Positions 1-64,000 of a stretch of 64,000 nt of DNA are shown here, piece by piece (the stretch's first letter is position 1; every line of letters begins with the position of its first letter). The stretch spans positions 2,418,001 through 2,482,000 of the forward strand of contig NC_017506.1 of assembly GCF_000166295.1 (NCBI RefSeq), in the 5' to 3' direction. Source of the stretch: Marinobacter adhaerens HP15. GTDB lineage: Bacteria; Pseudomonadota; Gammaproteobacteria; Pseudomonadales; Oleiphilaceae. A program made the translations under genes and the position numbers. The notes beneath the pieces were generated by a model. It saw only the letters and a program-made list of their open reading frames with translations, was not told the origin of the DNA and did not search any database.

Positions 1-254
1 CTCCAGTCAATGACTTTTCCGATGCCGTCTTCAAGGTTGATAAACGGCGGGAAAAAGACCCAGCGCACCTGAGTGAAAGCCCGCTTCAGCATGGGCCACG
101 AGGTCTGGAGGATAGTCGCGGCCAGAGTGCCACCGATGACGATAATGGCCGCCGGCCCATTAAACAGTGAGCCAACCGCTCCGCCTTCCAGCAGGTTACC
201 GCCAAGAATTGCGGCAAAGGCCAGAATGACCCCAAGCAGGCTCAGGATATCCAT
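1..254 (-). CDS. motC: Flagellar motor stator protein MotA/MotC, N-terminal part (gene runs off the window)
   Basis: Reading leftwards from an ATG at 254, the frame stays open to the window edge. It gives about 84 residues beginning MDILSLLGVILAFAAILGGN, which match the first transmembrane segment of MotA-family proton or sodium stators, followed by a second hydrophobic stretch (AAIIVIGGTLAATILQ). The protein would anchor in the inner membrane with a MotB-type partner and drive flagellar rotation. The start codon overlaps the cheB stop (TGATG), so the gene is translationally coupled in the chemotaxis operon. In pseudomonads a motC-motD stator pair sits at this place, hence the symbol; MotA/PomA would be an equally fair name. 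Only the N-terminus is visible, so ion specificity cannot be judged. Confidence 0.88.
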   Translation of the reverse strand, partial: MDILSLLGVILAFAAILGGNLLEGGAVGSLFNGPAAIIVIGGTLAATILQTSWPMLKRAFTQVRWVFFPPFINLEDGIGKVIDW

Positions 255-1416
255 CAGCACACACCTTCAGCGAGGCGTGGCCCGATCTCGTCCAGGGACA
301 ATACGTCATCCGTCAGCCCTGCCTTGGCAACGGCCATCGGCATGCCGTAGATCACAGACGATTTTTCATCCTGGGACCATATATCCGACCCGCTCTGCTT
401 CATCATCCGACAGCCTTCTTTGCCGTCCGAGCCCATCCCGGTGAGAATGACTCCCAGCGTCTTGCCCGGAAAGCTGCGGGCAAGAGAACCGAAGGTAACG
501 TCCACGCAGGGTTTGTAATTGAGCCGCTCGTCCCCGGGCAAAATACGGATCCTGGCCTGTCCGCCCCGATTCTCGACCATCATCTGTTTGCCGCCGGGCG
601 CCAGCAAAGCCAGGCCGGGCCGCAACACATCACCATCCTCAGCCTGCCGGACTTCAATCCGGCAGAGCTTGTTAAGGCGTTCGGCGAAGGCCGGAGTAAA
701 ACTCGCCGGCATATGCTGCACCAGAACAATCGGTGCCGGGAAGGTCGCGGGCAACACCGTCAGTACCCGCTGCAGGGCAACCGGGCCGCCGGTTGAAGTA
801 CCAATGCCAACAACGGCGTAATGCTTGGCCGGCCCACGGCGGCCATGGCGCCTGGGGGCCTCGGTTTCGCCCGGAGAACCTGCCGGCGCTGCCGGAGCCC
901 GGGTATCAGGACGCTGACGCGGTGCTGGTTCCGGACGCGGGCGCCCTGCAGGCTCCGGCGCCCGAGAGGCGGGAGTTGAAGGTTCCGCGCGGGACGGCGC
1001 GGGAGACCGGTTGCCGGGACGACTGCGGGCCACATCCAGAATCCGCTCAATCAGGATTTTCTGAAGCTGACTGTTGTCCCGGGCAATTTCTTCGAAATTC
1101 TTGGGCAGAAAATCAACGGCGCCGGCCTCGAGCGCATCCAGTGTGACCCGGGCGCCCTCATAGGTGAGCGATGAGAACATGAGCACCGGTATCGGATGTT
1201 TGCGCATGATTTCGCGCACGGCAGAGATGCCATCCATCACCGGCATCTCATAATCCATGGTAATCACGTCGGGACGCAGTTTCTCGGCCAGCTCAACGCC
1301 TTCCCGACCATTGGTCGCAGCACCTACCACTTTGATCTGGCCGGAGCTGGTCAGGATTTCCGTCAGCCGTTTGCGAAAAACCCTGAATCGTCAACGACCA
1401 GGACAGAAACTGTCAT
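254..1416 (-). pseudogene. cheB: cheB, chemotaxis protein-glutamate methylesterase, frameshifted near the N-terminus
   Basis: CheB demethylates and deamidates chemoreceptors. Most of it is intact: a receiver domain (acceptor Asp in ITMDYEMPVMDG), a long Pro/Arg-rich linker and a methylesterase domain with the catalytic Ser (GIGTSTGGP), His (VQHMPASFTPAF) and Asp (GMGSDGKEG). The natural start is the ATG at 1416 (MTVSVLVVDDSGF), but after about 12 codons the frame runs into a stop. Adding one base to the A5 run at 1376-1380 (plus strand) restores GFFRKRL and a 387-residue protein. Without it only an internal start (about 1330) is available, which loses beta-1 and the acidic DD pocket of the receiver. 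This is either a real frameshift or a homopolymer assembly error. It lies between cheA and motC in one operon. Confidence 0.9.
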
Positions 1417-1481
1417 CCACTTCTCCTACCCAATCCATCGTTCTTCGGCCTTCTCTGGCAAAAAGCGCCGGAAGGCCCGGC

Positions 1482-3632
1482 TCAACCGTAATGCTGCAAC
1501 AGGCTTGGCACATCAATAATCAGTGCAATCCGGCCATCGCCGGTAATGGTGGCACCGGCCATGCCTGGCGTACCCTGGAGCGCTCGCCCAAGGGGCTTGA
1601 TAACCACTTCTTCCTGACCAACCAGCTGGTCGACCACGAACCCGACCTGCTTGGTACCCATGGCCACAATGACAACATGGGCGTTATCGGGCACCTCCTG
1701 GCCAGCACCGCCACGAACCAGCCAGCGCTTGATATGGAATAGCGGGAAGACTTTATCCCGAACCACAATGCACTCGCGCCCATCGACGATGTTGGTCTTG
1801 GTCAGGTCCAGATGGAAAATCTCGACCACGTTGACCAGCGGCAACGCAAAGGATTGATCGCCCAGCATGATCATCAGGGTGGGCATGATGGCGAGCGTCA
1901 GCGGAACCTTGATGACAATGCGAGAGCCCTTGCCCAGCTCGGATTCGATGCTCAACTGGCCATTGAGCTGGCCAATCTTGGTTTTCACCACATCCATGCC
2001 GACGCCACGTCCGGACACATCCGAAATCTGCTCCTTGGTGGAGAATCCGGCGGCAAAAATAAGGTTGTAACACTCCGAATTGGTCAGCCGGTCCGCTGCA
2101 TCCTGGTCGTAGATACCCTTTTCGACTGCTTTGCGGCGCAGGACCTCCGGATCCATGCCCGCGCCGTCATCCTCGATAAACAGCAGAATATGGTCTCCCT
2201 CCTGCTCGGCAGAGAGGGTAACCGTTCCCTGGCGTGGCTTCCCGGCCTTCTCGCGGACTTCCGGAGCCTCGATCCCGTGGTCCACCGAATTCCGCACCAG
2301 GTGAACCAGCGGATCAGACAGCGCTTCAACCAGGTTCTTGTCGAGATCGGTTTCCTCGCCATGCATCACCAGGTTCACCTCTTTCTTGAGGTTTCTGGCG
2401 AGATCGCGCACAACGCGGGGGAACCTGCCGAACACCTTTTTGATCGGCTGCATGCGGGTCTGCATGACGGCGGACTGGAGATCAGTCGTAACCACATCCA
2501 GGTTGGATACCGCCTTGTGCATGTGTTCGTCTTCACTTTCAGCACCCAGCCGCTGCAAGCGGTTACGCACCAGCACCAGCTCACCCACCATATTCATGAT
2601 GTCATCGAGCCGCTTGGTGTCGACACGAACCGTCGTTTCCGCGGCCGGGGCATTCTCGCGAGCAGGCATCGCCGGTGCGGCAGCGCCTTTGGCCTCCGGC
2701 CTCTCGGCTGGCTTCGATTTTTCGGGCTTTGACGTGTTTGCTTTCGGTGAAGCCGGCTCTTTTGAAGATGCAGGCTGTTTCGGCGCTGAGGGCTGTTTTG
2801 GAGCTGCAGGCTCTTTCGAGGCTGAAGGCTCTCCGCCCGCGGTCGGGCTTCCGCCCTTGCCGTGAAGATCGTCCAGCAGTTTCTCGAATTCGTCGTCGGT
2901 GATCAGGTCGTCGCCGCCAGCAGATCCGGCCTTGGCAGCCGGCTTTTCTTCTTTACTAGAAGCCTCTTCCTCGCCAGCTGGCGCACCGGCAAACTGACCT
3001 TTTCCGTGCAGTTGGTCCAGTAGCGCTTCGAATTCGTCGTCGGTTATTTCGTCGTCTCCAGAACTTTCCTGGTCACCGCCGGCCGATCCGGCGCTCGAAG
3101 CCGAGGAAACCTCCGCTGATTTCTCGTCCTGCAATGCATCCAGAAGCTGTTCGAACTCGTCGTCGGTGATGTCGCCACCGTCTTCTGCCGGTTCGCTCTC
3201 TTCCTGCTCAGGTTGAGCGGCAGTGGCCGGTGCCCCCTCGCCTTCAGGCTGGGCCAAGGCATCCAGACGGGCAATAAGTTCGTCCGGAGCCGGTGTCAGC
3301 TCCTCATGATTGCGGACCTGCTCAAACATGGCATTGACGTAGTCGAGTGCTTCTAGAACCACGTCCATCAGTTCGGAATCCACCTTGCGCTTGTGATTAC
3401 GCAAGATGTCGAAAACGTTTTCCGCGGAATGGCAGCAGTTCACCAGCGCTTCAAGCTGAAGGAAGCCGGCTCCGCCTTTCACGGTATGGAAACCACGGAA
3501 GATGGCGTTGAGCAGATCACTGTCGTCAGGATGTCGCTCAAGATCTACCAACTGCTCTGACAGCTTTTCGAGGATCTCGCCGGCTTCTACCAGGAAGTCC
3601 TGCAAAATCTCTTCATCAGCATCAAACGCCAT
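1482..3632 (-). CDS. cheA: Chemotaxis histidine kinase CheA
   Basis: 716-residue soluble kinase that autophosphorylates and passes phosphate to CheY and CheB at the receptor array. Domain order: HPt domain (residues 1-105, phospho-His H49 in FHTVKGGAGF), a long acidic then Pro/Lys-rich linker (about 130-325), dimerisation helices (about 330-400), HATPase with N box LVHLVRNSVDHGIE and G boxes (DDGAGMD, GRGVGMDVV), and a C-terminal CheW-like domain ending at residue 716. The linker carries three near-identical ITDDEFExLLDxL motifs (about 154, 196 and 244); the last two also end in HGKG. The linker has no obvious P2 domain; these motifs may replace it. It lies between cheZ (17 nt upstream) and cheB, in the usual order. 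Confidence 0.96.
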   Translation of the reverse strand: MAFDADEEILQDFLVEAGEILEKLSEQLVDLERHPDDSDLLNAIFRGFHTVKGGAGFLQLEALVNCCHSAENVFDILRNHKRKVDSELMDVVLEALDYVNAMFEQVRNHEELTPAPDELIARLDALAQPEGEGAPATAAQPEQEESEPAEDGGDITDDEFEQLLDALQDEKSAEVSSASSAGSAGGDQESSGDDEITDDEFEALLDQLHGKGQFAGAPAGEEEASSKEEKPAAKAGSAGGDDLITDDEFEKLLDDLHGKGGSPTAGGEPSASKEPAAPKQPSAPKQPASSKEPASPKANTSKPEKSKPAERPEAKGAAAPAMPARENAPAAETTVRVDTKRLDDIMNMVGELVLVRNRLQRLGAESEDEHMHKAVSNLDVVTTDLQSAVMQTRMQPIKKVFGRFPRVVRDLARNLKKEVNLVMHGEETDLDKNLVEALSDPLVHLVRNSVDHGIEAPEVREKAGKPRQGTVTLSAEQEGDHILLFIEDDGAGMDPEVLRRKAVEKGIYDQDAADRLTNSECYNLIFAAGFSTKEQISDVSGRGVGMDVVKTKIGQLNGQLSIESELGKGSRIVIKVPLTLAIMPTLMIMLGDQSFALPLVNVVEIFHLDLTKTNIVDGRECIVVRDKVFPLFHIKRWLVRGGAGQEVPDNAHVVIVAMGTKQVGFVVDQLVGQEEVVIKPLGRALQGTPGMAGATITGDGRIALIIDVPSLLQHYG

Positions 3633-3648
3633 GCGTTACCCTCATTAT

Positions 3649-4441
3649 TCAGAAACCGAGACTGGACAACAGGTCGTCTACGTCGTCCTGCCCCGAAACT
3701 ACATCTTCACGCTCATCGGCCTTGATCTGGGGCCCGACGCCCTTCTCTGCAGACTCTTCTTTTCTTCAATCTGGTGCACCGTGCCCGTGAGCTGGTCCAC
3801 ATGACTGGCCATCACCACCAGGCTGAGCATCTGCTCCTCAACCTCTTTCACCAGGGCGGTGACCTTCTGGATGACCTGACCTGTCAGATCCTGATAGTCC
3901 TGAGCCAGCAGGATTTCCGACAGGTTGCTGTACATGGTGTCGGCATCGGTTGCCATGCTGACAAAAAACGATCAATCCGGCCGTACAGCTCGCGAAACTC
4001 AGCCGGCTGCATTTCCCGGCGACGCAGGCGCTGCCACTCATCACGCAACGCGGCGGCCTCGTCTCTGAGGGCATTGGCCACCGGCATGGTTTCCTCAACC
4101 AGGTCCATGGTCCGGTTGGCTGCTTCACCGGTCATCTGCACAACGTATTCGAGACGATCAGAGGCATCAGTCATCTTTGACAGTGCTTCCTGCTGCTCGG
4201 CGTTACGGGGATCAATCTGGAAGTTCCGGATTGCTTCGTGCAGGCTCCGCGTCAGCCGCCCTACCTCACGGTACAGACTCTGATCCCTGACCTCGCTGAG
4301 TTCATTGATCAGGGTCATGGCTTTGGCATAATCACCCGCATCAACACTCTCGGCCAGTTCCGCTGCCTGCCGCTGGAGCTTTTCCGTCACCTCCGGTTCA
4401 AGGCCCCGATGGTTCTTTTTGCTATCGCTCATGAGAGCCAT
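3649..4441 (-). pseudogene. cheZ: cheZ, CheY-P phosphatase, with two frameshifts
   Basis: CheZ dephosphorylates CheY-P. The first about 157 residues are normal, including the long helical hairpin, up to GRIDRF. Then the frame slips: adding one base to the A6 run at 3963-3968 (plus strand) leads into the next stretch (SMATDADTMYSNLSEILLAQ and DYQDLTGQVIQKV, which carries the catalytic Asp/Gln pair). A second missing base in the T4 run at 3760-3763 would restore EEKEESAEKGVGPQIK and the CheY-binding tail QDDVDDLLSSLGF. With both bases restored the gene is 264 codons, ending 16 nt before cheA, as expected. As written, the catalytic and tail parts are out of frame. The start could be the ATG at 4441 or 4432. 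Confidence 0.9.
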
Positions 4442-4452
4442 CCGACCTCTGG

Positions 4453-4836
4453 TTACTGGATTCTTTCAAAGATTTTCTCAATCTTTTCCTTGAGCACGGC
4501 AGCGGTGAACGGCTTGACCACATAACCGTTTACGCCTGCCTGGGCAGCGGCAACGATCTGGTCGCGCTTGGCCTCAGCAGTTACCATCAATACCGGCAGG
4601 GTTTTCAGATTCTCGTCCGCCCGAACGGCCTTGAGCAGGTCGAAGCCTGACATACCCGGCATGTTCCAGTCGGTCACCAGAAAATCGTATTTGCCGCTTT
4701 TGAGCATTGGCAGTGCCGTGTTGCCGTCGTCAGCTTCATCGGTGTTGGTGAAGCCAAGATCACGCAGCAGGTTCTTGATGATCCGTCGCATTGTGGAGAA
4801 GTCGTCCACAATGAGGATTTTCATGTTTTTGTCCAA
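4453..4836 (-). CDS. cheY: Chemotaxis response regulator CheY
   Basis: 127-residue single-domain receiver. When phosphorylated by CheA it binds FliM at the motor switch and changes rotation. The acidic pocket ([10 protein letters not shown]), acceptor Asp ([16 protein letters not shown]), conserved Thr ([11 protein letters not shown]) and Lys ([16 protein letters not shown]) are all present. The start at 4836 is a TTG placed just after GGAGGTCCCA; an ATG at 4824 (MKILIVDD) is the alternative and gives the length seen in pseudomonads. It begins the cheYZAB block and lies 11 nt before cheZ. The 160-nt gap upstream (4837-4998) after fliA holds no promoter I can defend. Confidence 0.97.
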
Positions 4837-4998
4837 TGGGACCTCCAGTTAGTAACACCCGGAATTCGTTTGACCTTTGCGTTCAAAGTCTAGCAGGCCG
4901 CTGTTTTAACCGCTTATTGTCGGACCTTTGCTTCGGTTGTAAAGCATCGGTTACCAAAAACTACAGACTACCTCGTTGGCGACACAGACTGAACGCGG

Positions 4999-5742
4999 TC
5001 AGTTGTCCGATTCCTGACGCCAATCCGAGAGCCGTCCCCGAAGGCGCAGGGCTGCCTGGCTGTGAATCTGGCTTACCCTGCTCTCACTGACGCCGAGCAC
5101 CGCGCCAATCTCCTTGAGGTTCAGTTCTTCCTGGTAGTAAAGGCTCAACACCAGCTTTTCCCGCTCCGGCAGGTCTTCAATCGCCTCAGCGAGGCTCCGC
5201 CGGAAGGCATCGGAGGACAACCCCTCAAGGGGATTATCCTGCGTCTCTGTCTGTTCTATCGGCAGCTCTCCGGATTCATTGAGCTCGTCGAGGCTAAAAA
5301 GTCGACCGCTGTTGGAATCGGAAAGGTAGGAGTGGTATTCGGGCAGCCCCATACCCAGCTCTTCGGCCACTTCCTGGTCGTGGGCTTCGCGGCCAAGTCG
5401 ATCTTCAACGGCCTTGATGGCCTGGGAAATGCGACGGGCGTTGCGATGAACAGAACGTGGCACCCAGTCACCCTTGCGGATTTCGTCCACCATGGCGCCG
5501 CGAATACGGATACCGGCGTAAGTCTCGAAGGTAGCACCTTTGGTAGAACTGTAACGCTGGGCGGCCTCGAGCAGACCGATCATGCCGGCCTGCATCAGGT
5601 CCTCAAGCTGGACGGACGCCGGCAGGCGAGCCATCAGGTGAAGGGCAATTTTCTTGACCAGCGGCGCGTGCTGCTCAATGAGCTGAGCCGGCTTCTGCGC
5701 ACTTGACTGGTTATAGATTCCGAGGTTTTTCGCCAATGTCAT
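4999..5742 (-). CDS. fliA: Flagellar sigma factor sigma-28 (FliA)
   Basis: 247-residue sigma70-family factor for late flagellar and chemotaxis genes (flagellin, motor, receptors), held by the anti-sigma FlgM until the hook is complete. Region 2 is visible (LEDLMQAGMIGLLEAAQRY, FETYAGIRIRGAMVDEIRK, DWVPRSVHRNARRI). Region 3 follows, then region 4 with the helix-turn-helix (LNLKEIGAVLGVSESRVSQI). I chose the ATG at 5742 (MTLAKNLGIYN), which matches family N-termini; the reading frame is open further upstream to about 5799 but would overlap fleN. It lies 31 nt after fleN in the flhA-flhF-fleN-fliA order. Confidence 0.96.
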   Translation of the reverse strand: MTLAKNLGIYNQSSAQKPAQLIEQHAPLVKKIALHLMARLPASVQLEDLMQAGMIGLLEAAQRYSSTKGATFETYAGIRIRGAMVDEIRKGDWVPRSVHRNARRISQAIKAVEDRLGREAHDQEVAEELGMGLPEYHSYLSDSNSGRLFSLDELNESGELPIEQTETQDNPLEGLSSDAFRRSLAEAIEDLPEREKLVLSLYYQEELNLKEIGAVLGVSESRVSQIHSQAALRLRGRLSDWRQESDN

Positions 5743-5773
5743 GTATCCGGTTTTTTGTTTGACTGGATCCGAT

Positions 5774-6586
5774 TCAGACTTCGACGAGCCGCTCCACAAA
5801 AAATTCCAGATGCCCGCGGGGAGAGGACGGCAACGGCCAGCTATCTACCTTGTCCGCCAGCGCCTTGATGGCCAGTGAAGCTTTCGCCCTGGGATAGGCG
5901 TCCAGCACCGCACGCTGCCGCTGAACCGCTTTCTTCACGGCCTCATCGTAGGGGACTATTCCTACGTATTGTAGTGCCACATCGAGGAAGCGCTCGGTGA
6001 CCCGGGTCAGTTTTTCAAACAGATGCCGGCCTTCCTGCTCATTCCGGACCTGATTGGCAAGAATACGGAAGCGGTTGGTTCCATAATCACGGTTCATCAG
6101 CTTGATCAGGGCATAGGCATCGGTGATCGAGGTCGGCTCGTCGCAGACAACCAGCAGCAGCTCCTGCGACGCTCTCAGAAAACTGACCACTGACTCGGAA
6201 ATACCGGCGGCGGTATCAACGATCAGGACATCGATCTGATCACCCAGTTCGCTGAACGCATTAATCAGCCCGGCATGTTCCATGGGGCTGAGCTGGGTCA
6301 TTCGTTGGGTACCGGAAGAGGCGGGGACAATCTTGATGCCACCGGGACCATTCACCAGAACGTCCTTCAGATCACAGTCGCCCGCCAGAACATCCTGGAG
6401 GTTGCGATTGGCAGTGATGCCCAGCAAGACGTCGATATTGGCGAGCCCCAGATCGGCGTCGAGCAGCACCACTCTCCGGCCTTTCTGCGCCAGGGCAATT
6501 CCGAGGTTCACCGACACGTTACTCTTGCCGACACCACCCTTTCCGCCGGAAACTGCAATCACCTGTACCGGATGTGCTCTGCTCAT
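5774..6586 (-). CDS. fleN: Flagellar number regulator FleN/FlhG (MinD-type ATPase)
   Basis: 270-residue P-loop ATPase of the ParA/MinD superfamily. In polar flagellates FleN binds FleQ and restrains it, limiting flagellar number, and it acts opposite FlhF. The deviant Walker A motif is at the N-terminus (AVSGGKGGVGKSNVSVNLG), with switch I (LLDADLGLANID) and Walker B (DVLIVDTAAGISE). A start at the ATG at 6586 (MSRAHPVQVIAV) matches the family; the frame is open upstream to 6643 but that extension would run into the flhF-fleN gap. It sits between flhF and fliA. Confidence 0.95.
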   Translation of the reverse strand: MSRAHPVQVIAVSGGKGGVGKSNVSVNLGIALAQKGRRVVLLDADLGLANIDVLLGITANRNLQDVLAGDCDLKDVLVNGPGGIKIVPASSGTQRMTQLSPMEHAGLINAFSELGDQIDVLIVDTAAGISESVVSFLRASQELLLVVCDEPTSITDAYALIKLMNRDYGTNRFRILANQVRNEQEGRHLFEKLTRVTERFLDVALQYVGIVPYDEAVKKAVQRQRAVLDAYPRAKASLAIKALADKVDSWPLPSSPRGHLEFFVERLVEV

Positions 6587-6654
6587 ACTGTTTTTGGTCT
6601 CTCGCCACGTTTCGCCGGCTTTGTCTCCGACGCCTGCTGTCAATCTGTCCGGTC

Positions 6655-7962
6655 TCAGGCGTGCTCTTTCAGGCCCTCTGCGACCGCTTGCTGTTGCTGG
6701 AGTGTTTTCAGCCGATCCACGGCCAACCGCACCAGCGGAACGGCTTCTGCGTGGTGCAGGTCTTCAGGAATCTTCTGGCCGTCTGTGTAATAGGCTACCG
6801 GCAGACCGGTTTCCATCACAAACCCGAGAGACTCGCCCAGCGTCAGGGCCTCGTCGATTTTGGTCATCAAACAGCCCGCAAGATTTGCCATCTTATAGCA
6901 ATGCCACACGGATTTCATGATGCGAGGCTGACTGGTTGCCGAGACCACCAGATGGGTTTTGATATTGTGATGGCTGCGAGCCAGTTCGGCCAGCTGTTCC
7001 TGATAGCCTTTGTCCGCACTGGTCAGTCCGGCGGTATCAATCAGCACCAGATGACGGTCTGAAAGCTCGTCCAGAATATCGTCCAGACTGTGGCTCTCAT
7101 CCACGACCCGAACCGGCACATTCAGGATCCGACCGAACACGAATAACTGCTCGTGCGCCGCCACCCGATAGCGATCCGTGGTAACCAGGGCCACGGAATC
7201 GGAACCATGCTTGAGCACGTAGCGAGCGGCGAGTTTTCCGATGGTGGTGGTTTTCCCGGACCCTGTCGGCCCCACCAACGCGTAGGCGCCGCCCTCATCC
7301 AGCCACTCCATGCGGGAGGTCCGGACCCCGGTACACAGCATTTTCAGGGACTGCTTCCAACCGTCTTCCAGACGCCCCGCCTTGTGACGACGGGAAATTG
7401 ACCCCGCCAGATCACTGCCGAGGCCGAACTCCTGCAAGCGCTCGGCAAGCCTCTGCTGCACGGCGGTGGTCGCAGAAACCTCCGGCTCCGGTTGCGGCCG
7501 ACGGCCCTGCATCATGTCTTTGAGCGAGCTGATCTCGGCCCGCATCTGCGCCAGCTCATCGGAATAGGCTTCCCTCGGCGCCTGTGGCAGAGGTTCAATA
7601 TCACCAAAACCACCGCTCACCTCTTCCTGAATGGCAGCGAACGAACCGGCGTAGCTCGCGCCCTGCGATGCCCGCTTTTCCCGTACTTCACGGATGCGGT
7701 CCCGGGACCGGCTCAGCTCGTCCTCAAGACGCCTGTGCTGGTCGGCCTGCATCTCGGCCAAGCGGGACCCGTTGGTGGCTTCTTCTGCCTGGTTGCCCAG
7801 TCGCTGGCGCGCCATATTCTCGTCATAGTCCAGCGCCGTCACAATTTCGACACCGCCGTCGACCCGACGATTGGAAAGGATCACGGCGTCCGGCCCCATC
7901 TGTTCACTGACCTGCTTGAGCGCCTCGGCCATGGTCTGAGCAAAAAACCGTTTTACTTTCAT
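6655..7962 (-). CDS. flhF: Flagellar biosynthesis GTPase FlhF
   Basis: 435-residue SRP-type GTPase that sets the polar position of the flagellum and recruits early basal-body parts. It has an N-terminal basic region (MKVKRFFAQTMAEALKQV), a variable charged B region (about 60-170), and the NG domain with P-loop (VGPTGSGKTTTIGKLAARY), G2/G3 (DTAGLTSADKG) and G4 (LAGCLMTKIDEA, TKID). The start at 7962 has a strong GGAGGAAGAGG ribosome-binding site. The 60-nt gap to flhA contains no recognisable terminator, so co-transcription from the flhA sigma54 promoter is likely. Confidence 0.96.
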   Translation of the reverse strand: MKVKRFFAQTMAEALKQVSEQMGPDAVILSNRRVDGGVEIVTALDYDENMARQRLGNQAEEATNGSRLAEMQADQHRRLEDELSRSRDRIREVREKRASQGASYAGSFAAIQEEVSGGFGDIEPLPQAPREAYSDELAQMRAEISSLKDMMQGRRPQPEPEVSATTAVQQRLAERLQEFGLGSDLAGSISRRHKAGRLEDGWKQSLKMLCTGVRTSRMEWLDEGGAYALVGPTGSGKTTTIGKLAARYVLKHGSDSVALVTTDRYRVAAHEQLFVFGRILNVPVRVVDESHSLDDILDELSDRHLVLIDTAGLTSADKGYQEQLAELARSHHNIKTHLVVSATSQPRIMKSVWHCYKMANLAGCLMTKIDEALTLGESLGFVMETGLPVAYYTDGQKIPEDLHHAEAVPLVRLAVDRLKTLQQQQAVAEGLKEHA

Positions 7963-8022
7963 GATGCCTCTTCCTCCACCGGCAACGCCGTGCCGGCGCT
8001 GTCCGCTCTGTCATCCGCGCCG

Positions 8023-10203
8023 CTACTGGCCAACGGACGCCACGATCGTAATCTGTTTGTTATCCGGAATTTCCTGGTACGAGAGCACATGGAGCCGCTC
8101 TACCCCGTAGCTGGCGAACTTCGCCAGCACCGGCCTCAGGGGCCCGGACACCAGCAGAATGGCTGGCTTGCCGAGCATCTCCTGACGCTGGACGCTCTCC
8201 TGAAGCGAGCGCTGGAGTTTTTCAACCATATTCGGCTCCAGGACCAGGCCAATATCTTCCTGTCCGCCGGATTGTTGACTCTGTTGAACAGACTTTAGCA
8301 ATAACTGTTCCAGATCCGGATCCAAGGTGATCACCGGTATCTCCGATTCGTTGCCGCAGATACTCTGGACAATCATCCGGCGCAGGGACTGCCGCGCAAC
8401 GGTGGTCAACAGCTTCGGATCCTGACTCTTCGGATGCACGTTCACGATAGCCTCGGCAATGGACCGCATGTCCCGGATCGGCACTTCTTCCTTCAGGAGA
8501 TTCTGCAGCACTTTCAGCAGCAGGCTGATGGATACGGTGGTGGGTACCAGTTCCTCGGCCAGCTTCGGAGAAATCTTTTCAAGCTGATCCAGCCATTTCT
8601 GGACTTCCTCGTGGCCCAGCAGCTCGTGGGCGTGTTTCTGCAGTACCTGGTTAAGGTGGGTCGCGACCACCGTACTGGCATCGACCACGGTATAGCCGAG
8701 GGTCTGGGCCTGGTCTTTCTTGTCTGGCTCAATCCAGCTGGCATCCAGACCGAACGCCGGATCCTTGCCTTCAATGCCCTCTATTTTTCCGAATACCTGA
8801 CCGGGGTCGATGGCCAGTTCGCGGTCCGGATGGATTTCCGCCTCGGCAATGGTCACGCCCATCAGCGTGATGCGGTAGACGTTGGGCATCAGATCCAGGT
8901 TGTCTCGGATGTGGACCGAGGGCATCAGGAAGCCCAGATCCTGGGACAGCTTTTTACGAACGCCCTTGATACGACTGAGCAACTGGCCACCCTGTGACTT
9001 GTCCACCAGCGGGATCAACCGGTAACCCACTTCCAGACCGACAATATCGACAGTGGACACATCGTCCCAACCCAGCTCCTTGGTCTCTCCGGGGGCCGGT
9101 AGCTGACGCCCCTGATCGCCGCCAGCATCACCGCCTGGGGGCAGATCACGACCCGCCGGCCGTGGAGCCGCCCCGCCCGCGCCCCTAACCGGGAATGCGC
9201 CATCTTCTTCGACGGTCTGTCTCTGGTGCTTCCAGATATACCAGGCAGCGCCGGCGGCCAGTGCACCCAGACCCAGGAAGGCCACGTGGGGCATTCCGGG
9301 AATCAGACCGAGAATGATCAGGATAGCGGCGGCAATGGACAGCGCCTTGGGCGCACTGAACATTTGCTGGAGGATCTGGCCGCCCATGTCCTGGCTGGAG
9401 GTAACCCGCGTTACCATGATTGCAGCAGACGTGGACAGCAGCAGTGAGGGAATCTGTGCCACCAGGCCGTCACCAATGGTCAGCAGCGCATATCGCTCCA
9501 TGGCCAGCCCGAAATCCAGACCGTGCTGCAGCATACCAATGGCAATACCGCCAATGATGTTGATCGCAAGAATCAGCAGGCCGGCAATGGCGTCGCCCTT
9601 CACAAACTTGGACGCACCGTCCATGGAGCCGTAGAAATCCGCTTCCTGGGCGATTTCGGCACGACGATGCTTGGCCTCATCCTGATTGATCAGGCCGGCG
9701 TTCAGGTCCGCATCAATCGCCATCTGCTTGCCGGGCATAGCATCCAGCGTGAAACGGGCGCTCACCTCGGAGACCCGGCCGGCACCCTTGGTCACGACCA
9801 GGAAGTTGATGATCATCAGGATCGCAAACACCACCAGACCCACGGCGTAATTGCCGCCGATCAGAACGGCGCCGAAGGATTCGATCACTTTACCGGCGGC
9901 ATCGCCGCCTTCGTGGCCGTTCAGCAGAACAATCCGGGTAGACGCCACATTCAGGGCGAGACGCAGAAGTGTGGCTACCAGCAGGACTGTCGGGAAGGAC
10001 GCAAACTCCATCGGCCGCAGGGCGTAGACACACACCAGCAGAATGACAATGGACAGGGTGATGTTGAAAGTAAAGAACACGTCCAGGAGGAACGCCGGCA
10101 TGGGCAGAATCATCATGCCCAGCAAGCCCATCAGCATGATGGGTATGCCCAGGTTGCCCCGCGTCAGGGTTTTGACGTTATTGAGGACTAAAGCTCTGTC
10201 CAT
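8023..10203 (-). CDS. flhA: Flagellar type III export gate protein FlhA
   Basis: 726-residue inner-membrane protein forming the nonameric export gate and cytosolic docking ring. The N-terminal half has about eight transmembrane segments (for example LMGLLGMMILPMPAFLLDVF) and the conserved loop ARFTLDAMPGKQMAIDADLN. A short Gly/Pro-rich linker (about residues 330-375) leads to the cytosolic domain, which carries LGYTVVDASTVVATHLNQVL and IVQSICGNE. I chose the ATG at 10203 (MDRALVLNNV). The frame is open to 10428, but the extension has no homologous character and would run through the promoter at 10287. The linker sequence (AGGAAPRPAGRDLPPGG) is unusually Gly-rich. Confidence 0.96.
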   Translation of the reverse strand: MDRALVLNNVKTLTRGNLGIPIMLMGLLGMMILPMPAFLLDVFFTFNITLSIVILLVCVYALRPMEFASFPTVLLVATLLRLALNVASTRIVLLNGHEGGDAAGKVIESFGAVLIGGNYAVGLVVFAILMIINFLVVTKGAGRVSEVSARFTLDAMPGKQMAIDADLNAGLINQDEAKHRRAEIAQEADFYGSMDGASKFVKGDAIAGLLILAINIIGGIAIGMLQHGLDFGLAMERYALLTIGDGLVAQIPSLLLSTSAAIMVTRVTSSQDMGGQILQQMFSAPKALSIAAAILIILGLIPGMPHVAFLGLGALAAGAAWYIWKHQRQTVEEDGAFPVRGAGGAAPRPAGRDLPPGGDAGGDQGRQLPAPGETKELGWDDVSTVDIVGLEVGYRLIPLVDKSQGGQLLSRIKGVRKKLSQDLGFLMPSVHIRDNLDLMPNVYRITLMGVTIAEAEIHPDRELAIDPGQVFGKIEGIEGKDPAFGLDASWIEPDKKDQAQTLGYTVVDASTVVATHLNQVLQKHAHELLGHEEVQKWLDQLEKISPKLAEELVPTTVSISLLLKVLQNLLKEEVPIRDMRSIAEAIVNVHPKSQDPKLLTTVARQSLRRMIVQSICGNESEIPVITLDPDLEQLLLKSVQQSQQSGGQEDIGLVLEPNMVEKLQRSLQESVQRQEMLGKPAILLVSGPLRPVLAKFASYGVERLHVLSYQEIPDNKQITIVASVGQ

Positions 10204-10286
10204 GCCGGATACTTCTCCGATTGGCCGTGCCTGCAGGCGTTTTGAAGGTCGAAAATCTGACACCGGAGCGTCGTTTGGAAGGGTTA

Positions 10287-10304
10287 TCGCAAGATCCGTA
10301 CCAC
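10287..10304 (-). promoter_or_regulatory. Sigma54 promoter for flhA
   Basis: On the minus strand the sequence GTGGTACGGATCTTGCGA has GG and GC separated by exactly 10 nt and a TTGC -12 box. The start of transcription would fall about 74 nt before the flhA ATG. It fits FleQ/sigma54 control of flhA known in Pseudomonas. It lies in the 218-nt divergent gap between flhA and upp; I see no clear upp promoter there. Confidence 0.75.
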
Positions 10305-10421
10305 CCCTTAGGGGATTTCCGTTAAGCAGCCATTTGCGGCCTGACTCGCCTTGCCAGATGCGGTATCCTTGCGCCATTTGATCGCGACGCCAAAATTCCA
10401 ACCAGACACACAGGTGACCCC

Positions 10422-11060
10422 ATGCCAATCCACGAGGTAAAACACCCTCTGATCCGCCACAAGCTCGGCATCATGCGCCGTGCGGATATCAGCACCAAGA
10501 ATTTCCGGGAGCTGGCACAGGAAGTCGGTGCACTCCTGACCTACGAGGCCACCAAAGACTTCAATCTGCAGGAAAAGACCATCGAAGGCTGGGCAGGGCC
10601 GGTTAACGTGGAACAGATTCACGGCAAGAAAGTCACCATCGTGCCGATCCTGCGGGCCGGCCTTGGCATGCTTGACGGTGTCCTCAGCCTGATTCCGGTG
10701 GCCCGGGTCAGTGTTGTCGGCCAGATCCGCAATGAGGAAACCCTCGAGGCCAGCACCTACCTTGAAAAGCTGGTGGGCGAACTGGACCAGCGCATGGCCA
10801 TGATTGTCGATCCAATGCTCGCCACCGGCGGCTCAATGATCTCCACCATTGACCTGCTCAAGAAGGCTGGCAGCACCGAGATCCGGGCCCTGGTTCTGGT
10901 CGCCGCGCCCGAAGGCGTTGAAAAGGTTCTGGAAAAACATCCGGACGTATCTATCTACACCGCCTCCGTTGATGAGCGCCTCAACGACAAAGGCTACATC
11001 CTTCCGGGTCTCGGCGATGCCGGCGACAAAATCTTCGGCACCAAGCAAAAGGACGTTTAA
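10422..11060 (+). CDS. upp: Uracil phosphoribosyltransferase
   Basis: 212-residue cytosolic salvage enzyme making UMP and pyrophosphate from uracil and PRPP. The PRPP-binding loop ([20 protein letters not shown]), the N-terminal [19 protein letters not shown] and the uracil-binding C-terminus ([19 protein letters not shown]) are all present and the length is normal. The ATG lies just after CAGGTGACCCC. uraA follows after 2 nt, so the two form a transport-and-salvage operon. Confidence 0.98.
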
Positions 11061-11062
11061 GA

Positions 11063-12319
11063 ATGCAGGACCATAACAACGACCCGGTCTGGAAACAGGC
11101 CATTGCTGGCTCCCAGATGCTGCTGGTGGCGTTCGGCGCGCTGGTTCTGATGCCACTGATTACCGGGCTGGATCCCAACGTGGCCCTGTTCACCGCCGGC
11201 CTGGGCACCCTGATCTTTCACGTGGTGACCGGCGGTCAGATCCCGATTTTCCTCGCGTCGTCCTTCGCCTTTATTGCCCCCGTGATTGCCTCCAAAGGCA
11301 AGTTCGGCATGGAAGAGACACTCGGCGGCCTGATGGCAGCGGGTATTCTCTATATTTTCCTCAGTGGACTGGTGCGGCTGCGGGGCACCGGCTTTGTCCG
11401 CCGCCTGCTGCCGCCAGTGGTTATCGGTCCGGTGATCATGACTATCGGTCTCGGCCTGGCGCCGGTTGCCGTTCACATGGCCTCCGGCCGCACCGGTGAT
11501 GGCGCCAACCAGCTGATTCCCTACGACACGGCGATCTGGATCGCCATGATCTCGCTGGCCGTAACCATCATCATGTCGGTCTGGTCGAAAGGCATTTTCC
11601 GGCTGATTCCGATCATGTTCGGCGTTATCACCGGCTACATCCTCTCCGCGTTTGCCGGTATCGTGGATACCACGCCAATCCGGGACGCCGCCTGGTTCGC
11701 CGTTCCCAACTTTGTTGCGCCGGAATTCAGCTGGGGCGCCGTGCTGTTCATGATCCCCGTCGCCATTGCCCCGGCCATTGAACACATCGGTGACGTGCTG
11801 GCCATCGGCAACGTGACCCGAAAGAACTACCTGGAAAAGCCGGGCCTGCACCGCACCCTGCTGGGTGACGGCCTGGCCACCAGCGCCGCCTCCATGCTTG
11901 GAGGACCGCCCAACACCACCTACTCGGAAGTCACCGGCGCCGTTATGCTCACCAAGAACTTCAACCCCAAGGTCATGTGGTGGGCTGCCTGCATCGCCAT
12001 TGTTCTGGCTTTCGTTGGCAAGTTCGGCGCAGCACTGCAAACCATCCCGGTGCCCGTCATGGGCGGCATCCTCTGCCTGCTGTTCGGTTCCATTGCCGTC
12101 GTTGGCCTGAACACACTGATCCGCCACCAGGTAGATCTGTCGCAGTCTCGCAACCTGGTTATCGTAGGCGTTACCCTGGTGTTCGGTATTGGCGGCATGG
12201 TGCTCGGGCATCTCGAAGGCATCGCGCTCTGTGCGGTGGCTGCCATCATCCTGAACCTGATACTGCCCGGCAGCCGCGAGGCATGGGGTAAAGCCGTCTA
12301 TGAGCAGAAAGCCGACTAA
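11063..12319 (+). CDS. uraA: Uracil permease UraA (NCS2 family)
   Basis: 418-residue inner-membrane uracil:proton symporter with about 14 hydrophobic segments. NCS2 hallmarks are visible: the SFAFIAPV segment near residue 72, HIGDVLAIG with the conserved His/Asp region (about 236) and the GGPPNTTYSE motif (about 275). It follows upp by 2 nt. Its last 20 nt overlap the start of the methyltransferase-like gene, which suggests coupling of an unrelated function into this operon. Confidence 0.97.
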   Translation: MQDHNNDPVWKQAIAGSQMLLVAFGALVLMPLITGLDPNVALFTAGLGTLIFHVVTGGQIPIFLASSFAFIAPVIASKGKFGMEETLGGLMAAGILYIFLSGLVRLRGTGFVRRLLPPVVIGPVIMTIGLGLAPVAVHMASGRTGDGANQLIPYDTAIWIAMISLAVTIIMSVWSKGIFRLIPIMFGVITGYILSAFAGIVDTTPIRDAAWFAVPNFVAPEFSWGAVLFMIPVAIAPAIEHIGDVLAIGNVTRKNYLEKPGLHRTLLGDGLATSAASMLGGPPNTTYSEVTGAVMLTKNFNPKVMWWAACIAIVLAFVGKFGAALQTIPVPVMGGILCLLFGSIAVVGLNTLIRHQVDLSQSRNLVIVGVTLVFGIGGMVLGHLEGIALCAVAAIILNLILPGSREAWGKAVYEQKAD

Positions 12320-13154
12320 CAGCTCCGGCATCAGCTTCACTGCCCTGTATACCGGTGCCGTCTGGCACCGGTACGGGCTTTCTGACGACACCCTCGTTAC
12401 AGAAAAGGGCCGCTGGCTCTATCGCCTGATGACCCCCTTCGAAGCCGCCAGTCAGGCGGCCATCGGCGGAAACATCCGCACCTTCCTGCTGCAACGACAT
12501 CTGATTATCGACCACCTAATTGACCAGGCCATCCGCAACAAGGGCATCACCCAGGTTCTCGAGATCGCCTGCGGCATGTCGCCTCGGGGGATTCGGTTAC
12601 GCGAGAAACATCCCCTGCTCCATATGGTCGAAGCCGACCTGCCCGACATGGCCGCCCGCAAGGCCCTCCGCCTGATGGCCACGGGCCGCCTCGGCGACCA
12701 CCACCAGGTCACGCCCATCGATATCCTCGCGGACTACGGTGAGTATCAGCTGGAAAAAGTGATCGACCGCGTATTCGAGAACGACCAGCCAGTGATCATC
12801 GTTACGGAAGGCCTGACCAGCTACTTCTCTCTGGAAACCATTTCCGAGTTCTGGCGCCGACTCGCCGCCGCCATGGCCAAACGCCCGGGCTCGGTTTACC
12901 TCTCCGAAAGCTACTACCAACCCCGCCAGCCGGTTCTGAACACCACCCTCAAGGTGCTCGGTGGCGTCCTCGGCGCCGTCACCCTCAGCGAGGTATCTTT
13001 CCACTTCCAGACCGACGAAGAGGCACGGGAGCATTTCCTGTCCTGTGGGTTTGCCTCCGCCACAGTGCACGATCCGCGATCCTGGTATGGGATTCTGCCA
13101 ATCCCCGAAAGCCGCGGGGAACCGATGGTTCGGGTTATCGAGGCTGGTTGCTGA
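12300..13154 (+). CDS. Class I SAM-dependent methyltransferase, leucine-carboxyl-methyltransferase-like (COG3315 type)
   Basis: 284-residue predicted cytosolic methyltransferase. The SAM site is seen in VLEIACGMSPRGIRL (about 80-95) and MVEADLPDMAARK (about 106-118), with IIVTEGLTSYFS (about 160) as the catalytic-core strand typical of the LCM/O-methyltransferase family. No substrate can be assigned from sequence. The start overlaps the end of uraA by 20 nt with no gap, so it is expressed from the upp-uraA operon. There is no recognisable link to uracil metabolism. The next gene (flhB) is convergent. Confidence 0.8.
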   Translation: MSRKPTNSSGISFTALYTGAVWHRYGLSDDTLVTEKGRWLYRLMTPFEAASQAAIGGNIRTFLLQRHLIIDHLIDQAIRNKGITQVLEIACGMSPRGIRLREKHPLLHMVEADLPDMAARKALRLMATGRLGDHHQVTPIDILADYGEYQLEKVIDRVFENDQPVIIVTEGLTSYFSLETISEFWRRLAAAMAKRPGSVYLSESYYQPRQPVLNTTLKVLGGVLGAVTLSEVSFHFQTDEEAREHFLSCGFASATVHDPRSWYGILPIPESRGEPMVRVIEAGC

Positions 13155-13190
13155 CTTTCTGGAATTGCAGCCTGCTAGTTTGAGGGATGC

Positions 13191-13296
13191 GTGGTGGTGA
13201 AAGGCCTTTCCAGGACACGCTACGAGCACATCCATGTGCGCTTGGCTGTGGCCATCCATGGCCACAGACAGTCCTGGAAAGGCCTTCCACCACCAC
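13191..13296 (-). repeat. Three-way-junction repeat, copy 1 (106 nt)
   Basis: Outer arms at 13191-13216 and 13271-13296 are inverted repeats matching at 25 of 26 positions. The 54-nt core between them, read on the minus strand, holds hairpin 1 (TGTGGCC-ATGGAT-GGCCACA) and hairpin 2 (GCACA-TGGA-TGTGC) followed by CTCGTAGCG. The core is nearly identical to copies 2 and 4, whereas the arms differ. It sits in the convergent gap between the methyltransferase gene and flhB. Reading frames here contain a translated AHMDVLVA string, which is an artefact of the repeat. Confidence 0.9.
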
Positions 13297-13371
13297 TTGT
13301 CATAACCTCCAGATATCGCTCTGGATTTATTTTGCTTGGTTGAAAGTCTCGCCATTAACCAAGATCAAAAC

Positions 13372-13408
13372 GCAGGTTGGATTAGGCGCAGCCGTAATCG
13401 AGCCTACG
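13372..13408. repeat. Degenerate GGTTGGATTAGGC...GCCGTAATC hairpin
   Basis: A short imperfect palindrome: GATTA-GGC, loop GCA, GCC-g-TAATC, flanked by GGTTG and an imperfect match on the right. It resembles the TTGGGTTA/TAACCCAA hairpin repeats scattered in many bacterial genomes. It lies between repeat copies 1 and 2. Nothing else is recognisable in 13297-13444. Confidence 0.4.
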
Positions 13409-13444
13409 ATTCTGGCTTTCAATGCGATATCGAATGGCTCAGAA

Positions 13445-13554
13445 GCGGGTTGTCGGGTGGGCCTCCCAAAAATGTCGGCGGCCATGGATGGCCGACGCCA
13501 AGCGCACATGGATGTGCTCGTAGCGGTTTTTGGGAGGCCCACCCGACAACCCGC
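13445..13554 (+). repeat. Three-way-junction repeat, copy 2 (110 nt)
   Basis: Perfect 28-bp outer arms (13445-13472 and 13527-13554) enclose a 54-nt core. The core contains TGTC, hairpin 1 (a GGCC-ATGGAT-GGCC stem), CGCCAA, hairpin 2 (GCACA-TGGA-TGTGC) and CTCGTAGCGG. It is in the opposite orientation to copy 1 in the same gap, and its arms are unrelated to those of copy 1 except for a central GGC followed by pyrimidines. It ends 45 nt before the flhB stop codon. Confidence 0.92.
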
Positions 13555-13598
13555 CAGCACCCAGACCCGCAGGCTACTTTCAGGAACCCAGCTCCAAA

Positions 13599-14734
13599 CT
13601 AGACGTCCCGCCGCAAATCCGACGGAATCGGGAACTCTGGCATACCGGGCTTGGGCCCGCGCCCCTTGCGGAACTGTCGGAGCTGGAACACATAGGCGAG
13701 CACTTGGGCAATGGCCATGTACAGGCCATCGGGAATCTCCTCGCCGATGTCGGTGTTGTGGTACACCGCCCGAGTCAGCGGCGGCGTTCTCAGAATCTCG
13801 ACTTTGTTCTCACGGGCAATTTCCATGATCTTGAAGGCTACCTCATCGGCGCCCTTGGCCACCACAATCGGCGCGGCCATCGCCTTCTGATCGTATTTCA
13901 GCGCCACTGCGTAATGGGTCGGGTTGGTGATCACCACATCTGCCGTAGGCACGTCCTGCATCATGCGGCGCTGAGCCATTTCACGCTGGAGTTGGCGGAT
14001 CTTGCCTTTGACCTCGGGTTTGCCCTCGGTGTCCTTGTATTCGTCTTTCACCTCCTGCTTGGTCATGCGCAGTTTTTTCTGGTGATCGTAGATCTGGAAG
14101 GGTACGTCGATCGCCGCGATGATGATGGTGGCGCAGGAAAGCAGGAAAAAGCTCCAGGCGATGGTCCAGAGTACATGTTCCATGGCCGGCACCACCGGCT
14201 CCTCGGCAATGGCCAACAAGTCTTCCGTGCGCAGATCGAGGATCAGAATGGCCAAGGCCATTACCAGACCGACCTTGGCAATGGCCTTTACCAGCTCGAT
14301 AAGGGAGCGCATTGAGAACATGCGCCCGAGGCCCTTGATGGGGTCCATGCGATTGAGTTTCGGGGCCACGGCTTTGCCGCTGATCAGCAGGCCGCCGATG
14401 CCGATAGAGCCGAAGATAGCGGCGATCAGCAGTAATACCAGAATGGGAGAGAGAGCCCAGGCCGCTTCCTTGGAGGATTCAATGAGCTGCACGCTCATGT
14501 GGCGCATGTCGAAGATGGCGGAGCGTTCGATAACGAAGCTATCGCGCATGATCGCCTCCAACGAGGCTCCCAGGCTGGCGCCAAACATCAGCATGCCGCC
14601 GGCGCCTGCCAGGAGGACGGCCATGGTGGCCAGCTCTTTTGAGCGCGCAGTCTGGCCCTCCTCCTTGGCTTTTTCGAGCCTTCGGGGGGTGGCCTCTTCC
14701 GTTTTTCCTGACTGTTGTCGTCTTCTTCGGCCAT
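13599..14734 (-). pseudogene. flhB: flhB, flagellar export switch protein, frameshifted at codon ~11
   Basis: FlhB is the inner-membrane export component that switches substrate from hook to filament by self-cleavage. The bulk (341 residues from an internal Met, MAVLLAGAGG) is intact, with four membrane segments and the autocleavage motif NPTH (VVITNPTHYAVAL). The natural start is the ATG at 14734 (MAEEDDNSQEK). Adding one base to the T5 run at 14702-14706 (plus strand) restores TEEATPRRLEKAKEEGQ and a 378-residue protein of family size. As written, the start is out of frame with the body. It lies 6 nt after fliR at the end of the fliLMNOPQR-flhB operon. It may be a real mutation or a homopolymer error. 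Confidence 0.92.
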
Positions 14735-14740
14735 AACTCT

Positions 14741-15526
14741 CTACGGCTGCCCCTGCAATCCCCGCATGAAATCAAACGTTTCCCGGGCGTACTGATCGAA
14801 GTGCGGCAGAAAATTGGCGTGCAGCACCCATATCGCAAACAATCCAAAAATCAGGCCAATCGGGAAACCCAACGCGAAGATGTTCATCTGGGGAGCGGCG
14901 CGCGTCATGACACCAAAGGAGATGTTGACGATCAGCACGGCAGTAACCGCCGGCAACGCCAGGAGCATGGCGGAGGCGAACATCCAGCTGATCCGGTGGG
15001 CCAATTCCCAGATTCCGGTCTGGCCGAGGCCTTCCATCCCGATGGGCAGGGTCCGGAAGCTCTCGATAAAGACTTCAAAGGCAACCAGGTGGCCGTTCAT
15101 GGCCAGGAACAACAGGGTAATGGTGATGGTATAAATCTGGGAAAGTACGGGCACGTTCACACCGTTGGCCGGATCGACCATCGAGGCAAAGCCCAGCCCC
15201 ATCTGCATGGCGATCATCTGGCCGGCAATCACGAACAACTGCCAGAGTGCGGTCAGCGCAAAGCCCATGCCGACGCCGATGAGTATCTGCTGCAGGGTAA
15301 TGACCACGGCATCGGCGCTCAGGGCTTCCACCTGAGGAACGGGCGGTATCATGGGCGCGATGAGTATGGTCATCAGCAAGGCCAGCCCGAGACGGATCCG
15401 GGCCGGCACCAGCTGGGTACCGAAAATGGGGATCACCATCAGGAAGCTGGCCAGGCGGAACAGCGGCCAGAGGTGCTGGCCGACCCATTGGCCGATCACA
15501 TCCGCGCTGATCTCCGCCGGTATCAT
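14741..15526 (-). CDS. fliR: Flagellar export protein FliR
   Basis: 261-residue polytopic inner-membrane component of the FliPQR export gate. Hydrophobic segments cover most of the length (WPLFRLASFLMVIPIFGTQL, IRLGLALLMTILIAPMI, and a C-terminal GFPIGLIFGLFAIWVL). The family feature GLGFASMVDPANG is present. It is separated from fliQ by 3 nt and from flhB by 6 nt, in the standard order. Confidence 0.96.
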   Translation of the reverse strand: MIPAEISADVIGQWVGQHLWPLFRLASFLMVIPIFGTQLVPARIRLGLALLMTILIAPMIPPVPQVEALSADAVVITLQQILIGVGMGFALTALWQLFVIAGQMIAMQMGLGFASMVDPANGVNVPVLSQIYTITITLLFLAMNGHLVAFEVFIESFRTLPIGMEGLGQTGIWELAHRISWMFASAMLLALPAVTAVLIVNISFGVMTRAAPQMNIFALGFPIGLIFGLFAIWVLHANFLPHFDQYARETFDFMRGLQGQP

Positions 15527-15529
15527 CCG

Positions 15530-15799
15530 TCAGCCGATCAGGTAGGGTATGTTGCCGAACAACCGGTTGGCATGATCCAGCAGCTGCGTGAGCATCCAGG
15601 GGCCCCAGACGATGATGACGATCAACGTAACCAGCAGGCGCGGCAGGAAGCTCAGGGTCTGTTCGTTAATTTGGGTGGCAGCCTGGAAGGTACTGACCAC
15701 AAGACCAATCACCAGCCCCGGGCCGATGATGATCGAGGCAAGAAGCACGATCATCCACAGGGCTTCGCGCAGGATGTCGATAACGGTTTCCGGAGTCAT
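15530..15799 (-). CDS. fliQ: Flagellar export protein FliQ
   Basis: 89-residue protein with two transmembrane helices (ALWMIVLLASIIIGPGLVIGLVV and LPRLLVTLIVIIVWGPWML) and the conserved QAATQINEQTLSFLP loop. It is one of the FliPQR gate subunits. Length and order (fliP-fliQ-fliR) are normal. Confidence 0.96.
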   Translation of the reverse strand: MTPETVIDILREALWMIVLLASIIIGPGLVIGLVVSTFQAATQINEQTLSFLPRLLVTLIVIIVWGPWMLTQLLDHANRLFGNIPYLIG

Positions 15800-15807
15800 G
15801 ATGCCTC

Positions 15808-16584
15808 CTATATTCCGTAACTGGCGGCGAGTGTGCCCATGATCAGGGCCCAGCCATCCACCAGAACAAAGAGCATGATCTTGAACGGCAGGGAGATGAT
15901 GATCGGCGACAGCATCATCATACCCATGGCCATGAGAACACTGGCCACCACCATGTCGATAATCAGAAACGGTATAAACAGGATAAACCCGATCTGGAAT
16001 GCGGTCTTGAGTTCACTGGTCACGAATGCCGGCATCAGGATCCAGAAAGACACGTCCTGCGGCGTCTCGTACTGCGTGTCAGAGATCCTCATGAACAGGG
16101 CCAGATCGCTCTCACGGGTCTGTTCCAGCATGAATTTCCGGAACGGTTGGCTTGCCAGCTCGACCGCCTCCAGGGAGGTTACTTCCTCCTGCATGTAGGG
16201 TTGCAGCGCCACCCGGTTGGCCTCCTCAAGCACCGGTTTCATGATGAAGATGCTGAGAAACAGGGCCAGGCCGAGAAGAATCTGGTTCGACGGTGTGGAT
16301 TGCAGGCCAATTGCCTGGCGCAGGATCGCAAACACAACGATGATGCGGGTAAAAGACGTCATCATCATAAGCATGGCCGGCAGGAACGTCAGCGCTGTCA
16401 TCAGCGCCAGTATCTGCAGGGTTACCGAGTATTCCTGGGCGCCCTCGCCTTCTCCGGGCGTCACTGTGAAAGCCGGTATACCGGGGATGCCGGAAGGCTC
16501 CTGAGCCAGCGCCAGTGGCGCCCAGACAAAGCCCGCCAAGACAATCAGGGATGGAAGCAGTCGCTTGATGGTTGCCGCAAGCAT
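15808..16584 (-). CDS. fliP: Flagellar export protein FliP
   Basis: 258 residues. An N-terminal cleavable signal ([16 protein letters not shown]) precedes the gate-forming membrane domain: [21 protein letters not shown], then [15 protein letters not shown], the FMRISDTQ loop, and the C-terminal segments [18 protein letters not shown] and [12 protein letters not shown]. These are family signatures. It follows fliO by 4 nt. Confidence 0.97.
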
Positions 16585-16588
16585 GGGG

Positions 16589-17038
16589 CTAGTCGTTCCT
16601 TGTCGGGGAAGTCCAGGATTTGCCGATCATGCCCTGCAGACGCCGGGCAAAATCACTGGAGCCGGCGCTGCCAGCCTCGACAACCGGCTCGTCAAACACA
16701 TGCAGGGTCCGGATCGCCGATGGGGTAATACCCAACAGGATCTGCTGGCCGCCCACCTCAATCAGCGCGATACGCTCGCGAGCACCAATGGCCATCACCG
16801 ACACCACCTTGATGGCGTTGTTGTTCATGCCGGTCATGCCATTCATACGGCGGATAATCCAGGCGCAGCCATAGATCACGGCAATCACTGCCACCAGCCC
16901 CAACCCCAGGCTGACAATGGTGCCAACGGTATCCGGGGCACGCACGGGTGAATCAGGGGCAACCGTCTTGGCAGTTTCCTGGGCAAAGGCCGGGTTGATC
17001 AGCAGCAGCGCCAGTACCGCAATGGATTTGGACCACAT
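16589..17038 (-). CDS. fliO: Flagellar protein FliO
   Basis: 149-residue small membrane protein that helps assemble FliP into the export gate. It has an N-terminal signal-like segment ([15 protein letters not shown]), one transmembrane helix ([21 protein letters not shown]) and a cytosolic domain with [29 protein letters not shown], the conserved FliO core. It lies between fliN (1 nt) and fliP. Confidence 0.94.
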
Positions 17039-17039
17039 T

Positions 17040-17531
17040 TTACTTCTGCAACCGCTTGATACGTTCGCCCGGGCTGATCACATCGGTGAGACGGATGCCG
17101 AACTTTTCATTCACCATGACCACCTCGCCATGGGCGATCAGGGTACCGTTTACCAGCACGTCCAGCGGTTCGCCCGCAAGCCTGTCCAGTTCGATAACCG
17201 AGCCCTGGTTCAGTTGCAGCAGGTTCCGTATCGGGATCTGGGTGTTGCCCACTTCCATGGAAATGGTGACCGGTATATCGAGAATGACGTCGATATCCGG
17301 AGCAGGACCACCACCCATGGAGGGTTCGCTTCCGGTCTCGAATTCCTCCATGGGCGCAGCCTGAACATCGTCTTCGGCCTCTCCGGTCTCGCCGGCCTCT
17401 GCCATCGCAGCGGCCCACTCGTCCTCGCGTTCGCCCTCATCACCGGACTCTTCCATGGCGGCTTCCCACTCGGCAGCCAGCTTTTCGTCTTCGCTGAGCT
17501 CCTGCTCGTCTTTCTTGTCGTCGTCAGCCAT
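17040..17531 (-). CDS. fliN: Flagellar motor switch protein FliN
   Basis: 163-residue C-ring component. The C-terminal SpoA domain (about 85-163) has ILDIPVTISMEVGNTQIPIR, GSVIELDRLAGEPLDVLVNG and VNEKFGIRLTDVISPGERI. The first about 80 residues are a very acidic extension (DDDKKDEQELSEDEKLAAEWEA in part, then EREDEWAAAM), longer than in enteric FliN but common in this group. The start overlaps the fliM stop by 8 nt. Confidence 0.96.
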   Translation of the reverse strand: MADDDKKDEQELSEDEKLAAEWEAAMEESGDEGEREDEWAAAMAEAGETGEAEDDVQAAPMEEFETGSEPSMGGGPAPDIDVILDIPVTISMEVGNTQIPIRNLLQLNQGSVIELDRLAGEPLDVLVNGTLIAHGEVVMVNEKFGIRLTDVISPGERIKRLQK

Positions 17532-18522
17532 TGCGTCCCACCTTCAATTGTTTCTTTACCTTGGGCACGGATGCCCGTTCATGAATTCTCAGTGCCAGTT
17601 TTCCGTCCCGAGTCCCCAGCGTTGCCTTGTAGATCGGGATGCCATTGGCCGTAACTGTCAGGTGTTCGGGAATCTCCACCGGGATAATGTCGCCGGCTTT
17701 CATCTTCGCGATGTCCCGCAACGATATCCGACGGCGACAGACCGTTGTGTTGATCGGTACGCTGACCTCTTTGATGTCTTCCTGAAGCGCGTTGACCCAG
17801 CGCTCGTCGACATCGTCGATGTCGCTCTGTACCCCGGCGTCGAGCACATCGCGGATGGGTTCGATCATGGAATACGGCAAGGCAAAGTGCAGTTCACCGC
17901 CGCCACCGTCGAGTTCAATGTGGAAGGTGCTGACCACAACCACTTCACTGGGACTGACGATGTTGGCCATGGCCGGGTTCACTTCCGAGCTCAGATACTC
18001 GAAATCCACCTTGAGTACCGCATGCCAGGCTTCCTTCATATCGTGGAACACCTGATCCAGCACCATCTGGACGATGCGGGTCTCGGTGGGGGTAAATTCG
18101 CGGCCCTCGATCTTGGCATGACGGCCCTCACCGCCAAAGAAATTGTCCACCAGCTTGAACACCAGCTTGGCATCCAGCACGAACAGGGAGGTGCCTCGAA
18201 GCGGACGAACCTTACACAGGTTGAGACTGGTGGGCACGTAAAGGGTGTGAATATACTCGCCGAACTTCATGATCTGGACGCCGCCGGTGGAGACATCGGC
18301 GTTGCGACGCATCAGGTTGAACAGGCTGATCCGGGTATAACGGGCAAAGCGCTCGTTGATCATCTCCAGGGTCGGCATCCGGCCCCGGACAATACGGTCC
18401 TGACTGGCGAGGTCATAGGACTTTATACCGGTGTCATCGGTCTCTTCGTAGGTATCAATGTCACCGTCGTCCACCCCGTGGAGGAGCGCATCGATTTCGT
18501 CCTGTGACAACAAGTCCTGCAT
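17524..18522 (-). CDS. fliM: Flagellar motor switch protein FliM
   Basis: 332-residue C-ring protein that binds CheY-P through its N-terminal peptide (MQDLLSQDEIDALLHGV, the conserved EIDALL motif) and then interacts with FliG through the middle domain (residues about 45-230, with the GGxG-containing FFGGEGRH). The C-terminal SpoA domain contacts FliN. All parts are intact. Because CheZ, the expected CheY-P phosphatase, is broken in this assembly, signalling to FliM would be biased if that frameshift is real. Confidence 0.97.
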   Translation of the reverse strand: MQDLLSQDEIDALLHGVDDGDIDTYEETDDTGIKSYDLASQDRIVRGRMPTLEMINERFARYTRISLFNLMRRNADVSTGGVQIMKFGEYIHTLYVPTSLNLCKVRPLRGTSLFVLDAKLVFKLVDNFFGGEGRHAKIEGREFTPTETRIVQMVLDQVFHDMKEAWHAVLKVDFEYLSSEVNPAMANIVSPSEVVVVSTFHIELDGGGGELHFALPYSMIEPIRDVLDAGVQSDIDDVDERWVNALQEDIKEVSVPINTTVCRRRISLRDIAKMKAGDIIPVEIPEHLTVTANGIPIYKATLGTRDGKLALRIHERASVPKVKKQLKVGRNG

Positions 18523-18558
18523 ACTTAGTCCTGCCCCTGAAGTACCGTGGCCCGTGCG

Positions 18559-19068
18559 CTATTGCACGACAAAATTTCTGAATAACACCCGCTTGATGGC
18601 GGGCTCGCCTTCCTGCTCCAGCACCTGATTCACCGTGGTCAGCATCCGCTCGGCCAGGCCACTCCGGCCCTCGGGCGTTTGCAGCTCGTTGAAGTTACTG
18701 CTACCGAGGACAGTCACCAGCTGGCTTCGAATCAGAGGCATGTGCAGCTTGGCAGCTTCAAGCGCCTGTGGATCGGTGGACTCCAGCGCCAGATAAGCCT
18801 GGGCGTAGCGTTGGCGGCCCTCAGCCTGAACCGTGGTAACAATGGCTTTTTCGATCAGGTAGTAGCTGCTGGGAATAAAGGTTTCCTCTGGAACCTCGGT
18901 TGCGTCACCCTCTTCCTCACCCATGCCCGGAAGACCGCCGCCCAGGAACCACAGGGTACCCACCACAGACAGCACAATGGCCAGGATCACCACCACAACC
19001 AGCATGATGATCAGCTTCAGTTTTCCCTTCTTGGCAGGAGCCGCTTCAGATTCGTTATTTTCAGCCAT
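18559..19068 (-). CDS. fliL: Flagellar basal-body protein FliL
   Basis: 169-residue single-pass inner-membrane protein that associates with the stators. A Lys-rich cytosolic tail precedes one helix (LIIMLVVVVILAIVLSVVGTLWFL). The periplasmic FliL domain ends with the conserved IKRVLFRNFVVQ. It is the first gene of fliLMNOPQR-flhB, with a sigma54 promoter at about 19131-19147. Confidence 0.95.
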   Translation of the reverse strand: MAENNESEAAPAKKGKLKLIIMLVVVVILAIVLSVVGTLWFLGGGLPGMGEEEGDATEVPEETFIPSSYYLIEKAIVTTVQAEGRQRYAQAYLALESTDPQALEAAKLHMPLIRSQLVTVLGSSNFNELQTPEGRSGLAERMLTTVNQVLEQEGEPAIKRVLFRNFVVQ

Positions 19069-19130
19069 AATGTTCGCTTTGCCAGAAATCCGTCACGGGG
19101 AGCAATTTTCCGCGACTTTTCAGGATTGGA

Positions 19131-19147
19131 TGCAAAGGGCGGGCCAG
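19131..19147 (-). promoter_or_regulatory. Sigma54 promoter for the fliL operon
   Basis: Minus-strand CTGGCCCGCCCTTTGCA contains TGGCCC-N5-TTGCA with GG and GC 10 nt apart, and predicts transcription starting about 50 nt before the fliL ATG. It lies in the 165-nt gap between fliK and fliL, which holds nothing else obvious. Confidence 0.75.
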
Positions 19148-19233
19148 AACACCCAACCTTCCCGTTCAGAACAGCAGTTTAGCGTTGCCGGGAAGGATGG
19201 GCAAAGGAGATTGGAAGAGAATATCGAAGGGTA

Positions 19234-20424
19234 TCAGGCGAAGATGTCTACTTCGCCTTTCCAGCTGAGATCAAGGCTGCCGGTGCTGATGCCTTCATCG
19301 TCCTGATCGCCAGCGACCAGCGATGCCGAACCGCTACCGGAGCCATCATCGTTTCCGGTGCCCTGCTCGCCGGTCTGCTGGCGAGGCGAATCGGAAACAT
19401 CGAAGCCTGCCAACGACAGTCCCTGCTCACCCAGCATATCCCTGAGCCGGTGGGAATGCAGTTCAAGCTGGTCACGGACCACGGGATTGGCCGAATGGAC
19501 CGTAATACTCGCCTGTTCGTTCTGCACCCGGACCTTGACCTCCATGGGGCCCATGTCCGGTGGTGTCAGGTGGATTTCGGCAACCGACATGTTGCGGGCC
19601 GTCAGCCAGCTGAGCTTACCCACCAGTTTGTCGCCCCACTCTGCATGGCCTACCGGCACATCAATGGACGTAGCATAACCTCGCAATGGCGCAGCATTCT
19701 CGGCCGTCAGTTTTGCTGCCCCATTGGCATTATTCGCCGCTTGCTGGGACACCAGATCCATGGCGGACTGGAAGCGGCCAGAATTGATCAACGAGCCGGA
19801 ATCCGCATTGCGGCCGGAGTCGGTGAGCACTGAGGCCTTCATGACATCTGTCAGTGTCGCATCGCCGGAAACACCGCCGGATCCGGACTGAGCTTTCTGA
19901 CCCGAGGCCCCTGTGAGAAGGCCACTGAACAATCCGGCAACGGAATTCGTCTGGCCCGAACCACCGGTGGCAGCGTTGACGCCGACTCCCGGCATTGTGG
20001 CTGACATGGCGGACTCACCGGCACCCCCGGCTTTTGGATTCAGCCAGGACTGCAACTCAACAAAGGTAAGAGGAAGCGCCGTCGGCTCTGATTTGCCATC
20101 ACCGGCAACAGCGGCCTCGCCCGCGTCCCGTGATTCAGCATCCGTGGCAGCGTCGGCTTTTTCGCCACCCTTTGGATCAGCGTTCGCGTTTGCTTCCGTT
20201 TTCGTCTCTGAAGAAGTGTCCTGGGTCGCCCGGGATTCATCGGCAGATCTGGCCTCAGCGTTCCGATCCGCCCTCTGGCGATCGAGCCGCTTTTGCTCAG
20301 CCTGGGAGACAGAGTCAAAATCGCTTTTCCTGTCAGCCGGATCCCGGCTGGTTCCGGATTTTGACGGGCCGGGATCTTGTTGCGTCCCGGGCGCGGGGGT
20401 TTGGGGAAGAACCATCTGGGCCAT
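19234..20424 (-). CDS. fliK: Flagellar hook-length control protein FliK
   Basis: 396-residue secreted ruler that stops hook growth and triggers the FlhB switch. The first about 120 residues are low-complexity, rich in Asp, Ser, Ala and Glu, and disordered. The conserved C-terminal Flg_hook domain (about 275-360) carries VAEIHLTPPDMGPMEVKV, ITVHSANPVVRDQLELHSHR and LRDMLGEQGLSLAGFDV. It is preceded by its own sigma54 promoter and followed by fliL. Autocleavage of its partner FlhB needs the intact flhB. Confidence 0.92.
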   Translation of the reverse strand: MAQMVLPQTPAPGTQQDPGPSKSGTSRDPADRKSDFDSVSQAEQKRLDRQRADRNAEARSADESRATQDTSSETKTEANANADPKGGEKADAATDAESRDAGEAAVAGDGKSEPTALPLTFVELQSWLNPKAGGAGESAMSATMPGVGVNAATGGSGQTNSVAGLFSGLLTGASGQKAQSGSGGVSGDATLTDVMKASVLTDSGRNADSGSLINSGRFQSAMDLVSQQAANNANGAAKLTAENAAPLRGYATSIDVPVGHAEWGDKLVGKLSWLTARNMSVAEIHLTPPDMGPMEVKVRVQNEQASITVHSANPVVRDQLELHSHRLRDMLGEQGLSLAGFDVSDSPRQQTGEQGTGNDDGSGSGSASLVAGDQDDEGISTGSLDLSWKGEVDIFA

Positions 20425-20517
20425 GGCAACCTCTTGCCGCTTTTATCGCATTGTCGCCCTCACCTTGCCGGACCTGGCCGGTGCATGGGCGGTTAATCCA
20501 CTCAATGCGAAGGACAA

Positions 20518-20534
20518 AGCAATTGTGATGCCAG
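20518..20534 (-). promoter_or_regulatory. Sigma54 promoter for fliK
   Basis: Minus-strand CTGGCATCACAATTGCTT has GG-N10-GC and a TTGC -12 element. The predicted start is about 83 nt upstream of fliK. It lies in the 153-nt gap after hptB. Confidence 0.75.
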
Positions 20535-20577
20535 CGCACACCTGCTTCACCTGACAAAGGGCCTGAATCGACCTGAT

Positions 20578-20925
20578 TTACCCCACCATCAAGCCATCCA
20601 GGCCTGCGATTACCTGTTCGAATTCTTGGGCGATGTCATCCACTAATCCCGAGGCATCGTCCAGCCGGGACTCCTTTCCTGCGATTTCCGCCTTCAGGCA
20701 GAGTTCGCCAAGCCGCGGGGCGCCAATATTGATACAACTGCCCTTGAAGCTATGGGCCGTCTTGGCAAAGGCGTCACTATCGTCAGCCCTCAGGGCTTCT
20801 TGCAATCCCCGAATCCTGTCGCGGGAATCTGCAACATAGGTCTGTATCAGCACTTCGAATTCGTCCTCCATGACATCTCGAAGCTCAGCCAGTGCCTCCT
20901 CGTCCAGGTGTGGTTTATCAGTCAT
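20578..20925 (-). CDS. hptB: Histidine phosphotransfer protein HptB
   Basis: 115-residue HPt protein with the phospho-His motif TAHSFKGSC (H58), in a four-helix arrangement. In Pseudomonas aeruginosa HptB relays phosphate from hybrid sensor kinases to HsbR to control the swimming/sessile choice. I chose the ATG at 20925 (MTDKPHLDEEAL); it overlaps the end of hsbR by 8 nt, as is typical of the family arrangement. The frame is open further upstream without homology. Confidence 0.9.
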   Translation of the reverse strand: MTDKPHLDEEALAELRDVMEDEFEVLIQTYVADSRDRIRGLQEALRADDSDAFAKTAHSFKGSCINIGAPRLGELCLKAEIAGKESRLDDASGLVDDIAQEFEQVIAGLDGLMVG

Positions 20926-22675
20926 CTCGATTCTCCGCTGTACGGGCGAACTGCCAATCGTAGACAATTTCAACATGATTGCCCTGTTCATGAAACCTGA
21001 TGGTCTCCGCCAGACGTTTCAACAGCAGCAGGCCCCGCCCTGCATAGCGCCCGCTCATGGTTGGGGAATTACCGGGGGCCACGCTGGGATGATTGTGAAA
21101 ATCAAACCCCTGGCCGCTGTCCTCACAGATAACACGAAGCCGACCTCCATCCGGTTTCAGGGAATGGTGCAGTGTGAACCGGATGTAGTGACCCTCCACG
21201 TTGGCCAGGCGCCGATCGCGCTCCGCGTAGTAGCGGCCAAAGCCCTCCGGTGAGTGTTTCCATTCTGACGGGAGTTCCAGAACACCGTGCTCCAGCGCGT
21301 TGTTGTAGAGTTCCGCCAGCAGGGTATAGATTTCGCCGCTCTTCCGTCGAAGACCCGGCACCTCCATGCAGATATGAAGCAACAGAGGCAGAGGACTGAA
21401 CTCGCCGAGAGTCCTTTCCCGGATTTCATAGCTGCAGCGCCATTCCGCCGGCCCGGCAAGAGCAGACGGTGCGGCACGATCTGGCAGGGTAGCCAGCCCA
21501 GCCTCGTCCATCATTTCCAGACAGCAGAGCGTCAGGTCATCGCCATCCTCAAAGTTTCCGGTGAACCGGTGAACCGCGGACATCATGGCATCAAACGGAT
21601 GGTCGCCACCGTCCAGCCGGTCAAGCGTGCCGGTAACGCCCTGCTCACCGAATACGTTGCCGGCGCTGTCGGCAGATTCCAGAAAGCCATCGGTCATCAT
21701 CAGCACCCTGTCACCAGGGGCGGCACCAACCCTATCGAAATCGGCATTGAACTGATCCGGCGCAAGGATACCCAGGGGAAGATGCCGCGATGGCAATGCC
21801 TGGAGTTCTCCGGAGGTCCGGATCAGCCAGCCATCGGGCTGACCGCCGTTCCAGACTTGCAGCTGATTAAGTTTGAAATCCGCCTCGATCATGGCGCCAC
21901 AGCAGAACATGCCCGTGGGCAGAATCCGTTTGAGTTTCTGGTTGATCTCGCGCAATACGTCCTGGCCGTTAAAACCCTTATTGGCCATGCCGTAGAAGAT
22001 CTCGGCTACAGGCATGGCGCCGATGGCAGCCGGCAGACCATGGCCGGTGAAATCCCCCATGAAGATCAGCATCCCGCCCGCCGGCCGCGGCGAGGCAAAC
22101 AACACATCACCATTGAAAATGGACTGGGGCGAGGCGTGATAACGAATATTGGAGGCATCCAGGCAGCCGGAATGAGCCACGTTATCGAAGACCCGCTTGG
22201 CGATTTCCTGCTCTTCGGTAAGTTGTCGGTTGCGCTCACGAATGAGATCCCGCTGATCCGAGAGGGTCCGGTGCATCAATCGCATTCGGTTGAAGGCCTT
22301 GATCTTGGCTTCAATGATGATCCGGTTATAGGGCTTTCCCAGGAAGTCATCGCCACCGGCCTCCAGGCATCGGGCCAGGGCACCGGCTTCAGAGAGGGAG
22401 GTCAGGAAAATCAGGGGGACCAGCCGTTCACCTGCCAGGAGCTTGATCTGACGGGCCGCTTCCATGCCATCCATGACCGGCATCAGGGCATCCAGCAGCA
22501 CCAGATCCGGCGCCTCCCGCTGGAAAACAGAGACCGCGTCCAGCCCGTTTGCCACATCAAGGACTTCGTGTCCCAGTCGCTTCAGCAGTGTTTTGAGGAT
22601 CAGGCGATCGCTGTCCGAATCGTCAGCGATCAGTATTCTCAGGGGACGGCTATGTTCTGCAACGGAATCATCCAT
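20918..22675 (-). CDS. hsbR: HsbR-type response regulator with PP2C phosphatase and anti-sigma-like kinase domains
   Basis: 585-residue cytosolic protein. The receiver domain (about 12-130) has its acceptor at D62 (LVLLDALMPVMDG). A coiled segment (about 140-165) leads to a SpoIIE/PP2C phosphatase (about 190-385, with GDFTGHGLPAAIG and VLMMTDGFLES). The C-terminal HATPase_c domain is anti-sigma-like (about 435-570, ELYNNALEHGVLEL and GRGLLLLKRLAETI). In Pseudomonas, HsbR phosphorylates or dephosphorylates HsbA depending on phosphate received from HptB. The gene order hsbA-hsbR-hptB is conserved, here embedded between fliJ and fliK. Confidence 0.92.
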   Translation of the reverse strand: MDDSVAEHSRPLRILIADDSDSDRLILKTLLKRLGHEVLDVANGLDAVSVFQREAPDLVLLDALMPVMDGMEAARQIKLLAGERLVPLIFLTSLSEAGALARCLEAGGDDFLGKPYNRIIIEAKIKAFNRMRLMHRTLSDQRDLIRERNRQLTEEQEIAKRVFDNVAHSGCLDASNIRYHASPQSIFNGDVLFASPRPAGGMLIFMGDFTGHGLPAAIGAMPVAEIFYGMANKGFNGQDVLREINQKLKRILPTGMFCCGAMIEADFKLNQLQVWNGGQPDGWLIRTSGELQALPSRHLPLGILAPDQFNADFDRVGAAPGDRVLMMTDGFLESADSAGNVFGEQGVTGTLDRLDGGDHPFDAMMSAVHRFTGNFEDGDDLTLCCLEMMDEAGLATLPDRAAPSALAGPAEWRCSYEIRERTLGEFSPLPLLLHICMEVPGLRRKSGEIYTLLAELYNNALEHGVLELPSEWKHSPEGFGRYYAERDRRLANVEGHYIRFTLHHSLKPDGGRLRVICEDSGQGFDFHNHPSVAPGNSPTMSGRYAGRGLLLLKRLAETIRFHEQGNHVEIVYDWQFARTAENRDD

Positions 22676-22699
22676 GAGTACTCCGGCAGTCCGCGAGCA

Positions 22700-23005
22700 T
22701 CAGCGGATATTGAAAAGTTGCTCGAAATTGGAGATTGAAAGGATACGACGGACATCGTTATTGCAGTTTTCGATGACGATTCCTGCGCTGTCACCTCCGG
22801 CATAATCACGGAGTAACAACAGCATTCCCAGCGCCGAGCTATCCAGGTAGGTGGTGTCAGACAGATCCACAATGTAATTCCGGATGTTCGGATCACCGTG
22901 CTCGTAGGCATCACGGAACGCCTGATGGGTGCTGAAGTCGAAACGCCCCTCTATCCTGATAACAAGAGTCTGACCGTCATCATCGCGGCGCGTCTGGATC
23001 GGCAT
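22700..23005 (-). CDS. hsbA: Anti-anti-sigma (STAS) protein HsbA
   Basis: 101-residue STAS-domain protein with the phospho-Ser motif TTYLDSSALGMLLLLRDY (S56). In Pseudomonas HsbA alternates between binding the anti-sigma FlgM when unphosphorylated and a diguanylate cyclase (HsbD) when phosphorylated. It ends 24 nt before hsbR starts. The 122-nt gap upstream to fliJ contains no clear promoter or terminator. Confidence 0.92.
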   Translation of the reverse strand: MPIQTRRDDDGQTLVIRIEGRFDFSTHQAFRDAYEHGDPNIRNYIVDLSDTTYLDSSALGMLLLLRDYAGGDSAGIVIENCNNDVRRILSISNFEQLFNIR

Positions 23006-23127
23006 TCCAAAACCTCCCGGGCTATCAAGAGCAGCATTTGACCGGCGTGTTCTACCAGCCCTACATCCGGTAAGGATAGCTGAGTGGTCTGATTTTGCAT
23101 CTGTATTTGCTTGATGCGGAGCAAGAT

Positions 23128-23571
23128 TCAGCGTCGACGTTGGTTAAAAGCCCGCCCCGCGGCCTCATCCGAAAGCTTCTGTTCCCGGAGATCCTGCTCC
23201 CTCTGCTCCTGCTGGCGGCAGGTTTCTATGTATTTTTCCATGCCACGCCGGCGCTCCCAGGCGTGCTGCCATTCCTTTTTGCGCGCCTCGAAGACCTTTT
23301 CCGCCTGCTCCAGCTGCGTCTGTTGCTGCCGGATTACCTGATCCAGTTGCGCAATAAAGGCCTGCCACGCCTGGAGCCTGGACACCTGCACAACCCCCTG
23401 CTGGCTGTTGCGAATCTGATCCCGGTACTCCTGCTGGTAGCGATTCAGGTTCTGGACCTGTTCGCGCTGCTGCTCCGCTAGCTTCCTGGCCTCTCCCATT
23501 CGCTCCAGGGCTTCCTGCTCCTTGCGCTCCTCCAGGGAAAGAACCACTTCCAGACGCCGGGAACGCAGCAT
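23128..23571 (-). CDS. fliJ: Flagellar export chaperone FliJ
   Basis: 147-residue, almost entirely helical, charged Gln/Arg/Glu-rich protein forming a coiled coil, as in the export-ATPase stalk. The start codon overlaps the fliI stop by 1 nt. It closes the fliEFGHIJ operon. Sequence similarity in this family is low, so the call rests on position, size and coiled-coil composition. Confidence 0.9.
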   Translation of the reverse strand: MLRSRRLEVVLSLEERKEQEALERMGEARKLAEQQREQVQNLNRYQQEYRDQIRNSQQGVVQVSRLQAWQAFIAQLDQVIRQQQTQLEQAEKVFEARKKEWQHAWERRRGMEKYIETCRQQEQREQDLREQKLSDEAAGRAFNQRRR

Positions 23572-24974
23572 CAGGCATCACCTCCGCCGCCAGCTGCCGG
23601 ATTCGGCACGGCCGACTTACGCCGATCGGGGGAACGACGCTCTGGCACCACCGCCAGCAACTGGTCAACACTTTCCTTCAGTGGTGCACTCTCATTCAGG
23701 CCCTGCTGCAGGAACTGGCGCATATTGCCGATGTGAGTGATGGCAAAATCGGTCTCGGGATCGGAACCCTTCACGTAAGCGCCGACAGAGATCAGATCCC
23801 GGGCCTGCTGGTACCGTGAGTACACCTGCTTGAATCGCTGGGCCCTGGAAAAATGTTCGGTCTCGGTTACCTGCGGCATCACCCGGCTGATCGACGCTTC
23901 CACATCAATGGCGGGATAGTGTCCCTCTTCGGCAAGCCGGCGGGAGAGTACGATGTGGCCATCCAGAATCGCCCGGGCAGCGTCTGCAATCGGATCCTGC
24001 TGGTCGTCGCCTTCGGTAAGTACGGTGTAGAACGCCGTGATAGAACCACCTCCGGGGCGACCATTGCCGGTTCGCTCCACCAACTGGGGCAGTTTGGCAA
24101 ATACCGAGGGCGGGTAGCCTTTGGTCGCCGGCGGCTCACCCACGGCCAGCGCAATTTCCCGCTGGGCCTGGGCGTAACGGGTCAGGGAATCCATCAACAG
24201 GAGCACGCGTTTGCCCTGATCCCGGTAATACTCGGCAATCCGGGTGGTCAGCATGGCGGCGCGCAACCGCATCAGTGGCGAATCGTCCGCGGGCGCGGCC
24301 ACCACCACCGAGCGGGAAAGGCCCTCTTCGCCCAGGATGTCTTCGATAAACTCCTTTACCTCGCGGCCCCGCTCACCAATCAGGCCCACCACGGTGATGT
24401 CGGCATCGGTAAAGCGGGTCATCATGCCCAGCAACATACTCTTGCCCACGCCGCTGCCGGCAAACAGACCCAAGCGCTGCCCCTGGCCGACGGTCATCAA
24501 CGCATTGATCGCCCGTATACCCACATCCATCGACTGCCGCACCGGGGCGCGGTTCAGCGGGTTGATAATATCGCCGGTGAGCGCCACGCGGGCCTCTGCC
24601 TGCAAGGGGCCTTTTCCGTCCAGGGGCTCACCACTGCCATCGACCACCCGGCCAAGCAGCTGGGGGCCAACCGGCACCCGGCTTGCGGCAGACAGAGGCA
24701 CAACCCTGGCACCGGGCTTGAGCCCCTCGATTGCTGTCAGGGGCATCAGATACACTCGGTCGTCCTCAAAGCCCACCACTTCCGCCTCAACATTACCGGT
24801 GTTCTGGCCAAAGATGACACAGCGGTCACCGACCACCATGGGGCAGCCGACACATTCGAGGGTAAGGCCCACCATGCGAGTCAGTCGGCCGGAAAGTTCA
24901 GGCTCGGGCTCGTTTCCCAGAAAACCCTGAAAGCGGTTGAGGCGATCAGCGAGGCTCGAGGTCATCACCGTCAC
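23571..24974 (-). CDS. fliI: Flagellum-specific export ATPase FliI
   Basis: 467-residue F1-beta-like hexameric ATPase. Walker A is [15 protein letters not shown] and Walker B is [19 protein letters not shown], followed by the export-ATPase signature [20 protein letters not shown], with [14 protein letters not shown] near the end. It works with FliH and FliJ at the base of the export gate. It overlaps fliH by 29 nt and fliJ by 1 nt. Confidence 0.98.
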
Positions 24975-25842
24975 CTGTATTTTGCGCCGGCTTCGGATCG
25001 TCTGAGGAATCCCCGGTCTCCGGGGAATCCAGCACGTCCCGATGGAAACCGGTCAAGTCTTCCATCATGGAGTCCAGTTCCTCGGTTTCCCCGCCCTCAC
25101 TGTCGCTCATCTGCTGGTCCAGCATGCTCTGCACGGCCCGCTGGAAACGTTTCTCAACCGTGAAATCCACCAGGCTGTGACGGGTTTCCACCTTACAGCC
25201 ACCGGGCAGGATACTGGCGTCTTCAATGACGGAAGCGGACGCTTCGAGGCGGGCGGTCACCTCGCGAACCATTTCACAGTCTTCCGGGTTTATATGGATG
25301 CGGATGTTTTCCGCGGTGGAGGGTAGCGCCTCCATGGCGCGGCGAACCACGTGACGGATCTGGGAGGAGTCGATGGTCAGTTCACGATAGACCACCGCCC
25401 GGGCCAGAACCGTGGTCAGGTTGACCAGAGAGGTTTCAAGTTCGTCCTCGTGGCGCTTGATCGGCAGCAGCAACTCACCGAGTAGATGTTCGAGACGGTC
25501 AAGCTTGGTGTCGATTTCCTTGCGGGTATCGTCGTAGCCCTGACTTTTGCCTTGCTCCCTGCCCTCTGCCAGGCCGGTTTCCAGCCCATCCTGGTGGCCT
25601 TCCTCTTTGCCGGCTTTCAGGCCATCCTGGTAACCCTGTTCCCGGCCCTCGTTATAGCCGTCTTCCCGCGCCGCCTCGCGAATCTCGTCAATGTCGGCGG
25701 CGGTGAGGGGTTTGACCTCGCGCTCCTCTTCTCGCGCTACTTCATTGCCACGGGCATCCAGCAGGGGCAGCTCCCACCGTTCATAGGCGGTCAGCTGTTC
25801 CTTGGGAATGCGATTGACGTCACGGGTGGAATCTTTCATCAC
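24946..25842 (-). CDS. fliH: Flagellar assembly protein FliH
   Basis: 298-residue regulator that holds FliI at the C-ring. It has an acidic N-terminus and a Gly-spaced segment ([19 protein letters not shown], about 60-110) with the glycine repeats typical of FliH helices. A V-ATPase E-like C-terminal domain follows ([28 protein letters not shown] and [20 protein letters not shown]). The C-terminal about 55 residues form an acidic tail. It overlaps fliG by 4 nt. Confidence 0.93.
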
Positions 25843-26882
25843 ATCATTTCTTCGCCGGCACCGCCGAGGGAGATTTCACCGGCCTCAGCCATACGGCGTG
25901 CGATGGTGATAATGTCTTTCTGGGCGGATTCAACTTCGCTGACCTTGACCGGCCCCTTGGCCTCAAGATCATCCTGCAGCAATTCCGCAGCGCGTTTGGA
26001 CATGTTCTTGAAGATCTTGTTCTGAACCTCCTCGTCGGCGCCCTTGAGGGCCACCACCAGCACTTCCGAGGACACTTCCCGCAACAGCGCCTGGATTCCG
26101 CGGTCGTCCACTTCCTTGAGGTTATCGAACACGAACATCAGGTCTTCGATGGTGCTGGCAAGGTCCGGATCCATATCCTTTATGGAATCCATCAGATTGC
26201 CTTCGATGCTCCGATCCATGAAGTTCATGATGTCCGCTGCCCGCTTGACCCCGCCAATGCGGCTGGTCTGGGAGGCGGCGCCACCCGAGAACTGCTTCTC
26301 CAGGATATCGTTGAGTTCCTGCAAGGCCTGGGGCTGGATACTCTCCAGTGACGCAACACGCATCATCACATCAAGGCGGACCTTCTCATCCAGGGTGCCA
26401 AGAATTTCAGCGGCCTGATCCGGATCCAGGTAGGAAATAACAATGGCCTGGATTTGCGGGTGTTCATAGCGAATGATGTCGCCAACGGCCCGGGGCTCCA
26501 TCCACTTGAGGGTATCGAGGCCGGTGGTATTGCCGCCAATCAGGATGCGATCGATCAGGCTGGATGCCTTGTCGTCGCCGAGCGCCTGGGTGAGCATCGT
26601 CCGGATGTACTCGTCATTGCCTACGCCAAGCCCGGTCTGCCCGCCGACGGCATCAACAAACTGGTTCATCACGTAGGTCACTTCGTCCTTGCTGACATCC
26701 TTCATCTGGGCCATGGCCACGCCCACACGCTGGACCTCTTTGGGGCCCATGTGCTTGAGGATTTCTGCGGCATCCGCTTCGCCCAGTGACATGAGCAGAA
26801 TCGCAGCCTGTTCCACACGCGGAATTTTCCGCTGCGGCTTTGACGGCTCACCGCCACCCTGTTGATTGGCTTGCTCAGTCAT
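25839..26882 (-). CDS. fliG: Flagellar motor switch protein FliG
   Basis: 347-residue rotor protein. N-terminal domain binds FliF (AAILLMSLGEADAAEILKHMGPKEVQ), the middle domain contains the EHPQ motif (RYEHPQIQAIVISYL), and the C-terminal domain has the charged torque helix (LMFVFDNLKEVDDRGIQALLREV). It overlaps fliF by 8 nt and fliH by 4 nt. Confidence 0.98.
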   Translation of the reverse strand: MTEQANQQGGGEPSKPQRKIPRVEQAAILLMSLGEADAAEILKHMGPKEVQRVGVAMAQMKDVSKDEVTYVMNQFVDAVGGQTGLGVGNDEYIRTMLTQALGDDKASSLIDRILIGGNTTGLDTLKWMEPRAVGDIIRYEHPQIQAIVISYLDPDQAAEILGTLDEKVRLDVMMRVASLESIQPQALQELNDILEKQFSGGAASQTSRIGGVKRAADIMNFMDRSIEGNLMDSIKDMDPDLASTIEDLMFVFDNLKEVDDRGIQALLREVSSEVLVVALKGADEEVQNKIFKNMSKRAAELLQDDLEAKGPVKVSEVESAQKDIITIARRMAEAGEISLGGAGEEMM

Positions 26883-28584
26883 CGACGTTCACCCACTGGC
26901 GCATTACCTGTGCGACCCGCGCCGGGTCTTCGGCAATCAGCCCTTTCAATGCGTTCAGCTGCCTATCATAACCGTCTGTGGCACCCGGCAAAAGCAGATC
27001 ATCCTGGGCGGACATGGCCTTGCGGAGCTCATCTCCACCCTCGATGTCATCAAGGCCCCCGTAACCACCGCCACTGCCGGAGCCGGAATCCAGGCCGCGT
27101 TCCCGCTGGCCACCGCCGGACAGGCTTTTAAGCGTTGGGCGCAGCAGCCCCAGCACGAGCACCAGAATCACCAGGCCTGCGAGCACTTGCTTCATCAGAT
27201 CCCAGAACCAGGGCTGTTCCCAGAAGGCCGGAGCCTCGAATTCAACGGATTCTTCCTGCGCAAATGCGGTATTCATCACCGTAACACTGTCACCCCGGGC
27301 AGCTGAATAGCCCACGGCGTCCCTAACCAGCATGCTGAGCCGCTGCAGCTCCTGCTCCGGCCAGGGCTCGTAGCTGACTTCGCCCGTTTGTGGATCCACT
27401 ACTTTCATGTCGTCCACCGCCAGAGCCACGGTCACCCGCTTGACTCTGCCCAGCTCCTGACGTCGGTAGCTGACAGTACGATCCATTTCATAATTCCGCG
27501 TGGATTCACTTCGCACGTTGACCGGTGCTGGCGCCGCCTGCTCACCATCACCACCGGCAGCCTGCTCTGGCACCGTAGCATTAGCCGGCGGCTGGTTTGC
27601 CAGCGCACCGGGAATGCCGCCCTGTGCGCCGGCAGTGCGCCGTTCGGTCAGCTCACGCTCACTGCGCACCGCCTGCTGTTCGGGGTTGAACAATTCCTCT
27701 GCCTGCTCCACCGAGGAGAAATCGAGATCCGCCGACACTTCGGCACGATAGCGGCCATCACCCACGATGGGTCCGATGAGAGAGGCAACCCGACGTGTCA
27801 GACGCTCCTCGACTTTGGCGGTGTATTCGTATTGGTCCGCCATCTGATCCGCACCGCTCTGACTTTGCTTGCCCGTCAACAGATTGCCGTTTTGATCGAC
27901 AACGGTTACGTGTTCCTTGCTCATCATGGGAACACTGCCGGCAACCAGATTCACAATAGCGTTGATCTGTTCCTGTTCCGGCCGGCGACCAGCGAAAACT
28001 TCAAGAAACACCGAGGCAGAGGGATCACGGGCATCGCGAACAAAGACAGAGCGCTCCGGGATAGCCAGGTGCACACGGGCATTCCGAACGCCACGCATGC
28101 TGGCAACGGTGCGGGCAAGCTCACCCTCAAGCCCGCGCCGGTATGAGATGGTTTCCATAAACTGCGACGTGCCGAGACCACGTTCCTGGTCCAGCAGTTC
28201 GTAGCCCATGGTTTGACGATCGGTGACACCTTCGGCCGCCAGCTTCAAGCGGGCGTTGTAGACCTGATCCGAGGGAACCAGCAATGCGCCGGTACGCGGA
28301 TCCATCTTGTAGTCGATACCGTTGCTTTCGAGGATGGTGGTCACATCCTGAGGATTGTAGGATGAAAGATCACCCACCACCGGCTGATAGTTCGGCTCCT
28401 GAGCCCAGAGCACGACCGCCAGCCCCAGCGCCACGCTGGCGGCAAGCCCCACCATAAGCCCGATCTGGCGCAACAGGTTGAGCCGGTTGAACCCCATGAA
28501 CAGGTCGCTACGGCTCTCTGGCGCGTCTCCCTCCCGGGCTGCGGGCATGTTGGAGGCATTGGTTTCTGCAGGTACGCTGGCCAT
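26875..28584 (-). CDS. fliF: Flagellar MS-ring protein FliF
   Basis: 569-residue inner-membrane ring protein. The first transmembrane helix is near residues 35-58 (IGLMVGLAASVALGLAVVLWAQ), followed by YscJ/FliF ring-building domains (YQPVVGDLSSYNPQDVTTIL, LARTVASMRGVRNARVHLAIP, VNLVAGSVPMMSKEHVTVVD). A variable periplasmic linker and a second transmembrane helix (QVLAGLVILVLVLGLLRP) precede the FliG-binding C-terminus. Length is normal. Confidence 0.97.
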   Translation of the reverse strand: MASVPAETNASNMPAAREGDAPESRSDLFMGFNRLNLLRQIGLMVGLAASVALGLAVVLWAQEPNYQPVVGDLSSYNPQDVTTILESNGIDYKMDPRTGALLVPSDQVYNARLKLAAEGVTDRQTMGYELLDQERGLGTSQFMETISYRRGLEGELARTVASMRGVRNARVHLAIPERSVFVRDARDPSASVFLEVFAGRRPEQEQINAIVNLVAGSVPMMSKEHVTVVDQNGNLLTGKQSQSGADQMADQYEYTAKVEERLTRRVASLIGPIVGDGRYRAEVSADLDFSSVEQAEELFNPEQQAVRSERELTERRTAGAQGGIPGALANQPPANATVPEQAAGGDGEQAAPAPVNVRSESTRNYEMDRTVSYRRQELGRVKRVTVALAVDDMKVVDPQTGEVSYEPWPEQELQRLSMLVRDAVGYSAARGDSVTVMNTAFAQEESVEFEAPAFWEQPWFWDLMKQVLAGLVILVLVLGLLRPTLKSLSGGGQRERGLDSGSGSGGGYGGLDDIEGGDELRKAMSAQDDLLLPGATDGYDRQLNALKGLIAEDPARVAQVMRQWVNVDD

Positions 28585-28599
28585 GACTCTGCTCCGTTA

Positions 28600-28968
28600 T
28601 CAGATCGGCATGTTCATAATGTCTTCGTAGGCCCGAACCACCCGGTTACGTACCTGGGTCAGCGCTTCGAAGGAGACAGAGGATTTCTGGGCGGCAATCA
28701 TCACACGGGTGATGTCTACGTTCGGATCGCCCATGTCGTAGGCGGTTCGGAGATCCCCAGCCGTTTTCTGGAGGTCGTTGACGTTGTTCACCGCGTTGCT
28801 AAGCATGTCATTGAAGCTGGGCGTCTCCTGGGTTTCCTGAACCTGGCGAGGGCCGTCTATGCGACCACGAACCGATTGATCCTGCTCGACCCGCTGGTTC
28901 TGCATCATCTGTGAACGCAGGGACCTTATATCGGACAAAACACTGTTGATGTCGGCACGCTGAACCAT
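28600..28968 (-). CDS. fliE: Flagellar hook-basal body protein FliE
   Basis: 122-residue rod adaptor joining the MS ring to the rod. Conserved C-terminal parts are FNDMLSNAVNNVNDLQ and DITRVMIAAQKSSVSFEALTQVRNRVVRAYEDIMNMPI. It heads fliEFGHIJ, has a strong GGAGAGAG ribosome-binding site, and lies 65 nt downstream of a sigma54 promoter. Confidence 0.97.
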   Translation of the reverse strand: MVQRADINSVLSDIRSLRSQMMQNQRVEQDQSVRGRIDGPRQVQETQETPSFNDMLSNAVNNVNDLQKTAGDLRTAYDMGDPNVDITRVMIAAQKSSVSFEALTQVRNRVVRAYEDIMNMPI

Positions 28969-29032
28969 AACTCTCTCCTGGCTCCGCCCTCCCAGGGACG
29001 GAATTGCTCTTGGGATAATCTCAGCTCCGGTG

Positions 29033-29050
29033 AAGCAATTGGCAGGCCAA
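29033..29050 (-). promoter_or_regulatory. Sigma54 promoter for the fliE operon
   Basis: Minus-strand TTGGCCTGCCAATTGCTT shows GG-N10-GC and TTGCT at -12. The predicted start is about 55 nt before fliE. It lies in the 251-nt gap between fleR and fliE, which also holds the fleR terminator. Confidence 0.78.
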
Positions 29051-29166
29051 GTAGTTTTTAGATATAAATATCAGAAGGTTACGAATACAAGGACGGAGTC
29101 GTGAAAGTTCCATGACGGACTTTTGACGACGGGCAGGGTGCCCCCACCGGCATGGGGAATCGAAGA

Positions 29167-29193
29167 TAAAAAAACGGCACCCCGAGGGGTGCC
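29167..29193 (-). terminator. Rho-independent terminator after fleR
   Basis: An 8-bp stem GGCACCCC-TC-GGGGTGCC is followed on the minus strand by G and seven T. It begins 27 nt after the fleR stop and lies upstream of the fliE sigma54 promoter. Confidence 0.88.
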
Positions 29194-29219
29194 AATGAAG
29201 GAGTTCGTCTTGCAGGGGG

Positions 29220-30686
29220 TCAGACCAAGGCCATTTCGGCGTCCAGATCGATTCCGGCGTCGCGCATCTGGGCCAGCTTGTACCTGAGCGTGCGGGGGCT
29301 GATCCCCAATTGCTCTGCGGCCCTGTTGCGACGCCCACGCTCTTTCCGGAGTGTCTGAATAATAATACGGAATTCCTGCTGCCTCAGATCATCTCCCAGC
29401 GAAACCGCGCCCTCCGGCTCGTCACTGCGCAAATGAGAAGGTTCGTCTAGGGGGGAAAAGCCAGAGTCTGAAATATCCGGCTCGCCCGCTGCTGTGTTGG
29501 CAACGGTTTCGGTCATCGAAACCGGCGCCGCGCTGCGAAGGTCCGGCCGGCCGGTGATGCCCAGCTCCAGACACAGATCGCCAGAGTGAATGACATTTCC
29601 CTGGTGCAGCACCAGCGCTCGCTGGATGGCATTGTCCAGCTCCCGCACATTCCCCGGCCATTGATGATTCATAAGCGCACTTTTTGCGTCCTGGGCAAAG
29701 GTAATCCCGGTCAGCTTCATTTTGCGGCAATGCTTTTTAAGCAGCGAAGTAGCCAGTGGCATGATATCCAGCGGCCGCTCCCGGAGCGGCTGCCAGTGCA
29801 TCGGGAACACTGTCAGACGGTAATAAAGGTCTTCCCGGAACTTGCCTTCGCGAACGTAATCCGCCAGATCCCGGTTGGTGGTCGCTACAACACGGACATC
29901 CAGGCTGATGGTTTTGCGACCACCAACCCGCTCCACTTCCCGCTCCTGCAATACCCGCAAGAGCTTGGACTGAAGCCCCAGATCCATCTCCGAAATCTCG
30001 TCCAGCAGAATGGTGCCGCCGTTGGCCTGCTCGAATTTGCCGGGCGAGGAGGCGACGGCACCGGTAAAGGCACCTTTCTCGTGACCGAACAGGATAGCCT
30101 CCAGCATGTTTTCCGGTATTGCAGCACAGTTGATCGCTACGAACGGCTGCTCTGACCGTGGGGACTGCTGGTGAATGAACCGGGCAAGGACTTCCTTGCC
30201 AGTTCCGCTTTCCCCCGAGATCATGACGGTGGAATCGCTGCCGGCCACTTTGGTCGCCAGCTGGAACATCCGCTTGCTGATCGGGTCTTCTGCCACCGGT
30301 TCATCACTGGCTTTCTCACGCCCGCCGCCAACAACCTTGCTGACGGCATCCACCAGGAAACGCGGTTCGAATGGCTTTACCAGATAATCGATAGCACCGG
30401 CCTGCATGGCGGATACCGCATCGCTGATCTGGCCATAGGCCGTGATCAGCATCATCGGCAGGCCCGGGTACAACCGCTGCACCTCTGCCAGAAGCTGGTG
30501 CCCTGACAGACCCGGCATGTTGACATCACTGACCACCATATCCACCGGAGCCTCGGCCAGTCGCTCAAGGGCTTCGCTGGCATTGCATGCTTCCCGAACC
30601 CGGAATTTTGCCAGTTCGAGGGTGGTTACCAGCGCTTCACGCAGGTCATGGTCGTCCTCAACAATCAGAATCTGGGCCTTGGCCAT
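29220..30686 (-). CDS. fleR: Two-component sigma54-dependent activator FleR
   Basis: 488-residue NtrC-type regulator of middle flagellar genes. Receiver domain 1-120 (D54 in MVVSDVNMPGLSG), then AAA+ domain with Walker [17 protein letters not shown], the sigma54-contact loop GAFTGA ([13 protein letters not shown]) and Walker B GGTILLDEISEMDL. A C-terminal Fis-type helix-turn-helix follows (RNRAAEQLGISPRTLRYKLAQMRDAG). It lies 12 nt after fleS; the terminator at 29167-29193 closes the operon. Confidence 0.96.
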   Translation of the reverse strand: MAKAQILIVEDDHDLREALVTTLELAKFRVREACNASEALERLAEAPVDMVVSDVNMPGLSGHQLLAEVQRLYPGLPMMLITAYGQISDAVSAMQAGAIDYLVKPFEPRFLVDAVSKVVGGGREKASDEPVAEDPISKRMFQLATKVAGSDSTVMISGESGTGKEVLARFIHQQSPRSEQPFVAINCAAIPENMLEAILFGHEKGAFTGAVASSPGKFEQANGGTILLDEISEMDLGLQSKLLRVLQEREVERVGGRKTISLDVRVVATTNRDLADYVREGKFREDLYYRLTVFPMHWQPLRERPLDIMPLATSLLKKHCRKMKLTGITFAQDAKSALMNHQWPGNVRELDNAIQRALVLHQGNVIHSGDLCLELGITGRPDLRSAAPVSMTETVANTAAGEPDISDSGFSPLDEPSHLRSDEPEGAVSLGDDLRQQEFRIIIQTLRKERGRRNRAAEQLGISPRTLRYKLAQMRDAGIDLDAEMALV

Positions 30687-30698
30687 GGTTGCCTCCGA

Positions 30699-31937
30699 TC
30701 AGTGTCTGTTACGTAATTGCGGCAAACGCAGGGTGGCTACAGCACCGCCCTGCTCCGGCGATTCAATGGAAAACCGTCCCTGATGCGCCTTGATAACGGC
30801 CTGCACCACTGCAAGGCCGAGACCCGTGCCATGGGACTTGGTTGTATAAAAAGCTTCGGTCAGCCGGGCAGCGTCCGAGGGCTCAAAACCTGGGCCGTTG
30901 TCCACAACCCGGATGACCAGTTCCCCGGTTTCCTCGGTTACCCGAACCGCCACATGGCGAGCGCCGGCCTCCAGGCTGTTATTCACCAGATTGGTACAGG
31001 CGCCAACTAGGGCATCCCGATTACACATCAGCCGGCAGTCGCTGGAGATTTTGTTCTCGAGATTCACTGTCGCGCCCGGAGCCGGCTTCAGCCCCTCGAC
31101 TGCCGATGCCAGTGCAGAGACCAGTTTGTCGGCAGATAACTCCTCGGCCAGCCGGGTTTCGCCCCGGGCGAAAATGAGCATATCCCGCACCTGCTGTTCC
31201 AGGTGGGTCAGGCGCGACATCAGGCGAGAAGCACAGCGCTGACGCATTTCTTCGTCCAGATCCTCCTGGCTCAGATGGCCACCGTAAAGAATGGCCGCGG
31301 ACAGCGGGGTACGGATCTGGTGAGCGAGAGACGCAACCATCTTGCCCATGGCAGACAGACGCTGGGCGTGAGCCAGCTGCGCCTGAAGGTGCCGGGTTTC
31401 GGTTAGGTCTGTCAGCAGGATTAACTGGCCGGGCTGGTTTTCCATGGTCCGGATCTCGATGCTGACCCTGCGACCATCCTTCAGAGATACTTCGTGGCCA
31501 TCGTCCCGCCGGGGCGCAAAGCAGCGATGGATGACATCAACCCAGCGGGCACCGTCGAGGGGCTCCCCCAGAAGCGCAATAGCTGCCGGGTTGGTCTGCG
31601 TTACCACGCCCTGGCTATCCAGAACGACAACGCCGGCAGGCAGTGCGTTCAGCAAGGTGGACAGACGATCTGCCAGCTGCTCTTTTTCTTCAAGCTCCTG
31701 CTGACGCTGGAGCGATTCCTGGTTCAGCTCGCCGGAAAGCTGGTTGACCCGGGATTCGAGGGTCCGGTAGGAGTCAGTGATCTGCCGCGACATCCGGTTG
31801 AACAATTCCAGGGCGGTATCCACCGCCTCATCGTCCTGTTCCGGAAACAGGGCGGTAACCTTGTCATTGACGTCCGCCGCAGCGTTGGTCTTTGTGCCGC
31901 CCGCGCCGGACTGAAGAACAAATTGTGCCTGACTCAT
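30699..31937 (-). CDS. fleS: Sensor histidine kinase FleS
   Basis: 412-residue soluble kinase partner of FleR. It has an N-terminal helical region, a PAS domain (about 100-190, LLNALPAGVVVLDSQG), a HisKA domain with phospho-His (ASLAHQIRTPLSAAILY) and HATPase boxes (CTNLVNNSLEAGA, VVDNGPGFEP, GTGLGLAVVQAVIKAHQG). There are no membrane segments, as in P. aeruginosa FleS. I chose the ATG at 31937 because GGGGAG lies 7 nt upstream; an in-frame ATG at 31976 lacks a ribosome-binding site. Confidence 0.93.
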   Translation of the reverse strand: MSQAQFVLQSGAGGTKTNAAADVNDKVTALFPEQDDEAVDTALELFNRMSRQITDSYRTLESRVNQLSGELNQESLQRQQELEEKEQLADRLSTLLNALPAGVVVLDSQGVVTQTNPAAIALLGEPLDGARWVDVIHRCFAPRRDDGHEVSLKDGRRVSIEIRTMENQPGQLILLTDLTETRHLQAQLAHAQRLSAMGKMVASLAHQIRTPLSAAILYGGHLSQEDLDEEMRQRCASRLMSRLTHLEQQVRDMLIFARGETRLAEELSADKLVSALASAVEGLKPAPGATVNLENKISSDCRLMCNRDALVGACTNLVNNSLEAGARHVAVRVTEETGELVIRVVDNGPGFEPSDAARLTEAFYTTKSHGTGLGLAVVQAVIKAHQGRFSIESPEQGGAVATLRLPQLRNRH

Positions 31938-32004
31938 AACCTGACTCCCCGATCGGCCCGTCGGTTCGGACCTCATAGTTCGGATACTTCGTTTGCAGGT
32001 TTGT

Positions 32005-32022
32005 AAGCCAGCAACGTGCCAA
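32005..32022 (-). promoter_or_regulatory. Sigma54 promoter for fleSR
   Basis: Minus-strand TTGGCACGTTGCTGGCTT carries a perfect TGGCAC -24 element and GG-N10-GC spacing. Transcription would begin about 58 nt before the chosen fleS ATG. This agrees with FleQ-dependent fleSR expression in Pseudomonas. Confidence 0.75.
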
Positions 32023-32167
32023 CTTGATTTTTTCTATATATTTCAAAGGCAAGGAGATTCTTGAAAGAGTAGAATGACAATTTTACGTCGGTCAGAAACG
32101 GAAACGGCGCCTCAGGTTACGAACCTTTGACGCCGTTCAGGGAGCTCTAAATTCCGGGCGATCCTGC

Positions 32168-33619
32168 TCAGGACTCCTCAGATTCCTCTTCCCGCAGCCC
32201 GTACTTTCGAACCTTCTCTACCAGAGTAGTGCGTCGGATCCGCAGCTTCTCGGCAGCCCTGGCCACAACGCCGCCGGCCTCGTCGAGCGCCTGCTGGATC
32301 AGCTGTTTCTCGAGGTTGGAGAGGTAATCCTTCAGGTCGATACCGTTCACCGGCAGCAATGCCGGGGCATCCAGGCCCACCAGGCCAGGAATACCGGAAG
32401 GCATACCCGTGTCCTCCACCGGGCGATTCTCATCATAGTCGTCAACGTAGCGGAACTTCTTGGGCAGCTCCTGCACGCCGATTACGCCGTAGGGATGCAT
32501 GATCGACAGGCGTTCGACAAGATTCGCCAGTTCACGCACATTGCCGGGCCAGTCGTGCCGGCAAAGGCTCATGATGGCCGCTGAATTCATCCGCAGCGAT
32601 CCACGCTTCTCTTTTTCCATCCGGGAAATGAGTTCGTTAATCAGGAGGGGAATGTCTTCCACCCGGTCACGCAGGGCCGGCATCTCGATGGGGAACACAT
32701 TCAGGCGATAATAGAGGTCTTCCCTGAAATCCCCGGATTCAATCATATCTTCCAGGTGCTTATGGGTGGCGGCGATTACCCGCACATCTGCAGACTGGGT
32801 GCGATTGCTTCCCACCCGCTCGAAAGTGCGCTCCTGCAGAACCCGGAGAATCTTGACCTGCATGTTGAGCGGCATGTCCCCGATCTCATCGAGAAACAGA
32901 GTGCCCCCCTCGGCCATCTCGAAGCGCCCTACCCGGGCCGTGATGGCTCCGGTAAAGGCCCCTTTTTCATGGCCGAACAGCTCGCTTTCCAGCAGCTCCG
33001 CCGGAATGGCACCACAGTTCACCGGAACAAATGGTTTATCACGACGGGAAGAATGGTAATGCAGGTTGCGGGCGACCACCTCCTTGCCGGTACCGGACTC
33101 ACCGGTAATGAGAACGCTGACGTCCTTATCCGCCACCTGCTCCATCAGCTGGCGTACCTGCTGGACTTTTCGGCTGGTTCCCACAAGGCTCCGGAAGAGC
33201 TGCAAACCGCGCTGCTGGCCACGCTCCCGGGAGCGGGTGAACTGATCCCGATAGATCTGGGCTCGGTAGAGCGAATCCACGAACTTGGTGTAATTGAGCG
33301 GCCATTCCATGCGAGCAATGATGCGACCGCTGATCTCATCGGACAGTCCCTTGAGTTCAGGGTGACCAACAACCAGAAACGGTACGCCCTGAACGGCATC
33401 ACACACAGCGGTGATCGCCTCGGTGGCTCCTGCATCCTCGCCATTCACCACCGCGACTGCGATATCTGAAAGGCTTTCCTCATCACCACTGCTCAAAAGT
33501 GCCCTGGCTTCATCGCCGGCAAGGACCTGCTCCTCGCCAATGAACTCAAGAATGGTGACTATGTCCCGCAATCTTGAATCATCCTCGCTCAGCACCAGCA
33601 CTTTGTTATTTTTAGACAT
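32168..33619 (-). CDS. fleQ: Master flagellar regulator FleQ
   Basis: 483-residue enhancer-binding protein. It has an atypical receiver domain (1-125) whose canonical phospho-Asp region is degenerate, an AAA+ domain (Walker A GESGTGKE, 173-180; GAFTGA, about 220-225) and a C-terminal Fis helix ([22 protein letters not shown]). The LFRS motif just before the AAA+ domain (141-144) is the c-di-GMP site described for P. aeruginosa FleQ, so c-di-GMP control is expected. It lies downstream of fliT and has a sigma70-type promoter at 33652-33680. Confidence 0.96.
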
Positions 33620-33651
33620 TCAACCGAATCTCTTGGGGGGATTTGTGCGGT

Positions 33652-33680
33652 ATTTAAGACTGTAAGAACCCCAGAGTCAA
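33652..33680 (-). promoter_or_regulatory. Sigma70-type promoter for fleQ
   Basis: Minus-strand TTGACT, 17-nt spacer, TTAAAT. It lies between fliT and fleQ and starts transcription about 25 nt before the ATG. A housekeeping promoter here suits FleQ at the top of the hierarchy. Confidence 0.6.
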
Positions 33681-33690
33681 TTTTATGACG

Positions 33691-34020
33691 CTATTTTGGT
33701 CGGTTCGAAGAAACGTTCTGGTAGGCCTTCGCCGCACTCCGGTTCCTGTTTACACCCTTCAGGCCATCCTCCGCCTCCTTGCGGGCCATTCGGGCCGATT
33801 CATCGGCGGCGTCAATAAACTGCTGTAGTTCCTGCAAGCGGAGCCTCACCGGCTCCGAATCAACCTCTCCCGCTTCCAGGGCAGCCATCAGCGGCTCGAC
33901 TGCCGGCTTCACCTGCTCGTTCAGCCCCGCCATCGCGTCCCAGTCCTTTTCGGCCAGGGCGCGACCGAGATCTGCCATCAGTCGATCCAGGTGGTCCAGG
34001 TGGGCTTGCGGGTCTGCCAT
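33691..34020 (-). CDS. fliT: FliT-like flagellar protein
   Basis: 109-residue acidic helical protein. FliT acts as export chaperone for the cap FliD. Similarity is weak: the call rests on size, helical composition (DRLMADLGRALAEKDWDAMAGL), and position immediately upstream of fleQ, where fliS-fliT-fleQ occurs in pseudomonads. The basic C-terminal end (NRNRSAAKAYQNVSSNRPK) is consistent with annotated Marinobacter homologues. Here fliD and fliS are not adjacent; a DUF1329 gene is instead. Confidence 0.6.
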   Translation of the reverse strand: MADPQAHLDHLDRLMADLGRALAEKDWDAMAGLNEQVKPAVEPLMAALEAGEVDSEPVRLRLQELQQFIDAADESARMARKEAEDGLKGVNRNRSAAKAYQNVSSNRPK

Positions 34021-34037
34021 GTCAGTCTCCTTGGAAA

Positions 34038-35396
34038 TCAGCGGCGAGCGGCACGACGGGCGGCGGAGGCAGTAAATTCGTTGCCACGGAACCCCGGGGC
34101 GAAATCGTACGCCGGGAATCCATTATCCAGCCCATCAACGTAATAACGCTCCGCCTTCAGGTCGTAAGTCATTTCCATGGTAGTCCAGAATACCGGCTCA
34201 CTGTAATAGCTGATGTTGTGAGCTTCCGACACACGCCACAGATTCCCCTCTGCATCGTATTCCTCGGACGCGAGGATCTGCCAGCTGTCTTCATCCACGT
34301 AAAACACGCGGCGATCATAAATGTGGCTGATACCGGTACGGCGTTTCGCTTCGACTACCCAAACCCGATGAAGTTCGTAGCGGGTAAGCTGCTGATTGAT
34401 ATGGCCCGGACGAATCACGTCGTCGGCTTCGATTTCTGGCCCGTGAAGCTTGTAGGCATTGTAGGGCACGAACAACTCGCGCTTGCCTTTCAGCTCCCAG
34501 TCGTATTGGTTAGGCGCACCGTTGTACATGTCTTTCTGGTCGACGGACCGCAGCGAGGATGAATTCGGCAGGTCGGTTTCGTAGGCCAGGTTGGGCGACC
34601 GGCGAAGACGACGGGAACCGGAATCGTACCGCCACGCAAGACGCGGCGACCGCACCTGGTCAAGCGTTTCATGCACCAGCGTGATGGTGCCGGCCAGTGA
34701 CGACGGTGAGACGGTGTCCGTCTTCAGGTAAAAAATCTTGTTATCGATTTCCGCCAGCTCCGCGCCCCTCTGGCTGTATGCGAAGAAGTAGTCGTAATCA
34801 TTGACCACCGGGTTGTAGGAGCCATCCCTCTGGGGCGTTGCAGAGGCACTACGCAGGGAAATTTCTTCGCCCCGATAGCGAAGGATATGGTTCCAGATAA
34901 CCTCCAGACCATTTTTTGGAATCGGGAAGGAACTGGTCATGATGGTGTCGCGAACGCCGTTACCGTTGTCCAGCAACTGCGCTGTCAGCGCGTTCTCACG
35001 AAATTTGTCGTAGACGTGCTCGGGAAACGCAGCAGTCCGTCGGGTCTGGTAAACCGGCATGAAGAAGTCGGGCCCATACTTCTCCAGCATGGCAATGTGG
35101 CCGTCTGAAAGCTTGTCCCTGTATAGCTCCAGATTGTTGGAGGTAATAACGAAAAGAGCGTCATCTTCGGGAAACGGGTTAATTTCCACCTGCCCCTCAC
35201 GCCAGCCGTCCGGCGGCGTGGCCAAACCTCCGGTCCATTCGGGTATGCTGCCTGAGCGGTTGCCCGCCTTTTCGGCTCCGACCGGGGTCAGTTCACCACC
35301 CAGCCGCTCGGCCTCGGCGGCCGTGACCTTGGACAGGGCCTGTCCGGAAAACCCGAGAAAAACCAGTGCGACACCTGCAACGAGTTGGCTTCGCAT
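34038..35396 (-). CDS. DUF1329 family exported protein
   Basis: 452-residue protein with a signal peptide (SQLVAGVALVFLGFSGQALS). The mature domain shows DUF1329 hallmarks: a Trp/Gly-rich N-terminal SIPEWTGGLATPPDGW, DKLSDGHIAMLEKYGP, and a beta-rich C-terminal half with SHIYDRRVFYVDEDSWQILASEEYD. The family is related to LolA/LppX-like lipid-binding folds and is predicted to be periplasmic or outer-membrane; its substrate is not known. It ends 17 nt before the fliT start, so it may share a transcript with fliT. An inverted repeat at 35478-35491 lies upstream. Confidence 0.85.
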   Translation of the reverse strand: MRSQLVAGVALVFLGFSGQALSKVTAAEAERLGGELTPVGAEKAGNRSGSIPEWTGGLATPPDGWREGQVEINPFPEDDALFVITSNNLELYRDKLSDGHIAMLEKYGPDFFMPVYQTRRTAAFPEHVYDKFRENALTAQLLDNGNGVRDTIMTSSFPIPKNGLEVIWNHILRYRGEEISLRSASATPQRDGSYNPVVNDYDYFFAYSQRGAELAEIDNKIFYLKTDTVSPSSLAGTITLVHETLDQVRSPRLAWRYDSGSRRLRRSPNLAYETDLPNSSSLRSVDQKDMYNGAPNQYDWELKGKRELFVPYNAYKLHGPEIEADDVIRPGHINQQLTRYELHRVWVVEAKRRTGISHIYDRRVFYVDEDSWQILASEEYDAEGNLWRVSEAHNISYYSEPVFWTTMEMTYDLKAERYYVDGLDNGFPAYDFAPGFRGNEFTASAARRAARR

Positions 35397-35477
35397 CCCT
35401 TACACCTCCAGAAATTCATGCTGTTGGGTAGCCGCCACGAGCAGAACTCGCACAGCCGGGCGCCTTTTTGCCAAATT

Positions 35478-35491
35478 CAAACGGTCGTTTC
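35478..35491. promoter_or_regulatory. Possible TetR-type operator (PsrA-like) upstream of the DUF1329 gene
   Basis: CAAACGGTCGTTTC is a near-palindrome (AAACG-GT-CGTTT) 82 nt before the DUF1329 start and in the AT-rich 224-nt gap shared with the divergent DUF6586 gene. It fits the C/G-AAAC-N4-GTTT-C/G shape described for the fatty-acid regulator PsrA. No psrA gene is in the window, so the regulator is inferred only. Confidence 0.35.
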
Positions 35492-35620
35492 AAGTGAATG
35501 TTTGTGTTTTATTGTGAAACCTCACCGCACAGAGAATGGAAGAAATTTGATAGCGAAAATGATATAGTGACGAATTAATTTTTCGGGGTTACACCCGCGT
35601 TGGGGGATTGAAGGTATTCC

Positions 35621-36133
35621 ATGGCCTCGCAATGGCACTCACTGGTTTCTCAAAAGCTCTTTCTCGCCCGCACGCTGCTTCAGCCACTCGACCGGCCCAC
35701 AGACGAGGCTCAGGAACAACGTCCCAACGAGGCGGAACAGGCGCTGCGCCGGGAAGCCGCTATTCAGGGGGCGATCGAGCTGCTTCTGCGGTCTCGAAAA
35801 CTGTTGCTGGTCTTGGTTGCGAGGCTATACCAGAGAAAGTCAGAGGAACCTTCAACCCTTGATGAGCTGGTCGATCTTATCGGGCCAGAACCGAGTGAAG
35901 TTGGCCGCCTGAAGGAGCTGGAACAGCGATCCGGGAGTTGGTGGAACCATATGGAGCAACTCGAACGCGCCCAAAGCAGACCCCCGGCGACCAAAAAAAC
36001 CGTGAGCGAGGAAAACATTATTGCGGTATCGGCCGATTCCGGCCCGGATCGATCGTCGGCTGCTTTGATGAAAACGCTGACCGCCGTCAAACATTTTGCC
36101 GACGATCTGGAAGAGCAGCACAGCGAGTGGTAA
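35621..36133 (+). CDS. DUF6586-type conserved protein
   Basis: 170-residue cytosolic helical protein of unknown function; it resembles the conserved gene found near lexA-sulA in pseudomonads. The first half (WHSLVSQKLFLARTLLQ, AIQGAIELLLRSRKLLLVLVARLY) is helical, and the C-terminal part is disordered and polar. No catalytic motif is seen. It is followed 51 nt later by a small conserved gene, in the same conserved neighbourhood. Confidence 0.75.
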   Translation: MASQWHSLVSQKLFLARTLLQPLDRPTDEAQEQRPNEAEQALRREAAIQGAIELLLRSRKLLLVLVARLYQRKSEEPSTLDELVDLIGPEPSEVGRLKELEQRSGSWWNHMEQLERAQSRPPATKKTVSEENIIAVSADSGPDRSSAALMKTLTAVKHFADDLEEQHSEW

Positions 36134-36184
36134 GCCACTCCCAGCTCCGGTTATTCAAATCGTATTAACTTGAAGGTTTATTGA

Positions 36185-36445
36185 ATGTCACCATCGTTTT
36201 TTGAAATCGTGCAATTGACCAATGGCGATTACGCCCTGCGCCGCATTGATGATGACAGTGCGCCACTGGTAAAAATCTCTTTTTCGGAAGAAGCCCGGGA
36301 AATGATGGAAGATCGGGATATGTCGGTTGCCAAAGCAATGATTGCAGCTGGCATTGAGGCTGTAGGCAATGTTGCCCACGATATCGACTGGGAAGATGAC
36401 GAACTGGACGCCTCAGACGCCCAGCCCTCCTACACCCTGCATTGA
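36185..36445 (+). CDS. Small conserved hypothetical protein next to sulA
   Basis: 86-residue acidic protein (MSPSFFEIVQLTNGDYALRR..., ending DDELDASDAQPSYTLH). A similar small gene accompanies the lexA-sulA/DUF6586 cluster in pseudomonads. It has no signal, membrane segment or known motif. It converges on sulA with only 4 nt between stop codons, which leaves no room for a separate terminator. Confidence 0.75.
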   Translation: MSPSFFEIVQLTNGDYALRRIDDDSAPLVKISFSEEAREMMEDRDMSVAKAMIAAGIEAVGNVAHDIDWEDDELDASDAQPSYTLH

Positions 36446-36449
36446 TCGG

Positions 36450-36941
36450 TTAACGCTGCCTGAGAACGACGCCGTGGCTATTGCCCTCGGCCGAGGCTCT
36501 TTGCAGGGATTCGAAGGCAGTTCGCCCCAGTTTACGGGTCCACATGACCACCGCGTGACAGGTGCCGGCACTGAGGGCTCGCTCTGCCAGGTCCTGGGCA
36601 GGATAGTCCGGTGTTGAACGCAGCACCAGCAATTCGCCGGCGACGATCCCGTGCATTTTTTGCCACTTGCTAACAAGCGCCTGGGGCGGGTCGATCCAGG
36701 CCAGCCAGCGCTTCTCCTGATTCAGCTGGGTCAGCATTGGCAACAGCAGCTGGAAATTTTCTACCTGGCCTTCCGGCAGAATGATCTCCGTCACATTGCC
36801 ACAGACTTTGGGTTCGGTGGTTTCCGGAGCGCGTCGGGCGCGAATGACGGAACGTCGCTCGCGGGCGGCGGTTGCCGACACTGAACAGGACAGAGCATTG
36901 GGGTTGTAGGCCAGATTCTGATTAAAGCTCATTTGTTCCAT
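36450..36941 (-). CDS. sulA: SOS cell-division inhibitor SulA
   Basis: 163-residue SulA family protein that blocks FtsZ polymerisation during DNA damage. The RecA-like core strand and loop NQEKRWLAWIDPPQALVSKW and the C-terminal VVMWTRKLGRTAFESLQRAS are recognisable. It lies 42 nt downstream of lexA without a visible terminator, so it is expressed from the LexA-controlled lexA promoter. Confidence 0.92.
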   Translation of the reverse strand: MEQMSFNQNLAYNPNALSCSVSATAARERRSVIRARRAPETTEPKVCGNVTEIILPEGQVENFQLLLPMLTQLNQEKRWLAWIDPPQALVSKWQKMHGIVAGELLVLRSTPDYPAQDLAERALSAGTCHAVVMWTRKLGRTAFESLQRASAEGNSHGVVLRQR

Positions 36942-36983
36942 AATTCACCCGTTATTCAAACTATCTGAGGCTATCCGAACCGC

Positions 36984-37592
36984 TCAGTGCAGGTCAGAGC
37001 GGCGGATAACACCAACACCCAGACCCTCGATGAACAGCTCCTGTTCGGTCAGGTCCACTTCGATCGGTGCGAATTCTTCGTTTTCGGCAATCAGGTAGAC
37101 TTTCGAGCCTTCCTTGCGGAAACGCTTTACCGTGACCTCATCGCCAACCCGGGCAACAACCACCTGGCCGTTGTGAACATCCTGGGTACTGTGAACTGCC
37201 AGCAGGTCGCCATCGAGAATACCGATGTCTTTCATGCTCATGCCCCGGACCCGCAGAAGATAATCTGCAGACGGCGAAAAGAATTCTGGCTGCAGTGTGC
37301 AGTGATCCTCGATGTGCTCCTGAGCAAGGATCGGACTACCGGCAGCGACCTGACCAATGACCGGGAGGCCCAGGTCTTCTTCCGCCTCAGGCAGACGGAT
37401 GCCGCGGCTCGCTCCCGGCACCATCTCGATGGCACCTTTCCTTGCCAATGCCCGGAGATGTTCTTCCGCGGCGTTGGCCGAACGGAAGCCCAGTTCTGCC
37501 GCGATTTCAGCACGAGTTGGCGGATAGCCGGTCTCGTCGACGTATCGGCGAATAATATCCAGTACCTGGGACTGCCTTGCTGTCAGCTTCAT
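36984..37592 (-). CDS. lexA: SOS repressor LexA
   Basis: 202-residue repressor. The winged-helix N-terminus ([21 protein letters not shown]) is followed by the peptidase domain with the self-cleavage site A84-G85 (QVAAGSP), catalytic S119 ([14 protein letters not shown]) and K156 (DEVTVKRF), numbering identical to E. coli LexA. I chose the ATG at 37592 with GGAG 8 nt upstream; a TTG one codon earlier is also in frame. It is autoregulated through the upstream SOS box and followed by sulA. Confidence 0.98.
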
Positions 37593-37663
37593 CAAGCTAC
37601 TCCGCTATATCGGGATCGGGCCGCTGCAAACATCAGCCTCTCGTAAGAGTGGCTCCGGTGGCC

Positions 37664-37679
37664 CTGTTTTTTTATACAG
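37664..37679. promoter_or_regulatory. LexA-binding SOS box upstream of lexA
   Basis: CTGTTTTTTTATACAG is a perfect CTGT-N8-ACAG. It is 72 nt upstream of the lexA ATG. A weaker half-site with ATATACAG follows at about 37684-37697, so two operators may act here. It lies in the 218-nt divergent gap shared with the amidoligase gene. Confidence 0.9.
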
Positions 37680-37810
37680 TAAACTGACTATATACAGTGT
37701 TTTATCCAGTGTAAAGTCGGCTCCCTGATTTTCTTGCATCCGCTTAATAATGAGGATCAACAGCGGTGTGATATGGTTAGGGCACTATTCCTCACGAACC
37801 AGGGAGCACC

Positions 37811-38812
37811 ATGACCCAAGTCAGTGCCTGCAGGATGCCTGACATCCTAGAGACGAACGAAGGGAAGGAACGCCGGGTTGGCGTCGAGATCGAACTGTCT
37901 GGTCTGGGCTACGATGAGCTGGTTACATTGGCGGCGAAGATGCTGGAGGGCACACCTGAGCTCAAGTCACGCTATGTGACAACCTTGCAGACAGCTCTTG
38001 GCGACTTCACGGTTGAGCTTGATTCCGATCCGATCAAGGATCTTGATCTGGCGGATGAGCGCCTCCCCGAGTCCATTCGTGAACTCGGTGGACAGGCGAT
38101 GGATGTGATCGACGCCGCGGCCGAACGCGTGGTACCCCTCGAGATCATAAGCCCACCCCTGAAGTTTTCCAGCGTCGAGGTGATTGAAACGCTCGTCGAC
38201 AAACTCAGGAACGCCGGGGCACTGGGTAGCCGGGACGCCATCTATTTTGCGTTTGGCCTGCAGCTTAATCCTGAGTTGCCCGACCTCAGCCCCGAGACCC
38301 TGGTTCGTTACTTCCAGGCGTTCGCGGCCCTGTATGAATGGCTCAAGCACCGGCATCAACTGGACGTCAGCCGCAAATTCACTACGTACATCGAACCCTG
38401 GCACGGCCGCTACACCGAGCTCCTGATGGAGGATAACTATCAACCAAACCTCGGGGAGCTCATGGAGGATTACCTGGAGTTCAATCCTACCCGCAATCGC
38501 GCGCTTGACCTGCTTCCACTGTTTGCCCACCTGGACAAGGAACGGCTGGAACGCCATGTTCAGGATCCCAGGATAAAAAGCAGGCCAACCCTGCATTACC
38601 GGTTGCCGGATTGCGACATCGACAATCCCGGCTGGCATTTCTCAACCGTTTGGAACGACTGGGTCGTTCTGGAGCAACTGGCCAACAATCCCGACGACCT
38701 TGCCGACATGCGGCAACTGTTCCGGGAGCGGCGCAAACTGAATCTTCACAACCTGACCCACAGCTGGCGGGAAACCACTGACGACTGGCTGGCCAAAAAC
38801 GGGTATGTCTGA
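37811..38812 (+). CDS. Amidoligase family protein (Amidoligase_2-like)
   Basis: 333-residue predicted ATP-dependent carboxylate-amine ligase with a glutamine-synthetase-like fold. Metal-site acidic residues appear in RRVGVEIELSG (E26, E28) and FTVELDSD (E69), with PLEIISPPLKF (about 115-125) as another family block. It would join a carboxylate (possibly a glutamyl side chain or a small peptide) to an amine. The substrate is unknown. The following gene, a class I glutamine-amidotransferase-like hydrolase, overlaps by 8 nt, implying joint function in making or processing an amide-linked compound. The ribosome-binding site is GGGAGC before the ATG. Confidence 0.8.
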   Translation: MTQVSACRMPDILETNEGKERRVGVEIELSGLGYDELVTLAAKMLEGTPELKSRYVTTLQTALGDFTVELDSDPIKDLDLADERLPESIRELGGQAMDVIDAAAERVVPLEIISPPLKFSSVEVIETLVDKLRNAGALGSRDAIYFAFGLQLNPELPDLSPETLVRYFQAFAALYEWLKHRHQLDVSRKFTTYIEPWHGRYTELLMEDNYQPNLGELMEDYLEFNPTRNRALDLLPLFAHLDKERLERHVQDPRIKSRPTLHYRLPDCDIDNPGWHFSTVWNDWVVLEQLANNPDDLADMRQLFRERRKLNLHNLTHSWRETTDDWLAKNGYV

Positions 38813-39539
38813 AGAGTCCAAAGAACAGGAACTTGAGGTTCCGGGCCTGACGATCGGCATCAGCGGTCCCGCTCGAAAAAGCCTTGCCCATCGCCTGATC
38901 AGCCTGGGTCTGCGCCTCCACGGTGCCCGGACCCACTATATTCGCCCCGGTTCACGGGTTGCCGTACCGATGCTTGATGGCCTGGTGCTGTCAGGCGGCA
39001 CCCACGTCCATCCTGAACGTTATGGGCAGGAGCCACAGGTTACCGCCAACTATGACCGCAAGCGGGATAAAACCGATCAGTCACTGCTTGAGCAGGCTGA
39101 AGCCATTGGCATTCCCGTGCTCGGGATTTGCCGCGGCGCCCAGTTCATCAACGTTTTCCACGGCGGGTCCCTGTGCCAGAACGTGACACCGCTGAGGGTC
39201 AATACCCGGCATCGCCCACTGCTCTTGCCCCTGCAAACCGTGCGACTGGTAACGCACAGCCGGCTTGAGCAAGCCATGCGCTCCCCGGTGATCGGCGCCA
39301 ACCGGATTCACAGCCAGGCCATCAAGCGCCTGGGCCGCAACCTGCGCGTGACCGCCGTGGACAATGATCTGTTTGTACAGGCTATTGAAAGCACCGGACG
39401 CCAATGGCTAACCGGCATCCAATGGCACCCGGAATACCTGCTCTACCATGGCGGACACCGACGCATCTTTGGCCAGTTCGTGGATGCTGCCCGCCGATAC
39501 AAACTGGCGCGCCTGGAACCGGATTCCGACGACGCCTGA
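38805..39539 (+). CDS. Class I glutamine-amidotransferase-like gamma-glutamyl hydrolase (peptidase C26/PuuD-like)
   Basis: 244-residue enzyme with the nucleophile elbow GICRGAQ (C109), the His-Glu pair GIQWHPEYLL (H208, E210), the loop LSGGTHVHPERYG and NRIHSQAIKRLG typical of gamma-glutamyl-GABA hydrolases (PuuD family). It would hydrolyse a gamma-glutamyl amide. Its start overlaps the amidoligase stop, so the two enzymes are translated together and one may undo or complete the other's product. Substrate cannot be told. Confidence 0.86.
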   Translation: MSEESKEQELEVPGLTIGISGPARKSLAHRLISLGLRLHGARTHYIRPGSRVAVPMLDGLVLSGGTHVHPERYGQEPQVTANYDRKRDKTDQSLLEQAEAIGIPVLGICRGAQFINVFHGGSLCQNVTPLRVNTRHRPLLLPLQTVRLVTHSRLEQAMRSPVIGANRIHSQAIKRLGRNLRVTAVDNDLFVQAIESTGRQWLTGIQWHPEYLLYHGGHRRIFGQFVDAARRYKLARLEPDSDDA

Positions 39540-39570
39540 TCCATCAACGGTTTTCAAAGGAGGCACTACC

Positions 39571-40275
39571 ATGAACGGACGGAACCGAAAGCTCCGTTTA
39601 AACCTGAAGTCCGGTTTTATTCTCCCTCTCGCGCTCACAGTACCTGCACTGACAATGGCAGGTGAGGTTACGCTCACTGGCGAGGGCAGTGTCCGATACG
39701 AGCCCGACAGCGCCAGACTCCAGTTCACAGCCAGTGCCGAGCACGAGCTTCCCCAGAAGGCCACCGAACGGGTAGCGGCCCTGATGGCGCAGTGGCGCGA
39801 GGGTATTACCGAGTATCAGGATCAGCTCAATGATTACTCAGACGCGTCGGTAAACCTTTACACCCGAACTCTGCCCGCATCTGAAAGGGAGGAGCAGCCC
39901 CGCAAGCAGGCCGTCGCCTCACAGACCGTCAGCTTCAGCATCAGTGATCTTACTCTGCTCAACCCCCTGCTCCAGCAGGCCCAGGCTGTGGGCCTGGATT
40001 ACCACCTGGGCCCTCACCAGTTCTTCCACTCGGATGAGACCGGTATGGAACAGGAAGCACTGGCCAGAGCCATCGCAGACGCCCAGGCCCGCTGCCGATT
40101 CGTGGCCAGTCAGCTCGACCAGAGCTGTGGTGATGTGGTCACCATCAACATCAATGGCGGGCACCGCCCGGTACCAATGATGATGGCGGAGGCAAAATCC
40201 ATGTCGGATACGGTCTCGAGCGTGGGTGAGCGGGAAATCCGAGCCTCAGTGAGCGCCACCTTCGAGCTGGACTGA
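39571..40275 (+). CDS. SIMPL-domain (DUF541) periplasmic protein
   Basis: 234 residues with a signal peptide (SGFILPLALTVPALTMAG), then the SIMPL domain: GEGSVRYEPDSARLQFTA, ARAIADAQARCRFVASQL and a final beta strand. It is predicted to be periplasmic, of the family of E. coli YggE; its molecular role is poorly defined. I chose the ATG at 39571 because AAAGGAGG lies just upstream, although the frame is open from about 39448. It is 31 nt downstream of the amidotransferase-like gene and converges with tamB (2 nt apart). Confidence 0.85.
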   Translation: MNGRNRKLRLNLKSGFILPLALTVPALTMAGEVTLTGEGSVRYEPDSARLQFTASAEHELPQKATERVAALMAQWREGITEYQDQLNDYSDASVNLYTRTLPASEREEQPRKQAVASQTVSFSISDLTLLNPLLQQAQAVGLDYHLGPHQFFHSDETGMEQEALARAIADAQARCRFVASQLDQSCGDVVTININGGHRPVPMMMAEAKSMSDTVSSVGEREIRASVSATFELD

Positions 40276-40277
40276 AC

Positions 40278-43200
40278 TCAGAAATCCCGGGTGTAGAAGA
40301 TATCCAGGGAGGCCGCCAGCCCGCTGGCAGCCTCCAGATAGAAGTAGCGGCCCAGATCGTAGCGCAGAGCGACCGTCGTGATCGGCTCGAAGATGCCGAC
40401 ACCGTAGCGGACACTCAGCTCATCCGTCAGATACCCACTCGCCACCACCGAGGTCTGATCGCCGGAACCCTCCGCTTCCAGGGTGAGCTGGCGAATACCG
40501 AACTCTTCGCCAATTTGCCCCGTCACCTTGTTGGCCTGGGTCAGTCCCAGGGACAGCGCCGCCCGGCTCATCTGGCCCTCATCACCCCGGCTCTGGGGCG
40601 CCCGGCCAAGGATGACATAGGAAAGCGCCTCCGTCTGAGGCATGTCGGGGTTGGAGAATACTTCCGTCTGGGGCGACTGCACAGGGCCGGTCAGACGAAT
40701 ACCGGCCACGACGGTATCCACGGTGCGGACGGCCTCGATGTCCAGATAGGGTTGGGTAAGGTTGCCCACGAACAACAGTCTTGCCCGCCTGAGCTTGAGC
40801 TCCTGACCATAGGCTTCATACTGGCCATTGACCAGTTGGAGCGTGCCACGGGTATCCATGTCATTGCCAATGCGAAGAGATCCCTCCAGATCACCGGTCA
40901 CGCCGAAGGCGGCAAAAGTCACCTGATCTTCTCCAACAACCACGGTCACATCCATATTCAGCGATCGGACAACGGGCTCTTCCCGTTCCACGCCGACAAT
41001 GACCTCATCCTCCGAGACCGACACGGCCTGGTCCGGCAAACCCTGTATCTCGATGTCGCCTCTTGGCACTCCGACCTGTCCGGATACCTCCAGGGCCCCC
41101 TCACTGAAAACGATGGTCAGATCCGGCTCCACCTCAAGCTGAGCATAAGGCTCCAGGTTGAATGGCACACGGCTGCCGGAAATCGTGATTTCCCCCCGGG
41201 GAGACTGTTGCCAGTCGATTTCCCCATCCACAATGGTCTGGCTTCGCGCATTGCTCCGGATCCTGCCACTGATCTCGGCCGAGTAACCGCCAAACTGAAC
41301 GCTGGCGATCACCTCCTCGATCGGTACCGGCAAGCGGGGATCGGAAACCCGTCCATTCACCAGGTGCAGTTCGCCGGTCACCGCCGGCTTCATCAGCGGG
41401 CCGGAGAGCTGGCCCTGGCCGTTCACCCGACCGGCAACTTCGTCCAGCCCGGAAAGCAGTCCTGCAAGGGCAATATCCAGACCCTCAAGACTGAAGGAAC
41501 CCTCAACGTTGCGGTCGTCCGAGTTCGGATCCAGGTTCATATCCAGCGTGAAATCGCCAAGCTCCGGTCCGGAGAGACGGACCGCAAGGTCGGCTTGTTT
41601 GGGCTTCAGGGCGACCTCGGTTGTCAGGGTATTGTAGGCGAGCGACTCCCACTCGCCGTCCACCAGCAACTGGAATTGACCTTCACCGGCGTCCAGGAAA
41701 AGGCGTCCGTCCGGACCGTCGCCGGTGGTGGTGAAATCAACCTCGCCGTTGATCCAACCGTCCCAACGTAACGTCTCTGGCAGCAAGGGAGCGAAGGCCA
41801 CGGTTGCGAAGCGGTCGATACGATAGGCAATGCGGGGAACCGGAAGCAGTGTCTGGTCCTCGGCACAAACCGTACTCTCCTCCCAGCGCCAGCAATGATT
41901 GCCAAATGTGAGTTCACCATCGGCTTTGTATGCCAGGGTCGCCGGGGCCTGCAGCCGCCATTGTTGGGACTGTTCCGGAAGGTCAATCACGCCCCGGGAC
42001 AGCTCTCCCTGCCAGGTTCTCCAGTCAGCGCCGGCCCCTCCTGCGAAACCCAGCTCAAGGTCAGCCTCGGCATGACGAGCTCCGATGCTCACGGTGTGCT
42101 TTCCCTGGGTGCCATTGGCTTCCAGAGTTAGCGTTTCAAGCTCTTGGCCGAACCCGTTGAGGTTTTCCGCCTGCAAACGGCTGACAAGGCGCATGCCGTC
42201 CTGCAGATCGGCCTCAAGACTGAGGGTTTCAATGGCGAGCTCATCCTGCCAGCCCAGGTTTTTGCCACTTGCACTCAGCTCGCCCTTCGGGCGCTCTGGT
42301 GTTCCCTCCGCCGTCAGAGTCGCTTGCAGATTCCCCGTCAGGCCAGGCAGGACAATTTCCGGCGCGGGCAGGTTCAGAGCCAGATCACCACGCAGAACGT
42401 CGCCCCAGGTACCGCTACCCTCAATACGGTTGTCACCCACCAACAACTGAAGGTCGGATAGTTCCCAACTGCCTGATGAGGTATCTAGCCGTCCCTGCAG
42501 AGACGCGGGATTGGAACGCCAGTCGCCCTTGAGATCCCATCCGGCATTCATGGCAGGCACCGGTCCATCCCCGAGTTGTCCCTCGGTCGTCACATCACCG
42601 CTGAGACTGGCTTCCAGTACAGGTACCCAATAACCGGGATTGAAGTCTTTCAGGCGCAAGGCCGCCTGCCAGGAAAGCGGCCCGGAAAAGTTCACGGAGC
42701 CGTTGCCGGTAAGAGACCCGGCGCCTGTGCTGACGGTCAGGTTGGTCAGTGTGGTCTGCTCGGCATCGCCATCCACCGTGGTGGTCAGTTCCGCGTTGCC
42801 CTGAGGACCCTCGACACCGGCTTGAAGCTCTGCATGGTAGTTCCCCTCACGCCAGGACACGGTGCCATCCAGGGAACGAAGGGTTACCACTGGCGGCTCA
42901 AAGCCCGGGATCAGCGTATACCAGGGAAATCCGCGCAAACGGATGTCGGCACTGGCTTCGAGGCCCTCGCTCCAGGAGACATTGCCATTGGCCACCACAG
43001 TGTCTTGCCCTGCGCCATTCTCCCGGTCCGCGGCCAACTCGATCCGGATGCTCTCGGCCGCGCGAATCGTCGCCAGGCCCTCCAGCGTCAGCCGCACCGG
43101 GCCTGTCGTGCCCGGAAGCGTAGCCTGCCCCCGGGTGCGAAAACCCTGCTGAAGGCTACCCCTGGCGTCCACAGACCAATCATTGAGCACAAGGGTCTCC

Positions 43201-44039
43201 GGCAGCGCCTGCGCTGCGCGGAACTGATCCGAGGTTAGCCTCAACTGTGCCGGCAGGGCCGGATCGAGCGGCTCGACTTCCCCCGAGAGTTCAGCATCCA
43301 GGTAGCCACGGCTGGATGCAGCGACCATCAGGTCCCGAACGCTGCCGGAGAGCCGGGCGTCGAGAAGCCACTCGTCTCCATAAGGCGGCGGGATGTCCGC
43401 TTTGACTTCCAGATTGACAGGCCAGTCCCGGCGGGTTTCTATCCGGCCAGCGGCGGACACCGTGTACTCACCCAGCTGATACCAGGCGCGCTTTATGTTC
43501 CAGGCGGCGCCCGACCCTCCGGCGTCCAGCTCAAACCGGTCCCAGACTTTGTTGCCGTTGAAGGTAAAAGGCCCGAGCCGGACGCCACTGATATTCAGCG
43601 CCAGCGGCAGGTCCACGCCCGGCAGTGTAATGGGGCTCCCGCCTTCGGCTTTGTCCGCCGGGGGCAACTGCGAGACTTCGAGCGTCTCTGCTTCCAGATT
43701 CTCAATACAGAGCTGTTTTCGGAACAGACAGGAAGGGGACCAGTCCACGAGTGGCGACTCAACGACCACTTCGACCCCGTAACCACGCCACTGCAGGTGG
43801 TCGGCCTGCCACCGACCAAACAGAGATCCCCGGTCATTTTCCACCTGAAGCCCTGGCACCTGTTCTATAACCCAGGCGGTTCCCGTCTCAGAGCGCAGGG
43901 CCAGCAAAACAGCGGCCACCACAAGGACAGGCACAAGAATCAATACCGCCAGCCCTACCAACAGCCAAAACCGGAGGCTGCGCGAGCGTGCCGATGGCTT
44001 GTGCGGCCTGTCGTCTGATGTTTCCGGCGTCCTCGTCAC
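40278..44039 (-). CDS. tamB: Translocation and assembly module subunit TamB
   Basis: 1,253-residue inner-membrane-anchored protein with an N-terminal helix (FWLLVGLAVLILVPVLVVAAVLLAL) and a very long beta-helical periplasmic body, finishing with the DUF490 region (ALSYVILGRAPQS, GRYFYLEAASGLAASLDIFYTRDF; aromatic last residue). It bridges to TamA in the outer membrane and is thought to move lipids and/or beta-barrel substrates. It starts with GTG overlapping the tamA stop by 4 nt. The gene is intact across its length. Confidence 0.96.
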   Translation of the reverse strand: MTRTPETSDDRPHKPSARSRSLRFWLLVGLAVLILVPVLVVAAVLLALRSETGTAWVIEQVPGLQVENDRGSLFGRWQADHLQWRGYGVEVVVESPLVDWSPSCLFRKQLCIENLEAETLEVSQLPPADKAEGGSPITLPGVDLPLALNISGVRLGPFTFNGNKVWDRFELDAGGSGAAWNIKRAWYQLGEYTVSAAGRIETRRDWPVNLEVKADIPPPYGDEWLLDARLSGSVRDLMVAASSRGYLDAELSGEVEPLDPALPAQLRLTSDQFRAAQALPETLVLNDWSVDARGSLQQGFRTRGQATLPGTTGPVRLTLEGLATIRAAESIRIELAADRENGAGQDTVVANGNVSWSEGLEASADIRLRGFPWYTLIPGFEPPVVTLRSLDGTVSWREGNYHAELQAGVEGPQGNAELTTTVDGDAEQTTLTNLTVSTGAGSLTGNGSVNFSGPLSWQAALRLKDFNPGYWVPVLEASLSGDVTTEGQLGDGPVPAMNAGWDLKGDWRSNPASLQGRLDTSSGSWELSDLQLLVGDNRIEGSGTWGDVLRGDLALNLPAPEIVLPGLTGNLQATLTAEGTPERPKGELSASGKNLGWQDELAIETLSLEADLQDGMRLVSRLQAENLNGFGQELETLTLEANGTQGKHTVSIGARHAEADLELGFAGGAGADWRTWQGELSRGVIDLPEQSQQWRLQAPATLAYKADGELTFGNHCWRWEESTVCAEDQTLLPVPRIAYRIDRFATVAFAPLLPETLRWDGWINGEVDFTTTGDGPDGRLFLDAGEGQFQLLVDGEWESLAYNTLTTEVALKPKQADLAVRLSGPELGDFTLDMNLDPNSDDRNVEGSFSLEGLDIALAGLLSGLDEVAGRVNGQGQLSGPLMKPAVTGELHLVNGRVSDPRLPVPIEEVIASVQFGGYSAEISGRIRSNARSQTIVDGEIDWQQSPRGEITISGSRVPFNLEPYAQLEVEPDLTIVFSEGALEVSGQVGVPRGDIEIQGLPDQAVSVSEDEVIVGVEREEPVVRSLNMDVTVVVGEDQVTFAAFGVTGDLEGSLRIGNDMDTRGTLQLVNGQYEAYGQELKLRRARLLFVGNLTQPYLDIEAVRTVDTVVAGIRLTGPVQSPQTEVFSNPDMPQTEALSYVILGRAPQSRGDEGQMSRAALSLGLTQANKVTGQIGEEFGIRQLTLEAEGSGDQTSVVASGYLTDELSVRYGVGIFEPITTVALRYDLGRYFYLEAASGLAASLDIFYTRDF

Positions 44040-45790
44040 AGCTCAGGCCCCATGGAAAAGTGAATGCGCCAATCCCCGCCAAATTCACGATCCAACCCTT
44101 TGGCGATGTCCAGCCTCAACGGCCCGACCGGGCTGATCCAGCGTATGCCGACACCAGCGCCGGTCGCCAGCGGGTCGCTCGGATTGTTGATCGCATTGCC
44201 GTGGTCGACGAACATGGCGGCACGCCATTTGTCCGCAAACTGATACTGGTACTCGGCACTGCCAACCATCAGGAAGCGTCCGCCCACCGGCACGCCGTTA
44301 TCATTCTCTGGCGACAGGGTTTCATAGCCATACCCTCGCACACTCTGGTCACCGCCAGCGAAGAAACGCAGGGATGGAGGCACATCTTCAAACCGGTTGG
44401 TTGCCACAGCCCCCGCCTGCAGACGACCCAGAAACCGGTGCTTGTCCGCCAGCGTAAACAGCCCCTTGACCAGTGCGTTTACATGAAGGATATCCACATC
44501 GGACAGCGCCGCCCGATGCGAACCGGTGACATCGAACTGCAGGCGATAGCCCCGGGATGGGTCCAGTGGCGAGTCCGTGTGTATTTTCGAGTATCCCGCA
44601 CCGGGCAGCAGGAGTGTGCTTGTGCCTTTCTCGTCATTGCCGATGTTAAAACGCTCACCTTCCCAACGCAGCGACAATATCTGCAGCCAGCCGTTATCCA
44701 GCTGATGCTGCCACTGCTGCCCCAGGCTCAGAAGTTCCGATTCCACATTCTCGATGTCCTCTCGCTGGTAACCGGCGCTCAGGCGGATCAGGTCGGTCAT
44801 GGGCGGATCCAGGGGCAGCTCGTACCAGGTACTCAGGTTCTGCCTGGGTACCGAGAGTTCTGTCTCGGCGCCCCGCTTGTGCCCCATGGGATTGATCCAG
44901 TGTTCCCGCCAGTTTCCACGAAACCTGGGTCCGACATCGGTCGAAAATCCCACGCCCGCCGCCACGGAGCGGGCGTCGCGCCGGGTGAGATCAACGCGGA
45001 CCGGAATCACGCCGTCCTCGGCACTACCCGGTGAGGCATCGATATCAACACTGCTGAAATAGCCGCTGTTCTGGAGATCCCGGTTAAGCCTTGCTACTTC
45101 ATCAGCATGGAAGGGTATACCCGGCTCGAAAGAAACGAACTGTTCCAGTAGACCGATCTCGAACCAGTGCCCCTCTTCAAAGGTTACCTCTCCGAGCCGG
45201 TACCTCTCGCCGCTATCATAGATAAGCGTAACCGCAGCGCTTCGGGTTGCCGGATCCACTTCCAGGGTACGGGTAACAAATGTGCCGTCGAAATAGCCAC
45301 GCCGCCGGGCACGGGTCTGGATGGTGTCTCGCAGGCTGGCATATTGCCCGTGGTTGAGAATGTCGCCTTCCGCCGGGTGCTCTGGCAGATCGGCGGTAAA
45401 CCGTTCATCAGACGCAGCTGCGCCCCTGATCTCCACGGTCCGGGACGTAACTCGCACCGGCTCCCCCGGCGTAATGGACAGAACAAGCGTTGCCGTTGTG
45501 TCGGAATCACCCTCTTCAATCCGCCACTCAATCAGCGGGCTGTAATACCCGAGCGCCCGCAATGCCTCCTCGGCCTGACCAACGGCCGTGGGGGCATAAC
45601 GCCTGAGATTACTGGCACTACGGCCTTCAACCTCCCCGATAAACGCCTGGGCATTTGATTTCAGATCCGGGTAGTCTCCCTCCATGTTCACGACGACCTG
45701 TTGCGCGCAAACCCACGACGGCAGCCAGCAGAGCAACAAGATCAAAAGCCGGACCCGGCCCGAATTCACGACTTGGTAGATTGATAGCAT
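44036..45790 (-). CDS. tamA: Translocation and assembly module subunit TamA (Omp85 family)
   Basis: 584-residue outer-membrane protein with a signal peptide (LLILLLCWLPSWVCAQQ), three POTRA domains (about 35-260) and a C-terminal Omp85 beta-barrel (about 280-584) with the conserved FFAGGDQSVRGYGYETLSP motif and final GGDWRIHFSMGPEL. It pairs with TamB, whose start is coupled. The 186-nt gap upstream has only a weak sigma70-like element. Confidence 0.95.
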   Translation of the reverse strand: MLSIYQVVNSGRVRLLILLLCWLPSWVCAQQVVVNMEGDYPDLKSNAQAFIGEVEGRSASNLRRYAPTAVGQAEEALRALGYYSPLIEWRIEEGDSDTTATLVLSITPGEPVRVTSRTVEIRGAAASDERFTADLPEHPAEGDILNHGQYASLRDTIQTRARRRGYFDGTFVTRTLEVDPATRSAAVTLIYDSGERYRLGEVTFEEGHWFEIGLLEQFVSFEPGIPFHADEVARLNRDLQNSGYFSSVDIDASPGSAEDGVIPVRVDLTRRDARSVAAGVGFSTDVGPRFRGNWREHWINPMGHKRGAETELSVPRQNLSTWYELPLDPPMTDLIRLSAGYQREDIENVESELLSLGQQWQHQLDNGWLQILSLRWEGERFNIGNDEKGTSTLLLPGAGYSKIHTDSPLDPSRGYRLQFDVTGSHRAALSDVDILHVNALVKGLFTLADKHRFLGRLQAGAVATNRFEDVPPSLRFFAGGDQSVRGYGYETLSPENDNGVPVGGRFLMVGSAEYQYQFADKWRAAMFVDHGNAINNPSDPLATGAGVGIRWISPVGPLRLDIAKGLDREFGGDWRIHFSMGPEL

Positions 45791-45976
45791 CCGGCTATTT
45801 CAGTGTTGGTGGTAACAAGAAGGATTTCCGTTCAAGCGTGGGAGTTTAATGGCAGACGGTCAAGTTAATCCATGGTTGGCCTTTCGGACTGCCTTGAGCG
45901 GCTCAAGGGCGAGTCGTTTGTGGCGTTGAAATAAGCTAACCTGTCAGATACTTAGCAACAGACCGGACCCTGGCGA

Positions 45977-46984
45977 ATGCTGAAGATAAATCGAGAAAAC
46001 CTGAAATCCAGCCACCAGCTTGTCTGGTTCATCATTGATTTCCTGATGCTGGGCCTGCTGATCATCAACCTGGCGTTCATCATCTGGGACTCGATCTATA
46101 ACTTTGTAGCCGTTCAGAATCTGCTGAAAGAGCATGCTCCGGCCATACAGTCGGCCTACCACCCCATCCATGAACGCTTCATCTTTTACGATCTGATCTT
46201 CGTCAGCATCTTCCTGACCGAGTTCTTCGTCCGCTGGGGTTACGCCATCAAGGCGAAAGTCTACGACCGCTGGTATTTCTACCCGTTTATCCACTGGTAC
46301 GACCTGGTGGGCTGTATCCCGGTGGGAAGCCTGCGTTTCCTTCGTATCCTGCGGGTGATTTCCATCATCTATCGCCTGCATCAGTACAAAATCATTGATA
46401 TCACGAATACCAGGATTTACCGCTTCGTGAACTTCTACTACGAAGCCTTTATGGAGGAGCTTTCAGACCGCATTGTGCTGAAAGTACTCAGCGGCGTGCA
46501 GCAGGAGGTCAAACGGGGCTCTCCGCTGTTCGACAAGATCCAGGAGGACATCCTCTACCCCCGCAGGGACATGCTCTCCGACTGGATCTCCAAGCGGGTC
46601 GCAGAGGCAGCCCAGGAAGGCTACGTGCCCAATCGCGGAGCCCTCAGAAGCTATCTGGAAGACAGGGTGGACAATGCCCTGAAACAGAATCTGGAACTGT
46701 CACGGCTGAAGTACCTTCCTGTGGTGGGTCCAACGATCCAGGAAACCCTGGAAGAAGCCGTCGGCGACATCGTTGCCCACGTTATTCACCAGATTCTCGA
46801 AGACCTGGCATCTGCCTCCAACCACGCCTTCATCGAAGACATCGTGAACGTGTTCCTGCCGACGCCCGGTGAAGTAAGGGCCGATGAAGCGCAGAACGAA
46901 GCGCTCATTAACCTGATCATTGAGATCATTGACGCCATCAAGGGACAAGTGAGGGTAAAACACTGGCGAGCGGAACTTCCGTGA
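45977..46984 (+). CDS. Voltage-sensor-like membrane protein without a recognisable pore
   Basis: 335-residue protein. The N-terminal about 135 residues look like a voltage-sensing module: S1-like helix (13-37, LVWFIIDFLMLGLLIINLAF), S2-like helix (67-88, FIFYDLIFVSIFLTEFFVRW), then S3/S4-like WYDLVGCIPVGSLRFLRILR with arginines at R120, R123, R126 and R133, spaced every three residues. No pore helix or selectivity filter follows. The rest (140-335) is soluble, helical and charged. The function is unknown; it may be a pore-less voltage sensor or a misassigned membrane anchor. It stands alone, upstream of an amidase with a 43-nt gap. Confidence 0.6.
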   Translation: MLKINRENLKSSHQLVWFIIDFLMLGLLIINLAFIIWDSIYNFVAVQNLLKEHAPAIQSAYHPIHERFIFYDLIFVSIFLTEFFVRWGYAIKAKVYDRWYFYPFIHWYDLVGCIPVGSLRFLRILRVISIIYRLHQYKIIDITNTRIYRFVNFYYEAFMEELSDRIVLKVLSGVQQEVKRGSPLFDKIQEDILYPRRDMLSDWISKRVAEAAQEGYVPNRGALRSYLEDRVDNALKQNLELSRLKYLPVVGPTIQETLEEAVGDIVAHVIHQILEDLASASNHAFIEDIVNVFLPTPGEVRADEAQNEALINLIIEIIDAIKGQVRVKHWRAELP

Positions 46985-47027
46985 CCGACTGACGAGCCCT
47001 CTAAAACCAACAACAAAGAGACCATCC

Positions 47028-48515
47028 ATGGATGCATCGCAATTGCCACTGCACTATCAGTCGGCCCATGACCTCTTGAAACAACTTGAAGCCGGCACCC
47101 TGACCAGCGAGGCACTTACCACGGCCTTGTTGGAGAGGATCCGCGAGCATAATCCAACCATCAACGCCGTCGTGACCCTGGACGAGCAAAAGGCTCTCAC
47201 CAACGCCCGGAGGGCTGATGAGGAACGTGCAGCCGGCTCGGCAAGGGGCCCATTGCATGGTCTTCCCCTTACCCTGAAAGACACCTGGGAAGTGGCGGGC
47301 ATGACCTGTACCGCGGGTGCCCCAGCCCTGAGGGATCACAAACCCAACCGCCACGCCGATGTCGTGCAGCGGCTGGAAGACGCCGGAGCCATTATTCTGG
47401 GCAAGACCAATGTGCCCATCTACGCCACCGATCTCCAGAGCTACAACAAACTGTTCGGGGTAACCAACAACCCCCACAATCTGGCGCACACTCCCGGTGG
47501 CTCCTCAGGTGGTGCTGCGGCCGCCCTGGCTGCAGGCATGACACCCCTTGAAGTGGGCAGCGACCTGGCCGGCTCCATTCGCACACCCGCGCACTTTTGT
47601 GGCGTGTTCGGCCACAAACCAACCCGCTCGCTGGTGTCATTTCGGGGTCACATCCCGGGGCCACCTGGAACCCAGTCCCGACCGGATCTGGTCGAGGGCG
47701 GCCCGATGGCGCGCAGTGCCGGGGACCTGGAACTCCTGATGAGCGTCATTGCCGGCCCCCGGCCAGCTGAAGAGCGCAGCTGGTCCCTGGCAATGGCCCC
47801 CTCGGAATTAAACAGTCTCGATCAGGCCCGGGTCGGCCTATGGCTGGAAGATCCCTTGTGCCCGATAGACCAGGAGCTGACCGAGGGTTATCAGAACCTG
47901 GGCAACGCATTGTCTGAACGGGGCGCACTGGTCACTGAGGCCCGCCATCCATTGCTGAGCCTCGAACACATTCTCCCCGCTTATTTCAATCTGCTGGGCG
48001 CCCTGCTAAGCACCTCTCTGAAGCCCGCCCAACGCCGACAGATGAAATGGATTGCCCGGCTGGAACCCTGGCTCAAATTTCTGGGGCCGATGACGCCTTT
48101 CATTGGTGAATACGGACGAGGTGTGAATCAGCCGGTCTACCAGTGGATGGCCTGGAGCGAAATGCGCGAGAAGATGCGGGCCGAGATCGAATCGTTATTT
48201 CAGGAAGTGGACGTTCTGCTGACGCCGGTGACACCCACCACCGCCATCCGGCATGACCACAGCCATCCGGTCTTCAAACGCCGGATTACCGTCGCCGGTC
48301 AGCCAAGGGCGTACATGGACCAGTTCTGCTGGATCGCCTTCGCCACCTTGTTGGGCCTGCCTGCCACCTCCGTACCCATCGGACGAACAAAAGAAGGCCT
48401 GCCATTCAATGTTCAGGTGATTGGTGCGCCGGGGATGGACCTGACCACAATCGGTTTTGCGGGACTCCTGGAGGAGGCCGGGTTGGCAGGATTTCTCACG
48501 CCCGAGGGCCTCTGA
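47028..48515 (+). CDS. Amidase-signature family hydrolase
   Basis: 495-residue cytosolic enzyme with the Ser-cisSer-Lys triad: K84 (PLTLKDTWEV), S159 (PGGSSGGAAAALAAG) and S183 (GSDLAGSIRTPAHFCGV). The amide substrate is unknown; Glu-tRNA amidotransferase subunit A is unlikely as no gatB/gatC adjoin. It follows the voltage-sensor-like gene by 43 nt and is closed by the terminator at 48536-48564. Confidence 0.9.
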   Translation: MDASQLPLHYQSAHDLLKQLEAGTLTSEALTTALLERIREHNPTINAVVTLDEQKALTNARRADEERAAGSARGPLHGLPLTLKDTWEVAGMTCTAGAPALRDHKPNRHADVVQRLEDAGAIILGKTNVPIYATDLQSYNKLFGVTNNPHNLAHTPGGSSGGAAAALAAGMTPLEVGSDLAGSIRTPAHFCGVFGHKPTRSLVSFRGHIPGPPGTQSRPDLVEGGPMARSAGDLELLMSVIAGPRPAEERSWSLAMAPSELNSLDQARVGLWLEDPLCPIDQELTEGYQNLGNALSERGALVTEARHPLLSLEHILPAYFNLLGALLSTSLKPAQRRQMKWIARLEPWLKFLGPMTPFIGEYGRGVNQPVYQWMAWSEMREKMRAEIESLFQEVDVLLTPVTPTTAIRHDHSHPVFKRRITVAGQPRAYMDQFCWIAFATLLGLPATSVPIGRTKEGLPFNVQVIGAPGMDLTTIGFAGLLEEAGLAGFLTPEGL

Positions 48516-48535
48516 CAATCGTGAGAGTAGAAACG

Positions 48536-48564
48536 AAAAAAGCCGGCTCTAGGCCGGCTTTTTC
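48536..48564. terminator. Bidirectional rho-independent terminator
   Basis: AAGCCGGC-tctag-GCCGGCTT with A-rich left and T-rich right flanks (GCCGGC arms at 48542-48547 and 48553-48558). It serves the amidase gene on the plus strand and the initiator tRNA gene on the minus strand. Confidence 0.9.
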
Positions 48565-48568
48565 ATAT

Positions 48569-48645
<77 letters not shown>

Positions 48646-48690
48646 TCAAACTGGTTGTTTCTCAGGGAACCCCTGATCAACGTGGCGCGC

Positions 48691-48719
48691 ATGATAAGGG
48701 GTGTGATCGACACTGTCAA
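48691..48719 (-). promoter_or_regulatory. Sigma70 promoter for the initiator tRNA
   Basis: Minus-strand TTGACA, 17-nt spacer, TATCAT, followed by a GC-rich GCGCGCC discriminator typical of growth-rate-controlled stable RNA promoters. It lies 25 nt after the thiolase stop codon, so the tRNA need not be read through from that gene. Confidence 0.85.
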
Positions 48720-48744
48720 AGGAAAGTTCCGGATTTCCGAAAAC

Positions 48745-50088
48745 TCACCTCTCCAGAATCGCTGTAACCCCCTGGCCGCCCGCGGCACAGATGGAAATCA
48801 GGCCTCGTCCGCTGCCCTTCTCCTCCAGCAACTTGGCCAGAGTCGCGACAATTCGGGCACCGGTGGCCGCAAAGGGGTGACCGGTTGCCAGGCTGCTGCC
48901 TTTTACATTGAGCTTGTCGCGGTCAATGCTGCCCAGAGGTTTGTCCAGGCGCAGGCGCTCCTTGCAGAAGGTCGGATCCTCCCAGGCCTTCAAGGTACTC
49001 AAGACCTGTGAAGCGAAAGCTTCATGGATTTCGTAAAAATCGAAATCCTGAAGGCTCAGCCCCGCTTTTTCCAGCATCCGGGGCACTGCATAGGCAGGTG
49101 CCATCAGCAGCCCCTCTTTCTTGTCCACAAAATCCACCGCCGCATTTTCAGAAAACGTCAGCCAGGCTTTCACCTCGTGATTGTTGGCTTTCGCCCATTC
49201 CTCACTGGCCAGCAACACGCAAGAGGCGCCATCCGTCAACGCGGTGCTGTTGGCCGCGGTCATGGTGCCGTTTTCCCGATCAAAAACCGGCTTGAGCGTA
49301 GCCAGCTTCTCCAGCGTGGTATCCGGACGCAGAATATTGTCCTTCTCCAGCCCCGCCATCGGCGTCAGCAAATCGTTGAAGAACCCTTCATCATAGGCCC
49401 TGGCCAGCTTCTGATGGCTCTCCCAGGCCAGCTTGTCCTGATCTTCCCGGGCAATATCCCACTCCTTCGCCGTCACCTGTGCATGCTCGCCCATCGACAT
49501 TCCCGTGCGAGGCTCACCATTCTGAGGCACCTCGGGCTTCAGATGTCCGGGCCGAAACCGCCCAAGAATTTTCAATCGATCCCCGGCGGTCTTGGCCCGG
49601 TTCAGATCCAGCAAAATCTCACGAAGGCCCTCACCCACACCAATCGGTGCATCCGACGTGGTGTCGGTTCCGCCGGCAATACCACATTCAATCTGCCCCA
49701 GGGCAATCTTGTTGGCCACCAGAATCGCCGCCTCCAGCCCCGTGCCACAGGCCTGCTGGATGTCATAAGCCGGCGTCTCCGGCGCCAGCCCACAACTCAT
49801 CACCGCCTCCCGGGTCAAATTAAAGTCCCGCGAATGCTTGATGACGGCCCCGGCAGCCACTTCACCCAGCCGCTGGCCCTCCAGGCCATACCGATCCACC
49901 AGACCTCGCAGCGCAGACGTCAGCAACTCCTGGTTACTGATCTTGCTGTAGACCGTATTCGACCGCGCGAACGGAATCCGGTTGCCACCCAACACCGCAA
50001 CGCGACGAATCGCCGAAGGGGCGGCGCTGGTCTTTTTCGAAGTAGCGGTTTTCTTACGTGAAGTTTTCGATGCTTCTGCCATGATCAT
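48745..50088 (-). CDS. fadI: Acetyl-CoA C-acetyltransferase, FadI-like thiolase
   Basis: 447-residue thiolase of beta-oxidation or acetoacetyl-CoA metabolism. Catalytic residues: acylation Cys in DIQQACGTGLEA (C114), His in GHPFAATGARI and a second Cys in ISICAAGGQG. The N-terminal about 25 residues are a Lys/Ser/Thr-rich extension. FadI is the closest named type, but this may be a free-standing enzyme because no fadJ adjoins; instead an HMW FabG is divergent. The start may be 50088 or 50082. Confidence 0.85.
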   Translation of the reverse strand: MIMAEASKTSRKKTATSKKTSAAPSAIRRVAVLGGNRIPFARSNTVYSKISNQELLTSALRGLVDRYGLEGQRLGEVAAGAVIKHSRDFNLTREAVMSCGLAPETPAYDIQQACGTGLEAAILVANKIALGQIECGIAGGTDTTSDAPIGVGEGLREILLDLNRAKTAGDRLKILGRFRPGHLKPEVPQNGEPRTGMSMGEHAQVTAKEWDIAREDQDKLAWESHQKLARAYDEGFFNDLLTPMAGLEKDNILRPDTTLEKLATLKPVFDRENGTMTAANSTALTDGASCVLLASEEWAKANNHEVKAWLTFSENAAVDFVDKKEGLLMAPAYAVPRMLEKAGLSLQDFDFYEIHEAFASQVLSTLKAWEDPTFCKERLRLDKPLGSIDRDKLNVKGSSLATGHPFAATGARIVATLAKLLEEKGSGRGLISICAAGGQGVTAILER

Positions 50089-50120
50089 TTCATCCGTTTT
50101 GAAGTAACCGTGATGTCAGG

Positions 50121-50233
50121 GGGAACATTGGGGGAAGGCTTCCCGGAACCGTGGAGCGCCAAGGATGGCGCGACCGAGCCCTACAGGGACGTATTCACGG
50201 GCGTGTTCTGGGAAGCCTTCCACCAATGTTCCC
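50121..50233 (+). repeat. Three-way-junction repeat, copy 3 (variant core, 113 nt)
   Basis: 29-nt arms at 50121-50149 and 50205-50233 match at 27 of 29. The 55-nt core has hairpin 1 (GCGCC-AAGGAT-GGCGC) like the other copies, but hairpin 2 is CCC-TACA-GGG followed by ACGTATTCACGG instead of the GCACA/TGTGC form. It lies in the 316-nt divergent gap between fadI and fabG; otherwise that gap holds no obvious feature. Confidence 0.85.
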
Positions 50234-50404
50234 TGCACCCAGGTTGAGTTGTTAATGTCGACAGTTTAGCGACAACCGGAAACGCCTCATTGGCACCCCT
50301 GACAACACCCTACAGGCATTGAGTCAATCCAAAAACTATCCGATTCTTTACCCTGTAGGACGATTCGCATCCAGCAACCCGAATGCAAACACAAGGAAGC
50401 CCCC

Positions 50405-51811
50405 ATGTCTGACCTCTATCTTAGAATAGTAAACACCCCGGTTGGCAAAACCGCCGCACAATCCCTGGGCCTGCCAGCGCCCGTGCCCCTGAAACGCCTC
50501 AAGCGTACCGATCAGCCGTTTATCGAGGGCGACGTACTTGTAGGCGCAGCCAGCGGAGGCAAAGCCATCGCGGCAATCGGAAGCACCCTCAGCGCCAGTG
50601 CAGCCACATTGCACCACGCCAGCGGGAATGAACGGCTGAAAGACTCATCCAAGGCCGGCAACAAAGCCCGACCCATGGACCTGAATTCGGAAATCGATCA
50701 AAAATTTTCCGCCCTGGTGTTTGACGCCACCGGGTTTAAAGGACCCGACGACCTCCGGGCCCTTTACGATTTTTTCCACCCCACCATCAAGAAACTCGGC
50801 GGCAACGCTCGGGTACTGGTCATTGGTCAAAACCCCGCCACTTGCAGAAAGGCGCCCCAGGCCGCTGCCCAACAGGCCCTGGAAGGCTTTGTTCGCAGCA
50901 TCGGCAAGGAAATCGGAAAGAAAGGCTCTACTGCAAACCTGCTATGGATGGCACCGGGGGCCGAACAGCAACTGGAATCCAGTGTCCGGTTCTTTCTCTC
51001 CGCACGCTCTGCCTACGTGTCTGGCCAGGTGGTCAGAATCGGCAAAAGTGATTCGGCGCCTGCGACCAATCCTGTCGCTCCGCTGACAGGAAAAGTTGCC
51101 CTGGTTACCGGGGCCTCCCGCGGCATCGGCGCAGCTATTGCAAAAACCCTTGCAAGAGACGGCGCCACGGTTATCGGACTCGATATTCCGCCTGCCATGG
51201 AAGATCTGCAAAGAGTCACATCTGCCATCAACGGCAAGGCACTGGCTTGCGATATTACTGACGAAAAGGCGCCGACGCTCATCGCCGACTTCATCGATGA
51301 ACATTTTGGCGGAGTGGACCTGGTCATTCACAACGCAGGGATCACTCGTGACAAAACCCTTGGCAACATGCCCGAGCACTTCTGGGATATGACAATTGCC
51401 GTAAACCTGACCGCCGAGGAATTGATCGACGAAGAGTTGGCCAAGCGAGAACTGATGAAAGAGAACGGCCGCATCGTCTGCATCTCCTCCATCAGCGGCA
51501 TTGCCGGGAATTTCGGGCAGACCAATTACTCAACCGCCAAGAGCGGCGTGATCGGCTACGTGGAAGCCATGGCCCGGCAACTGAAGAAAGGCGTAACCAT
51601 CAACGCCGTTGCCCCGGGTTTTATCGAAACCCAGATGACCGCAGCCATGCCGGTCACCATCCGCGAGGCCGGTCGCCGGATGAACAGCCTCTCCCAGGGC
51701 GGGCAACCCGTTGACGTGGCTGAAACCATCGCCTGGTATTGCAGTCCTGCGTCCAGCGGAGTGAACGGCAACGTGGTGAGAGTCTGCGGCCAGTCGCTGA
51801 TTGGCAAATAA
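50405..51811 (+). CDS. High-molecular-weight 3-oxoacyl-ACP/CoA reductase (FabG-like SDR)
   Basis: 468 residues: an N-terminal about 215-residue Rossmann-like domain of the HMW FabG (FabG4) type, then a complete SDR domain with cofactor motif TGASRGIGAAIA (about 235), NNAG-equivalent HNAGITRDK and catalytic Ser-Tyr-Lys (SSISGIAGNFGQTNYSTAKSG). It reduces 3-oxoacyl thioesters. It is divergent from the FadI-like thiolase, suggesting a shared role in acyl-CoA metabolism. A terminator follows immediately. Confidence 0.9.
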   Translation: MSDLYLRIVNTPVGKTAAQSLGLPAPVPLKRLKRTDQPFIEGDVLVGAASGGKAIAAIGSTLSASAATLHHASGNERLKDSSKAGNKARPMDLNSEIDQKFSALVFDATGFKGPDDLRALYDFFHPTIKKLGGNARVLVIGQNPATCRKAPQAAAQQALEGFVRSIGKEIGKKGSTANLLWMAPGAEQQLESSVRFFLSARSAYVSGQVVRIGKSDSAPATNPVAPLTGKVALVTGASRGIGAAIAKTLARDGATVIGLDIPPAMEDLQRVTSAINGKALACDITDEKAPTLIADFIDEHFGGVDLVIHNAGITRDKTLGNMPEHFWDMTIAVNLTAEELIDEELAKRELMKENGRIVCISSISGIAGNFGQTNYSTAKSGVIGYVEAMARQLKKGVTINAVAPGFIETQMTAAMPVTIREAGRRMNSLSQGGQPVDVAETIAWYCSPASSGVNGNVVRVCGQSLIGK

Positions 51812-51812
51812 A

Positions 51813-51844
51813 AAAAGGGCCGATCCTTTCGGATCGGCCCTTTT
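51813..51844. terminator. Rho-independent terminator after the FabG-like gene
   Basis: AAGGGCCGATCC-tttc-GGATCGGCCCTT with flanking A and T tracts, 12-bp stem. It works for fabG on the plus strand and for the tRNA cluster on the minus strand. Confidence 0.93.
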
Positions 51845-51852
51845 CGGAATTT

Positions 51853-51928
51853 TGGTGGGTGGTACTGGGATCGAACCAGTGACCCTCGCCTTGTAAGGGC
51901 GATGCTCTCCCAGCTGAGCTAACCACCC
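51853..51928 (-). tRNA. tRNA-Val (TAC), copy 1
   Basis: 76 nt with encoded CCA, anticodon TAC, standard cloverleaf (GGGTGGTTAGCTCAGCTGGG start, GGTTCGATCC T arm). It is the last of a three-tRNA operon and is identical to the copy at 52091-52166. Confidence 0.98.
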
Positions 51929-51946
51929 GGGTATACTGCATAAAAA

Positions 51947-52023
51947 TGGCGGAGCGGACGGGACTCGAACCCGCGACCCCCGGCGTGACAGGCCGGTATT
52001 CTAACCAACTGAACTACCGCTCC
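51947..52023 (-). tRNA. tRNA-Asp (GTC)
   Basis: 77 nt with encoded CCA, anticodon GTC, acceptor GGAGCGG/CCGCTCC with G73. It lies between the two tRNA-Val genes. Confidence 0.98.
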
Positions 52024-52090
52024 GCATCAATTCTGACCCTCGGGCCCGAACCTGAAACCGGATGGGGTGATCCGGTGATGCATTTGAAAG

Positions 52091-52166
52091 TGGTGGGTGG
52101 TACTGGGATCGAACCAGTGACCCTCGCCTTGTAAGGGCGATGCTCTCCCAGCTGAGCTAACCACCC
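52091..52166 (-). tRNA. tRNA-Val (TAC), copy 2
   Basis: 76 nt, identical to the copy at 51853-51928. It is the first gene of the tRNA operon, 68 nt downstream of the promoter. Confidence 0.98.
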
Positions 52167-52233
52167 ACTTTCAAGCCTTCCAAAGGCGCTCACTTGCTTG
52201 GCAGCCGCGCTGTCTCAACCAAGTGAGAGGCGC

Positions 52234-52261
52234 ATTTTAAGCATTTGGCTGGCGGTGTCAA
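52234..52261 (-). promoter_or_regulatory. Sigma70 promoter of the tRNA-Val/Asp/Val operon
   Basis: Minus-strand TTGACA, 16-nt spacer, TAAAAT, then a GCGCC discriminator as in stringently controlled stable RNA promoters. An AT-rich stretch upstream (52262-52300) could act as an UP element. Confidence 0.88.
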
Positions 52262-52327
52262 ATATTTTCCCGGAATTTTATAAAAAAACCTGCAAGCCAT
52301 TCAAAAGCGTACAGTTTTTGAGCAAAC

Positions 52328-52609
52328 CTACTTTCTTGCAGCGGTCTTGCGCGTCGCTTTTTCAGCCCGCGGCACCGGCCGATCCTGCCCCGCCTTCTGC
52401 GCTTTTTCCTGGAGAGAAAGTTCGCTGACACGGCTGCGCCTGTCTTCGGGAACCGCTCGATTAGCGAGAGAGCAATTCAGATCGTCCAATCGTTTCTGCA
52501 GGTCACCCCAGCTATCCAGCAACTGGGGAACGACATCATCCGCCAGTTTTTCGAATCTGAGTCGAAGAGAATCCTTGAGAGCCATTGTTTTTAAATTTTC
52601 CCGAGCCAT
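52328..52609 (-). CDS. Small conserved hypothetical protein
   Basis: 93 residues, helical and charged with a basic Ala/Lys-rich tail (VPRAEKATRKTAARK). No known domain recognised. Starts at 52609 (AGGTGA close upstream) or 52585 (MALKDSLRLRFEKLADD) are possible. It is 26 nt downstream of the lipoprotein gene in the same direction. Confidence 0.6.
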   Translation of the reverse strand: MARENLKTMALKDSLRLRFEKLADDVVPQLLDSWGDLQKRLDDLNCSLANRAVPEDRRSRVSELSLQEKAQKAGQDRPVPRAEKATRKTAARK

Positions 52610-52635
52610 TCACCTGCCATCAGTGTAGTCAGCAG

Positions 52636-53508
52636 TCAGAAAATCCACCAGCCGCCTCCGGATTCTGCTTCTTCTCTGCGCTCCCGCTCCATCTCCAACT
52701 CCGCGTATTCCTGCTCCAGCCTCTTGATCTTGCGATCGGCTTCAAGAGGCACGGTTGGGCCACCACCGAACGGCCAGAACCAGGACGTGGATTCGTACTT
52801 GCCCTCCTGCTTCAGGCGCTCGATTTCGAGCTCACGCTCCTCCTCCAGAAGCACCAGTTGCCGCTCGTAATCCAGGTCTTCGTTAACTTCCACAATGGAG
52901 GTAGCCGCATGGTTCGGCGCCAACAGATCACTGTTCAGAAAACGGGTGGAAACAATCTCCTCTGCCTGCATGGCATATTCCCGCGTTACCAGCTGGAGGT
53001 CGCCCTGAGTCAGCGGATGATCCGGATCCAGGTCCGGATGCCGTTGGCCCGGTTCCGAAAGCTCGTTATAACGCAGGTAATAGATCTGTCCTGGCTCAAC
53101 GTTCAGCGTGGCATCGGCGATCAGGCTAAGACTGAAGGAGTTCATGCCCTCCAGACCCAGCAAAGGTCGGCGCATGGCGATGTGGCGCTCTCCGGGGCTT
53201 ACCTCGAGCCAGGTGAAGCTGTCGTTGCGAATGTTGAAATAGTGGGTGTCATCTATGTAGACACTGGGCGCTTCAATTTCATCAGCCGCCCATTGGGAGT
53301 GTGTCCTGTAGAAGTACAGCACCGCGTTGCGCCGATCCCAGCTATCGTTGTCGATATGAACGAAGTCATGCCCGGAAACCGGATGCAGGAACGACCCGAC
53401 GCTTTTGCCGATGGACTGATAAACCGTACAGCCCGGCAACACCAGCAACAGCCACATCGCTGCCAGAAGCCGGGGAACAAGAAAAACGGAAGGCACTCGG
53501 GTTTTCAT
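52636..53508 (-). CDS. Lipoprotein with DUF2846-like domain
   Basis: 290 residues. A lipobox LVLPGC (about residues 22-27) predicts a lipoprotein. The middle region has AVLYFYRTHSQWAADE, PSVYIDDTHYFNIRND and the C-terminal EPGQIYYLRYNE strand, resembling DUF2846 proteins. The last about 85 residues form a charged coiled coil ending GGGWWIF. No function is known. It is followed by the small gene at 52328. Confidence 0.72.
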   Translation of the reverse strand: MKTRVPSVFLVPRLLAAMWLLLVLPGCTVYQSIGKSVGSFLHPVSGHDFVHIDNDSWDRRNAVLYFYRTHSQWAADEIEAPSVYIDDTHYFNIRNDSFTWLEVSPGERHIAMRRPLLGLEGMNSFSLSLIADATLNVEPGQIYYLRYNELSEPGQRHPDLDPDHPLTQGDLQLVTREYAMQAEEIVSTRFLNSDLLAPNHAATSIVEVNEDLDYERQLVLLEEERELEIERLKQEGKYESTSWFWPFGGGPTVPLEADRKIKRLEQEYAELEMERERREEAESGGGWWIF

Positions 53509-53647
53509 TGTTGTTAACTCTTCATCCTGATTGCGAGTTGCCTGATCTTAACAACTGCACAAAAACAGAAATGAGAGCTACCGCAAGGGATGGCTACAAA
53601 CCGTTACAAAACCCGAAATGCCGATTGCTGGACCACGCTACGGGCAG

Positions 53648-54628
53648 TTACTGCCCGCTGATCTGGCTCCGTAACTGATTCACCTCTTCAGACAGCCGAA
53701 CCAGACGGGAGGTCAGTTGTGACCGCGAGGCATCGATAGACTCAACCGTGCGCTTGAGACTGGCCACCTCATTACGGAGCGCCTGAACCCGGCCATCATC
53801 GGCCAGCTCATCGGTCTCCCGCTCCAGGGCCGAGATCCGACCCTCCATGCCGCTGATTCCCAGCTTCTGCTCCTGCTCAAAACGCCGGATACGGCTCTCG
53901 ATCACCTGATCCACATCCGCCAGCTGCTGGCTCAGTTTCGTCAACTGATCCGTTGCCTGCCGGTTGGCATCCTGCAGCGCTGAAATCGACGTCTCCGTCT
54001 GTTGTTTCAGGGCTGCAAGATCGGCAGAAAGCGAGGACCGGACCTTTTCAACCGACGTCTCAAGCGAACCAATGGCCTGCTTGCCCTCCGCAAGGCCGGA
54101 TTCCAACGCGGCAATCCGTTCCTGCTGCTCATCCAGGCGCTTCTTGTTGCGTTCATTGGCAATGGCCCAGAGTTTCCGGATCTCACTGTCTGCCGTATCC
54201 AGACGCTTCGTATGCGCCGCGATCTGCTCCTCCAGAGTAGCGCCCCGCTCCTGAAGGTTTTCCCCCGTTTCCGAAAGCTCGCCCTCAAACCGAGCAAGCG
54301 CCAGCTTGCTCTGCCGCGCCCAGTAATCCGCTTCTTCAAGCTGCCCTTCCAACGCCTGAACCCGCTGCTCCTGGGAGTACCAGCCAGCACCCGCGGCAAC
54401 GGCCAGCACAATCAACAACACCCACAGCATTGCCGAGCTACTGCGACCATTGCTGCCGCCACTTCCGTTACCGCCCTTGCCACCTTTGGGAGGCTTCGCT
54501 GGTGTCGACGGTTCGCCTTTCCCTCCGGACGCTGGCCTGGACTTTCTTTCCGCTGCCTTCTTCGGCTCGGCACTACCAATCGGTCGCTCAGCCCTCAACT
54601 CATCATCATCTGGACGGATGGGTTCCAT
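53648..54628 (-). CDS. Single-pass membrane protein with long periplasmic coiled coil, function unknown
   Basis: 326 residues: a disordered Lys/Pro/Gly-rich cytosolic N-terminus (1-65), one transmembrane helix (SSAMLWVLLIVLAVAAGAGW, about 64-84) and a predicted coiled coil over about 90-326 (heptads such as AKRLDTADSEIRKLWAIANE variants; many Gln/Glu/Leu). No enzymatic domain is visible. It is the first gene leftward from the purE divergent gap, 139 nt upstream of the lipoprotein gene. Confidence 0.75.
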   Translation of the reverse strand: MEPIRPDDDELRAERPIGSAEPKKAAERKSRPASGGKGEPSTPAKPPKGGKGGNGSGGSNGRSSSAMLWVLLIVLAVAAGAGWYSQEQRVQALEGQLEEADYWARQSKLALARFEGELSETGENLQERGATLEEQIAAHTKRLDTADSEIRKLWAIANERNKKRLDEQQERIAALESGLAEGKQAIGSLETSVEKVRSSLSADLAALKQQTETSISALQDANRQATDQLTKLSQQLADVDQVIESRIRRFEQEQKLGISGMEGRISALERETDELADDGRVQALRNEVASLKRTVESIDASRSQLTSRLVRLSEEVNQLRSQISGQ

Positions 54629-54736
54629 TACAGCTCCTGACTATGGACGGTTAAAACAATAGGGATCGATAATACCTGTACTTAGGCGCAGGTAAAAATG
54701 AAGGGGCGGTCATGCCGACTCCTCCCGAGGGTTTGG

Positions 54737-54846
54737 GGCAGAGTTGAGGGGCTTTTTGCGGAAATGTCTGAAGCCAAGGATGGCTTCAGTCAAGCGCACA
54801 TGGATGTGCTAGTAGCGGTTTCCGGAAAAAGCCCCTCAACTCTGCC
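54737..54846 (+). repeat. Three-way-junction repeat, copy 4 (110 nt)
   Basis: 28-nt arms (54737-54764 and 54819-54846) match at 27 of 28. The 54-nt core has TGTC, hairpin 1 (CTGAAGCC-AAGGAT-GGCTTCAG), TCAAGC, hairpin 2 (GCACA-TGGA-TGTGC) and CTAGTAGCGG. It lies in the divergent gap between the coiled-coil gene and purE and ends 16 nt before the purE -35 box. Confidence 0.92.
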
Positions 54847-54861
54847 TTCCACCGAGGTTTG

Positions 54862-54890
54862 TTGCATGGTAGGTGGCCAAAACATACAAT
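54862..54890 (+). promoter_or_regulatory. Sigma70 promoter for purEK
   Basis: TTGCAT, 17-nt spacer, TACAAT. It is about 35 nt upstream of the purE ATG and directly follows repeat copy 4. Confidence 0.65.
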
Positions 54891-54924
54891 GGCCGGCTTT
54901 CCAATTATCACAGGACTGTTGCAT

Positions 54925-55416
54925 ATGCAGCCGCTTGTAGGACTCATCATGGGCTCCAAATCCGACTGGCCCACCATGGAACACGCCGCCACCATGCTCG
55001 AAAAACTCGGCGTGCCCTATGAAACCAAAGTCGTCTCGGCCCATCGCACACCGGATCTGCTTTTCGACTACGCCAAAACGGCCGCAGACCGCGGTTTGAA
55101 AGTCATTATTGCGGGCGCCGGCGGCGCAGCGCACCTGCCGGGCATGGTTGCCTCGCAAACCGCCCTGCCGGTCCTTGGTGTTCCTGTTCAGTCCAAAACC
55201 CTGAATGGCCTGGATTCATTGCTCTCCATCGTCCAGATGCCAGGCGGCATCGCTGTCGGCACCCTCGCTATTGGCAAAGCCGGCGCAACCAACGCTGGCC
55301 TGCTGGCAGCGCAGATTATTGGCACCTCGGACGACAGCGTACGCAAAGCGGTTGAGCAGTTCCGGGCCACTCAGACCGAAACGATTCTGGACAATCCTGA
55401 TCCTCGGGACCAGTAA
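54925..55416 (+). CDS. purE: N5-carboxyaminoimidazole ribonucleotide mutase PurE
   Basis: 163-residue class I PurE. It moves the carboxylate of N5-CAIR to carbon to make CAIR in de novo purine synthesis. Motifs: [36 protein letters not shown] chose the ATG at 54925 because the upstream extension (to 54859) overlaps the promoter and lacks homology. purK follows 17 nt later, making the normal purE-purK pair. Confidence 0.97.
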
Positions 55417-55433
55417 CAGGCAGGAGAACTCGA

Positions 55434-56552
55434 ATGAGAATTGGTGTACTGGGCGCCGGCCAACTGGGAAGAATGCTGGCACTGGCCGGATACCCACTGG
55501 CCAAGACCTTTGTTTTCTATGACATGTCCGGCAGCCCCAGTGCTGGCCTTGGTGAAGTCATCATCGATCGCGAGGGCCAGTACCTGGACGATTTCCTCTC
55601 CCGGGTCGACCGTGTTACCTATGAGTTCGAACACCTGCCAGTAGACGTGGCCGAGAAAATTGCTGCTCACAAACCGGTTCACCCCTGCCCCCGGGCGTTG
55701 CAGGTGTGTCAGAACCGGGAAGCGGAAAAGACTCTGTTCGGCGAGCTGGGCATCCCCACGCCAGAATGGAAAATTGCCGATAGCGCCGCCTCGTTGAAAG
55801 CCGCGGCCGAAGAACTTGGCTGCCCGGTGGTAGCGAAGTCCAACACCGAAGGATACGACGGCAAAGGACAGGCCGTACTCAAATCCCCTGAGGACGCCGA
55901 GGCCGCCTGGACCTCCATCGGCCACCCCCGCCTTATCGTGGAAAAGTTCGTCGACTTCCACCGGGAAGTGTCGATTATCGCCGTTCGCGCTGAAGACGGT
56001 GAGCTGGCGTTCTACCCGATGGCGGAGAACACCCACCACGAGGGAATTCTGCGCTACTCCATTGCGCCTGCTCCTAAGCTCGAGAAGCACGTTCAGGAAG
56101 ATGCGGAGCGGTACATCAAGGCACTACTGAACGAATTGGACTATGTCGGCGTATTAACGCTTGAGTTGTTCGAGACAACCGATGGCCTGGTCGCCAACGA
56201 GATGGCGCCCAGGGTTCACAACTCGGGGCACTGGACCATCGAAGGCGCGATGACCAGCCAGTTCGAGAACCACATTCGCGCGGTAAGCGGGCACCCTCTT
56301 GGCAATGTTGCTCCACGTGGTTTGAGCTGCATGATCAATATCATCGGAGAGCACGGCGACATCGAGCGAATCCTCGAACTGCCCTACGCCCATGTTCATC
56401 TTTATAATAAGGGTGAGCGACCGGGTCGGAAGCTGGGCCACGTAAACATACTGGCCGACAGCTACGAAGAGCTCGTCTGGCGGGTGAAGAACTGCGCCCA
56501 GTTCCTGCCGGGCAGCCCAGAGTTTAAAAGTTCTTTAACACCAAAGGGTTGA
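55434..56552 (+). CDS. purK: N5-carboxyaminoimidazole ribonucleotide synthase PurK
   Basis: 372-residue ATP-grasp enzyme that carboxylates AIR with bicarbonate and ATP to N5-CAIR. The N-terminal MRIGVLGAGQLGRMLALAG, the ATP-grasp segments VVAKSNTEGYDGKGQAV and EKFVDFHREVSII, and the metal-binding EMAPRVHNSGHWTIEGA are present. Its stop overlaps the -35 of the sodB promoter. Confidence 0.98.
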   Translation: MRIGVLGAGQLGRMLALAGYPLAKTFVFYDMSGSPSAGLGEVIIDREGQYLDDFLSRVDRVTYEFEHLPVDVAEKIAAHKPVHPCPRALQVCQNREAEKTLFGELGIPTPEWKIADSAASLKAAAEELGCPVVAKSNTEGYDGKGQAVLKSPEDAEAAWTSIGHPRLIVEKFVDFHREVSIIAVRAEDGELAFYPMAENTHHEGILRYSIAPAPKLEKHVQEDAERYIKALLNELDYVGVLTLELFETTDGLVANEMAPRVHNSGHWTIEGAMTSQFENHIRAVSGHPLGNVAPRGLSCMINIIGEHGDIERILELPYAHVHLYNKGERPGRKLGHVNILADSYEELVWRVKNCAQFLPGSPEFKSSLTPKG

Positions 56553-56576
56553 TCTGACTCAAATCGACCCTATATT
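56549..56576 (+). promoter_or_regulatory. Sigma70 promoter for sodB
   Basis: TTGATC, 16-nt spacer, TATATT. It lies 48 nt before the sodB ATG and overlaps the purK stop. Spacing and -10 are good; -35 is weaker. Confidence 0.5.
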
Positions 56577-56623
56577 GGGGTAACGAACATCAACATAAAC
56601 AGAGAGACAGGGAGAACGACCTC

Positions 56624-57202
56624 ATGGCATTTGAACTTCCCGCACTGCCCTACGAAAAGAACGCACTGGAACCGCACATCTCTCAGGAAACGCTCGAGTA
56701 CCATTACGGCAAGCATCACAACACCTACGTCACCAAGCTCAATGGCCTGATCGAAGGTACTGACAACGCCAACAAATCTCTTGAAGACATCATCAAGAGT
56801 GCCAGCGGCCCGCTGTTCAACAACGCCGCACAGGTCTGGAACCACACCTTCTACTGGCACTGCCTGAGCCCGAACGGCGGTGGTGAACCCACCGGTGCTG
56901 CCAAGGAAGCGATCGAGAAGGCGTTCGGTTCTTTCGAAGATTTCAAGAAAGAATTCAATGACAAAGCAGCCAACAACTTCGGTTCTGGCTGGACCTGGCT
57001 GGTGAAAAAAGCGGACGGCTCCGTTGCCATCGCGAATACCAGCAATGCTGAAACGCCGTTGACCGGTGCCGACAAGCCGGTACTGACCGTCGACGTCTGG
57101 GAGCACGCGTACTACATCGACTATCGCAACTCCCGCCCGAACTACCTGGAAGCTTTCTGGAACCTGGTGAACTGGGATTTCGTAAACGAAAACCTGGCCT
57201 GA
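56624..57202 (+). CDS. sodB: Iron superoxide dismutase
   Basis: 192-residue cytosolic Fe-SOD. Metal ligands: His in YHYGKHHNTYV, His in QVWNHTFYWHCL, Asp and His in DVWEHAYYIDY. The NNAAQVWNHTFYW stretch matches Fe rather than Mn enzymes. It is followed by a strong terminator at 57248-57271. Confidence 0.97.
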   Translation: MAFELPALPYEKNALEPHISQETLEYHYGKHHNTYVTKLNGLIEGTDNANKSLEDIIKSASGPLFNNAAQVWNHTFYWHCLSPNGGGEPTGAAKEAIEKAFGSFEDFKKEFNDKAANNFGSGWTWLVKKADGSVAIANTSNAETPLTGADKPVLTVDVWEHAYYIDYRNSRPNYLEAFWNLVNWDFVNENLA

Positions 57203-57247
57203 TCCCGGCCTCGCTTCCAGACTCAGTCTAAAACGACTGTGATCAAG

Positions 57248-57271
57248 CGCCCGCCCCTGGCGGGCGTTTTT
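57248..57271 (+). terminator. Rho-independent terminator after sodB
   Basis: CGCCCGCC-cct-GGCGGGCG followed by five T. It starts 46 nt after the sodB stop. The rest of the 284-nt gap to the next gene holds no feature I can name. Confidence 0.93.
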
Positions 57272-57486
57272 GTGTCTGCTATACCCAAGCAATTACAATT
57301 TGATACAAGCACACTCTGAAATCTTTGGAAAAATCGCCGATACTCCATGAAGATATCGCGAACCTGAACCATACTTGGAAACAACCATCAGGGTGAGCCC
57401 CCACGCACATCACCCAAAGTGCGACACCTTTGCCCTGAACCTTGCAGATCAGCGGCTCTGCAAAAACCGGAACAAGACAGGCTTGA

Positions 57487-59547
57487 ATGCAAAACTCCTT
57501 CGAGGTTGAACATCGCCTGGGCTATCGAATCTTACGGTGGATTCTTGCGGTGGCCCTTGCCAGTGGCGTCGTTGTCAGTGCCATACAGGTCATCCTGGAC
57601 GCCCAACGTGTGTCCAGAGGGCTGGATAGCGATGCCAAGCAAACCATCGCGATGGTGAAAGACGCAGCCACCCAGGCGGTGTTCAGCATCGACGCCGAAC
57701 TCGCGCAACAAGTCGTGGACGGCCTCTTCGCCAAGGAAGCGGTCCACATGGCCCGCATCGTCCACCCTGACGGCGACCCACTGGGAGATCGCAGCCGTCC
57801 ACTCCAGGAAACCGCTTTCCGCCCGGTCACCGATCCGATTTTTGACGCCGATCGGCTCTATCGGGAGCCGCTTTTCCGCGAAGGTAATCCGGAAGACGTC
57901 TACGGCTTTCTTGACGTTCACTACGACACCGCAGCAGCGGCCCGTACCTGGTTGGACAGGGCGGCTGTCACTTTCGCTTCCGGCATGGCCACAGCTCTCA
58001 TTCTCGGCATGGTGTTGTTCTATGTATTCCACCTGCTCCTGACGCGCCCCCTCCTCCGAATTGTCAATTCCGTGAGGCAGGTGGATCCTGCGCACCCGGA
58101 TGACCGCCTGGTCACCACGCCATCCGGCCACCAGAGCGACGAACTTGGCCTCTGGGTAAACGCAACCAACAACCTCCTGGTGGCCATCGGCGACAGCCAG
58201 AAACGCCATCGCGAGGCGGAGGACCGGGTGAGCCGTCTCTCACGTTACGACCAGCTCACTGGCCTGCCCAGCCGGGATACCTTCATGGAGTTGCTGGTGC
58301 GGGATATTGAGGATGCCGCCAGGCGCAACGCCCAACTGTCGCTGATTGTCTGCGGCATCGACGATTTCAAATCGGTGAACGAGCAATGCGGTTTCCGGTC
58401 CGGGGACCTTATTCTACAGACCGTTGCCGACCGCCTGACCAACAAACTGGACAATGCCCGCTTCACCATTGCACGCCTCGGCAGCGACCAGTTCGTGGTT
58501 GTCCAGAAAGGACTTCGGGACGGGTTCCAGGCAGCAGACACAGCTGAGCGAATCCTGGCCTGTGTCAATGAGCCCATGCTGGTCGAAGACCAGAACATCT
58601 CAATCAGCGCCACCCTGGGGGTTGCTCTTTACCCCTCCGACACCAGCAAGGCAGACCGACTGCTTCAGAGTGCCGAACAGACCATGACCCTGGCCAAGCA
58701 GAACGGTCACAACCACTTCCAGTTCTATGTCGCCAGCATTGACCAGGAAATCCGGGACCGAAAGCAACTGGAAAAGGATTTGTCCCAGGCTCTTGGTAAT
58801 CACCAATTTCATCTGGTTTACCAGCCCCAGATTAATCTGGAGAGCAAACGGGTAATCGGGGCAGAGGCATTGTTACGTTGGGAGCACCCGACTCGTGGCA
58901 CGGTTCCCCCCGACTTCTTTATCCCGGTGGCCGAAGCAAACGGCTCTATCGTGGAAATTGGCCAGTGGGTTCTGGACCAGGCTTGTTGGCAGGCAGCTCG
59001 CTGGGCCTCGGACGGCTCGCCGCTTCGTATTGCTGTTAATCTCTCGGCCGTTCAGCTGCGCCAGGAAAGCATTGTCGATGATATTCTCGATACCCTGCGA
59101 CGACACAAGATACCGGCCGGTCGGCTGGAGCTGGAGGTAACAGAAACCAGCTTCATGACCAACCTGTCAGACGCCGTAGCCAAACTCCACAGACTCAACA
59201 AAGCGGGAATAAGCATCGCGGTGGACGACTTTGGAACCGGCTACTCGTCACTGACCTACCTCAAACAGATGCCGGTACAGCATCTGAAGATCGACAAACA
59301 GTTTATCCGCGATCTGCTGGTCAATGAGGAAGATACCCGAATCGCCAATACCATCATCGACCTTGGCAAGAGTCTGAACCTGTCAGTGGTTGCTGAAGGG
59401 GTGGAAACGGCAGAGCAGGAATATTACCTGAGCCAGCGTGGCTGCAAGCTCGCCCAGGGCTATTTTTTCAGCAAGCCGTTGCCGCCGCGTGAATTTGAGA
59501 CCTTCGTTAAAGGTTTTCACGAGCAGATCGTGGAAAATAACCTCTGA
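57487..59547 (+). CDS. Membrane GGDEF/EAL protein, probable c-di-GMP phosphodiesterase
   Basis: 686 residues. A periplasmic sensor region (about 40-155) is flanked by two membrane helices (about 15-37 and 160-185), followed by a HAMP-like segment, a GGDEF domain (about 245-405) and an EAL domain (about 430-680). The GGDEF active site reads GSDQF (332-336), so cyclase activity is unlikely. The EAL part is complete: E460 in GAEALLRWEHP, EVTETSFMTN, DDFGTGYSSLTYLK and GVETAEQ. It may lower c-di-GMP, which FleQ would sense. lemA follows 22 nt downstream. Confidence 0.88.
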   Translation: MQNSFEVEHRLGYRILRWILAVALASGVVVSAIQVILDAQRVSRGLDSDAKQTIAMVKDAATQAVFSIDAELAQQVVDGLFAKEAVHMARIVHPDGDPLGDRSRPLQETAFRPVTDPIFDADRLYREPLFREGNPEDVYGFLDVHYDTAAAARTWLDRAAVTFASGMATALILGMVLFYVFHLLLTRPLLRIVNSVRQVDPAHPDDRLVTTPSGHQSDELGLWVNATNNLLVAIGDSQKRHREAEDRVSRLSRYDQLTGLPSRDTFMELLVRDIEDAARRNAQLSLIVCGIDDFKSVNEQCGFRSGDLILQTVADRLTNKLDNARFTIARLGSDQFVVVQKGLRDGFQAADTAERILACVNEPMLVEDQNISISATLGVALYPSDTSKADRLLQSAEQTMTLAKQNGHNHFQFYVASIDQEIRDRKQLEKDLSQALGNHQFHLVYQPQINLESKRVIGAEALLRWEHPTRGTVPPDFFIPVAEANGSIVEIGQWVLDQACWQAARWASDGSPLRIAVNLSAVQLRQESIVDDILDTLRRHKIPAGRLELEVTETSFMTNLSDAVAKLHRLNKAGISIAVDDFGTGYSSLTYLKQMPVQHLKIDKQFIRDLLVNEEDTRIANTIIDLGKSLNLSVVAEGVETAEQEYYLSQRGCKLAQGYFFSKPLPPREFETFVKGFHEQIVENNL

Positions 59548-59569
59548 ACCACTACCTCTAGGAGTTGCC

Positions 59570-60157
59570 ATGGGAACCACTGTTATCGGCCTGATCGTTA
59601 TCGCCGTCGTTGTTTTCTATCTGGTCTTTATCTACAACCGCCTGGTTTCCCTGCGCAACCAGTTCAAAAACGGGTTTGCCCAGATTGATGTTCAACTGCA
59701 GCGTCGGCACGACCTTATTCCGAATCTTGTGGAAGCGGCAAAAGCCTATCTGACCCACGAAAAAAGCACCCTCACCCAGGTGATGGAAGCCCGTAACAAT
59801 GCGGTCAGCGCCCAAAAAGACGCCGCCAAGGATCCTGGCGATGGAACCAAGATCCAACGCCTGGGCAGCGCCGAAAACCTGCTCACCAAGGCGCTCGCAA
59901 ATTTCTACGCCGTGGCCGAGAACTATCCGGAGCTGAAGGCCAACGAAACCATTCAGCAACTGATGGAAGAACTCTCCAGCACCGAGAACCGGGTCGCCTT
60001 TGCCCGCCAGGCCTATAACGATGGCGTCATGAGCTACAACATTTTCCGGGAGCAGTTCCCGAATAATGTTATCGCCGGCATGTTTGCGTTCAAGGAAACG
60101 TCGCAACTGGAACTGGAATCACCGGAAGCCCGTCAGGCACCGAAAGTGGCCTTCTGA
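59570..60157 (+). CDS. LemA family protein
   Basis: 195 residues: one N-terminal membrane helix (VIGLIVIAVVVFYLVFIYNRLV) and the LemA helical domain (AQIDVQLQRRHDLIPNLVEAAKAYL, ENRVAFARQAYNDGVMSYN, IREQFPNNVIAGMF-like end). Its function is not settled. I chose the ATG at 59570 with TAGGAG upstream. It is paired with the M48 protease gene 11 nt downstream, a conserved pairing. Confidence 0.93.
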   Translation: MGTTVIGLIVIAVVVFYLVFIYNRLVSLRNQFKNGFAQIDVQLQRRHDLIPNLVEAAKAYLTHEKSTLTQVMEARNNAVSAQKDAAKDPGDGTKIQRLGSAENLLTKALANFYAVAENYPELKANETIQQLMEELSSTENRVAFARQAYNDGVMSYNIFREQFPNNVIAGMFAFKETSQLELESPEARQAPKVAF

Positions 60158-60168
60158 GGCCCTGAGTC

Positions 60169-62166
60169 ATGGCTCATCCCGGTTTCTTTCAGCGCCAGGC
60201 CCACGCCCGGCGCAACACCACTCTGCTGGTTTTTCTTTTCCTGACGGCGGTCGCGTTTATCACGCTTGCCGTCTGCCTTGTGGGTTATTTTGTAACCCGT
60301 AGTGAATCCTCCGGTCTTGCGTTCCACCACTGGCTGCTCTCCAATCATGGCCTGCTGACCGCCGTTACGGTTGTTTCCCTGATTGTTCTGGGTTCCCTGC
60401 TCCGCTGGGTTGATCTGGCGGGAGGTGGCGACCGGGTCGCCAAAATGGTTGGCGCCAGGCCCATTGACCCCGATACCCGCGACAGTGACGAGCGCAAACT
60501 GCGCAACATCGTTGAGGAAATGGCTATTGCCAGTGGTGTCTCAGTGCCGGAACTCTATGTGATGGATCAGGAAACCGGCATCAACGCTTTTGTGGCCGGC
60601 TACACTCCCGGTGAGGCCGTCATGGTCGTCACCCACGGCGCCATCACCCAGTTATCCCGGGACGAACTGCAAGGCGTGGTCGCCCATGAATTCAGCCATA
60701 TTTTCAACGGGGACATGCGGCTCAACGTTCGGCTCATTGCCCTGCTTGCCGGCATCCTGATGATCGGACAGATTGGCGGCTTTCTGCTGCGCGCATCCTT
60801 CTACCGCGGCCACCGTGTGGGTCGATCACGGGACGGTCGGGCCCAGGCGGCCATGGGCATCATTGGTCTGGCGCTTTTTGTGATTGGCTATGTGGGCGTT
60901 TTCTTCGGCCGGCTGATACAGGCGGCGGTCTCCAGACAACGCGAAATGCTGGCAGACGCATCCTCCGTGCAGTTTACGCGTAACCCCGAGGGTATTGCCG
61001 GCGCCCTGTTCAAGATTGGTATGAAGGGCGGCTACCTGGACACAACCAGCCACGCCAGCGACATGAATCACATGTGTTTTGGCGAAAGTGCGCGGATGAA
61101 ATTCACCTCTTTGCTGGCATCCCACCCGCCCATAGATGAGCGAATCAATGCCATTCAGCCCGGCATGCTGGCCAGATTACGCAGCCGGCTCAGGGATACC
61201 GAACCAGGTGCCGACCTATACCGGGGAGGCTCTGGAGCACCAGAAGCGGGCGCGTCCGGGTTTAGTGGCGCGGCAACCGACATACTCGGGCCGGTTACCG
61301 GCAGGAGTGGCAGAACCTCACCGCTTGCATCCAGCCCGGAAAAAACCATAAAACCGGCCCGGAAATTTTCAGATCAGGTCGGCACTATCAACCGGCAAAG
61401 CGAAGATTTCGCCCTGCGTTTTCTGGAACGCCTGCCAGCCACCTTCCGAAACCTGCTGTACACCCGGGCCGGGGCCACGCAGCTCTGCTATGCCATGCTG
61501 ATCAGCGAACTGCCGCGTCCACAGCAAACGGAACGGCTGAACCTGCTGCCGGCACACCCGGTATTGGGCAGCCAGCCGGATCTACTCAAGAAACTGCTGC
61601 CGGCGCTGAAAACCATCGGCGATGGCGTCCGTTTCCCTGCCCTGGAGCTGGCCATGCCTGCCCTTCGCAAGCTGGACCCGGAAGAGCGGGAGTTGCTCAT
61701 TACCAATGTCCAGAAACTGGTGGCGGCGGATAACCGGGTTACCCTGTTTGAACTCGCTCTGACAAGCTTCCTGTCACGCCACCTGGGCGACGAAGCAGCC
61801 AGAGTGGTACCGGTGCGCTATAGGAGCTACAAACCGGTCATGCCGGCCCTCCAGAGGCTCCTGAGCTTGATGGCAAGGGCTGGGTCTGAGCCCCAATCTG
61901 ACGCCGAGAAGCTCTATCGGGAGGCCATGGCCGGCTTCATGAATGCGAAGGATGGAGTGGAGCCGGTTCTGGAAAAAGTCACCATGCGCCAGCTACGGGA
62001 AGCGTTGACCGCGTTGAACGGTCTTTCACCGCTGCTGAAACCGGCAATCATCGATGCCTGTGGGCACTGCATTACCCGCGACGGGAAAGTGGAAACCCGG
62101 GAGTATGAATTGATGCGGCTGGTGGCGGACCAGATGGATTGCCCGATGCCGCCACTGGCTGTCTGA
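60169..62166 (+). CDS. Membrane M48-family metalloprotease (HtpX-like)
   Basis: 665 residues. Two N-terminal membrane helices (about 20-45 and 55-78) precede the peptidase domain with zinc motif HEFSH (H173-H177) and a distal Glu in QREMLADASSVQFT. Further helices lie between. The region after about residue 340 is a long helical extension (to 665) not found in HtpX, ending with a likely folded helical domain. It is probably a quality-control protease partnered with LemA. It converges with gspD 4 nt away. Confidence 0.9.
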   Translation: MAHPGFFQRQAHARRNTTLLVFLFLTAVAFITLAVCLVGYFVTRSESSGLAFHHWLLSNHGLLTAVTVVSLIVLGSLLRWVDLAGGGDRVAKMVGARPIDPDTRDSDERKLRNIVEEMAIASGVSVPELYVMDQETGINAFVAGYTPGEAVMVVTHGAITQLSRDELQGVVAHEFSHIFNGDMRLNVRLIALLAGILMIGQIGGFLLRASFYRGHRVGRSRDGRAQAAMGIIGLALFVIGYVGVFFGRLIQAAVSRQREMLADASSVQFTRNPEGIAGALFKIGMKGGYLDTTSHASDMNHMCFGESARMKFTSLLASHPPIDERINAIQPGMLARLRSRLRDTEPGADLYRGGSGAPEAGASGFSGAATDILGPVTGRSGRTSPLASSPEKTIKPARKFSDQVGTINRQSEDFALRFLERLPATFRNLLYTRAGATQLCYAMLISELPRPQQTERLNLLPAHPVLGSQPDLLKKLLPALKTIGDGVRFPALELAMPALRKLDPEERELLITNVQKLVAADNRVTLFELALTSFLSRHLGDEAARVVPVRYRSYKPVMPALQRLLSLMARAGSEPQSDAEKLYREAMAGFMNAKDGVEPVLEKVTMRQLREALTALNGLSPLLKPAIIDACGHCITRDGKVETREYELMRLVADQMDCPMPPLAV

Positions 62167-62170
62167 GCGC

Positions 62171-64000
62171 TTACTGGACCCGGGTGCTGCCGTCTTCAAA
62201 CAGCGCGTCCACTGTCGGACGCTGCTCTTCGGTGGGGATACCCAGCTTCTCCCGGATGTTCAGATTGACGTCCCAAAGCTGATTGAACTTGTCGGAAGTA
62301 GCCGCAACGGCCTCTTCCTTGCCCAGCATGATTTTGGGGCGCAGGAACACCAGCAGGTTGCGCTTCACCCGGCGCTCCGATTCGGAGGAGAACAGGCGAC
62401 CAACGAACGGGATGTCACCCAGCAAGGGCACCTTGCTCTTGTTGACCTGGTAATCATCCCGGGTCAAACCGCCCAGCACGATGGTCTCGCCATCATCCGC
62501 CAGTACGGTGGTCTTGATTTCCCGCTTGTTGGTGACGATATCCGAGGCGTTCTCGATGCTGTCTGCCACGCTTTCTGTGGTCTGCTCCACCACCAGACGC
62601 ACCAGGCCGTCGGCACTGATGGTCGGGGTAACCTTGAGGGTCAGACCGATATCGCGACGCTCGATGGTGGTGAATGGATTGGTGGTGCCATCGCCGGTGA
62701 CGGTGGACTGGCCAGTACGGAAAGGCACGTTCTGGCCCACGATGATCTCGGACTCCTGGTTATCCAGGGTAATGATGCTTGGCGTGGACAACAGGTTTGC
62801 AGCGGCAGACGTGGACAGTGCCTGAAGGAGAACCCCCCAGCTCACTCCATTTTCGTTCCGTTGGCCGGCGCCGATGGTGATACCACCGGTAGCCGGCGTG
62901 ATGGCGGATCCGGTCAGAATCGCGCTGAGCACCTCACCCAGGCTGCGACCCACGTTACCGAAATTGGTGCCGGCAACCGGCGTGGATTCGCCAGACTCGT
63001 CACCGACCGCAACCTGGACACCCAGATCCTGGCCCAGTTCGTCGCTGATCTCGACAATTGCCGCCTCAATCATCACCTGGGCGCGGCGCACATCCAGCGC
63101 CGCAACAATCTGTTCGGCTTCCTGCATCAGGGATGGCTCACCCCTTACCACCAGCGCATTCAGCCCCTCATCCGCAAAAACAGCAAAGCTGCTTTGCGGT
63201 TTGGCGGCGCCGCCGCTTCCCGAACCAGTACCTTCTTTCACCAGCTCGCCCATCACACCCTTAAGGATCTCAGTCAGGTTTTTGGCGTCGGCGTGTTTCA
63301 GCCTCAGGACCTTGGTGGTGCCGCCGGTGGCAGAGGGCTGGTCCAGCTGTCGAATCAGGCCGCGCATCTTTTCGCGGAAGGTCTCATCGCCCCGCAGGAT
63401 AAGGCGGTTGCTGCGCTCATCTGCGGTCACGCTGTATTTTCTGGCGGCATTGTCGCCGCCGGCCCGGCCGAGTTCATCCGGGGCCAGTTCCTGCAGAAGC
63501 GTCACCATATCACCCACCCAGGCTTCCTGAAGCTGGATGACTTCCACTTCGTATTTGGACGGGCTATCCAGCTCCCGGACAATCTGCTCGATGCGCTGGA
63601 TATTGGAAGAATGATCACTGATGATCAGGGCGTTGGCGGCGGCCACCCCGGCCAGATGGCCGTATTTCGCCACCAGGGGGCGCAGAATCGGCACCAGCTC
63701 CAGGGCGTTGGCGTTGTCAATCTGGATAACCCGCGTGATCAGCTGCTCGGAGGGGGTTTCGGGAAAGCGCTCCAGAATCTCCGCCGACTGTTTGGCATCA
63801 ACCTGTTGCACCACCTTGATCACTTCTGCGCCCGGGATGGCGGTAAAACCGTGAACATTCAAGACCGCCAGGAACAGATCGTAAATTTCGTCCTTGTTCA
63901 TGGGCGCGCTGGAGAGCACCGTTACCTTGCCCTTCACCCTCGGATCCACCACAAAACTGTACCCGGTAATGTCCGCGACCTGGGTCACGAACGCACGGAT
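62171..64000 (-). CDS. gspD: Type II secretion secretin GspD (5' end outside window)
   Basis: The frame is open through the window edge (IRAFVTQVADITGYSF), so the N-terminal start is missing. Visible parts: N0/N1 to N3 domains with repeated KH-like folds (PLVAKYGHLAGVAAANALIISDH, RSNRLILRGDETFR, ADEGLNALVVRGEPSL), a Gly/Ser insertion, and the secretin pore domain (VQVAVGDESGE, LLQALSTSAAANLLSTPSIITLDN, VPLLGDIPFVGRLFSSES). It is the outer-membrane channel for folded proteins. No gspE follows it downstream. The gene is intact up to the edge. Confidence 0.95.
   Translation of the reverse strand: MRAFVTQVADITGYSFVVDPRVKGKVTVLSSAPMNKDEIYDLFLAVLNVHGFTAIPGAEVIKVVQQVDAKQSAEILERFPETPSEQLITRVIQIDNANALELVPILRPLVAKYGHLAGVAAANALIISDHSSNIQRIEQIVRELDSPSKYEVEVIQLQEAWVGDMVTLLQELAPDELGRAGGDNAARKYSVTADERSNRLILRGDETFREKMRGLIRQLDQPSATGGTTKVLRLKHADAKNLTEILKGVMGELVKEGTGSGSGGAAKPQSSFAVFADEGLNALVVRGEPSLMQEAEQIVAALDVRRAQVMIEAAIVEISDELGQDLGVQVAVGDESGESTPVAGTNFGNVGRSLGEVLSAILTGSAITPATGGITIGAGQRNENGVSWGVLLQALSTSAAANLLSTPSIITLDNQESEIIVGQNVPFRTGQSTVTGDGTTNPFTTIERRDIGLTLKVTPTISADGLVRLVVEQTTESVADSIENASDIVTNKREIKTTVLADDGETIVLGGLTRDDYQVNKSKVPLLGDIPFVGRLFSSESERRVKRNLLVFLRPKIMLGKEEAVAATSDKFNQLWDVNLNIREKLGIPTEEQRPTVDALFEDGSTRVQ

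Follow-up and report, generated by a model that had tools for sequence, protein, structure and literature searches.

Four elements of about 110 nt lie in the window analysed here, a stretch of 64,000 nucleotides from Marinobacter adhaerens HP15 (NC_017506.1, positions 2,418,001 to 2,482,000), and their outer arms stay self-complementary while the letters differ from copy to copy. The question raised by this locus is what keeps the arms paired and what the folded elements may do.

Four copies in the window

All four copies reported in our initial annotation were present at their positions (Table 1), and they were the only matches within the window to R1, a model built in this analysis. Arms of 26–31 bp flank a core of 52–55 nt with two hairpins. 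The three-way junction that had been proposed, two core hairpins on a long stem, was borne out by RNA folding: in every copy a long stem closed two hairpins, and 0 of 200 shuffled sequences matched the native stability of any of the four. The strand of each copy, a point added to the earlier description, is listed in Table 1; copies 1 and 2 are arranged head-to-head. The core subtype of copy 3 differs from that of the other window copies, and this copy is flanked by divergent genes, a thiolase gene on the minus strand and a 3-oxoacyl-ACP reductase gene on the plus strand. The core hairpin of copy 4 was single-copy in the five genomes searched, standing at purE in four of them and elsewhere in G052.

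Table 1. Elements and hairpin loops in the window, with genome positions of the R1 matches and z-scores of the RNA folds
Feature	Position in window	Strand	Genome position	z-score	Remarks
Element copy 1	13191..13296	- (GGA strand)	2431193-	-10.4	arms 26 bp, core 54 nt; RF01731 33.1 bits
Element copy 2	13445..13554	+	2431449+	-9.2	arms about 29 bp, core 52 nt; RF01731 36.8 bits
Copy 2, first loop and closing pair	13483..13490	+			CATGGATG; read from sequence
Copy 2, second loop and closing pair	13507..13514	+			CATGGATG; read from sequence
Element copy 3	50121..50233	+	2468126+	-8.6	subtype with GCGCC hairpin and TACAGGGACGTA hairpin
Element copy 4	54737..54846	+	2472741+	-10.7	upstream of purE; core hairpin TGAAGCC/GGCTTCA

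Copy number and placement

Counting with R1 yielded at least 86 copies in the M. adhaerens HP15 genome, which is a lower bound, so the family is not confined to the window; matches were found in 53 of 145 genomes of the order. The elements are scattered between genes; one of them separates the enoyl-CoA hydratase gene from the biotin carboxylase gene. Among the chromosomal copies placed by gene context (84 of 85; one lies at an edge), 27 were located between convergent genes, and those between tandem genes comprised 22 sense and 20 antisense copies, an even orientation that argues against a general cis role. Neighbouring copies no more than 1 kb apart were head-to-head in 12 of 12 cases in this genome, and the same arrangement was seen in 20 of 22 pairs picked by eye among the matches listed in two other searches. 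The purE site was occupied in 8 of 30 loci and the thiolase-gene site in 3 of 30. A search of a plasmid collection with the C2 copy gave no match.

Two further features were considered and rejected. Words of a GTAG-type repeat occurred in 3 of 9 pair spacers and were clear in 2, arguing against a composite with that repeat. A consistent promoter was not found in the left flanks of the copies, where the only candidate for an own promoter was a weak ATATC word (12 left versus 0 right among 61 copies).

Pairing is kept while the letters change

The arms had been described as copy-specific, and the genome-wide comparison agrees: over 24 nt of the left arm, the best identity between paralogues was 0.875 and the all-pairs mean was 0.52 (59 copies with usable arms, from 61 of 85 chromosomal copies re-detected). 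The loose inner-arm pattern common to the copies, CTTTCCAAAA / TTTTGGAAAG, was also recovered. Equal arms were present in two pairs outside the 59-copy set (C1:1033/C1:1015879 and C1:4077603/C2:91261), each of which belongs to a duplicated segment roughly 2.7 kb long (98% identical in one case, 94% in the other).

Covariation was found among paralogues, with double changes in 27 of 34 predicted pairs; a larger fixed consensus lacking covariation, which the initial annotation had kept in view, therefore does not hold. At one conserved site, the element was detected in 24 of 30 species loci, on the same strand and with differing arms. In the alignment of these orthologues (A2, without L233, L253 and L254, where the element was not detected), 96.0% of 958 cells were paired, compared with 74.0% in shuffled data and 34–46% with partners slid, and two-sided changes numbered 211 versus 58 in shuffled data. 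Covariation at this site supports the stem and not the hairpins, because the hairpin stems hardly vary there (8 of 9 pairs never do). In conserved-site loci missed by the detector, both loops were present in two, and one loop was present in a third, degenerate locus.

Pair cells were counted in 90 of the 92 distinct elements, with 2 left out. Arm cells with GU and AC stood at 71:9, 52:4 and 27:2 among paralogues under three arm-end rules and at 26:3 among orthologues, so that the fold of one strand appears to be selected. The first three stem pairs of each hairpin were Watson-Crick in 270 of 270 cells; the 24 AC cells of hairpin 2 were confined to the ninth pair counted outwards, which is already outside the stem.

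Near relatives were compared at 17 G000-G009 locus pairs, from which the G023 partner of G0 116445 is missing, though it was found in another search. Arm identities ranged from 0.56 to 1.00. At the 15 pairs used for counting paired changes, 69 two-sided changes (65 of them Watson-Crick in both) were observed versus 17.6 expected, along with 26 one-sided changes. Uniformly fast mutation of the arms was rejected, since at five loci (157735, 279989, 283473, 292533 and 371806) either the G000 or the G009 arm resembled that of G023, the more distant relative, more closely than it resembled the other. Unrelated paralogues are unlikely to be the only source of allele jumps at purE, given the single-copy core hairpin there; replacement by them may account for the jumps at G0 248816, 283473, 369433 and 371806, where core type also differs between alleles. 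One locus (G009) is a mosaic with one arm from each of two alleles. The element-bearing spacers left by crude gene calls (n = 5; 89 element-free) had a median identity of 0.953, with 1 of 5 below 0.85; the contrast with element-free spacers therefore rests on other comparisons, that of the locus pairs among them. Recombination of alleles in the neighbourhood of the element probably accounts for the abrupt changes of allele seen between near relatives.

Origin of the arms

Variable arms that stay complementary had been read as selection for structure or, alternatively, as inverted duplication at insertion. The former is supported by covariation among paralogues, covariation among orthologues at one site and the GU:AC asymmetry in the arms. 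The latter is not: at two clean presence/absence loci the arm was not found in the empty alleles, where the longest words shared with it were 6 nt (as long in 379 of 500 shuffles) and 8 nt (49 and 52 of 500), and a target-derived duplication is thus unsupported. Words of 12, 15 and 24 nt in three element-free loci of the conserved site recur in the right-side sequence of element-holding species, which looks like the scar of a deletion in each.

Match to TwoAYGGAY RNA and the CsrA consensus

The ANGGA loops and the match to TwoAYGGAY and CsrA are additions to the initial annotation. The TwoAYGGAY model RF01731 gave 32 matches in the genome, all within the R1 set and in the same strand and register. 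Two of the 32 (44.7 and 43.6 bits), or 2 of the 86 R1 copies, exceeded the Rfam gathering cut-off of 43 bits. Copies 1 and 2 scored below it (Table 1), as did copy 3 (25.0 bits, E 0.288 in the genome search), for which RF01731 was absent among the matches listed in a separate Rfam scan; copy 4 had no match at E ≤ 1 in the genome search. Scores over the cut-off were obtained in 13 of 145 genomes of the order. The RF01731 model itself also gives many matches in some of these genomes. Two hairpins with AYGGAY-like loops inside an external stem were present, the second loop letter not always being a pyrimidine. Tandem G-A pairs in one stem, a named TwoAYGGAY feature (PMC4333381), were seen by eye in some subtypes (for example GAGGGCC/GGCCCGAA) and were absent in others. 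Rfam classes RF01731 as Cis-reg, and a 2010 table rates TwoAYGGAY as a probable RNA that is probably not cis-regulatory; in the literature covered, one motif-based proposal of CsrA binding was found (PMC4333381). Matches to Rfam microRNA families were below the cut-offs of those families and were taken as chance matches to long hairpins.

Both loops are C-G-closed hexaloops, ANGGAX, directly on the stem, and the high-affinity CsrA/RsmE consensus is given as an ANGGAX hexaloop on a C-G-closed stem (PMC4005645). In the 90 elements all four letters occurred at N, and T, C or A at X; the detector had demanded A.GGA in the loops. The two GGA are spaced 23–25 nt apart. The genome holds two CsrA genes (PF02599), and the one checked matches the CsrA equivalog. 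Because both loops keep the CsrA docking sequence, the genome may carry dozens of CsrA sites. An RsmZ-like RNA was rejected: a single sub-threshold match to the RsmZ model was obtained (18.9 bits, E 0.07), and control genomes match too. In the part of the literature covered, no mention was found of TwoAYGGAY or CsrA-binding sequences as dispersed repeats of Marinobacter; the CsrA-related RNAs that PMC9788540 describes in Alcanivorax are two single RNAs, not repeats.

Interpretation

On balance, the elements are probably high-copy relatives of TwoAYGGAY that would be transcribed and act as a two-site CsrA-binding RNA, a reading in which transcription and CsrA binding are inferred. The acting strand would be the one carrying GGA. 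A stem of about 28 bp, free in its letters and selected for pairing, would present the two ANGGAX hairpins at a distance suited to one CsrA/RsmA dimer binding the pair, and the arms would differ because only pairing is constrained. Dozens of copies occupy intergenic positions, and at least one has kept its place in most of the species examined. An element could locally control the mRNA that bears it, or the copies could jointly titrate CsrA. A more tentative extension, which we hold to be rather doubtful, is a distributed Csr system of at least 80 intergenic two-site modules, in which CsrA would read their summed transcription and the changing stem would prevent recombination between copies. 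Such a system could take the place of a small set of sponge RNAs or work alongside them.

The elements are numerous, lie between genes, are patchily present at the purE and thiolase-gene sites and have head-to-head neighbours, all of which would also suit a non-autonomous mobile palindrome of the REP, REPIN or MITE kind. In that case one DNA strand would fold into the three-way junction, a transposase would recognise loops and stem, and the head-to-head pair would be, or once have been, the unit that transposes. A fold of single-stranded DNA could likewise favour GT over AC and yield the asymmetry seen in the arms. This origin is nevertheless unlikely: the 59 copies compared included no recent copies with the same arms, the two equal-arm pairs being segmental duplications; one site is occupied in most species loci; and the loops fit an RNA-binding consensus. 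Less probable still is an RNA structure of another role, such as an mRNA stabiliser, a processing site or a transcription barrier, whose loops would be bound by a protein other than CsrA or stay unbound. Fold and strand asymmetry do not identify the partner, and the copies between convergent genes fit such a role, but both loops hold A, GG and A fixed and leave N and X free, which is the pattern of CsrA sites. Finally, the complementarity of the arms might be maintained not by selection but by template switching or conversion, in which the DNA of one arm is copied to the other. The excess of two-sided changes in matched pairs between near relatives and the mosaic locus are in keeping with this; however, copying does not predict GU about eightfold above AC, and the arms were not found in the empty alleles of two loci. 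Arm-to-arm conversion, the third origin proposed initially, is not required by the data, and we regard it as very improbable.

Should CsrA bind them, the elements would give this global regulator dozens of RNA sites dispersed over the genome, most of which go undetected at the Rfam cut-off. Because Marinobacter genomes have dozens of copies each, one site is retained in most of the species loci examined and covariation is clear, the CsrA hypothesis can be put to a direct test in a laboratory strain. The elements also lend themselves well to measuring how the letters of a stem turn over without loss of pairing.

Comparison with known systems

The elements resemble TwoAYGGAY RNA in carrying two AYGGAY-like hairpin loops within a poorly conserved external stem, but most copies score under the cut-off, the loops are ANGGAX and not strictly AYGGAY, and the elements are dispersed and high-copy, with head-to-head neighbours. 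With REP, BIME and REPIN sequences they share a dispersed, intergenic, palindromic nature and an often inverted order; REP length is given as 20–40 bp (PMC3733652), whereas the elements here are about 110 nt, outside that range, and form a three-way junction with a variable stem and conserved loops. Paired GGA in hairpin loops recall sponge RNAs of the CsrB/RsmZ type. Those are small RNAs with several GGA sites (PMC4333381, PMC4005645), whereas here each element has two sites and the elements are many and dispersed.

Copies of the element

The initial annotation had described a family of elements in which two arms pair as a long stem around a core with two hairpins, and all four of its copies are present in the window (see table). 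As cut by the detector, their arms were 26-31 bp and their cores 52-55 nt. RNA folding of the GGA strand (the strand with GGA loops) yielded the long stem and two hairpins for each copy, with z-scores of -10.4, -9.2, -8.6, and -10.7 for copies 1 to 4 and 0 of 200 shuffles equally stable. Thirty-five diverse elements were aligned to obtain a consensus with 34 pairs, from which the structure model R1 was built; double changes occurred at 27 of the 34 pairs. Within the window, R1 matched these four copies and no further ones, and the observation of an element family is correct.

The elements are not confined to the window, a possibility that the annotation had raised. R1 matched at least 86 places in the genome (E ≤ 0.01), a lower bound because 150 of 1800 candidates were scored. 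A BLAST query with copy 1 returned 44 matches, including two to its own arms. DNA similarity to copy 2 placed the element in all 25 genomes searched from the genus and in none of 13 other genomes. By structure (E ≤ 1e-5, with scoring of up to 27 candidates in each genome), it was found in at least 53 of 145 genomes from the order and at least 39 of 91 genera. All but four of the 80 matches listed in an exact pattern scan were titled Marinobacter; the four were one each from Idiomarina, Rhodopirellula, Oleiphilaceae, and Halomonas.

Evidence for selection on the stem

One intergenic site, between genes of the enoyl-CoA hydratase and biotin carboxylase families (presumably liuC/liuD-like), is occupied at most of the species loci examined. 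Among the 30 loci inspected at this conserved site, 24 had detected elements and three were element-free; L233 and L254 were missed by the detector, yet both loops were present, and L253 was degenerate with one loop. All 24 detected elements had the same orientation, 21 lying 167-171 nt before the anchor and three at 180-203 nt. When these orthologues were aligned, 96.0% of 958 cells were paired compared to 74.0% in shuffles, and two-sided changes were found in 211 cells compared to 58. None of 500 shuffles reached either value, although the observed count of pair types was attained in two of them. Sliding the partners by 1-3 columns reduced pairing to 34-46%, a comparison biased toward the structure because it was drawn from one of the 24 aligned sequences. 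Since eight of nine hairpin pairs never vary at this site, the covariation there supports the stem, not the hairpins; among paralogues, double changes were observed in four of seven predicted hairpin pairs.

Non-Watson-Crick arm cells comprised 71 GU, 9 AC, and 48 others of 2410 in paralogues (GU:AC 52:4 and 27:2 under stricter arm ends) and 26 GU, 3 AC, and 22 others in orthologues, with binomial p values for the asymmetry from 4e-13 to 2e-5, the cells not being independent. Because an AC cell becomes GU when the complementary strand is read, it seems to be folding of the GGA strand that is kept. The asymmetry is consistent with RNA, as it would be with a single-stranded DNA fold of one strand. 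Paired two-sided changes, in paralogues and orthologues alike, and the GU/AC asymmetry support selection for structure, one of the origins that the annotation had offered for the arms.

Origin and turnover of the arms

Inverted duplication at insertion, the insertion hypothesis of the annotation, was not supported. Two loci showed a clean presence/absence contrast; there the empty allele lacked the entire element plus about 20-30 nt past it, and no significantly long word was common to the arm and the empty allele. At the conserved site, the element-free loci L228, L248, and L250 contain 12-, 15-, and 24-nt words of other species' right-side sequence, which look like deletion scars. A 12-nt word is also common to the G009 allele and the G069 scar there, a weak match (next best, 11). 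Given empty alleles without significantly long arm words and scar-like element-free loci, the arms were apparently not made from the target.

To follow arm changes, 400 kb of this genome was compared with 400 kb from genome G009 and with 320 kb from G023, which is more distant. Same-strand G009 partners were found for 17 of 20 elements, with left-arm identities of 0.56-1.00 (≤0.77 in 10 of 17). Flanks were mostly 90-99% identical, mean identity on the 3' side being at least 0.95 beginning 80 nt beyond the core, and element-free spacers between conserved genes had a median identity of 99.4% (2 of 89 below 85%). Over 15 locus pairs, 69 arm changes were two-sided and 26 one-sided, compared to 17.6 two-sided expected if independent. 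At five loci, the G023 arm was kept by one of the two near relatives, this genome or G009, and one G009 locus combined one arm from each of two alleles. The purE site held an element in 8 of 30 loci, and the core there was inherited with differing arms, as orientation was the same, position agreed within 6 nt, and the core hairpin was single-copy in five genomes. We infer that arms turn over by allelic recombination near the element together with ordinary compensatory change.

Genomic context

None of the 84 chromosomal copies placed lay within a called gene, and two overlapped a gene end. Convergent genes flanked 27 copies and divergent genes 15; between tandem genes, 22 were sense and 20 antisense, an evenness that is the chief point against a cis-regulatory role. 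Neighbors within 1 kb were head-to-head in 12 of 12 cases, nine within 180 nt, as were 20 of 22 pairs chosen by eye among the matches listed order-wide (exceptions, one +- and one ++). The 3' flank was A/C-rich over 40 nt (A 0.33, C 0.29, G 0.22, T 0.15), and the word AGGCTA occurred in 11 of 61 right flanks and 0 left flanks. Separately, two identical-arm pairs were located in duplicated segments of ~2.7 kb, and extra hairpins were apparently inserted into the core at L141 (G002, upstream of a thiolase gene) and L253 (G050).

Coordinates of elements and associated features (C1, chromosome; C2, other contig)
Feature	Location	Strand
Copy 1	window 13191-13296	-
Copy 2	window 13445-13554	+
Copy 3	window 50121-50233	+
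Copy 4 (purE site)	window 54737-54846	+
Head-to-head pair, copies 1 and 2	window 13191-13554	- then +
Other head-to-head pairs, among others	C1 659753/659950, 1443069/1443346, 3431789/3431982	- then +
GTAG-type palindromic repeat (GTAGGTCGGATTA...TAATCCGACCTAC), degenerate here	window 13376-13412
Same repeat, pair spacers	C1 1443069/1443346 and 2607311/2607538
Right flank, weakly shared A/C-rich stretch, then AGGCTA (example)	window 13555-13580
Identical-arm pair, segments 98% identical	C1:1033 with C1:1015879
Identical-arm pair, segments 94% identical	C1:4077603 with C2:91261
CsrA gene, canonical	C1 1385142
CsrA gene, diverged second	C1 705541

Relationship to TwoAYGGAY and possible CsrA binding

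The Rfam model of TwoAYGGAY, RF01731 (cut-off 43), scored 33.1 bits on copy 1 (E 0.0018) and 36.8 bits on copy 2 (E 0.00026). A whole-genome search at E ≤ 1 yielded 32 hits, two above the cut-off, with copy 3 among them at 25.0 bits and no hit to copy 4. Each of the 32 coincided with an R1 match in the same orientation, as compared by script for the 31 hits on C1 and by coordinates for the C2 copy. Across the order, at least 24 of 145 genomes had hits at E ≤ 0.001 and at least 13 passed the cut-off, several having at least 15-16 hits each of the 17 scored per genome. The elements are best interpreted as TwoAYGGAY relatives present in high copy number.

Both loops read C-A-N-G-G-A-X-G in 90 elements, where all four bases occur at N and T, C, or A at X, a count that alone is not unbiased because the detector required A.GGA. 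A distance of 23-25 nt separates the two GGA. Two CsrA genes are present in the genome, and the one tested matches CsrA equivalogs.

A 2010 table rates the TwoAYGGAY motif a probable RNA that is probably not cis-regulatory (PMC2864571), and a later paper proposed CsrA binding from the motif and termed the external stem "not well conserved" (PMC4333381). The high-affinity RsmE/CsrA consensus (PMC4005645) places the hexaloop ANGGAX immediately atop a stem closed by C-G, with N and X looped out. Both element loops fit this consensus, and the elements are candidate CsrA-binding RNAs whose expression is predicted.
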